From assembly GCF_963678975.1 (NCBI RefSeq), contig NC_089274.1:17129633-17193632 (forward strand): a stretch of DNA of 64,000 nt. The letters are read 5' to 3'. The notes beneath the pieces were generated by a model that was not told where the DNA came from, did not search any database, and saw only the letters and a list, made by a program, of their open reading frames with translations. Of the stretch, positions 1 to 64,000 are shown piece after piece; the first letter of the stretch is position 1; each line of letters begins with the position of its first letter. This stretch comes from Dysidea avara (lineage: Eukaryota; Porifera; Demospongiae; Dictyoceratida; Dysideidae). A program made the translations under genes and the position numbers.

Positions 1-3000
1 ACCAGGAGCACATCAAGTCTGGACTTGATATTGATATGCTTCTGGTTAGATTGCCACAAAAGCAAAAAAACAAAAAACATCATATGATTGAGCACATAGA
101 CCACACCTCTAAACAATCTATTTACTTGATCACAATGACCACACCCCTTATTATTATTCTAGTTGTATTTATAATGCTAGCACAGTGAAAATATGAAATA
201 GTGACCACATCACTGAGGCTGACTCAAGATACTCTAATACAGCAGTTACCCTAACAGAACAGTCACATGCGTATAGCTGTATGCTATAACAAAAAAGCTA
301 AACAAACTAGTATATTAAGAGGACTCATGTAAGTAGTCTCCCTTCCATCCAGACAAAAAACAAAAAACAGTGGGCTTGGCAACATTATATAACCCATGTA
401 GCATTACAGACCAGTGACAAAAAGGAAATGGTGAATACATAGCTCACACATTCCTATTGTTTTGTGGGCAATATCTGAGATTCATTATCCACCTCATGGT
501 ATTAAATGATATTCACAGGATACAGTGTGATTATACTGGCAAGAGTATTCGGAATTGATTATCTGTCGTATTAGTGATGTTCTTCCAGTGCATTGATCAC
601 CACAGAAAAGCACTTTGATCTCCTGGTTCTGTAAGGCATCATAGCTTGGCTGGGGAACAAGTTGATCATGCTGCACACTAGGATCAGTAAGTGCCAGTAA
701 CTCAGTCTTGTGTGATGCTCCACTACCACTAGCAAACACTGACTCAGAGGTGAGATCAGTCACCTGCACTGGACCAGTCAGGCCTAGGGGCGTCTCTTCA
801 TTTGGTACTTGGCTGGGAACTTCACTAGGAACAAAAAAATGACTCCGGCCAGCCACGTATATTGGCGCCATAGGTAATTGGCCTGTAACGAAAATTTTGG
901 TCCGGGGCAAAAATCGGTCCGGCCGGACCATTTTCAGTCGACCAAATTTAGTCCGCCCGGACCATCTTTAGCATCCGAAATTGGTCCGACCTGACCAAAA
1001 TTGGTCCGGTCCAAACCTAGTTGGCCACATGCACTCCTGACCACTCGGACCAATATTGGTCGACCAAAATGGGTCCGGGTGGACCACTAACGCATGCAGC
1101 CAATGATGCATGCATAGCTATAAGTTGTTTGTGACGGAACACTGTAGCCGACTTAGCTATAGCTATTCTCATTTATCAATCTCGAATAATGAGCATTGTA
1201 GGCATTATCACTGCATGGATTTGTGCTTAAAAGGTTATCCAACAAGGGCACGGATCATTGCATGCACGGGATCAGCTAGCCGCATTGGAGGTGCTTAAGA
1301 TCGAGATACTCTAATAGAGCAGTCACCTATATACCCTTGTGAACATAATAAGGCCGGACAAAGTTGATTAATTGATTCGCATCCCCGCCCACATCCCTTT
1401 TTACCCCATGCACCGCCTCTTATTTCATTATTGCTGTTATCAATCACGTGTACACGCGTATTTTGATGTTAGGAAGGCTGGTTATCATTTTACAGCACGG
1501 CAAATGTCACTTGCACCTCAGAAACGGTGGTAGCTAATAAGTAAGTAATAGTTCTTAAAAGGTTTTATAGTTAACCTTTATAACAGACTTGCCTGATTTG
1601 GAGTATTTTCTTTACTAATGAACAATGAAAAATGACCTCCCGCCTGCATGGAAATCTGAATTTTTGTGGATGAGAAACTAGTAATCAAGTTTCCTGGCCT
1701 AATGTATTTTGTAATCTCAGTATACAGGCTGATCATGAGTTAACACCAGTGGTTAAAACAAATTGTAATACACCTGCTATGTAACACCTGTGCACATACT
1801 GCACATTCCTCTCTGTCATATGTGATATGTAGGAGATGATAGTTTAGGTTTACTCCATTGAATAACTAAATGTGAACTATCATCTCCTACTAATGACATG
1901 CCCCACAGGAAGAAACATCATGCACCTTATAAAGGTTATAGCTAAAATATTCTCAGTATGTTTTTTACTACTTAGCCAACTTAAAATTTTGAGGCATGCA
2001 GTCGCATTATTCCACAGCCTTAGGGTGAGTTGTTGCAGACATAAAAGTAAAATCGACTCAATCCTAAAGCAGACCCCATATCTTCCTTCAAGAAGTTCTC
2101 TGCCTGGTAATAGTTAATATACTGCCCATGATCATAGATAAATTCATGTATACTGCTACCATCTACTGTAAGGTTATAGCCAGCTAGCATTGGAATCTGA
2201 TGCAATGTAGGGATTTAGTTCATATTGATATAACAAAAGAGTGTTCATGGTCAGTAATATTCATTATTAAATAATGCATGTCTGAGTGGCTGCAAGGCCA
2301 TGCATGGTGGGTGGCTAGCCACCTCATCCACCCCTCTGGATCAGTCCCTGAAATAATATGTGTATCTGTTTATGACAATGCGTGCATGCATGGATATTCC
2401 CAGATTAATAAAAAACTGACCAAGGGTCAGAATTAACAAATTAAATTCTGAGCTATATAATTATGCAGAAGTTGAAGATAAGACATGTTTTAATGGTAGA
2501 TTTTATATATTGTCTACCATCCTCAAGTATAAGTGATCAAGCATAGGCTGGTGATTTCCATCATGTTGCTATAGTTGTTTGTCATAATCAACACAAACAG
2601 GCTGGATGAAAGATTCAACCAAACACTGCAGAGCTGATGATGCTTGTGAAGTTTATTGAACGTTTTTAAAAAAAAAATTTAATTGGTAATTTATATCAAT
2701 AATACAAGAAAAGGTTTTCACATTCAAACATGGTTGAACATATAAAAACGTACTTGGGGAGAATATTTTGTTACCTGTGTTTTTGTATGCAACATTGACC
2801 ACCATGCATGAATCCAGCATTGACCATGCATTTGAGTTGATGTATGCCGGAAGAAAACCTCTACTTCCCAGCTAGCTATTGACATGGAGAAGAATACAGG
2901 ACTTTTATCATACCACACTGCTTTAAATTAAAACAGCATTAATTTTGCGACTGTGTTCATCGCTGCATATATAGATCATGGAATTTAGTTTCTAGCTACT

Positions 3001-3478
3001 ACATGCATTTTCCGTAAATCACAGAACTCGGGAAATTAAACTACGCTACTCATTTATATAGTTTCCAGGCTAAGTCGGCTGCAGTGATCCATCACAATAT
3101 ACTTAGCACGGACCGACCTGTCTACACAATGCCGGGTACACCCGCGGACCAACCAAAATTGGTCCAAGTGGTCAGGGGGTGCATGTGGCCAACAAAGTTT
3201 GGGCCGGACCAATTTTAGTCAGGCCGGACCAATTTTGGATGCCAAAAATGGTCCGGCCGGACTAAACTTGGTCAACCAAATTTGGTCCGGCCGGACCAGT
3301 TTTGGTATCCAAAATCGGTCCGGCCGGACCGATTTTACCCGGACCGATATTTCCGTGACAGGCCATGTACAAAATCATCTAAGTTGTTACCTGTTTAAAA
3401 AGTTGAGTTGGGGTCAGGGTGACAATAGTCAATACCACGGTGTCAATACTTACAACTCGCCGGCCAGTAGTTCGCCAT
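1..3478 (-). CDS. Rab/Ras-like small GTPase, partial (3' part beyond window)
   Basis: Three exons are supported on the minus strand. Exon 1 is 3478-3454 and starts MANYWPAS, with donor GTAAGT at 3453-3448. Exon 2 is 882-524, after an AG at 884-883. Exon 3 is 41-1, after an AG at 43-42, and runs off the window. Exon 2 carries a G1/P-loop, GDQCTGRTS, where the Walker lysine of GKS/T is replaced by arginine. Upstream of it is a segment GRSHFFVPS that matches GRSTFFVPN in the next gene (6254-9232), so the two are paralogues. The G3-G5 motifs lie outside the window. Exon 1 is inferred from phase agreement (its last base plus GC forms a Cys codon) and is less certain than exon 2. An alternative start is an in-frame ATG at 931, inside a transposon arm. 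The arginine in the P-loop suggests poor nucleotide binding, which is an inference. Confidence 0.6.
881..3366. mobile_element. Foldback-type element with long inverted ends rich in GGTCCGGCCGGACC
   Basis: The two ends, about 881-1090 and 3137-3366, are inverted copies of each other. Both begin GGCCTGTNACG and both carry repeated GGTCC/GGACC units, including the self-complementary GGTCCGGCCGGACC. The 2 kb interior has no convincing transposase ORF. The element sits in intron 1 of the left GTPase gene. No clean target-site duplication was found, so the class is open. Confidence 0.65.
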
Positions 3479-3843
3479 TAACATATTTGGCGCTGGCCAG
3501 TGCGCAGATTACTCGTCACTTGGATGTCTTGTCTTTTAACTTTAAACACCTCTAATTCAGCCCTAGCGCTGCATCACTGTGTAGACGTAGACTCGAAAAG
3601 TAGCTGTTATACATTCCAAGCTACGTCAGCATTAATAAAATTATGATAGTGGCGTGCACGTGTTCTCTAGTCTCGTACCGAGGTTGAGTTTGTGGTCTCG
3701 GTTCAGTGATGAGGCGTTTAGTGAAAGTATCTTCCTGGCAAGGATAGCCTGACCAACTATGGTTCTACCATAGTTCTAATGACACAGTAGGCATATTATC
3801 TATACTCATAGAGTTTATCGGTGGTCTGGTGGTGTTCATCAAC

Positions 3844-4254
3844 TAGTCTCGCGTAGCCAGACCCTTTTCTTTCTTTTGTGTAGGGGCGGGGAAAGAAAAG
3901 GGTCTAGTATAGCAATCCCGAGATTGTAGGGATTCTACTTCGCAGCTTCCGGATTGTTGATTGGCACCATAGCTACTACACCCCCTGTGTAGTATCTATG
4001 TTGGCACGAATGACGTGATTTGCTAATAATTTATTTGGATCATTTGCATCGTGTTACCATAGCTACTGCTGAAATGTCTATGGCAACAGGACGCAAATGC
4101 AGCAGATCACGTCATTTGAACAATCCGGAAGCTGCGCAGTAGGATCCTCACAATCTCGGGATAGCACAACAACGATGCTATACTATGTTCACCTGACCCT
4201 TTTCTTTCCCGCCCCCACACAAAAGAAAGAAAAAGGTCTTGCTACAAGAGACTA
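3844..4254. mobile_element. Non-autonomous DNA transposon, Mutator-like (411 bp)
   Basis: The inverted arms are about 140 bp, beginning TAGTCTCGCGTAGCCAGACC on the left and TAGTCTCTTGTAGCAAGACC on the right (reverse complement). Each arm holds a smaller hairpin around AGACCCTTTTCTTTC. The flanks TTCATCAAC (3835-3843) and TTAATCAAC (4255-4263) look like a 9-bp target duplication with one change. Long arms with a 9-bp duplication are typical of Mutator-like elements. The termini resemble those of the element at 51273-52943. Confidence 0.75.
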
Positions 4255-5388
4255 TTAATCAACTGTGACTCTGTGTGTGTGAATTCTGTTGCCCAGCAAA
4301 TTTTGAAAGACAGGCTGGGCTCATTGCCACACATCTGGCAATGTCATCCACAAAGGAAGAAAATGGCAAGGAAAATGGTTTGGTCCACTACTACCATGTG
4401 GGGCTTAACACATCATCGGCAGTGAATGGCCCTTAACAGTCCAGCAATCCTGTCTCCCAAGATCACCCCACACTACCTATGTGATGTGTACATATAGCAT
4501 GCCAACACTACATATCAATGTAGCCTGTTTATTCTATTGTACTAACAGATGGTGGTAGCTCTATACCAAGTACTGTATTGTTCGAGGTATTGTTAACATA
4601 AATTGCATGATCACATGATACCCATACATGATTATAGTCTGACATGCAGAATTGCAATTTACCTCTAGATAAAATGTTTGTTTAGGTCAGAACTGCAAAT
4701 GTTTCACTGATACCAAGAGCCCATAGGTGCCACTGTCAAGATGCAAATTCATTCCTTGCAGTATTTATGGGCTACTGGTGTGGTACCAACATTAAATTTG
4801 ACTCAATAAACTAATTTCCAACGATTCACCAGCCCGCATCATCAGTACAGGGAAGTTTGCTAATGTAGATAATTTTTAAGGTGCAGAACAAATTAGATAA
4901 GCAATGATTGTGATAAAGATTCACAGTTTCCTACCAAATTCAATGTGTTTTGATAAGATTTATGCCTCAAATCACTATAGCAAATTTATGTACGGTTACG
5001 TAATCCATCATGTAAGACAATAAGAGAAATGTAAGCAAATATGGTTTTTGCAATCATAATTATGTTAATAGATTTAACCATGTGAAGGCTACATTGTATT
5101 TGCAAAAAAAATATGACAATGCAACAGTTTTATTCTATAGCTAAAAGCAATTTTTGTTTAGCTACTGATAGACTACTCTGTGAACAGCAAGACAATTGTA
5201 GAACATATACACCTTTCATCTCATAGCTTTTTAAAGGTCATTGTACATCCACACATACATATGAATCATCAGTAAATTCCTTAACAGTGAGCTTAATTTG
5301 AATAACTTGCTGCATACTGCAACACACAGAAATCCTTTAATTTAAATTTCACCACATGATTGCTTATCTAACTAACTACAGATGAAAT

Positions 5389-5745
5389 CAGGGCCGCCCA
5401 GAGAAATTAAGGGGCCCAGGGCAAAGAGTTAAAGTGGGGCCCTTGACCCAAGTTGTAAGGTGAAGACCAAAAAAAAAAAAAAAAAAAAAAAAGGTCACAA
5501 CCTGCTGGCAATGACAATAACTACCCATCACCAACCATATCTCCTTATCTATAAGTTTGCTACACTGCTCCTCTGAAGAATACTGTGACTGCTCTATTAG
5601 AGTATTTAGATCTGACTGCTCTATTAGAGTATATAGATCTTTTAAACAGGTATTCAGGGGGCCCTTCATGGGGCCTCCTGGGGCCCCTTTCAGGCTGGGG
5701 CCCGGGGCAAAATGCCCCAGTTGCCCCCCCCTGTGGGCGGCCCTG
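5389..5745. mobile_element. hAT-type MITE (357 bp) with 8-bp target duplication
   Basis: The ends are CAGGGCCGCCCA and its inverse TGGGCGGCCCTG (with small differences), flanked by perfect GATGAAAT copies at 5381-5388 and 5746-5753. An 8-bp duplication and CAG...CTG ends fit the hAT superfamily. The interior includes an A-run at about 5468-5492 and two copies of the dispersed motif GACTGCTCTATTAGAGTA (5585-5604, 5613-5632). No coding capacity is seen. Confidence 0.85.
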
Positions 5746-6253
5746 GATGAAATACAGAGCTTTTCCCAGCAAAACAAAGTAGACTGTCAATTTGCTACCA
5801 ACATCAAAGTCAATTGGTTAATTATATACATTCTTTTTACCACATCAAAAGAAATTTGAGCAAAGTAGAAGCACTGCTCTTTAGAAATATCTTACTGTGT
5901 ACTACATCATTGATGACTAGACCATTGTCCACTTGATAGCTATATAGCTTCAGAGGTACAGTGACAATCCATACTGACAATTTCACTACATTCATTGTTA
6001 CGTATGCAACACAACCCAGCTATACAACACCACAACGACATGTAAGTTTTAAAAGTTCTATAGGTCTGTGTGTACTAACTTCCATGCATGGCAGTTACTA
6101 TTGAAAATCTTCAGTACAGAACACCAGACTTTGAAAGCTGATCCAAACTGCATACGAGGTAAAAGAAATGCCACTGGCTACACTGTTGGACTAGGTGCAA
6201 TCAGTGACTCAGATGCATACTATAGCTCCAGTGGGATGGTACTGTATACCTCA

Positions 6254-9232
6254 TCAAGTCCTCAGATAAGAAGGTGTTTCACATACTTGTGGAATGTTGG
6301 GGTAGCTTCCCTTAAGCACCTAAACAACAGCATGTTCACATTTCAACATTTCAGAAAATTTCCCTATACTGACCACTTCAACTGCATTTGCCATAGCCTC
6401 CTCAATGCCTTCACCAGTCTTGGCAGATGTCATGAAGTAGCCACTAAACTTGTACTGTGTAGCAGTGGTGGCTCCGTCATGATGGGTCCCCTGCATATCA
6501 CACTACAGAAAGGAACAAATGTAGATCAAGAATGTAGCCTAGACAAATATTCTTAACTGCAAGTGACAGTCCCCTACCACTAACAAATATGATGCTGCAA
6601 GGTAGACAGGAATGTCTATGAAGGGGTAATAACATACATTGAACAGTCATGCTATATGTTTTGTGAGGAAAATTAGATTTATACACTAAGGTGGCCGGGA
6701 TGATCAGTTGTATAAGTGGCATACAGGTGATCTAGGCAAGCAGCAGCTTTGCTTATTTTATTTTAACTATTAATGTTCCCGATAACTTTTTAAAAAATGC
6801 ATCCCCTATATATAGTAACCTATTAACCTTTAACTGTGTACACAAGGCAACAAAAATACATAGCTGTCACCAATGAAAACTAATAGTATATACATGAAGT
6901 GTGCCTCCCAAAATACACCAACATATAAGGACACAAATATTTTACAGCATACCAATGTGGAAATTTATTGATATATGCCTAAAAATTTGATACTCAATTA
7001 AATACACATTTGGATTAATGCATACATGTTTAGCATGCAATTACAGAGTGATTTTATATCTGGCAATTTTATAAACACTTGCCTAAATTCCTACAATGGG
7101 ACCAAGCACTTAAACACATCAGCTAAGAATTTGATGTTAGCACCAGTATTGACACAGCTATAATTACTAGGCATAAATGTACCTTGTTGCCTATCAGGAA
7201 AACAGGGATAGGATCACCATTTATCATACACACAGAGTTGTTGATCCTCTTCTTCCACTCTACAGCAGCTAACAAGCTCGACTCATCCAACAAGTCATAC
7301 ACCACAAATGCAGCCATCACACCATTAACGAAGATCTTCTACAACACAAAAAACAAGTTGTGGAAAATATTTCTCTATGTCATACTACAAAAACTTACAG
7401 CATCAAGTTCTTTAGTCAGAGCATTCTCTAAAGGATATAATTGATCAATGAAATATTATTGATAAACCTACTCATTTTGCTAACCTGGAATATCTAACAA
7501 ATTAACTGCATACATGTGTTGCCTGTACCTTGCAACCTTGCCATGTACTTTTACAACAGACTAAGATGCAAAGTTAAGGTTCTACAAGCCTATTGCCCTT
7601 TCCCCATATTTATAATACATAGTGCAATTAAGGATACATCAGCACTATACTGGCAACTAAAGTCCTTCCTTACTATTCGCAGGATTAGTTGTGTCTTCCC
7701 AGTGAACTTGTTGCCCACAACAGCAATTTTGAAGTCCTGGCTGTCAAAAGCCTGGTAGTTATTGTCAGTCTGCACAGATATAGATACATACAGTTATTAC
7801 CTATAGTATGGCGTCAATGGCAGATCTAGGATGCCCCCCTCCCCCTGTGGAGGACTTTTGATTGAAATACTAAACTTTATGCTTATTTTGTTGCTTTGTT
7901 GATCACATGTGCGAGACACATGACCTCTACAACTAGTAACTAATCCTAGTGCCTCGTGTTCTACTAGTCTCTTGAATCCACTTAAACTGTATTTCTGTAC
8001 AATCTCATACACAAAGCATACTTTGAGTAATAATATACATGCAACTGGTACTGGTTAGACCACCACTTATAAAACTACTGACTAAAAGTTGGCTCCAAAT
8101 AAGTACACAAGCATTTTTATGTTCCATATAAGTGGGCTTTTTCTTTATTTGGAATCCCAATAAGTAAGCAAATATTTATCACATGATCAGAATAGTACAC
8201 TGGAAGATACGACCATCTAAAAATGTTGTCAATAAGACAGCCACAAGTAAGGAGAATTTTAGCCACGAGGATATCCATTGATAGTAACGAATGATTACTA
8301 GAACAGTAACTTTTGTATTATTAGGAAGGCTTTTTGTCCAACTAGTTGTAGCCCTAGATCTCTTCAATATGAAAAAGATCTGATTTGCTAACTGACTACA
8401 ATTTTCTAACATCAAAGTTAACAAGAATTTAATTATGCATGCTTTATGATGACAATAACAAAGAAAATGTAAATCCCCCTCTTTCCAGGGATTATACCTT
8501 ATGTGTTATTTGATAGTGCAAGAGTTGTTTTACAAGTACATAGCATAAGGTATGAAACCAATGAATGAATTGATAAGTGTCTCTTGACAATCAGAGCAAT
8601 TACACCCATCACCAGTTCTCTAATCTATTTTGGATATACACAAGTGTTTCCACTTTGACAAAGAGCTAAATTACCATATTATATCAAATTGCCAGCAATG
8701 AGCTTATACTACAAATGCTTTAAAAGGAAACATCCCAAATCTAATATACCTATATTTGTCACCTTAGCTCTAAAAAAGGTAAACAATCTCTACTCCAGCA
8801 TTGCTAGCAAGGTCAGCAATACCAGACACGAGACATGGAGTACAAATTACCAGATTGCTTACCACTCACCATTCTTCTTAGCAAGCTGTTCACATCTTGG
8901 CTAGTGACTGAGGTATAGCTGACCGGCCTTGTACCATGAGCAACTCGTTGACTGTCCATAAAATCATCTACACTTGCACTGCTCCTCGCGCTTGTAACTT
9001 TTACTGCATCACGGTGACGAACAGTTTCACTAGTTTCTTTAAGAGATTCTTGCACTGAGTGCTGTGGTTCGCTGACTGCTTTCTCCGTTTCAGGATTTGG
9101 AACAAAAAAGGTACTTCTCCCGCTGATATACCAGTCATTAGTCCCTTGCGTAACTCCTGTCAAAGAAGCGCGCACATTAGAAGGTAGCACCATTCCAGTT
9201 ACAAGCTCGTCCGGGTGATTTTCACTATCCAT
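6254..9232 (-). CDS. Atypical Rab/Ras-like GTPase with 120-residue N-terminal extension
   Basis: Seven exons join in frame: 9232-8870, 7769-7638, 7560-7485, 7427-7399, 7338-7183, 6490-6374 and 6319-6254, giving about 312 residues. All junctions have GT and AG. G1 is intact (GNKFTGKT, about residues 140-147) and G5 is present (TSAKT, about 273-277), as is the strand AAFVVYDLLDESSL typical of Rabs. G3 is DIPEN (about 188-192) in place of WDTAGQE, so the catalytic Gln is missing. After GNK the canonical NKxD Asp is absent. No Thr is seen in the switch I position. The C terminus (VCETPSYLRT) lacks a prenylation CC or CAAX, so membrane anchoring must differ from classical Rabs. The first 120 residues are Ser/Thr/Glu-rich and probably disordered, apart from GRSTFFVPN shared with the gene at 1-3478. 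It may be a pseudo-GTPase or scaffold. The exon model is confident, the function is not. Confidence 0.8.
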
Positions 9233-9699
9233 CTTGCAAATAAAACCTATATTATAAAAGTGAAGCTTTTTAAATGAACAGTCGCGCTAAACCACCTGTA
9301 CGAGATGCCATTCCTTTGTATGGTTATAATATACATATACCCCTCCATAGTTTCCATACTCTTGCCATAAACGCTAACCAAGAAGGGTGTTTCCGGAGGA
9401 AACTGATCACACACTAGGATTCGAGGAAACATCAAATTTATGATGGCAGTTTTAAGAGACTAGGTTAAAACATTCTTTTTTTGTAATTAGGTTTATTGAT
9501 TTTGTAATTATTAAGTAGTTCATGTTCCTTTTGTATTTGTTTGTGTGTAATTGTACATGTGAATGTATGTTCTGTGTTGGGGATCACCTTGTACAGGCAG
9601 TATTGCCTTTTGTGTTACCCATCTTTGGAAAAATTGATAATAATAATAATGATTGTGGGTTTGACTTTAGGTAGGATGATAACTGTGATGACCTCATAA
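9233..9699. promoter_or_regulatory. 467-bp divergent intergenic region between two GTPase genes
   Basis: The two start codons (9232 minus, 9700 plus) face away from each other, so this stretch must hold both promoters and 5' UTRs. No TATA box or other clear core element was recognised. The stretch at about 9560-9650 reads like a LINE 3' tail (CACCTTGTACAGGCAGTATT, ending in an ATAATAATAATGA run). A 62-codon open frame at 9247-9435 (minus) is of unknown meaning. Confidence 0.45.
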
Positions 9700-11173
9700 A
9701 TGGCGTTTGGTCGTTACAGAGGAACGAGCTCATTTGACAGCAGTCCAACAGATGCTGGTAGCACGATATTAAAGCTGACCAATAAGATACTCGCTGACCT
9801 GCAAGTGGACAACAGCAGTTCGCAGCAGGCAAAAGAGGCGAGAGTGGTCAGAAATGTCCGTAGTTACAGCGACCCATCCGGAGGAGTAGATGCAAGAGAA
9901 TCTCTCCCAGCATACTACGACACTAGCACGATTCTCCAGCCCGCTGTAAGACTTAACTTAGATTAATTCTGAAGCCAACTATCTGCTTTTTCTTCCACAG
10001 AGAAACCCTAACATGCCTTACTTAGCACCAGTTAACACCTCAAACGAACTCGAAGATTTTGACCCGCTGATTTCACGCTCCCAGCCTGCAGTAGTAGCAC
10101 CTGAAGATTCACATTTAAATTCACAGCTGGTTGAGTCAGAGGTAAAGTATGTGTTGCTAGAGGAATTTTTTGTTTGTTGTTATTGTTATGTTATTATCTA
10201 CTTTACCAGTTAGGCACTGTTAACATACATTTTGTGTGCTTTTAGCCACCAGCAACACAAGTCACTTCAGAACTGAGCAAATACATTTGCAGTGAAACTA
10301 GTAAATCTGATAATGATGATGACTTTTGGGCATTCTTTGATGGTGAACGACATTCAGAAGTCACTTCAACTGACATTGGCACTACTGACAAACAGGAGTC
10401 TCTGCCCAATGATGCTGTAACCTCACCAAATGACTCTGAAAGCTCATTAACACAATCAAATGATACAAAAGATGTCAGTACACAATCAAATGATACAAAA
10501 GATGACAGTACTCAGGTTAAATGTGTAGAAAGTAGTGAAGACACAAGTTTAAAACTCACCCTGTCCACAAACACTGAAGACTTTAGTGATGATGACGATG
10601 ATGAACAAATAGTAAATACAGGTTCTCGTCTGATGGCAACACAGCCAAAGTCAAAACCGTTTGTAGCAAGATTTATTAAACTGTCACCATTTGGATCAAT
10701 CAATCCCGAACTACCCAAAGTCAAGATAATTATTGTTGGGGATGCCAATACAGGCAAGAGTTGTTTTCTTCACAAATACATCCATGGCTGTTTTGATTAC
10801 CAGTCACAACCAACAGTTAGTTATTATGTGGTGGTGATGTGTGGTAGAGACTTGTCATAGGTGGGGGTGGACATTTGTAGTCTTCCACTGGAGGATAAGA
10901 AGACAGGTAAACAATTTGTTGCTCAACTATGGGATACTCAAGGTAGGTAACATGGTTGAGTAGATAATATTGTTGATGTTCTGTGTAGGTCAGGAGCGAT
11001 TCAACTCACTTACTACAGTAAGTATGTGCACGCGCGTGTGTGTGTGCATGGCTGCATGTATATGTTTGTTTGTAATGTGTGTGCACGTCTGTCTGTAATC
11101 TGTGTGCATGTACATGTGTATGCATATGCACACGTGTGTTGTGTAGGTGTGCGTGCGTACGTACGTACGTGCA

Positions 11174-11230
<57 letters not shown>

Positions 11231-14200
11231 CAGCATATAGCCAAGTGGCTAGAGCATTGGTCTGGTAATTGAAAGGTTTCCGGTTCAATGCTCGGATACA
11301 TCAAATTGATGTTGTTGTTTCCTTGAGCAAGAAACTTTACTCACATTGTTCCAGTCTGTTTAATGGGGACCTGGTGGCCTGGTGTCAAGTGGGGAAGCAG
11401 CCCACTTAGCTGTAACATCAATGGGTACCTGGTATTAACTGGGGAAGCAAATGCCAACTGTCCATGTCTCACACAGCAGGTGAAGGTCCAGATGGGACTT
11501 TGGGTGCCCACACCTTTACCTGTGATGCTGGTTCACTGGATAGGCGTGACCGTGTTAGCACCCAGTTGAAGGCTTTGTGCTTTGCTTCATGTGTGTGTGT
11601 GTGTGTGTTGTGTAGTGTAGTGTGTGTATAGTATGTGTGGATTTGCGGCCTACCAATTCATCTATTGCTGGTCACATCATTCCATTGGTAATATGAGACC
11701 ACAAAGACTTATTGTCTACATCGCTACATTGCTACATTGTCTGTGTTTGAATGTCCATTATTTCAATAATGAATATGATGCTAAATATGGCACAGCTATT
11801 CATACATATGGTATGAAATAGTTTCCCCAAAATAGTACCCTGGTGGGTGTTGTGTGTGTTGTAGTCTATAACTAAGAGTTGTGCCATGGCTGCGTATGTA
11901 TGCTACTTTATATAGTACATTTATGTAATAAAGAGACCTACTGTACACGGCTAGTTTCACTGGTGTTGTATTAGGTATTTGTTTGAAACCTTTTCAGGCA
12001 TGGGTCTGTTGTTTCATATGACTCTGGTAATCTAAACTACAATTTACTGAATAGGACTGTCATGTGGCTAGACAGAACACAGTAGGTGTTACCATAATTA
12101 GCTATTTGATAGTTGGCTTTATCAATTTGTCTGAAGATAAATTTAATCACATATTTTTACAGACCTACTTTAGAGGGTCCCATGGAGCCATCATTGTGTA
12201 TGACATTACCAACTACAAGTCACTTAATAATGTCTATAACTGGAAGAGTGAAGTAGAGAAGGCAACATCCATCAACCCCTTCACTCATATCCCAACCGTT
12301 CTGGTGGGAAATAAGGTACCTCAATATGTGATTGTTGGTATTGATATGGATTAATGTAGTTCAAAAGTATGTTCCCTCAGGAAGAATCAGTAAATATAGA
12401 CTGTATTCCAAATGACGTCACGAAATAAAATGGCTGCAGCTATTTAATTGGGGTATTCTAACATTTTCGAGTGAGAGTTCCAATGGGGCTTAATAAGATA
12501 TTCAATTCTGGAAGAAGATATTGACCTAAAACAAACAGGTACAGTTATAAGGGTATAAAATCTATTCTTTAATGCCGGGTTAGAAATTTTCAGCTGGTTT
12601 TACAAAGTTTAGAAGAAAAAGTATTGTTTCTTTGCTGTAATAACCAAACCTGGTAATTTCACCTCAATGTCTAGTTTGTTAGCCTCTATATCAATCTTTG
12701 AAATCTAGACCGCCATTGGTGATAATACTCGAAAATATAAGAATCCCCCCAAGTAGAAAATTCATGTGACGTCATTTGAAATATGGTCTATTGCCCAAAA
12801 TTGGTAGCATGCTGGATATCCTAGGTGTTGTCAGTTATTTCCAATTGATTGTCAACTTAGGCAGTATATTATAGAGTAATGTGCTTTGCATTTCCCTTTG
12901 CTTTCTATTTCCTTTACACACCCTAAAAGCACAGATTATTTTGCTATCTTGCAGTTCTGGGGTAAGCTGATTGATGTAGTGGTATTGATTACAGCATGAC
13001 TTTGTGTTTCCTTTTTTGGTGAAATACTGAGCAACAATTTTTAACTATTGGTAGGCCTAGTTTTGTCAACAATTGTGGAACAAATATTGACAAAATGTGT
13101 TTATTGCCAAGAATGGTAAATCTTTACCCAAGAGGCTCATCATGACAATGACCAAATATATAATAGTGGAGTTTACTTGCATCACTAACTTTCCGCTCCA
13201 ACATTGAACGCCATTTCCTTTATTGGTAAATATGTAATCAACTATAGTCTTTTTCATAATCACCTGAGCAGCAGGCCACCAGTTGTTTATCAGTTTGACA
13301 GAGATAGTGACAGTCATTTCTTTGATGCTCATACATGTACATGGTAGGCTTTTATTCTTGGCTGAAATTCCAGGCACAAATCCTTTATGGTGCTTATATG
13401 GACTCCTAGAAACACATAATGATTTTTCACATACCATGGTACTACATATAAATAAATATCAGTGCACCATTTTGGTGACAATTGTAAGATGCTGGTAAGA
13501 AATATTTGGTATTTACAGTGTTGGGAGTAATGCGTTACATAAGTAACGCGTTACGTACTAATATTACTTTTGCGGTAACGAAGTAATATAACAAAATATG
13601 CTGTCAAAAACAGGTAATATAACTCAAGTTATGTACTTGCAAATGTAACATGTTACCTAAGTAATGAAGTTACTGTAACGAACCTAATATTACATAATAT
13701 TATTACTTTAAGTAACGAAGTTACTAATCTCGTTAGTGATCCACTGAGTAATTCCTAGCCATTACAATAGAAGTAATGAAGCCTACTGAATGAAGCTTAT
13801 TCACCAGCTTCTTGCTTATAACCAAGATTTGCACATTGTCCAACGACGCAATCATGTCACGTGATAAAGTGGTAGTTTCACACGTGACAGCTTAAGGCTG
13901 TGGACACAAAGTAATATAATATATCTACTTTATTATATGGGTAATATGTAACTGTAACTAAATAGTTCAGTTGTAAATAATATGTAACGAGTTTAAAAAG
14001 TAACTGTCCCAACACTGGGTATTTATTTGTAGCTCACTGAAACTGTTCCATATCATTTGCTGAGTAAGTGTAAGAGGAGAAGGTAGAATTAACAGAACGG
14101 AACCGGAATGAAACCAATTAGGATGCGCGCCAACTTTAAAGTTGCTTTTCAACAACTTGTACAAGATTATCAGCCAATGTACAATAGCTATTCTAATGAT

Positions 14201-17200
14201 AATCTCCTACAGGAAAGTTGTCTACATGTAGTTTCTATTTAACACCCACTGCATGAATACTTATTACGAATCTATGCCTCAGCTTATGCTGCAAAATACT
14301 ACCTTCAAGTCTCCTAATGTACAATTCTGCACAATAAACATAGCACTCTGTGCACAAACTACAGCCATTAAGCTAAAATAATGGCAAGTTCAGAAAACTG
14401 GCCTGATGCACATGCACCATACAACACAAAAATATTACAGTATTTTACCTGCTAGTACAACTGGCTAAGAAATAATTCTACCCCGTCATTGGCCTTCAAC
14501 GGAAGGATTCACCATTCGGCATAAAGAGTTTCAAATGTGGCTGCAATCAAGTCCAGGGTAAGTTTTGCCTAATTTCAATGATTGGGGAAAGTGTAGAAAC
14601 TTATCAAAATTGATTTTAAAGTTGGCACGCGTTCTAATTGGTTCTGTTCCAGTTCTGTTCCATTCTGGCTTTTATGACTTCCCACGTAAGAGTGGTTTAT
14701 GATGCTATACACTAAAATGTGTGATATTTTTACAGGGTACAATATGTATTTCATTGCTATGGAAACATGGATGACCAATTGCATAATTATATTAGTAGAG
14801 TAGGAAGGATAATATCATAGCTGGTTTGTCAGTGTATTCGTTCTCTTTCCATATATTTTCACAGGTATATAAACAGATGGGCTAGCTGTTCTATTGTATC
14901 CGATTCGCCATATATGTGACCAGATTTTACAAAACCAATCCAAATTGCTCATCTGGCAAAATCATAGCTATACTGTTGTACTACTAGTTTTGACCCTCAG
15001 TACTATACTTAAGCTACTCGAAGCTGGTTTTGACAGATGTCTTTTCTGGATGGTGTGGAGAGCTCGAATGGTGGTTTCTGGCCTAATGTAGGGCCTCAGC
15101 TGGCTTGGCAATAATCAGTGGTTTACTGGTGGATGTCCTGACAATGTTGATCAGACGTTTTTTTTTCTGTTGATTTTGCTACTAATCAGCCACTAAGAAG
15201 CCAGCACAACCCTGTAATCTCATGTCTGGACTCCAATTGTGGTCTGCCTCTATTTTGAAGTCTCTCTCTTGCCCATCCCACCACCACCCCCCCACCCCTT
15301 TCATGATACTACTTCGCTCATCCAACTGCCAGTGTTGGGGCAATTGCTTGTTAAAAGTAACTTGTTACATATTACATATTTGCAACTAAACTATTCAGTT
15401 ACAGTTACATATTACCCATAAAATAAATTAACTTTAATATTATATTACTTTGTGTCCACAATCTTAAGCTGTCACGTGTGAAACTACCACCTTTTTATGT
15501 GACATGATTGTACTGCTGTACAATGTGCAAATCTTGGTTATTAGTAAGAAGCTGGTGATAAGTCTTCATTCAGTAGGCTTCATTACTTCATTGTGGCTAG
15601 TCAGTGGATAACTAATAAGATTTATTAGTAACTTTGTTACTTAGGTTACATGCGTTACATTTGTAAGTAAAGTAACTTGAGTTATGTTACCACTTTTTAT
15701 AGCATATTTCGTTATATTAGTTTGTTACCACGAAATTAATAATTATTACACAATACGTTACATAAGTAATGCGTTACCCCCAACACTGCCAACTGCTCAG
15801 ATTTTCTATCTTATTCCATCTTATTTGGCGGGAACTCTACAAGTGCTGGAAGTGGTCTGATGCATCTTTTGTGTAAATTTCGTATGCGTATTTGCTATTC
15901 TTGGCAAGTTATGCTGACTTGAATTCTTTAAAATCGTTTATCTCAAAGCTTCTAATGTGCTATTTGGAATGTTTTTCCAAAATCCTGTCACATAATTATA
16001 TGCTGTTGTATTTTAGTGCCTGCAACTATTGCTGTCTGCGATTCTGTTGTGGTCAAAGAACAACATTTTAGTGGTAGTGAAGCATGTAGAATTAGTCTAG
16101 GACTTCTCTCTCTTTCTGTAATCCTATAGCAAAGTATAATTAAAATTTTTGTAGTTCTGCAAATATTTCATAGCAATACTATATGGGTTATAGGGGTTTC
16201 AGCACTTTTAGCAATTCATACGAAATGTGTAGTGACGCATGCGTGTGATTTATCTGGTACAACAATGGCGGTGGATACCTACATTGTGTCTCAGGCTGCT
16301 GTACATGTTGGCAAATCTCTATAATATACTTTAAAAGGTATGGTAGGATAGGTTATTTCACTTTGAAAACAGCCAAACAAATCAAACATGCATGCACAAC
16401 CACACTACGCATGTCACACGAATTTGCAAGAAGTGCTGAAACCCCTGTAGTTATTTGGGAAAATGTAAATTGCCATAAATGGCTAATATACGTCTGAAGT
16501 ACTTGGAGTACGTATTAGTGCTGAGCAGTTTTGATATTTCATAGACCGTACGGCCAGTGTTGGGCAAGTTACTTTGTAAATGTAACTAGTTACATATTAC
16601 ATATTACTTGCAACTGAACTATTTAGTTACAGTTACATATTACCCATAAAGTAAAGTAACTGTAATAATATTATATATTATATTACTTTGTGTCCACAGC
16701 CTTAAGCTGTCACGTGTGAAACTACCACCTTATCACGTGACATGATTGCGCTGTTGGACAATATGCAAATTTTGGTTATAAGTAAGATGCTGGTGAATAA
16801 GCTTCATTCAGTAGGCCTTCGTTACTTCGCTGTGGCTAGGCATTACTCAGAGGATAACTAACGAGATTAGTAACTTCGTTACTTGTAGTAATAATATTAC
16901 GTAATATTAGACTCGTTACAGTAACTATATTACTTAGGTAACGCGTTACATTTGTAAGTAAAGTAGCTTGCGTTATATTACCTGTTTTTATAGCGTATTT
17001 CGTTATATTACTTTGTTACCACAAAAGTAATAATATTACGTAACGCGTTACATAAGTAGCGCGTTACTCCCAACACTGCGTACGGCACTGTGAACTTGAT
17101 ATTGCGGTATGACTAAATTATTGGCATACCTTAGTTTTAGACCTGCAGTACTAGATTTAGACACAGTAAAAAATTCAGAATTGTGTCGAAAGCCAATTGT

Positions 17201-17728
17201 ATATTTACTGCAATACATATCCCTGTAAGTAGACTTATTCACTTTAGGTACTTTACACACAAGGTATGTTATTTTAGCTACTAAAATACTTGTGTTTTTT
17301 AGAATTCACAGTATTTGCAGTAGTTAAAAACTGGACGGTATCAAAAACAGATACCGCGGTTTGACTAAAATATTGTCATATTGCTCAGCACTAGTACATA
17401 TCAGTCACTTCTACATGTTTTCTTCATTTGTTTACATGCAGTTAGATTTAGCAAAAGACAGAGATACAAGCGGAGCCAAAGACGTTGCTGATAAGTTAGA
17501 TATTGATCAATGTTTTGAAGCGTCCAGCAAAGATGGCAGAGGTATTGACGAAGTAGTGGACTTCTTGCTTGAACAAGTGAGCTGTTTGTAGCTAGTGTGT
17601 TTACATTATTATTGTTTTCTCATTAGATTTTAAAGAAGAATCTCTTGTCAGAACTTAAAAGTGAACAAGAAACAATATCATTAGACAAAATGTTAGACAA
17701 GAAAAAATGTTGTTTGAAGTCATCATAA
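9700..17728 (+). CDS. Rab-family GTPase with long acidic N-terminal extension
   Basis: Eight exons join in frame: 9700-9945, 10001-10141, 10246-10815, 10861-10942, 10989-11017, 12163-12315, 17442-17576 and 17627-17728, giving about 485 residues. The first 285 residues are low-complexity and acidic (runs of D, S, T, and a direct repeat of TQSNDTKD), likely disordered. The G domain is canonical: GDANTGKS (about 294-301), switch I TVGVD, WDTQGQE (about 343-349, Gln in place of the usual Ala), NKLD (about 406-409) and EASSK (about 433-437). The tail KKKCCLKSS carries a double Cys suitable for geranylgeranylation, though followed by four residues. By family knowledge it should be a membrane-traffic switch. 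The Rab subfamily could not be fixed. Intron 6 is 5.1 kb and full of MITEs, while most of the others are under 110 bp. The stop lies 109 bp before the REV3 start. Confidence 0.87.
11020..11226. repeat. (GT)n/(CACG) microsatellite
   Basis: A long alternating purine-pyrimidine tract, mostly GT with GTAC and CACGTG interruptions, ends in a short GA run. It lies in intron 5 of the Rab gene, just after the donor. It gives spurious Thr-His open frames on the other strand. Confidence 0.9.
11228..11590 (+). mobile_element. tRNA-derived SINE
   Basis: The head has RNA polymerase III promoter boxes: box A TAGCCAAGTGG (11238-11248) and box B GGTTCAATGCT (11282-11292). A shared body follows, containing CCTTGAGCAAGAAACTTTAC, a repeated GGGGAAGC segment and CACACCTTTACC. 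Three minus-strand copies of the body occur at 46.9-47.2, 48.6-48.9 and 49.9-50.2 kb, which establishes a family. It sits in intron 5 of the Rab gene. Confidence 0.75.
12393..12793. mobile_element. MITE with CAAATGACGTCA ends
   Basis: The ends ATAGACTGTATTCCAAATGA and AATAGACCATATTTCAAATG (reverse complement) form diverged inverted arms of about 75 bp. The arms continue to the shared ATTTTCGAGT. It lies in intron 6 of the Rab gene. No clear target duplication was seen. Confidence 0.6.
13516..14017. mobile_element. hAT-type MITE, CAGTGTTGGG family, copy 1
   Basis: The ends CAGTGTTGGG and CCCAACACTG are flanked by perfect 8-bp GGTATTTA copies (13508-13515 and 14018-14025). The interior is a succession of GTAACG/CGTTAC units, so the whole element can fold back on itself. 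Confidence 0.92.
15330..15788. mobile_element. hAT-type MITE, CAGTGTTGGG family, copy 2
   Basis: Same family and fold-back structure as 13516-14017 but in the opposite orientation (the shared interior block GCTTCATTACTTC is inverted). The flanking 8-bp duplication is CCAACTGC (15322-15329 and 15789-15796), perfect. Confidence 0.92.
16191..16448. mobile_element. MITE with GGGGTTTCAGCACTT ends
   Basis: The inverted ends are GGGGTTTCAGCACTTTTAGC on the left and GGGGTTTCAGCACTTCTTGC on the right (reverse complement). Both continue into an ACGCATG block. It lies in intron 6 of the Rab gene, between copies 2 and 3 of the CAGTGTTGGG family. No convincing target duplication. Confidence 0.6.
16555..17078. 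mobile_element. hAT-type MITE, CAGTGTTGGG family, copy 3
   Basis: Third member in the same intron. The flanking 8-bp duplication is CGTACGGC (16547-16554 and 17079-17086), perfect. Its interior shares the block around GTCCACAGCCTTAAGCTGTC with the other two copies. Confidence 0.92.
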
Positions 17729-17837
17729 TTCATACCCACAATCGAATGTTAATTGTATCGCTGCTTGGTGTTGTGGTAGTGTTGAAGAATGTCTGGCTCT
17801 GTACCATGTTACTAGCGAACATAATGGACAAGGCGAA

Positions 17838-38961
<21,124 letters not shown>

Positions 38962-39099
38962 AACTACTTGCAAATTAAATATCGCAATGCCAAATTTATG
39001 GATTATAATACTGCAGTGTCTATAACTGCATGCATATATGAATGCTATATCAACATTGTTTCATTGTTGTCAACTAAATTACTTTATTTGTGTGCTTAA

Positions 39100-39105
39100 A
39101 ATAAA
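39100..39105 (+). promoter_or_regulatory. Polyadenylation signal of REV3 (candidate)
   Basis: AATAAA lies 139 bp after the REV3 stop codon and is the first clear signal in the 3' flank. A GT/TTG-rich stretch follows. Confidence 0.5.
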
Positions 39106-39237
39106 GAGTTTAGTTGTTAAAGTGACCTTATAAAGCAACAAACACAAATCAGAATACATAGTGAAAGTACAACACAAATAAGGTAATGTATACAAAAATA
39201 ATACTTTTATAATATAGTCAATTACAAGCTGCTTTTA

Positions 39238-39320
39238 ATTTATTCACTAACTGGTCGTAAATTCCATTGTCTGTAAGTCTCTCACTGTTTGGAGTCTCCA
39301 TATTTTTATCAGCTGATGTA
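39238..39320 (-). pseudogene. Decayed copy of the 3' end of the gene at 57578-58207
   Basis: The reverse complement matches the last codons of that gene: ETYRQWNLRPVSE-stop here against ETYRQWNLQPFDE-stop there. A one-base deletion lies just upstream, and the match fades towards CAACTGATGTA/CAGCTGATGTA. Only the tail is present. Confidence 0.65.
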
Positions 39321-39322
39321 AC

Positions 39323-39410
39323 AAAATACAAGAACACTTGCTGTTTGTGTTTGGCCATTGCAAACTGTATAAAGTAGTTGTGTCATGATCAGGTTGTGTA
39401 GTACCAATTT
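39323..39410 (+). repeat. Direct duplicate of 44108-44193
   Basis: About 85 bp, including GGCCATTGCAAACTGTATAA and GTCATGATCAGGTTGTGTAG, are repeated almost without change at 44108-44193 in the same orientation. The origin is unclear; it begins directly after the pseudogene relic at 39238-39320. Confidence 0.85.
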
Positions 39411-39420
39411 TTCAGATGCT

Positions 39421-40914
39421 GAAGACACGAGCTCTCAATATGGACACCCTGAGATGGACACCTCTGTCACTGCAGAACAATCCAATGTATTGTGCTGTAG
39501 TGCTTTGGAACCTGTCCATGAAAAGTTCCCTTATTGGTGAGGTATCCTAATTTCATGGGTCTAAATGGACAGGTGTATACTAACACAAATCAGATCATTG
39601 TTTCAAGTGTCCCTTGTGTTGATGGGCTTCCAGACTACTTTACATACATAAGGTTTCAGGGTTATGAAGACCCTTTATTATGATCTTAATGTGTCTGTAG
39701 TTCTATGTCTCATGTGCAAGGTTTTTTAATGTTCCAGCAAAAAAGGTTCTATTGTAAAGTGAATTACAGTGGTGAGACAAATACTTTTGATATGCACTTA
39801 TTTTGTAGCCTCACCATTGAACATGGTGCATGGGATTACAAGCTACGTAGTAGGAATCATTGCTATGAAAGCGCTCGAGCTCAACAAGGGGATCATCACC
39901 TAAACTGCAAATTTAGTATCTACCTTAGTCATGCTAGTTTATTTGTTGTTATATACCATACTGAATTGTACTGTACTGTATACCTACAACTATAATTATA
40001 CCATACTGTATGTACCATATTGTTTGGTCCCAAAAAAGACTTTAAAATAATATTGTTAACTTGCCAGTTGCTTCCCAAATGTTGATACATAAAGACTGCA
40101 GATGTAAGATGAGAAACCGTCTGGTGGAGTGATGATGCATGTGATACAACTGATGTGTGTACATATGCTTTTTATGTGAGTATTAATAGACTCTTATTTT
40201 TGTACCCATGCATGCACACTCTTATACTAGGCCATCTTATTTAATTAGTCCTGTCTTTTATACCAATTCCTAGGGTTATGTAGAATGTGATTATGGCATT
40301 TGGTTAGGGTTCAAAATAGGATATATGTTGTGGATACAGTAATGAAAGATTGTTTACCATTATAAGAAAGAGAGCGTGATGTAGAGCAATTGCTTCATCC
40401 CTGGCCAGCTAACTTGAACCTCCATGCATCATTACTGTAACATGAGTTTTACATGAATGTGAAGTGTATGTATCATGGAGCATGGATGTTACAGTGAGGG
40501 GGACATGCATGTACCATGGATACAGGGACCAAATTCCATTGGCATGCTGCGTGTAGAATTCCACAATGAAAACCAACAATTGCATCGTTGTTAGAACTGT
40601 GAGAAATAGTTATGCAACTCCTGTTTGTATGACAGTTCTACATACTGTGATAGTCAGTAATACTGTACATAGCAGCCAGGGTGCATGGTAAGCATTAGAT
40701 ATAGCAGTAATCATAGTGTTAACAAACACCATGCACGTTACGTGCATGCCAGCATTTAGTTTCAGTACATTTTATGACATATTTATAAAGTGTTAACACA
40801 AATATGCACATTAGTCTCATGTATGCAACATGTAGGGAAAGTGTCCAAAATCCATGCATCTTACATGAAACATGCATGTATATTAACACTGATAGCACGC
40901 ATGTTTCTAGTACA
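39421..40914. other. Intergenic stretch without a recognised gene
   Basis: Contains fragments resembling decayed DNA transposons (GGACACC/GTGTCC words at 39430-39620) and ATGCATG-rich sequence near 40420-40900. No exon with conserved-looking protein sequence was found. Confidence 0.5.
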
Positions 40915-41147
40915 CACCATGTAGCTAGCTGCTTTTCTTACACTCCATTGTTGTTGTAATCTTTGTTGTGCATGTTCTACTGGACTTTCACAGTTTCCTC
41001 AACTTCTACACTATCAGTGTTTGCCATGTTTTTGACTAACTACAGATATACATAATTTATCATGACAGTATGATTGCATGCTATCATTGTCATCATAATG
41101 TTACTTACTATCATGATATATTAAGCAGAACTATCACTCAGCTCACC
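40915..41147. mobile_element. Decayed relative of the hAT element at 24088-25218
   Basis: Shares with that element, in the same order, CACTCCATTG, GCATG-TC-ACTGGACTTTCA, TACATAATTTATC, ATCATGATA and the terminal AACTATCACTCAGCTC. The left end is missing. Confidence 0.65.
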
Positions 41148-42324
41148 ACAGCTGGCTATGTTACTGACATCAAATTGTCTGAATATTCATGTGAATTGGT
41201 GGGTGTGGGGGTGTGTACTTATGTATGTTTACCTGTCTGCAGTCAGTTGAGCAAATTGTATTATGCTAATGCATATCTAAGACACGATTGCTGTATTGAG
41301 TGTGTGTTAACTCAGCACAAGCTTATGGCTTTTTCTTACTGATAAGTGCACTAAACAAGAGTTGTGAAACCTTTACAAAAAGGTTTACCAATTGTTTGTA
41401 ATGTAGATGTCTTGTAGGCTAACAGGAGTGGCATATTCAGTTAAATTTAAATCAGCGTATCCCATTCATAATATATGTGCAAAAATGGAGAGTGGCCTCA
41501 AGGCTTACCCTTAGATTTGAGAAGATATGTATTTCTGGTATTTGTGTTGAAGTGCTTTTGTGCAATTATGCAACCAATAAGTATTGATTTGTGAATTACA
41601 AAATATTGAGATTCTTTATTGCTAAACAAAATCGTAAAAATTTATTTGCCAAATTTTTATTGATGGTTGAAGCAAGGTATAATAGTATTTACTGGGCTTC
41701 TAGTTTTTAGAAGTAGCAAAGTATAACTCAGTTGTTTTGCTCCTAGGAATGGATCTGCATGGGCACTCCAAGTGCATGTGCATATAGAAACAGTGTTTTG
41801 ATACAATATGCAGACATATATTATATTATGCATACTCTCAGTCTACATCTGTATGCATGTACGTAACTATGATTGTATGTATAGGTGTATGTATCATATA
41901 TAAACTGGGTTTTTATTTCTTTAAAAACATTTTTGACCTGGTCTGTAACAAAATAGGGCCTTTATTTGAGACCGAGAGTTTATTTTGGTTAGGTGTGTTT
42001 GTATTTGTGTGTATGTGTGTGTGTGGATACATGTAAGTATGTTTCAGAGACAGCATATGTAGCCAGCTAAGTATAAACCTAACCAATTTGCATTGTTCTT
42101 GAACTTCATTTTATGACTTCTTTAAATTTGGTGTCTAGTGGGAAATTCAATGGGCGGTGAAAGTCTCAGCCTTGTCTAGTGAGTATACTTTTGAAGTTAT
42201 AGTGAGCTGACTGGACTGTGTTTCAATTCACATAATTACTGTAGGCTCTTTGCTTTGCTCTATATGTATTGAGGAGTGTTTAGTCCATCAGTTTGTTTAT
42301 GTACTGTTTTTTTGTTTTTAATTG
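41148..42324. other. Intergenic stretch, nothing recognised
   Basis: AT-rich sequence with small GT-rich patches (about 41995-42025). No coding exon, RNA gene or bounded element was identified. Confidence 0.4.
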
Positions 42325-42770
42325 CCAGACATTTTACACAGATCCATGTCATGTTCCTAAGCATTCTACCAAGGGTAGTATGCTTCTGCACAGTTTGGTA
42401 TGCTGCTACACACAATGTATTCATGTGTTACTTCTTTACACAGAAGAGGATGGTTCATGTTAACTTCTACACAAAGAATAGTGATCCCACAAGGACATTT
42501 ATAGAAATATTTACATGTATACTGTACATGCATTAATTTTTATGACATTTCATGATGCATATATTTTTTTATTGAGTTTTTCAAAGTGCACAGTAATATA
42601 TAATGTATGTAGTATGTAGTTGTACTTTAAGCCACTCGATGCCCATAATCTCATGGGTCACATATGCGCATCTCAACAATAACAACTTGTGGAAATTGTT
42701 AATGCCCATTTTTAAGGGGTACATGTTTAATTTCACCGAATCTGTAACAAGGTGATTATGGTGCATCGCT
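42325..42770 (+). pseudogene. Inverted, decayed duplicate of 44190-44545
   Basis: Blocks such as GTATGCTGCTAC, CACAGAAGAGGATGGTTCAT, TTTACATGTATACTGTACAT, TTATTGAGTTTTT and CATAATCTCATGGGTCA occur in the same order on the plus strand here and on the minus strand at 44190-44545. The exon-like part at 44479-44540 has lost about 35 bp in this copy. Confidence 0.7.
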
Positions 42771-42915
42771 ACTTTTTTACAATAGCATTAGCTTACAGAA
42801 TTCAATGAGCATGTAGCTAATATAGGACTCCTAGCTATTATTATTGCTGATTCATTTACATTTTATTTTGCTATATCGAGATAATCTGTTCTTAACAGAA
42901 CACATTATTATTATA

Positions 42916-43034
42916 CTGTAAAAAATAAGTGGTGAGATCCATGGTAATAAGATAGTGATCGCCACTGGATTTCTTAGTGATAGTAAGCAGTGACAATCAC
43001 TATCTTGTCACAGATATCACCACTTATTATACAG
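42916..43034. mobile_element. Short MITE (about 119 bp)
   Basis: The ends CTGTAAAAAATAAGTGGTGA and its inverse TCACCACTTATTATACAG, with AAGATAGTGAT mirrored inside, make a hairpin-forming unit. Confidence 0.65.
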
Positions 43035-44189
43035 CTTCTAATGTTGAAGCTTCTGGAATGGGCTTGAAGTTGTGTATATAGTTTACATCTTAGTCTGGTA
43101 TGAAGTTAATAATGTGGTTATGTGCGGAAGGTCTATGTTTACAGGTCTGGTCAAAAGTTCAATTCATAACTGATTTTGTCTAATAAAACATACATGCACA
43201 AAGCTATTACATTCAATTTGTTCCCAAAGTACATTATGTCCATCATTATGACTTTATTATTCTATATCTGTGATTCTGTGGGGTCTAAATGCCATGTGAA
43301 AAATGAAAATGTACAATAACATAATTATTATAGAGACCTCTCACTTCTAGAACAACAAAAACAGTACATGTGGCCATGAGTACATTAATTTGCTGCGTAA
43401 CTACTTTCAAACTTTTGTGAGCCATAACTTTTCATGTCATTACAGCCACCTAAGTTATGTATTATATATTAATTATCCCTACAATAAGTAGCTAGCAGTA
43501 CATGTATGCTTTATTAGATAATATTGCATTATGTGATGGCTCCATAAAGTTTTTCCGGTTGCCTGCCACTTCTTAATTGGTGGACCTCTCTCGCTGCTGC
43601 CACACTCAGGCCTGTTACTTGTAAATAGTATAATGAATTTGTATCCTTTTAACCCAAAATAATCATGCTATTAAATTTTGTGTGTGTGAGTGACAATGTC
43701 TGTCTTTCGTGGTTGTGTTTTGTATTGTGTTTATTGGTGTGCTATGGTAGGGAAGAACAGCAATTACGTATTACTGTATGCATGAGAAAAAATCATTCAA
43801 TCTCTTTAGATATTCTTCCACACACAAACTAAGCTTATAATTATTGCTCAAGCATTGATTATAATTACAAACTACCCTCTACACAGTACTGGTATTTGTT
43901 TGAAAACTAGTCATGATCAGTTATGAACTAGATGTAGAAAATTAATAGGTACATAGAAATTTCACAATAATACGGTATACAAGGACATGAACAGAAAGCC
44001 TCTATGCTAATTTGGTCAGATATATCCTCAGTCATATACATACTAGCTACTAACTGTACTAAGCAACTGTTCAAAACAAGCAGTATTACTATTCAGAGTG
44101 CTATATTGTTAACAAAATACAAGAACACTTGTTGTTTGTGTTTGGCCATTGCAAACTGTATAAAGTAGTTGTGTCATGATCAGGTTGTG
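43035..44189. other. Intergenic stretch, nothing recognised
   Basis: AT-rich, no exon or bounded element identified, apart from the 85-bp duplicate at 44108-44193 (see 39323-39410). Confidence 0.4.
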
Positions 44190-44478
44190 TAGTGCATAAT
44201 CTCATGGGTCAAATGAATATGGACATGGATATGCCATTTCAAAATAACCCCCACACATACTACATACATGCGTAACGACATTAGTATCATGCACTTAAAA
44301 AAACTCAATAAAATACATACATCGTGATGTCATAAAATTTATGTACAGTATACATGTAAAGGATTCTATAATAATGTCCTTGCAGTTATTCTTTGTAGCA
44401 GTTACTACATGAACCATCCTCTTCTGTGTAGAGAAATACATTGTATGTAGCAGCATACTAAACTTTGCAGAAGTGTAC

Positions 44479-45032
44479 CTTGATCCTAGCTACCAGAGCC
44501 AGGAGGCGATTGTCAGAATCCTTAGTAACACAACATGGGTCTGTATAAAAACGAAAAAGGCATGTGATTTTTTATGAAACATTTTGTCACCGCAATCATA
44601 ATATTCTAATCAGAACGAGGTATGTGTACCTATGCACTATTATCAGAAACTTAAAGTTAGTAGTGTATCTAGTAACCATTACCTATAGTTAGCAACCTTA
44701 TCATACGTATGTGCCAGTGTTGTAAGTAGGTCGGGTCATCCAGATCATCCTGGTCACTTGGGTTGCATTTTGTCCAGATCAAGTGGGTCTTGTCCACTTT
44801 ATTAAATATCTGGGTCTGACCCAGATGGGATCACATGTGCATAAATTTACAAGCTCAATTTTATTGATGGAAATGCATGTACATACTGAAGAAACTTACG
44901 TGGACCCATGCCCATCATTTGAGAGTATTTTGGTATTTGTCAGGATTATGGATCCATGTCCATTATTTTATCGGGATTGAATGCTGCTGTCTGTGGGCAT
45001 GCATGGCATCATTCCCACTTATAGGGATCGAG

Positions 45033-45084
<52 letters not shown>

Positions 45085-46378
45085 ACTTATACCGTATGCA
45101 AGGAAATTTTGACACAAGTAAAATTTGACGAATTTACACTTCAGCAGATATGATAAAATAAATGTTGATGTAGATAAAACTTGCATCTTTACAGATGCTT
45201 AAGGGCATTTGATGAATTTAAATTTGACGAATTAAATCGATTTGTAAAAATTTTCCTTGTGTATGGTAGGTAACTAGTCTGGCATCAAGACAGCCCACTT
45301 ATGGTCTCTGTAGCTGTCTGTAGACTTACATGGAGACACACCCACTTGTCAATTGTTGATAATGTCTGTTACAATACTTATTTCTTGCAGATGACCCTTT
45401 CTGTAGCAATAAGGCTCACCTTAAGTTAACCCTTAATATTGATAAAATGACTTGTACGCAAGTCTTAAGACTGTTTTGCAGCTGCAACTGGTCTCATCCA
45501 TACAAACTACTGTTTTAGTTGTTGAGGGTATTGTGCCAAAAATTAACCCTTGGGTTTTGAATGAACAATATAATGTCTAGTATGATCATAGCTTCTAACA
45601 ATTAAATCTGTGCAGTGCCATAAATGGCAAGATTGAAGCTTGCCTTCTATTAAACTTAAATCTGTGTAATATAAGTGAGTAAATCACAAAGGGGAGTGAA
45701 ACATAGAGGGTAGTAGCCGGGATGAAAAGTTTCCAAAAATGGACTTAAGTATGTTAATAAGTTCTCGGCCACCAAGTGAACACCACAAGGTACTCAGTAT
45801 CACATGGGTATTTCTGGTTACTGCAGTGGAACTTTTTCATTATGAACACTGCAGTACCATTATTCTTAGTAAATAACGGTTGACTTTAAGATATTGAACT
45901 ATATATATAATATTAAGAATGGTAAGTATGTCTTGTATCTGAGTAGTGAATGTGTTGGTGGTATAGTGAATTCTCAAATTGTTGCTCTTTATATATCCCT
46001 AGAGAGCAACAATTTGAGAATTCACCATACCACCAACACATTCACTACTCAGATACAAGACATACTTACCATTCTTGACATCCACTGGGAAGAGTCCGGC
46101 TCTGGTAGCTCCTTCTTTGTCATAGCAACATACTCCTTCAGTGCTTGACAACCATCCCTAGCAACACAACCAAACAACAACACAATTAGATGGGTCATGT
46201 AGCAAGAGATCACCCAATAATACTGAATGACTGAATAGTGTTTAACTATGAGCGTAGACATCATCACAATAATATCATGAAACATTAGTCCAATAATTCT
46301 TCTGTGAAATACAATACATATGACTTGAGACTTGATAAGCTTACAGCATACTTGGACGTGGATACGATGGACCTTTGT
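44479..46378 (-). CDS. Unassigned split gene, three exon candidates
   Basis: Exon candidates are 46378-46345, 46157-46070 and 44540-44479. The first two join in phase: KGPSYPRPSML is followed by DGCQALKEYVAMTKKELPEP and a Trp-containing end, with AG and GTAAGY signals on both sides. The third (PCCVTKDSDNRLLALVARIK) is bounded by ATACAG and GTACAC, but its phase needs a missing exon in between. The peptide looks like real coding sequence (polar, non-repetitive, good splice sites) but I do not recognise the family. It could also be a relic, given the duplicated pieces around it (42325-42770 and 45915-46076). Confidence 0.4.
45033..45084. repeat. (CTG)n trinucleotide tract, about 17 units
   Basis: Uninterrupted TGC/CTG repeat between GGGATCGAG and ACTTATACC. 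The same GGATTGAATGCTGCTG context appears about 50 bp upstream, which suggests where the expansion began. Not in a supported exon. Confidence 0.95.
45915..46076. repeat. Near-perfect inverted repeat, 74-bp arms, over a splice donor
   Basis: The arms 45915-45988 and 46003-46076 differ at one position and are separated by 14 nt. The right arm holds the last six bases and the GTAAGT donor of the exon at 46157-46070 (minus). The left arm repeats this exon-intron boundary in inverse orientation. Confidence 0.95.
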
Positions 46379-46914
46379 CTGTGTAGTACAGTGCAGATTC
46401 ACTAACTATGCACCCATCTCAGTATCACATTAATGAGTCTCAAGTCCAAAGAAACCCTATTGTGAGCAGAAACAGCACTGGAACACCTGTGTAACACTTA
46501 GGCACTTGAGGCTGCACAGAACTATGGTAACACGCATAAGGACTGTCATAGTTTCATGTAAATAGAGGCTGTGGAACCCTACATCCAAGATTAATTAGGC
46601 ATTTGCTTCCCCTCATACCACACACATGCATACACTACAGTGTACTACATATGATACACACACCTTTCACTGCCTGTCCTGGGATCAACTCTTAATCCCA
46701 GCCCCCATCCCCCATGAGACACATCACGTCCACCTAGCCAAGGAACGCTGAGTAACCTAGATTTACAAGCCTTTTCATTCTGGTTAGGTGGACCTCATGG
46801 CGGGAGGTTGGGCTACGGACAATGGCAGGTATCTGAGCTTCTTCAGCCTGTTCCAAATCAGTATGTTGTGTTTGCAATGTATGAAGTATATGCATGGGGC
46901 CCCGCACACACTCA

Positions 46915-47162
46915 CACACACACACACAAAAAGCAAAGTGAAAAGCCTTAAGCTGCCACTAATGCAGTCACACCTACCCAGTCAACAAGCACTGGGACAC
47001 TTGTGCACTACTCAAGTGTTATGAGTCATCACTGGCAAATCTTCTTGGGGCAGGACTAGTAACCTGTATGGGGCTGTATCATGTCTCATGGGTGAAGGTG
47101 TAGGTACTAAAAGCCCTACCTGAACCTTCACCCATTGTGTAAGACATGGACTGTTGGCATTT
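46915..47162 (-). mobile_element. SINE fragment, same family as 11228-11590
   Basis: The reverse complement shares the block around GAAGGTTCAGGTAGGG, CACCTTCACCCATGAGAC and the terminal AAGGCTTTTCACTTTGCTT with the SINE body. The tRNA-like head is absent. Confidence 0.7.
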
Positions 47163-47270
47163 GTATACACACATACATACATACATACATACATACGTAC
47201 GTATGTTGTGTACATGTGTATGTACAGTATGTACATATGTACATACATACATACACGCATACATACATAA
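47160..47270. repeat. (ACAT)n / (GTAC) microsatellite
   Basis: Tetranucleotide CATA/TACA repeats with a TACGTACGTA centre, following the truncated SINE. Confidence 0.9.
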
Positions 47271-47545
47271 TTAAAGTTACAGTGAAACCTGTGAACGCCT
47301 TGGGACCAATCAATAGTGTCCTGATTATCAAGGTTTGTTTGCATGTTAAGGAATACTTTGGACCATTTCCAAGTGTCCAGATTATGCAGGTGTCCTTGTT
47401 TTCAAGTGTCCTGATTAACAGGTCTCTCTCTCACACACACAGACACATGCACACACACAGACACAGACACGCACATGCACACAAAGCTGAGAGTATACAT
47501 AATATATGCATATGCAATATATCAATGATAGTTGCATGCTTCTAG

Positions 47546-47706
47546 GAACACCTGGCTTTTTGACTGATAAACATCCATGGTTACAAAGTTTTGGAGGAGC
47601 AAGACGTTACAAAACCTTTAAAGGTTCTGAAGCTTCTGGTTTTGTCCCAGATACTACTTTATGCCTTCAGAACATGTTAGTTGTTGGTTTAACCAATGAC
47701 ATAAAG
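47546..47706 (+). CDS. Unassigned exon candidate
   Basis: Open across its length between TTCTAG and GTGCTT. It encodes TPGFLTDKHPWLQSFGG followed by RRYKTFKGSEASGFVPDT and an end in VVGLTNDIK. The peptide is non-repetitive and looks coding, but no partner exons and no family were recognised. It could be a fragment of a domesticated or dead transposon gene. Confidence 0.3.
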
Positions 47707-48639
47707 GTGCTTATATGAGCATGCACGGTAATGGTTGCTATGGCTCTAGTATTATTATCAGATGCATTGTCAACACAACTGCATAAAAAGCCATTGAAAA
47801 ATAAATGATTTGAGTAGCAATGTGGGGTCTACAAGTTCCCTTAGTAGCATTGCTACACACTTTCAGACTTTTAATTCTTCAAATTCCCATACACTATCAT
47901 ACATTGTAAACATCACTGATGATGGGTAATATGGTTACCATGGTTATATGTACATCTTACATCACTATGTCTGATGTATAAAGCTAACCGTTCAACTATA
48001 TTACAAGTCACCACATTGCCAAATGCTTGTCATATCATTACTCATGGTGGGACATTATCAATGATTCAATCTTTATGTATCAATATGCAGGATTACATAA
48101 ATATGTAAAAACTGGCGAGTTTTGAAAAACCTGTCTACCTGTATGTACATGAATAATAGTAAAATGGCTAACACTTTTGTCTAACCACACACTGTAGTAG
48201 GTTAACTGGTCGTGAGGGTTATCCCATACACTTGTCCCACCATTGCAGCACACACTACAATAAATCTTGTAAACACGGAACATATAAAAGTAATGATACC
48301 TACAAAATATACACGCAGCACATTCTCAGGTATGAATCACATGCCCTCCAAGAAATTCTTGTGTATTCTGAGAATGACAGCCCATCCAGGAAATTTTGTA
48401 TTTTAGACATTTTAGATTGATTCTAGTGCACCTGAGAATGACAAGTGTATTTTAGAGTCTCTTAGATTGGTTCTAGTGCATTCTCAGGTTACTACTGTTC
48501 CTGATGCACTTTCATTTAAACTATTGCCTAAAATTTAAAGGGACCAAGGATTTACCAAGGATTTGTCAATAGGTGAGGGTTCTCCTTCCCCTAAATGAAT
48601 GAGTGTCCCCCTTCCCCTAAATGAAACCCTGACATGGAC
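47707..48639. other. Intergenic stretch, short repeats only
   Basis: Contains three copies of a CATTCTCAG/CTGAGAATG word near 48320-48490 and direct repeats of TTTTAGA-TCT-TTAGATTG-TTCTAGTGCA. No supported gene. Confidence 0.4.
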
Positions 48640-48860
48640 CTTCACCCGCTATGCAAGATACCAGGACACACAAACACACACACGCACAAAGCAAACAAGC
48701 CAAAGCCTTTAGCATGGTCATGCATCCCTTCCCAGTGAACCAGCACTGGGACACTAATTTGATACTCAGGTGCTACAAGGAGGCTGTCCCATGACTCACA
48801 GGTGAAGGTGTGGATACCCAAAGTCCCACCTGAATCTCACCCTTATTGTGAGTCAGTATT
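48640..48860 (-). mobile_element. SINE fragment, same family as 11228-11590
   Basis: The reverse complement carries GTGAGATTCAGGTGGGACTT, CACACCTTCACCTGTGAGTC and AGTGCTGGTTCACTGGGAAG, then a CA-rich tail. The body only. Confidence 0.65.
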
Positions 48861-48934
48861 TTCTTAAAATGGTAAAACAATCTACTCAGAACCAACAAGA
48901 AGGCTACCAAAAACAAGCAAACATAGCAGAGAGT

Positions 48935-49213
48935 TAGAATCTTGACATCGCAGCCCCCGGTGAGTTGATCCCAAGCAACTTGTCATTTAGTCAAACTTAG
49001 TCAAGTGCCTAAGGAGCCACCTAGCCTGGGATCTGGATAGAGGTGGTGGAAGTACTACCCAGACTGGTGATGCAACTGTCTTACCTGCACAGCTCTAAAC
49101 GCAGCAAGAACTTCGCTGTGTGGCTCCTTAGGCACTTGACTAAATTACATGTTGCTTGGGATCAAGTCACCAGCTAGTCTGTATTCAACAGTGTTGTGAT
49201 GTCAAGATTCTGA
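48935..49213. mobile_element. MITE with interrupted inverted arms
   Basis: The ends AGAATCTTGACATC and GATGTCAAGATTCT, the block AAGCAACTTG/TGTTGCTTGGGATCAAG and a perfect GTGGCTCCTTAGGCACTTGA against TCAAGTGCCTAAGGAGCCAC are mirrored about 49080. Confidence 0.75.
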
Positions 49214-49539
49214 CCCCCTGTTATATATATACATGTGTTTAGTAACCGCTTGTTGATCCTGAGTAGTAATATATGCATCAAATGTCCGACTGTTTTTTCC
49301 ACAGCATACTTTAATTTAGATTTATAATAAACGTTCAATGGAGATAAGATTTCTCAAGCAAATGCAGAGTTCAATATGATCCATGTGTGAGTTTACTTTG
49401 TGTTTATTTACTGAGTATTTGCTCAGAAGACAAATTAGTTTTTAATTGTCTTTGAGTAGGTCTGTTAGATTAAACCTCAAATATGTATGTCACCATGTAA
49501 CCTTGGAAACTACATGAATGTTTGCATTCTGGAAGCTCT

Positions 49540-49600
49540 AACACACACACACACACACACACGCGCGCGTGCGCACGCAAACACGCACGCACGCACACAT
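49540..49600. repeat. (CA)n/(GCAC)n microsatellite
   Basis: A CA run passing into CGCGCG and ACGCACGC units. Confidence 0.9.
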
Positions 49601-49944
49601 TATACTACACCCATACAGATCCATATGTAATAGGATAAATAATACTATTTGTGTACACGTGTTTATGTATCTGGTGATCTGCACGTGAGCTCCCTCTCTC
49701 ACATACATATACGCTATCACAACCAATGCAATGTACAATTGGTACGATCTTTACATCAATAGTATAGGGACAATTATTCGATGCAATTTTTGTCTCAGCT
49801 GTGCATTCAAGAAGTCTAGCCGGACCATATGAGATTGCAGCTGTTGGTCTGCCTTAATGTTACAGGTCCCCCACCCAATAATCAGAGACAAGGATATACA
49901 TAGGAAAAAACCCATGGCATATTCACATTAGAAGTAACTAAATG

Positions 49945-50215
49945 GGCAAAAGCAAAGCAAAGCCTTTGGCTGCCGCTAGCACAGTCATGTCTACCAACTG
50001 AACCAGCACTGGGACACTTGTGTGTTACTCAGGTACTATGAGTTAATACCAGCAAATCATCCTGGGGAAAACTAGTGAACCCCAGGAGGCTGTACCATGT
50101 GTCACATGTGAAGGTGTGGATACATAAAGTGCCATCTGGACCTCCACCCATTGTGTGAGATGCAGACAGTCGACATTTGCTTCCCCAGTTACCCACGGTC
50201 TACCCAGGTAAATGA
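49945..50215 (-). mobile_element. SINE fragment, same family as 11228-11590
   Basis: The reverse complement carries AACTGGGGAAGCAAATGTCG, CTCACACAATGGGTGGAGGT, CACACCTTCACATGTGACAC and AAAGGCTTTGCTTTGCTTTT in the order of the plus-strand SINE. Confidence 0.7.
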
Positions 50216-50913
50216 GCACACATACGTAGGATATAGCAAAATAGCTAGTTCAAAGGTTTTGATACTTATAGAAAAGTCTCCCAGCTTATTTTGACTCAAG
50301 ATCACTTGCTGCAGTTTCTGCACACTTAGCATGGTGTAACAGCTTGCTGTTTCTGTTCCTATTACATTGCCTATTGCTACTAATTGCTATATGCCAGTAT
50401 CGCTGCAACAAGTATTATAGAGTCAATCACTAGGGGCTTAATGAGTATCATCACCAGGGATAACTGCACTTTAGATTAGACAGACTGAAGTGCAGTAACA
50501 AAGGCTGAGGCTCTGATTGTTTTTGGCTATGCCACTCAAAAGCAGTAGTAGCAGCAAGCAAGTAGCAGTGACAAAAAATCTTGTTTTAAGCCATTTCCTA
50601 GTTGTTCAAGAGGTAGTCACTACCCTTCAACAGCTCATAAGTTCTTGTCACTGCCAATGGCAGAACCAGCGACCATCAAATCAAACAATGGGAAGGTTAA
50701 ATCAAGGGATCAAAAGGAGAGATAATCAAGTACCTTAAAAACCAGATGATTTTCTTCCCAAAAACCATTTGTGTCTGAAGCAATTTACCCCAACAAATCA
50801 CTCGTCTTCTAACCACTTGTTACATCATTTTTGATAGTCATGACTGTCAAGCAATAAAACCCCATTGTCAGAAATTTAGGTCAATTAAAAAAAAAGATTG
50901 TGGTTACAGATGG

Positions 50914-51198
50914 TTCTATAGCAAGGGGGTGACACACAGGCACTCACTGTAGGTAGATCTACAACCACGGTCAAAGTCTAAGTTAAAGGTCAAGGCCACC
51001 AAATTTGTGCCAAGTCAACGGTCAAAATTTCCAACCCACAATCGAAAAGTTGTGAAATATCATCGCTAGGTCACCGGTCAAAGATTGAAAAAGGCTCTTA
51101 GTCACAGTCAAAGTGAAATTTCGGTGGGTCAAGACTTTGACTGCGGTCACAGATCTACCTACAGTGAGTGCCTGTGTATCACCCCTTGTATAGCTATT
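50914..51198. mobile_element. MITE with about 70-bp inverted arms
   Basis: CACAGGCACTCACTGTAGGT and ACCTACAGTGAGTGCCTGTG are perfect inverse copies near the two ends. The outer CTATAGCAAGGGGGTGA / TCACCCCTTGTATAG part is also mirrored. Confidence 0.8.
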
Positions 51199-51701
51199 CT
51201 TTGCTGTTGATAATATCACACTGTCCACCATCTACTGCAAGGGGGACCCACTAAGGTAACCATGGGGAGAACTAGTCTGGCGCGGCCGCCCCTTCGCAAA
51301 CAGGAAGGGTCTGGTGACTCTAGCATTGTGTACTTGTGTGAATGGAATGTAATTAGCGGGAGAGACGTGGTTTTCTGTAATTAGATTGCATCATTATTGT
51401 TAGTCATTGCGATATTCAGTCGAGTCATGTCCAGGGAACGCTAAAAAAAACTTACCGCTTCTAACTTACAAGATTACTTAACGTACTTTTTAAATAAGAC
51501 ATCCTTATTCCTTCACGATAAGTTGTTCTAATTGGACAAGACTCGAGATAAGCAAAACAGAAGCCATAATTTGTCGCTTATCAAGTTAGCCAAAACGGAT
51601 ATCTACATCACTAAATGAGATGCCAAGCGATTTGATTGGCCGTACCAGTTTTCGGTAAGTTCGCACAAATACACAATGCTACAGTCCCCAGACCCTTCCT
51701 G

Positions 51702-52910
51702 ATTATGATTATTATTATTACTGAGCAGTCAGCCCTGCTGGTGTGCTCAGATTTGCCCGAATACATGTAACACAATTACAATAATGATTGTAGTCCAGTT
51801 CTAAAAATGTCAGCATCTGCAACTTCAACATGATCTACTGGTAAGGAGTTCCAATCATTAATTGTTCTTGAAAAATAACTATTTTGGTGTGCTGTGGTAG
51901 ATACATGTGGTAAGATGTAGTGCAGTGGATGGTACTGTCTTGTGGATCGTGATGTTGGTAGGTAGTATGGAGGAATTGTAAGTGATATTTGTTGGTAAAA
52001 ATTTTTGTGTAAAGTTTGTAGTCGAGATAATTTGCGGCGAGTCTGGAGAGTTGGCCATGAAAGCTGATTTAACATTGAGGTGACAGAACTAAGTCTACCA
52101 TAATCATTCATTACCCAGCGTGCTGCTCTTCGTTGTATTTTTTCTAGCTCTACAATATCTCCAGTTTGGTGAGGGTCCCAGACGTCAGATGCATATTCTA
52201 GTTGTGGCCTGACCATTGTTAGATAAGCAGATTCTTTAACTTGTTCTGAACATTTGTTTAAGTTACGTTTCAGGAATTTAAGTGTTTTAGATACTTTAGT
52301 AACAATACTAGAAATGTGTGGTGACCAAGATAGTGATGTATTAAGAATTACTCCCAAGTAAGTATGTTGATCAGATAGATTTAAGATGTGATTATTGAGG
52401 GTATAGACGTGATTGAATGGTGTCAAGGATCTTGTACAACGTATGACAGTACATTTACTAACATTGAATCTAAGTTGCCAGGCGTTTGCCCATTCTGATA
52501 ACCTATTCAGGTCTTCTTGAAGCATGTTGGCGTCTTCTGCACTGTTAATAACTCTGTAAAGTAGACAATCATCAGCAAACAAGTGGAGTGGTGAGTTGAT
52601 ATCTTTAGTAATGTCATTAATGTACAACAGAAACATTAATGGTCCGAGCACTGTGCCTTGTGGTACTCCAGAAAGCACCGGTACTGGACTTGAGGATTCG
52701 CTATCTAACACAACACACTGGGAGCGGTGAGTAAGCCAAGTTTGGATCCAATTGTAACTATTACCATTAATTCCATAGAATCTTAATTTGGTTAGTAGTC
52801 GCTGGTGTGGTACTGTGTCAAATGCTTTGGAAAAGTCTAATAGGATGATGTCTATTTGTTTTTGGTGGTCTAAAGCAAAGGAGATATCTTCAGATAGTGT
52901 GATGAGTTGG
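51702..52910 (-). mobile_element. 5'-truncated non-LTR retrotransposon (LINE)
   Basis: The body is on the minus strand with an ATT-repeat 3' tail at about 51705-51720 and a TCCTG target duplication (51697-51701 and 52911-52915). The 5' end is cut off within the reverse transcriptase, as usual for LINE copies. Confidence 0.88.
51776..52910 (-). CDS. Reverse transcriptase, C-terminal part, of a jockey/CR1-type LINE
   Basis: A single open frame of about 378 codons without stops. It copies element RNA into DNA at a nicked target. Motifs in order: LLDFSKAFDTVPH, LSGVPQGTVLGPLMF, LFADDCLLY (the catalytic double Asp), WQLRFNVSKC, YLGVILN, then the conserved C-terminal stretch ending ISRTINDWNSLP-like (YFSRTINDWNSLPVDHV). 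These are the standard RT palm motifs of jockey/CR1/L2-type elements. The endonuclease and the N-terminal RT part are missing, so it cannot move by itself. The intact frame suggests a recent insertion. Confidence 0.9.
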
Positions 52911-53459
52911 TCCTGTTTGCGAAGGGATGGCCGCGCCAGACTAGGGGAGAACGTGGTCCAAGTATGGTGTCGTTGTATATTGTTCCATGTAGCAGACTGA
53001 TTTTAACAAAAAAGCAGCGAGAATCATTGATAACAGTGCTAATTTCCAGGCAAAATAGAATCTATGTTCCACCCCCCCCACCACCACCCATTCCCAAGTC
53101 ATAAACCGTCCAATTCTTCTCTAACCCAATCATACACGATAAAATACATCAACCCAGTATTAAAGAAGTGTGTGTAGATACAATTTATGTACCTCAAACA
53201 ACCCGTTCATTCCCCAGATTCCTGGCCTCGCGCATTCCCTGTCCTTCTATTTATAAAACCGTTCCTATTTCTATAGGATTTGTGATTCCAGACTAAATTA
53301 CCTAAAATATGTTAGCTAAGATCGAGATACTCTAATAGAGCAGTCACTCTAATAAAGTATTCAGTGTGTAGCGAGCTATGTAAGGATTTTTATGTAGTTT
53401 ATCAGCTAGAAATGGTAGCTGGTGAGGTGGAAAGCTCGGCTTGTCAGTTGGTTGCGACC

Positions 53460-53480
53460 TTTTTTTTTTTTTTTTTTTGG
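53460..53480. repeat. Poly-T run
   Basis: About 20 T bases, followed by GGTCTTACC. A poly-C run of about 21 lies at 53826-53846. The stretch between them holds no recognised gene. The motif CTCTAATAGAGCAGTCAC is at 53329-53346. Confidence 0.9.
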
Positions 53481-54109
53481 TCTTACCTTACCAAACTATA
53501 GAAATAAGTCTGGGTCAGCCCAGCCCCCCCTCATATCAACTACTTGCTCCGCCGCTGTTTATATCAGCTCAATTGGTTGAAGTAGGTAGGAATACGAGGT
53601 TAAAATTAGTCTCCCCACTCTTCGCGCGACGCTTATCGATTGATAATTATAAGCGCCTGACTGCGAGAGGGCACCCGGTTCTCGCGTTGTTATCCGGGTA
53701 CTTATACCCGGTAGTTGTTAACCGTAGTCACCAGACTCTACCTGATTTACTGTTTATCACGGTTTTCAGCCCCACTCCAAGAAAGATAATTTCGGTGTGA
53801 TATCATTCTGAGGGGCCCCCCTAGCCCCCCCCCCCCCCCCCCCCCCTTTTATTTTTTATTTTATTTATTTATTAATGCTTTACAGCACAAGTGCTTTCCG
53901 CCGCCTATGGATATAAGCTTATAGGCATGCAAAGTAGCCTAGCCTAGGCCTTCCTACGCTGCAAACATTTGACTCAGCGGTTCATTCGTTTGGCAACTGT
54001 CCAGAAAAAGAATCGTCCTTTCTCTAATTCTACTACAATTTTTTTCTAGGACAAATATGTTGGAGTACAGTTGAGTCACGTGAGATGGGAAGGCTCGATG
54101 AGTATTACC

Positions 54110-54160
54110 TGCAGCATAGATAATGCGGTATGCGTTCGCATACATTATCTATGCCTGCAG
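54110..54160. repeat. Hairpin-forming palindrome
   Basis: CTGCAGCATAGATAATG and CATTATCTATGCCTGCAG are inverse (one base looped out), with GTATGCG-TTCGCATAC at the centre. It may be the closed-up remnant of a MITE. Confidence 0.75.
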
Positions 54161-54519
54161 TGATGACATAGTTAGTAATTCATAATAAAGTAGTTACGTA
54201 GTTTATGATTTATTAGCTCTGTAATAACTGATACTACACCGTATGTTGGCTAGCCCGTGTTTGGGTCATCATGTGCAATCATTATAACAATGTTGAGCAT
54301 TTTGCGGGCATCTCCCCCCCGCTTCACCCTCCCGGGGACTGTTTCAGTTCAGAAGTATCGATTCAGTTTAGTAGACTGTACTTGTTACTTATTTTAGTAA
54401 CTTGTATATCATTTGTAGTTCTAGAACATGCATGCATGCATTCTCTTCTGAGTGGCTATATAAATGTGTGCTTATAGTGGTTAATACTTTCAGAGTCGGT
54501 GATGCGGTAAACTTAGCGC

Positions 54520-55770
54520 AATACAGCTACTACTTCAGAGCATCAACTAAAGTTCCCCAATGCAGCTTTCGAAAAAAAGACATTTAGCAGTTCTCTAAAA
54601 ACAAACATGCTGATCAACTAAAGCTGATATTCATCAGTTCTTCGTTAATGCAGCTATATACTACTTCAGAACATCAACTAAACTAGCAACCCTGACAATC
54701 CCTGTACTTTTTCTTATTTGTGTCCTTGTAATAAATATAACTCCTGTAATTTTAAATAAGTAATTTTGTTCTGTAACTAGTTAAGTTGCTTTTGTTTCTG
54801 GTTTGTAAGTAGTTAATAATATTATTGTAATTAACTTAAGGCTACCCCTTTTTTTTTCTTTTTTTTTTGTATCTCCTTCCTTTTGTCACTTTGCCCTTGT
54901 TTATGCTGTAAAGTCTAATAGTATATACATAAAGCTGACATTCATCAGTTATTCTCCAATGCAGCTAAAAACAAACATGCTGATCAACTACAACTGACTT
55001 TCATCAGTTCTTCCCCAATGCAGATTTCAAACAAACATGGAAGACATTTACCAGTTCTCCAATGCAGCTAAAAATAAACATGCTGACCAACCAATTACAG
55101 TTGACATTTATCAGTTCTTCCCCCCCCAATGCAGCTTTCGAAAAAAGATTTACCAGCTCTGCAATGCAGCTTAAAAATATACTGCTTCAGAACATCAACT
55201 AAAGCTAATATTCATCAGTTCTTCCCCAATGCATGCAGCTTTTGAAAAAATGACATTTATCTACAATGCAGCTATATACTACTTCAGAACATCAACTAAA
55301 GCTGACATTCATCGGTTCTTCCCCATGCAATGCAGCTTTCAAAAAAATACAGTTACCAGTTCTCCAACTCAGCTAAAAACAAACATGCTGATCAACTACA
55401 GCTGCATGACTTTCATTAGTTCTTCCCCAATGCAGCTTTCAAAAAAAAGACATTTACCAGTTCTCCAATATAGCTTAAAACGTACTGTTTTACAACATCA
55501 ACTATAAAGCTAACATTTATCAGTTCTTCCCTAATTTTCAGACATTTACCAGCTCTGCAATGCAGCTAAAAACATACTACTTCAGAACATCAACTAAAGC
55601 TGACATTCATATTTCTTCCCGAATGCAGCTTTCAAAAAAAACAAACATTTACCAGTTCTCCAATGCAGCTAAAAGCAAATATGCTGATCAACTAAAGCTG
55701 ACATTCATCAGTTCTTCCCCAATGAAACATTTACCAATTCTCCAATGCAGATAAAAACAAACATGCTGAT
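54520..55770. repeat. Degenerate tandem array (minisatellite), about 1.2 kb
   Basis: Composite units of CTTCAGAACATCAACTAAAG, CTGACATTCATCAGTTCTTC, CCCAATGCAGCTTTC and CATTTACCAGTTCTCCAATG recur at least ten times in varying combinations. An unrelated insert lies at about 54680-54940. Open frames inside are artefacts of the repeat. Confidence 0.88.
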
Positions 55771-56167
55771 CACAGGTCACGCACACACAAAAGGTCCATG
55801 TCCGGCTATGGCCCTGTAAGTGGAATTTTACTGTACCATTAATATATAAAAATCAAGTGTTGTGGTTGATGATAACCTTTGATGCCATGATCAATGATGA
55901 ATTGTTAATCAAGACACATCAAACAGGTGAGAACCAGTTTTATCAATGAAAAAACATCGGAGTTGCATGCAGTTACACTTGAATAATTATTCTCCCTCTC
56001 ATCTGATTTGTGTTGTGTGGTGCTTTATACCACATTATCACATGGTTCAAAAGTCTAACTGCAGAATGTGATTACTGATTGATAAACATGACCCACAAAA
56101 ATATGTATATACAATACCTTTACTGAGTACAACAAAGATGTGTTAAATTACAAATCTCATCACTCAT
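55771..56167. other. Intergenic stretch, nothing recognised
   Basis: AT-rich sequence after the tandem array. No exon or element boundary was found. Confidence 0.4.
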
Positions 56168-56598
56168 GCTTTGCTAGCTCCAGAATTTGCAGTAGATGTC
56201 CGGGATCTGCTACTTAACCCTTCCGACGAGGCACCACATGAGGTACTGAAACAAGAACTGAGCATAGACTTCTGCAACAATTTTTGATGATGGATGAGTT
56301 GGGTGACCCCATGCAAGCCCTCACAAGTACCTTGATGAATTTAACAACTTTTCTGGTGAGAAAGCCAATTCATGGACGCTACAATTTGGGGCCCAGGTAG
56401 GTGTTGGTTCATGTAATGCATCATAGCTTCAGTGCTAGCTGTCACAAAATTGACTGATTTTTGTAGCGACTGGATTGATTGTAGAGATGATCTTGCACTA
56501 TTCTTTGGTGGAACATTGCATGAAAATGAAACAGAATGGCCACTTTGCTTTCCAGTAATTGATAGCCATTGAAGCATGTGTACAATCATAATTGCCCT
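56168..56598 (-). CDS. Unassigned gene, two exon candidates
   Basis: On the minus strand, 56598-56350 is open (SITGKQSGHSVSFSCNVPPK and a Gln/Ser-rich continuation). 56275-56168 begins after TTGCAG and encodes a Ser-rich end finishing GASKA-stop. The join between them is not resolved: the first frame meets a stop (SHQKSC) before the next donor (GTACTT at about 56332). No family was recognised. It may be a relic. Confidence 0.25.
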
Positions 56599-57577
56599 AG
56601 TGACAGGTGCTTCTCGTACTCTTGTTCACTTTTACTGCTGTCTATTACTAACTGTTACTTAAATTATATTAAGGTGTGTAGTCCAATGTAAACACACTAT
56701 TAGAAGCTTTGACTTCATGACATTTGCTACCATAGAATCTAGCTATTTTATTAAGAAGAAAGTCAAACGTTTTTGAAAAAAAATTAAGGAGTAACACTTT
56801 TGTGGTCTGAAATGAAGATATCAACACTTTGAGAGCAGATATCAACACTTTGAGAGCAGATAGACATGATGAATAGCTGTCAGAAAGTTTTCTTCATTTG
56901 ATCTGAGTTTACAGCCCATATACCAAGACATGATCTTCAATGAGGAAGGAGTTCAGGAGCTAGTGAGTTAGAACCGGAGAATACATGCAGAAGAGGTAGT
57001 TGCAGTAGAATGAAGAAAGTGAACAAGAAATTGATGGGAATTAATGTAGCCATCATTGGCCCACACTGCTAATGTGACAAATCACATAGAATGACCCAGT
57101 TTACCAGACAGTATAAAATGCAGTTCTATCAGTGAGAAGTTACAAACAATTATATAACTTATTGCATGCTACTATTGCATAATGAACAATTTATGCAATT
57201 GTTTGTAAGATAAAGGTTATCTAGCAAGTTCTGAAACTACTTTTAAAAAGAAATATAAACAAAGAATAATAAAACCACATGTACAACTAAATAAACTATC
57301 AAACTAAACTATACAATACACATACAAGTTACGTAACTTAAAATACAATATAAAATATACTAAATTAATTGTGTGTGCTGCATGCTGCTGAATTCCATGC
57401 TCAGTAAATCAATTGCTGTTGTGTCACTCCACTGGATGGTATAGTTCTCTGACAATATGCTTAAATAATTTATACAATACAGCAACAAAGGAAACTATTT
57501 AGTGATGATATACCTACTATAGGGGAGCTGAATGCATACAAAATTTAGATTATAAAAAAAGCTACAAAATACTTTAT

Positions 57578-58207
57578 TTATTCATCAAATGGTTGTAAAT
57601 TCCATTGCCTGTAAGTCTCTTCAGTTATAGTGGAATCATTGCTGGGGAGTCCATAGTTCTCATCAACTGATGTAGGTGTTGTGGTGCCAGACTGATCATA
57701 AATCTTGTCTTCCATAATAAATTGCTCACGACTTCCAATTGTAAGAGCTTCAATTGGACCCTCAAATGATATTGCAAATTTCTCACTTTTTTTGGTTACC
57801 TCTGAACTTTCATCAACAAGCTGTCCATATTTGTGACCCTCCTCTTTTATAAAATGAAATTCTCCAGTTTTATATTGCAGTCTTTGTTGTAATGTTCCAG
57901 TTACTACATAGTCGTGGTAAACTAGCCGATTTACAGCAGTGACAACATTACTAGTAGTACTCCTGGTGTTTTGTTGGAGAATTCCGCTTACATATTCTGC
58001 ACCATAAATCTGGCTATGCTGGGCTTTCACTGGACTGAAAATTCCACCACCACCTAGCTTATTAACATTCTCAAGTTTTATCCTATTTCCTGTATTGATA
58101 GATTCACTACTAGTCATGCAAATGTTGGTGTCATGTGAACAGTGATGTGATTGCCAAGATAAAATAGATGATACACTTTGAAATGTTGCATTCATTCCAT
58201 TGGCCAT
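57578..58207 (-). CDS. Unassigned single-exon protein, 209 residues
   Basis: The start ATG at 58207 has a favourable context (AAAATGG), and the frame is open to the TAA at 57578. The protein is acidic and polar with no signal peptide, no membrane segment and no Cys/His cluster. It has a Gly run (GGGG) in the first third and a Tyr-bearing acidic tail (EETYRQWNLQPFDE). I do not recognise the family. Two points argue that it is or was a real gene: its length without a stop in AT-rich DNA, and the decayed copy of its 3' end at 39238-39320 that preserves the same reading frame and stop. That duplicate also leaves open that it belongs to an unrecognised mobile element. It sits between two tandem arrays. 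Confidence 0.5.
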   Translation of the reverse strand: MANGMNATFQSVSSILSWQSHHCSHDTNICMTSSESINTGNRIKLENVNKLGGGGIFSPVKAQHSQIYGAEYVSGILQQNTRSTTSNVVTAVNRLVYHDYVVTGTLQQRLQYKTGEFHFIKEEGHKYGQLVDESSEVTKKSEKFAISFEGPIEALTIGSREQFIMEDKIYDQSGTTTPTSVDENYGLPSNDSTITEETYRQWNLQPFDE

Positions 58208-58269
58208 TTTGGAACTGTGTGAGTGACTCTAATATAGCATATATATATAGAGAGAGAGAGCAAGTAATC

Positions 58270-59280
58270 ACCTTACAAGCTTATTTTGAGAAAGTTCAAA
58301 TCTGATGGAATTTTAAGTTTTCAGAACCAATTTCTTCCTTCTACCAACTTTCTTAGAGTTTTCACAAATAGTTCCTTCTGATCCAAGTCTGATGGAATAG
58401 TTTTCTGATTCAGTTGCTTCTAACAAATTTCTTTTGAGTTTTCACAATCAATTTATATATACCAAACTTCTTTTCAGTTTCTTGAGTTTTCTACCGATTT
58501 TTACTTGTACCAATTACAATTCAAGCAACCACCGATGAGAACTCTTACAGTCCACCAATGATAACTTTTACAATCTTTATGTACAATCCACCGATGAGAA
58601 CTCCAATCATCCACTAGATGAGAACTTTAACAATCCACCAATGACAACTTTTACAATTTCTACTGACTTTCAACTTACAATTCCTTTTATTTATACCAAA
58701 CTTCTTTTCTACTATTCACTTTTTACAATCACTTTTTACATACAATCCACCAATGAGAACTCTTACAATCATCCACCAGATGAGAACTTTAACAATCTTT
58801 GCATACAATCCACCGATGAGAGAACTCTTACAATCAATCCACCGATAATCCACCGATGAGAACTCTTACAATCCACCAGATGAGAACTTTAACAATCTTT
58901 ACATACAATCCACTGATGAGAACTCTTACAATCGATCAGATGAGAACTTTATCAATCCACCAATGACACAACTTTTACAATTTCTACTTACAATTCCTTT
59001 TATTTATACCAAACTTCTTTTCTACCAATGTTCACTTTTTACAATCACTTTTTACATACAATCCACTAATGAGAACTCTTACAATCATCCACCAGATGAG
59101 AACTTTAACAATTCCTTTTCTGCCAATGTTCACTTTTTACAATCACTTTTTACATACAATCCAGCAGATGAGAACTTTTACAAACTACTGATGAAGATTT
59201 AAAATTTAAAATGTACTTTACAACCCATCAATGAGAATCCACCGATGAGAACTTCACCAAATCCACCAATGACCTGCTTA
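58270..59280. repeat. Degenerate tandem array with CACCGATGAGAACT units, about 1 kb
   Basis: Units of the type AATCCACCGATGAGAACTCT and CACCAGATGAGAACTTTAAC alternate with TTTTTACATACAATCCAC. A larger block (ACAATTCCTTTTATTTATAC onward) occurs at about 58678 and 58988, so there is also a higher-order period of about 310 bp. Confidence 0.88.
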
Positions 59281-60159
59281 TTGTTAGTACTTATATTGAT
59301 AAGGTCATTATAGCATATTCAGATAAATTTCGTCATGCATGTTGTGTGTCGGGGGGTTTCGTCATGCAGGATTGGTGTTGTACGCGACGCCCCCACTTCT
59401 TAAGATGATTTTAAAAATGTATTTATAACCTAATCAACAAGAGGATATATCGATTGTGGTATATATCGATTGTTGTCGTTTCTACACTAATCTACATGTA
59501 TCTCACGGTAAGACTGGGTAATGCGTGACGATGTGGCAGGGATGGGCCGGAACGTAGTGACAGTCTTACTGCCCGAAGTGTCAATCTGCTCATCACAGTG
59601 CCCGAAGTGTCGCGTAAAATTGCCGCCTTCCTGTTAGTAGTCCGCATCTTTTCAACAGTGAGGTTTGAGTATTCCAGTTTGTGTTACTGTGACAGGATGA
59701 GGAATGTTCACACGCATTCAATTCTGCAAAGTTGGAAGAGCTTATTTTAAATATACACACAAAGGTGAAAACTTTTTCCAACCCATTGTTGTGTTGTCCA
59801 TTTCGTGACCACGCAAAGCGATCTTGTAAACTTGGCTTGTGTCCTTCATCAAGTTCACATTTGATAAGCCATCTTTTTCATCTTCACAATTGAGCTGTTG
59901 GGATTGTTTTGCTCGCTTGGTTTTGCTTGCGAAAATACGTCCATGCCTCCACCTACCATTCTTAAGCTTGGATGGCTGTCACTTGAATCTACTATTCAAT
60001 ATCGAACTATTCAATATCGATCGTCGCTGGCAATACATAAACAGTTTCCTCTCTGTTATTGAATCCTCCACTACAGTTAGCATCGATATTGTAGTCAGGA
60101 CTTCACCTACCCTTTGCGAGTATTAATCGCTATAACATGTATAAGTTATCTTGTTCAAA
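59281..60159. other. Intergenic stretch, GC-richer, nothing assigned
   Basis: Includes GTCATGCA repeats near 59330-59370, a doubled CTATTCAATATCGA at about 59990-60020 and a doubled GCCCGAAGTGTC at about 59571-59612. No clear gene. Confidence 0.4.
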
Positions 60160-60420
60160 GATGTTTTTAGCGGAGGAAAGGCAACTATGTGGTCGGGTGG
60201 AACAGTCTTCCAGCTGATTTGACACAGTCTAGCCTAAATGTTTTCGCGAACTGCCGTTTGATTCTGGTTAATTAATTTTTGTAAAACTTTCCTCTATAAT
60301 TTCTTTTTTTTTTTAAATTTATATATTGCTGTTGTAGTTGTGTCATGTCTTTGTGTATCTGTAATATTGTATGTTGTACATGTAATATAAACTCCAGCAT
60401 GGAAGAACAGCTAGTCCAAA
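60160..60420 (+). mobile_element. 3' end of a decayed LINE
   Basis: A reading frame around 60180-60270 gives GNYVVGWNSLPADLTQSSLN, which resembles the conserved WNSLP segment at the C terminus of jockey/CR1-type reverse transcriptases. The same segment (WNSLPVDHV) ends the RT at 51776-52910. Upstream coding is not recognisable. Confidence 0.6.
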
Positions 60421-61934
60421 TCAGGCTAAGAGTATATATATAATAAACAATCGATCAACCAAATTGTACCAGTCCGACATCTGCTGATCAATATCTTTCA
60501 TAACAGCAATGGCATTATTGATCATGAAGATTTTCCAGTTCTTGTCTGCAAAGCAATACTTCCTTTAACATGCTTGACATCTGAGCAGTGAAGATTGTAT
60601 ATACCACTTGTACAATCATGAATGTCATTGAGGCTAGTTGTGCTATACGGTGTGCCTTTTATTTGAAAATTATGCATGTTTCACCTGGATTGATTTCACG
60701 TTCCCAAAAAATGAAGTTGGTATATTTTGCTACTTAGTAAAGACCAACCCGGTTTTTTGTACTTTGTAAAAATTAACATAGTTTTTTTATAACCTGCTTG
60801 GTACGGAATTACAATACCAAAATTTGGGAACTCAACGTTAGCCAATGTGAAGATATGGACATACATTATCATGTTAATAGTAACAATATAGTATTGTATT
60901 TCACAGTACACATGTTCTGTGAAGCAGTAACTGATCAGTAAATTGTGACTGTGTGATCTCTGGTATCATCCTAGCAATCACCACATCCAAAACTTTGTAG
61001 AAAATGTGTCTACAATGTAGTGATACTAAGATCATAGTTATAAAGTTGATATTTTCACCTGTTAAGTCAAGGATTCTCCAAACAAGCTAGAAAGAGTCGG
61101 ATTGATTGGTCATAATCTTCCTGACCAAGCAGGGAGCTGAAGAAACCTATAAAAATCACATGAGAAATTATAGGTGGATATGTGATCTGTGGTGTGCATG
61201 TGTGTAGTGCACAAATGTCTGTATATCTGTTATAGATCCTTCTATAACCAGCGAAAAGGTAAATCTACATGTCTGACACTAAGTCATCTACCTTGGGAGC
61301 ACTGACACAAGACAAAGGATTTTTTAACTCGTTTTGGCAAACACAATGATACCAAATTTTTTCCATTGGCTAGGTCTGCAATGTGAAAAATCAATATCCT
61401 CCAATCAACTACCTATACCCACTGTCATGTGTTAGTCCAATTGAATAACACTAGTGCGGCAGCCAGGTAGAAAATGTTTTAAAATCATGTGATATTTTAT
61501 TGCAGTGTTTCGTAGGGTTCTTCGCACGCTTTCATATTCACCCTTCAACTAGTCTGTTAGTATCGGTGGTTTGATTTTATTGGTACTGCAGTTTCTGGTG
61601 GCAGAACAGCTTTTTGATGACACAAAATGCTTCTTCCTCTGGAAAACAGGACAAGCAGAACAGCAACTGCACCATGGCTCAGCAATGATCAGGTACATGC
61701 AGAGCATGGTTAAAATTGAAGCTTGTTAACTATCTTGCTGAGCCATCTATTTGCTGAAATTCGGCCAAGATGATGCAATTTTTGCAAACAAAACACCAGA
61801 ATTAGTGATGAATCAGTGAAACCATCTCCAATAGCAAGGATGCAAAGCTCATAAACACTTAACAATATGGTTATGTTTCCCAGTAAACGCATAGAAATGG
61901 ACACTCATGTGATCAAAATTCAAATCAAAGCAAA
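60421..61934. other. Intergenic stretch, nothing recognised
   Basis: No exon, RNA gene or bounded element was found. The open frames present look random. Confidence 0.4.
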
Positions 61935-62215
61935 TTCATTACAGTACAATAGTACTGTATATTAAAGGTGATGACGGTTTGGGCTTTTCTGGCCAAAAAA
62001 AACCTAAAACCAGCCTCACAATGCCTTCATGGTGCCTTGGCAGGTATAACTAAACCCAAAAGTATGACCTGAACCTGAAACACGTCCAGTTGTTTATTAC
62101 AATTTTTTAAAATTATGCCTTCAGACAAGTGTAATTCAATAAACTAAGGCTATCAGCTTGATTTTTTCGCTGTTTGACATCGCTTCAGCCTGACAGGTGT
62201 ACAATGCATGCTTCT
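61935..62215 (+). repeat. Dispersed repeat family R1, third copy
   Basis: Begins ACAGTACAATAGTACTGTAT and carries CACAATGCCTTCATGGTGCC, CTTCAGACAAGTGTAATTC and AGCTTGATTTTTTCGCT. Same block order as at 33110-33420. Confidence 0.65.
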
Positions 62216-62435
62216 TGGACTTACCAGTTGATTGGAGGATATCAATTTTCGTGTTGTGGACCCTACATTAAATTACTTCATGGTGAAACAGGTACTCAAA
62301 TTTTTTTAATAATTTGTAAGTAACCCCATTTGTATTCCATTGTAAAATTAGGCTGTGAGCAAACATGTGGGATTCTTGCAGATCCAGTCACATATGCAGT
62401 GTGTTTGTGTGCGCACACGCGTGCATGTGTGTGCG

Positions 62436-63426
62436 TCACTCACTTGGAAAAAACTCCTTTATAACTTTCTGAGCTTGACATTTTAACTGAATACTTTCTT
62501 GCTCACTAAGCCGCTCTCTTTGAGATGTGTCAAACTGTCCCCCAGGCCAAAACAAGTTCCTCAGGTGGTACATGGCCCTACACCACTGTACCTCATCTTC
62601 TGTTACTGACAGCAACAAGTCTAGTATATACCCTATGGTGGCATGGTAAATAATGACAGACACCCTTATCTTACCTGTCAAGTTGCTTGCCAAACAAACT
62701 TAGCATCCCCAGTTGAAGTCTCTCATTACACAGCCACGGTTCCTTTGTTGTCTTGCTAGTAATCTCTGTGACAAAACAAAAGAGGGCATTAGAGAGGGGA
62801 GCCCTTTTCTCTTGTTCTTTAGCTAACAGTGTAACCATCCTGCTAGACACTGGTACAAAACTAGCTTTGAATAAAGTCAGAAGAAACTGGCACACTTGCC
62901 AAAACGTTCTCATAAGGTAAGACTTAATACCACGAGAGGGTTGTTTCTGGATGCTTGTAGCAAGTGATTCTGCAAGTAACAATGTGGGTACAGGTGTATG
63001 AGAAGTGGGTGTGGTGGCTGCAGGAGAAGTCAGTGTGGCTGTAGGAGTAGATGCAGCTGTAGGAGAAGTAAGTGTGGCTGAAGGAGCTGCATCAAGTACA
63101 GGAGTAGTAGCAGTACTGGCAGTAGTTGCAAGTGGTGAAATGGTAGAAGAATCAGATAAGTGACTATCAGAAATGTTACTTTTCTTTGGAGCTTCATCTA
63201 CAGCTTCTAATGATTGGTGGTCGGTGTAAAAATGGCGTCGATCACTACTTGCAGTGACACTTGTAAATAGAACACTACTATCTGATGCACTACTTGATCG
63301 TGACCTCAGTGTAGATGGTTTATTGTCAGTCTGTGCTGCACAAGATGTCTCTATGTTCAGAGAAAGAGCAGGCAGTGTTGTGGTGTTGAGTGGCAGGTGA
63401 ATGTACAAGTAGTTGTTGAGCATCTT
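62436..63426 (-). CDS. Sorting-nexin-like protein, C-terminal part
   Basis: Exon 63426-62675 starts after TACAG and ends at donor GTAAGA. It encodes a Ser/Thr/Pro-rich linker, then GIKSYLMRTFWQVCQFLLTL and onward to LSLFGKQLD. The last coding part (about 62650-62436) gives DLLLSVTEDEVQWCRAMYHL, RNLFWPGGQF and a tail ending KEFFPSE. The TEDEVQW...LFWPGG stretch fits the C-terminal nexin domain of the SNX13/14/19/25 group, which tethers or traffics endosomal and ER membranes. The PX domain and everything upstream are not found here and must lie beyond the right edge. The frames of the two parts do not join with an obvious intron: after GTAAGATAAG the downstream frame is open. Either a short intron was missed or there is a frameshift. 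The family call is moderate. Confidence 0.6.
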
Positions 63427-64000
63427 CTGTAGTGGAGCTCTCCTTGGCTATAACAGCAGAGAACACCAATATGGTTACATGTGATGTCACACGTAAGTGT
63501 CCATATACACTCTGTACAGTTACATACCAGGAGTGCATTGAATCCTATGTTGTATATACTCCATAAACATCAAAATTCAAACATGGCTACCATGTACTAT
63601 AAAAAGTAACTATTAAAATTCCTTATTAGGACACTATATGGAGGAGCATGCTTGAGTGCGTCATGTTACTAGCACAATGAAGCAGAGCTATCGAACAAAG
63701 TTGAATGGCACAACAGAAGAATGATAGCACAGGTGTGGTAAAATTCGTGAGTGATGGGAAATTTATTGCAGTGGGCCATTCCAAGCTGTTCCTTTGACTC
63801 GACCACCTTCCTATCAAAGCAGCTTCACTGCCTTTAAACAAAAATGTAGTAGTGGCCCATTCCATGTACCGTACGGAGGGAAACTTTGGAGGGGGGAAAA
63901 TTTGGCGAATCAAGCAAAATATCAGTTGGCAAAATAAAATTTGGCGAATTGTTAACAAAGCACACACCCTGTTTAATTGATTAGATTACTAATCGCTGTA
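63427..64000. other. Presumed upstream intron of the sorting-nexin-like gene
   Basis: No exon with recognisable domain sequence. A run at 63880-63960 shows TTTGGCGAAT twice. Confidence 0.35.

Follow-up and report, generated by a model that had tools for sequence, protein, structure and literature searches.

A short module shared by unlike families of small transposons in the sponge Dysidea avara, and its possible role as a protein-binding site

Several MITE families in the genome of the sponge Dysidea avara, with differing ends and target sites, have in common a module of 20–30 bp. On balance we favour the view that it is a cis-acting module, putatively a protein-binding site, which has been spread mainly by transposition of the MITEs that carry it. 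The core of the module, ~20 bp, is ATACTCTAATANARCAGTCAC, and the common 30-bp form has AAGATCGAGATA in front.

The window, i.e., the whole 64-kb stretch of DNA that was analysed, has 17 kept copies of CTCTAATAGAGCAGTCAC and its near relatives at 10 loci, with starts at 232, 249, 1309, 5585, 5612, 18369, 23698, 25479, 27267, 27302, 35130, 35160, 35177, 35194, 36783, 36814 and 53330. Three are exact, 1309 (+), 5585 (−) and 53330 (+). A preliminary description had reported recurrence at about ten loci in both orientations, which understated the repeat; the copies that it listed are real, with true starts that differ by 0–6 bp from those given. At ≤3 mismatches there are 14 window matches; in 100 dinucleotide shuffles the mean was 0.08 and no shuffle gave more than 1. 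Relaxation to ≤5 mismatches gives 24, while five Markov controls yield 0, 5, 4, 6 and 6, so that the weakest of the 24 are at noise level. PWM scores of the 17 copies are 19.7–35.6 versus a best null of 11.2 in 4 shuffles, the PWM having been built from the same 17 copies, which favours their own scores. When all 18-mers of the window were scanned, CTCTAATAGAGCAGTCAC was the most dispersed complex one, with 10 separated loci; the next had 5, a figure not exceeded in one shuffled window. These controls, together with the genome counts below, rule out chance and low complexity as the source of the repeat.

What precedes the unit? GATCGAGATA, said earlier to do so often, is before it in exact form at 3 loci (1309, 36783 and 53330), the copies at 5585/5612 having a variant of it, and the fuller unit, AAGATCGAGATA followed by CTCTAATAGAGCAGTCAC, has 2,728 exact copies in the genome. 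The palindrome CTCTA-A-TAGAG within the unit was considered as a functional feature and rejected, as it is not conserved among the 17 window copies: its inner G position is C in 4 of them and T in 1, and the last G is A in 10. A search of the window for RNA genes gave no Rfam match at gathering score and no tRNA.

The surroundings of the window copies are diverse. Two units on the + strand, 232–249 and 249–266, form a 17-bp tandem (232–266) after CTGACTCAAGATA and share flanks with 35130–35224, where there are four − strand units (35130–35211), three of them, as had been claimed, in perfect 17-bp tandem at 35160–35211. An exact 30-bp unit at 1296–1326 (+) includes the copy at 1309 and looks solo in the window, yet it is part of a repeat; of the 40 genome matches listed for it, 34 end at window position 1331, beside the unit. 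A solo copy there was accordingly rejected, and a segmental duplication shared with locus L042 was dropped in favour of membership of the repeat. At 5389–5745 (−) there is a hAT-like MITE with a 12/12 TIR, CAGGGCCGCCCA, and the perfect 8-bp TSD GATGAAAT on both sides; it holds two units, 5585–5602 and 5612–5629, spaced 27 bp. The other MITE of the preliminary description, at 36568–36878 (+), has the inverted ends CAGGGGCGTACGG / CAGGGGCGTACAC and units at 36783–36800 and 36814–36831, with no perfect 8-bp TSD found at its edges. A left-truncated hAT-like MITE copy at 53317–53557 (+), with right end CAGCGGCGGAGC at 53557, holds an exact 30-bp unit at 53318–53347, and complete relatives of it elsewhere in the genome have perfect 8-bp TSDs. 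All five CAG[GC]G[GC]CG words of the window are ends of three unit-holding elements.

The window also contains the REV3 gene with introns. Beside one of its exons, and probably intronic, is a solo unit with 2 mismatches at 18369–18386 (+), around which 251 bp are single copy in the genome. Between REV3 exons are two diverged units, both on the + strand, one with 4 mismatches at 23698–23715, detected by PWM and the ≤5-mismatch search, and one with 3 mismatches at 25479–25496, detected by PWM and mismatch search. A two-unit cassette at 27264–27319 (+) matches elsewhere over this ~55 bp alone, in 10 other places. As 9 of these 10 are pogo-like elements, the copy at 27267 was not retained as a free cassette, although it and locus L110 themselves fall outside that explanation.

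In the 550.8 Mb genome there are 5,613 + 5,766 = 11,379 exact copies of CTCTAATAGAGCAGTCAC on the two strands, the reversed pattern as control giving 0 + 0. At ≤3 mismatches the count is 72,022 + 72,529 = 144,551, about one per 3.8 kb, against 93 + 93 = 186 in the control, counts that are not random. Among 69 distinct exact copies the only conservation beyond the searched 18-mer is in the columns from about −11 to −1, and on the right it drops at once to background. The exact 17-mer is present in 7 stretches of genome contigs and 2 of viral contigs in other sequence collections, all of them bacterial or viral records and by estimate the number that chance gives for collections of those sizes; none of these matches has the GATCGAGATACTC extension. 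In a search of the main text of papers, eight had the 11-bp palindrome, in one orientation, and none had any of the longer unit strings.

Is there one longer parent element? The ten window loci have no longer consensus in common, clear flanks being shared only by the pairs 232/35194 and 5585/53330, and for these loci and for a sample of 102 copies flank comparisons led to rejection of a single parent transposon. Yet larger elements are involved. Masked flanks are common to at least one other sampled copy in 81/102, and 21/102 have no flank partner, though as the sample is about 0.8% of exact copies such singletons may belong to lower-copy families. An interval with inverted ends and a perfect 8-bp duplication encloses 35/102, compared with 7/102 in a control with right halves swapped. 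The proposal that the unit spreads independently of larger elements consequently lacks support for many copies; it may still hold for a minority, solo units such as that at 18369 being in existence. Because single linkage at low stringency joins 47/102 of the sampled copies, part of the carrier families are related.

The hAT-like carriers, which are the element at 5389–5745 and families F1, F2 and F4, are 300–450 bp in length with YAGGG-like TIRs and are devoid of coding capacity. F1 has 11 copies with perfect 8-bp TSDs, counted from TSDs with ≤2 mismatches only, and its ends, CATAGGCGGCGGA / CAGCGGCGGA, agree with each other at only 10–11 of 14 positions. For F2, with ends CAGGGCCGCCC, there are three copies with a perfect TSD and one with one mismatch. 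F4, with ends TAGGCACCGGCC, has perfect TSDs in L039, L057, L093, L010 and L037 and at least 40 full-length copies in the genome. The diversity of carrier ends is illustrated by CATAGGCGG.., CAGGGCCGCCC and TAGGCACCGG, and by CAGTAGGACCTC for those that are pogo-like. The unit is common to F1, F2, F3, F4 and F9, whose ends differ, and so, as the preliminary description held, is shared by otherwise unlike elements. F1, F2 and F3 also have in common ~200 bp on the right side of the unit; what F4 and the pogo-like MITEs share with them is the units alone. The hAT-like MITEs do not have the unit at each end, where it lies varies by family, and four copies of one repeat have 1, 2, 3 and 1 units. 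When the second unit was compared with the rest of its element, its conservation was clearly higher in F2F3 (3/132 blocks as conserved), in weak excess in F4 (46/373 and 65/373) and without excess in F1 (208/255).

Carriers of another kind are pogo/Tigger-like MITEs, which have TA target sites and the unit just inside the terminal repeat. CCTCGATTATC followed within 6–30 bp by TGACTGTTCTATTAGAG has 75 exact matches in the genome and 0 in the control, and 63 of the 75 span 39–41 bp, a fixed register. Loci L111–L119 have CAGT..ACCTC terminal repeats, and of L109–L119 only L113 and L118 have a complete terminal pair; L113:354–569 is a 216-bp MITE with TA on both sides, a TIR of 21/24 and 2 units. 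L123, of 1,895 bp, is a related autonomous element, TA-flanked with a TIR of 23/24 and a DDE_1 (PF03184) transposase; its TIR is similar, not equal, to that of the MITEs, and it lacks the unit.

Do the transposase loci themselves have the unit? At ≤4 mismatches it is in 0/8 hAT-type loci examined (150 scored of 1,875 candidates) and in 0/4 pogo-type loci examined (150 scored of 835), and the closest match in a transposase locus, a single one with 5 mismatches, is inside the ORF of L123. The hAT dimer domain is abundant in the genome, and the 8 loci examined have other TIRs or none that was found; among the 4 pogo-type loci element ends were recognised in L123 only. That the unit is a hAT transposase binding site was rejected on the 0/8, although true partners may lie outside these 8, and that it is a pogo transposase site was rejected on the 0/4, the 5-mismatch match in the L123 ORF excepted; most of the 12 loci have other TIRs and may be the wrong partners for these MITEs.

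The course of events that we favour is as follows. Several non-autonomous DNA transposon families carry the module, usually as 1–4 direct copies 17–35 bp apart, and MITE transposition would be the main driver of copy number; among members of one family tandem slippage would alter unit number, and old MITEs, as they decay, would leave units in unique DNA. Since unlike ends and unlike target-site rules (8 bp versus TA) go with a shared 20–30 bp and little else, this wide sharing among small transposons suggests a putative protein-binding site, one that may aid transposon persistence or copying. A first candidate for the binder would be a DNA-binding protein of the pogo/CENP-B type or a host derivative of such a protein, because the unit has a fixed place just inside pogo/Tigger-like terminal repeats. 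Passage of the module between families could have been by nested insertion, recombination or gene conversion. Counting against this view are the 0/8 and 0/4 among transposase loci examined, the variable place of the unit in hAT-like MITEs, the uneven conservation of second units and the 21/102 sampled copies that lack a flank partner.

That the unit is instead the surviving inner part of one ancient transposon lineage, with the carrier families its diverged descendants, seems unlikely to us. The ~200 bp that F1–F3 share and the 47/102 linked copies fit with it, as does the conserved inner region with differing ends in coral CMITEs (PMC2872659), but F4 and the pogo-like MITEs share nothing but units with F1–F3, target sites are 8 bp in one kind and TA in the other, and the flanks of the 69 exact copies reach background at once. 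A mobile unit, a micro-element of 20–55 bp inserting alone into unique DNA and transposons alike, is a more doubtful proposition. The cassettes at 27267 and L110 do share only their ~55 bp, with sharp edges and no common flanks over ~3 kb, and the 21 sampled copies without a flank partner and the unit at 18369 in single-copy DNA point the same way. However, of the 10 cassette matches the remaining 9 are alike in their flanks, most with pogo-like ends, so that the solo two may be relatives that have decayed; reading by eye showed no duplication at unit edges, and many of the 21, in so small a sample, may be from lower-copy families.

It is comparably improbable, in our estimation, that the unit is a host regulatory or chromatin motif, bound by a candidate host protein and dispersed or hijacked by transposons, though its density, its occurrence in introns as well as in transposons of several kinds, and precedents in placozoans (PMC12221973) and Drosophila (PMC4384637) are in keeping with that. 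Genome seeding by a minisatellite or satellite, for which the 17-bp tandems at 35160–35211 and 232–266 speak, is largely refuted and very improbable: the whole 550.8 Mb has 11,379 exact monomers but only 15 tandem dimers, in a count of perfect dimers of one variant.

The closest precedent is that of the Acropora CMITEs, where MITE groups with different TIRs share an inner region more conserved than their ends, a role of that region in transposition is suspected and arrays can form (PMC2872659). The likeness is an inner module more constant than the ends among families. CMITEs are ~100-bp elements with a ~75-bp inner region, TTAA/piggyBac features and ~1,600 copies (PMC2872659), unlike the 20–30 bp shared part here, which is often repeated and has ~145,000 near copies; TTAA target sites and piggyBac ends are not encountered here, where target sites are 8-bp and TA. 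The subterminal transposase-binding repeats of the hAT element Herves are likewise short direct repeats inside transposon ends, described as 8-bp sites found at each end of an autonomous element (PMC3143072); the units here exceed that length, are often central and were in none of the 8 hAT loci examined. Multiplication of a motif through a genome by transposons is also known for dosage-compensation sites borne by ISX in Drosophila (PMC4384637) and for a loop-anchor motif inside Mutator TIRs of placozoans (PMC12221973), each with one element family and with binder or function studied, in contrast to several element kinds and a putative function here.

Classification of non-autonomous transposons usually goes by the ends. 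In the families described here, what varies least from one to another is an inner module of 20–30 bp, present in elements with unlike ends and unlike target-site rules. Should the module be a binding site, it would offer a handle on what inner MITE sequences do, a question open since the coral CMITEs, and on whether a host factor is common to different transposons. A more ambitious notion, on which we would place little weight, is that the ~145,000 putative sites in hAT-like and pogo-like transposons constitute a network read by a single transposase-derived host protein; were it true, different superfamilies would have converged on, or exchanged, one address tag, a shared anchor that serves in replication, silencing or the looping of chromatin. 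There is also a caution, in that short dispersed motifs from promoter or intron searches in this genome may be transposon-derived.

The CENP-B box of Tigger/pogo terminal repeats is similarly a short pogo-end site that is also present outside transposons and is bound by a transposase-derived host protein (PMC7325037). Unlike it, the unit has carriers that are mostly hAT-like. The core of the CENP-B box is TTCGNNNNANNCGGG, which the unit, on reading, lacks; the box is 17 bp long, and the tandem period of the unit here is also 17 bp.

The motif, a recurrent core of about 20 bp searched as an 18-mer and often present as a 30-bp form with extra bases in front, is real, very abundant, borne by transposons and common to different kinds of them. 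Its recurrence at some ten loci in the window, as proposed in the preliminary description, was borne out at the sites named there, with start offsets of 0–6 bp, and exceeds chance by a wide margin: the window has 14 matches with ≤3 mismatches where 0.08 were expected. Seventeen copies at 10 loci were retained there; five more matches with 5 mismatches, and an incomplete copy at 53347, do not rise clearly above the noise. No other complex 18-mer in the window is as dispersed, the runner-up being at 5 loci. When the 550.8-Mb assembly (108 contigs), in which the window is C3:17129633–17193632, was searched, with the same pattern reversed as control, the exact 18-mer was found 11,379 times (control 0), the 30-mer AAGATCGAGATACTCTAATAGAGCAGTCAC 2,728 times (control 0) and forms with ≤3 mismatches 144,551 times (control 186). 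The last corresponds to about one unit per 3.8 kb genome-wide, a mean of 0.26 per kb; the 144 kb of flanking DNA fetched, with the targeted copies set aside, has a similar 0.29 per kb. Only 15 perfect dimers in 17-bp tandem occur in the genome.

What are the limits of the unit? In 69 distinct exact copies from the fetched loci L010–L077, the only conserved sequence outside the 18-mer is the 11 or so bases preceding it, AGATCGAGATA, with conservation of 0.59–0.96 per column, which falls to 0.43 directly behind the 18-mer; conservation of the 18-mer itself is not evidence, because it was the search key. Among the 17 window copies core positions 8 and 10 are variable. Carriers have one to four direct copies, and of neighbouring pairs ≤80 bp apart in the fetched loci 106 have the same orientation and 11 the opposite, though such pairs are not independent, many being family copies, and part of the 11 is the palindromic core overlapping itself. 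Two direct units and one inverted unit are present in both L120 and L121, which belong to the same repeat and match at 93% over 463 bp; at L120:394–487 and in the matching L121 stretch these are 30-bp forms arranged almost as a palindrome.

Many carriers are of hAT type. The window element at 5389–5745 has terminal inverted repeats (TIRs) matching at 12/12 and a perfect 8-bp target-site duplication (TSD), and 53317–53557 is a left-truncated member of the MITE family F1, for which 11 copies among the matches listed have perfect 8-bp TSDs. These were also found for F2 (ends CAGGGCCGCCC) and F4 (ends TAGGCACCGGCC), the latter with at least 40 full-length copies in the genome. A perfect 8-bp duplication with TIRs of at least 9/14 surrounds the unit in 35 of 102 copies (92 exact copies and the 10 window loci) as against 7 of 102 with right halves swapped between loci, though several of the 35 intervals appear by eye to be chance (e.g., L014, L069, L090) and two elements, L058 and L096, enter the count a second time. 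F1, F2 and F3 have some 200 bp beyond the unit in common; between these three and F4 and F9 the units are the sole shared sequence. The element at 36568–36878 has inverted ends, and a perfect TSD was not found for it; it has 63 bp in common with 5389–5745, namely two units, and 28 bp with 53317–53557. Also in the window, and lacking the unit, are three copies of another hAT-like element (13516–14017, 15330–15788 and 16555–17078; ends CAGTGTTGGG, perfect 8-bp TSDs) and an element at 33890–34505 (ends TAGAGTTGCACCGATA, perfect 8-bp TSD AATATATC). A non-LTR-type reverse transcriptase ORF of 408 aa (RVT_1; 51776–53002, minus strand) adjoins the truncated F1 MITE.

A second kind of carrier is of pogo type. 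For the 241 bp around the unit at 27267 there are ten other genome matches, each of about 51–60 bp and confined to a two-unit cassette, and nine of them (L111–L119) have flanks common to one another. Several of the nine have TA followed by CAGTAGGACCTC(A/G)ATTATC ends with a reversed unit just inside; L113 is a complete 216-bp element with TA on both sides, TIRs of 21/24 and two units. A pattern in which the unit comes after the pogo end word has 75 exact genome matches (control 0), and in 63 of these the span is 39–41 bp, with several different linkers. The assignment to pogo is based on the TA site, the likeness of the ends to those of L123, a DDE_1 element with a TA target site and TIRs of 23/24, and a resemblance to Tigger ends. 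A pogo/Tigger-like end (TACAGTTGAACCTCTCTAATCCGACACC) is at window 27364, about 45 bp after the 27264–27319 cassette and facing away from it; a partner for it was not found in the window.

Other contexts are varied. The unit at 1309 is within a repeat: of the 40 matches listed for window 1061–1420, 34 stop at 1331 and 6, one being the window itself, continue past it, and L042 is a 97% copy of this region with 653 additional bases at 1331. A longer repeat is represented by four copies, L024, L038, L060 and L077, which have 1, 2, 3 and 1 units respectively, and the DNA around the unit at 18369 is single copy in the genome. With unit-like sequence masked, single linkage, which can merge families, sorts the flanks of the 102 copies into 28 groups: 21 singletons and 7 larger ones (47, 14, 10, 3, 3, 2 and 2 members). 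The exact copies in this sample are 92 of 11,379, all situated in the first 4.4 Mb of a single contig. When 79 copies were clustered by unmasked 90-bp alignments, 34 groups resulted. Several units are situated between exons of a REV3-like gene for the DNA polymerase zeta catalytic subunit (17718–38961, plus strand; REV3_N, POL3_N, DNA_pol_B, zf-C4pol).

A module common to elements with different ends is most naturally read as a putative protein-binding site. Could the protein be a transposase? The results speak against it: no unit was found in eight hAT-type loci, and in four of pogo type there was one 5-mismatch match only, inside an ORF; in the 40.9 kb of these loci, chosen by long ORFs and not by matching ends, there are 0 units at ≤3 mismatches where about 11 are expected from the genome mean. 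How well second units are conserved relative to the remainder of the element varies: they stand out in F2F3 (3 of 132 blocks do as well or better), weakly in F4 (46 and 65 of 373) and not in F1 (208 of 255), so that any constraint on the unit would be no more than a feature of divergence within families. Coral CMITEs likewise have an inner region common to families with different ends (PMC2872659), subterminal sites are shown for the hAT element Herves (PMC3143072), Tigger ends contain the CENP-B box (PMC7325037), Porifera are among the groups with reported Tigger elements (PMC7386202) and a loop motif is located in Mutator ends of placozoans (PMC12221973). Longer forms of the motif were not found in the literature searched.

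Elsewhere in the window, 910–1060 and 3152–3336 are inverted and tandem repeats of GGTCCGGCCGGACC type in mutually reversed orientation. Two ORFs, 494–967 (minus strand) and 10246–10860 (plus strand), have weak to moderate Ras/Roc GTPase matches and are perhaps members of one gene family. Two complex tandem-repeat fields, whose units measure about 100 bp and 24–316 bp, are present at 54528–55772 and 58487–59273.
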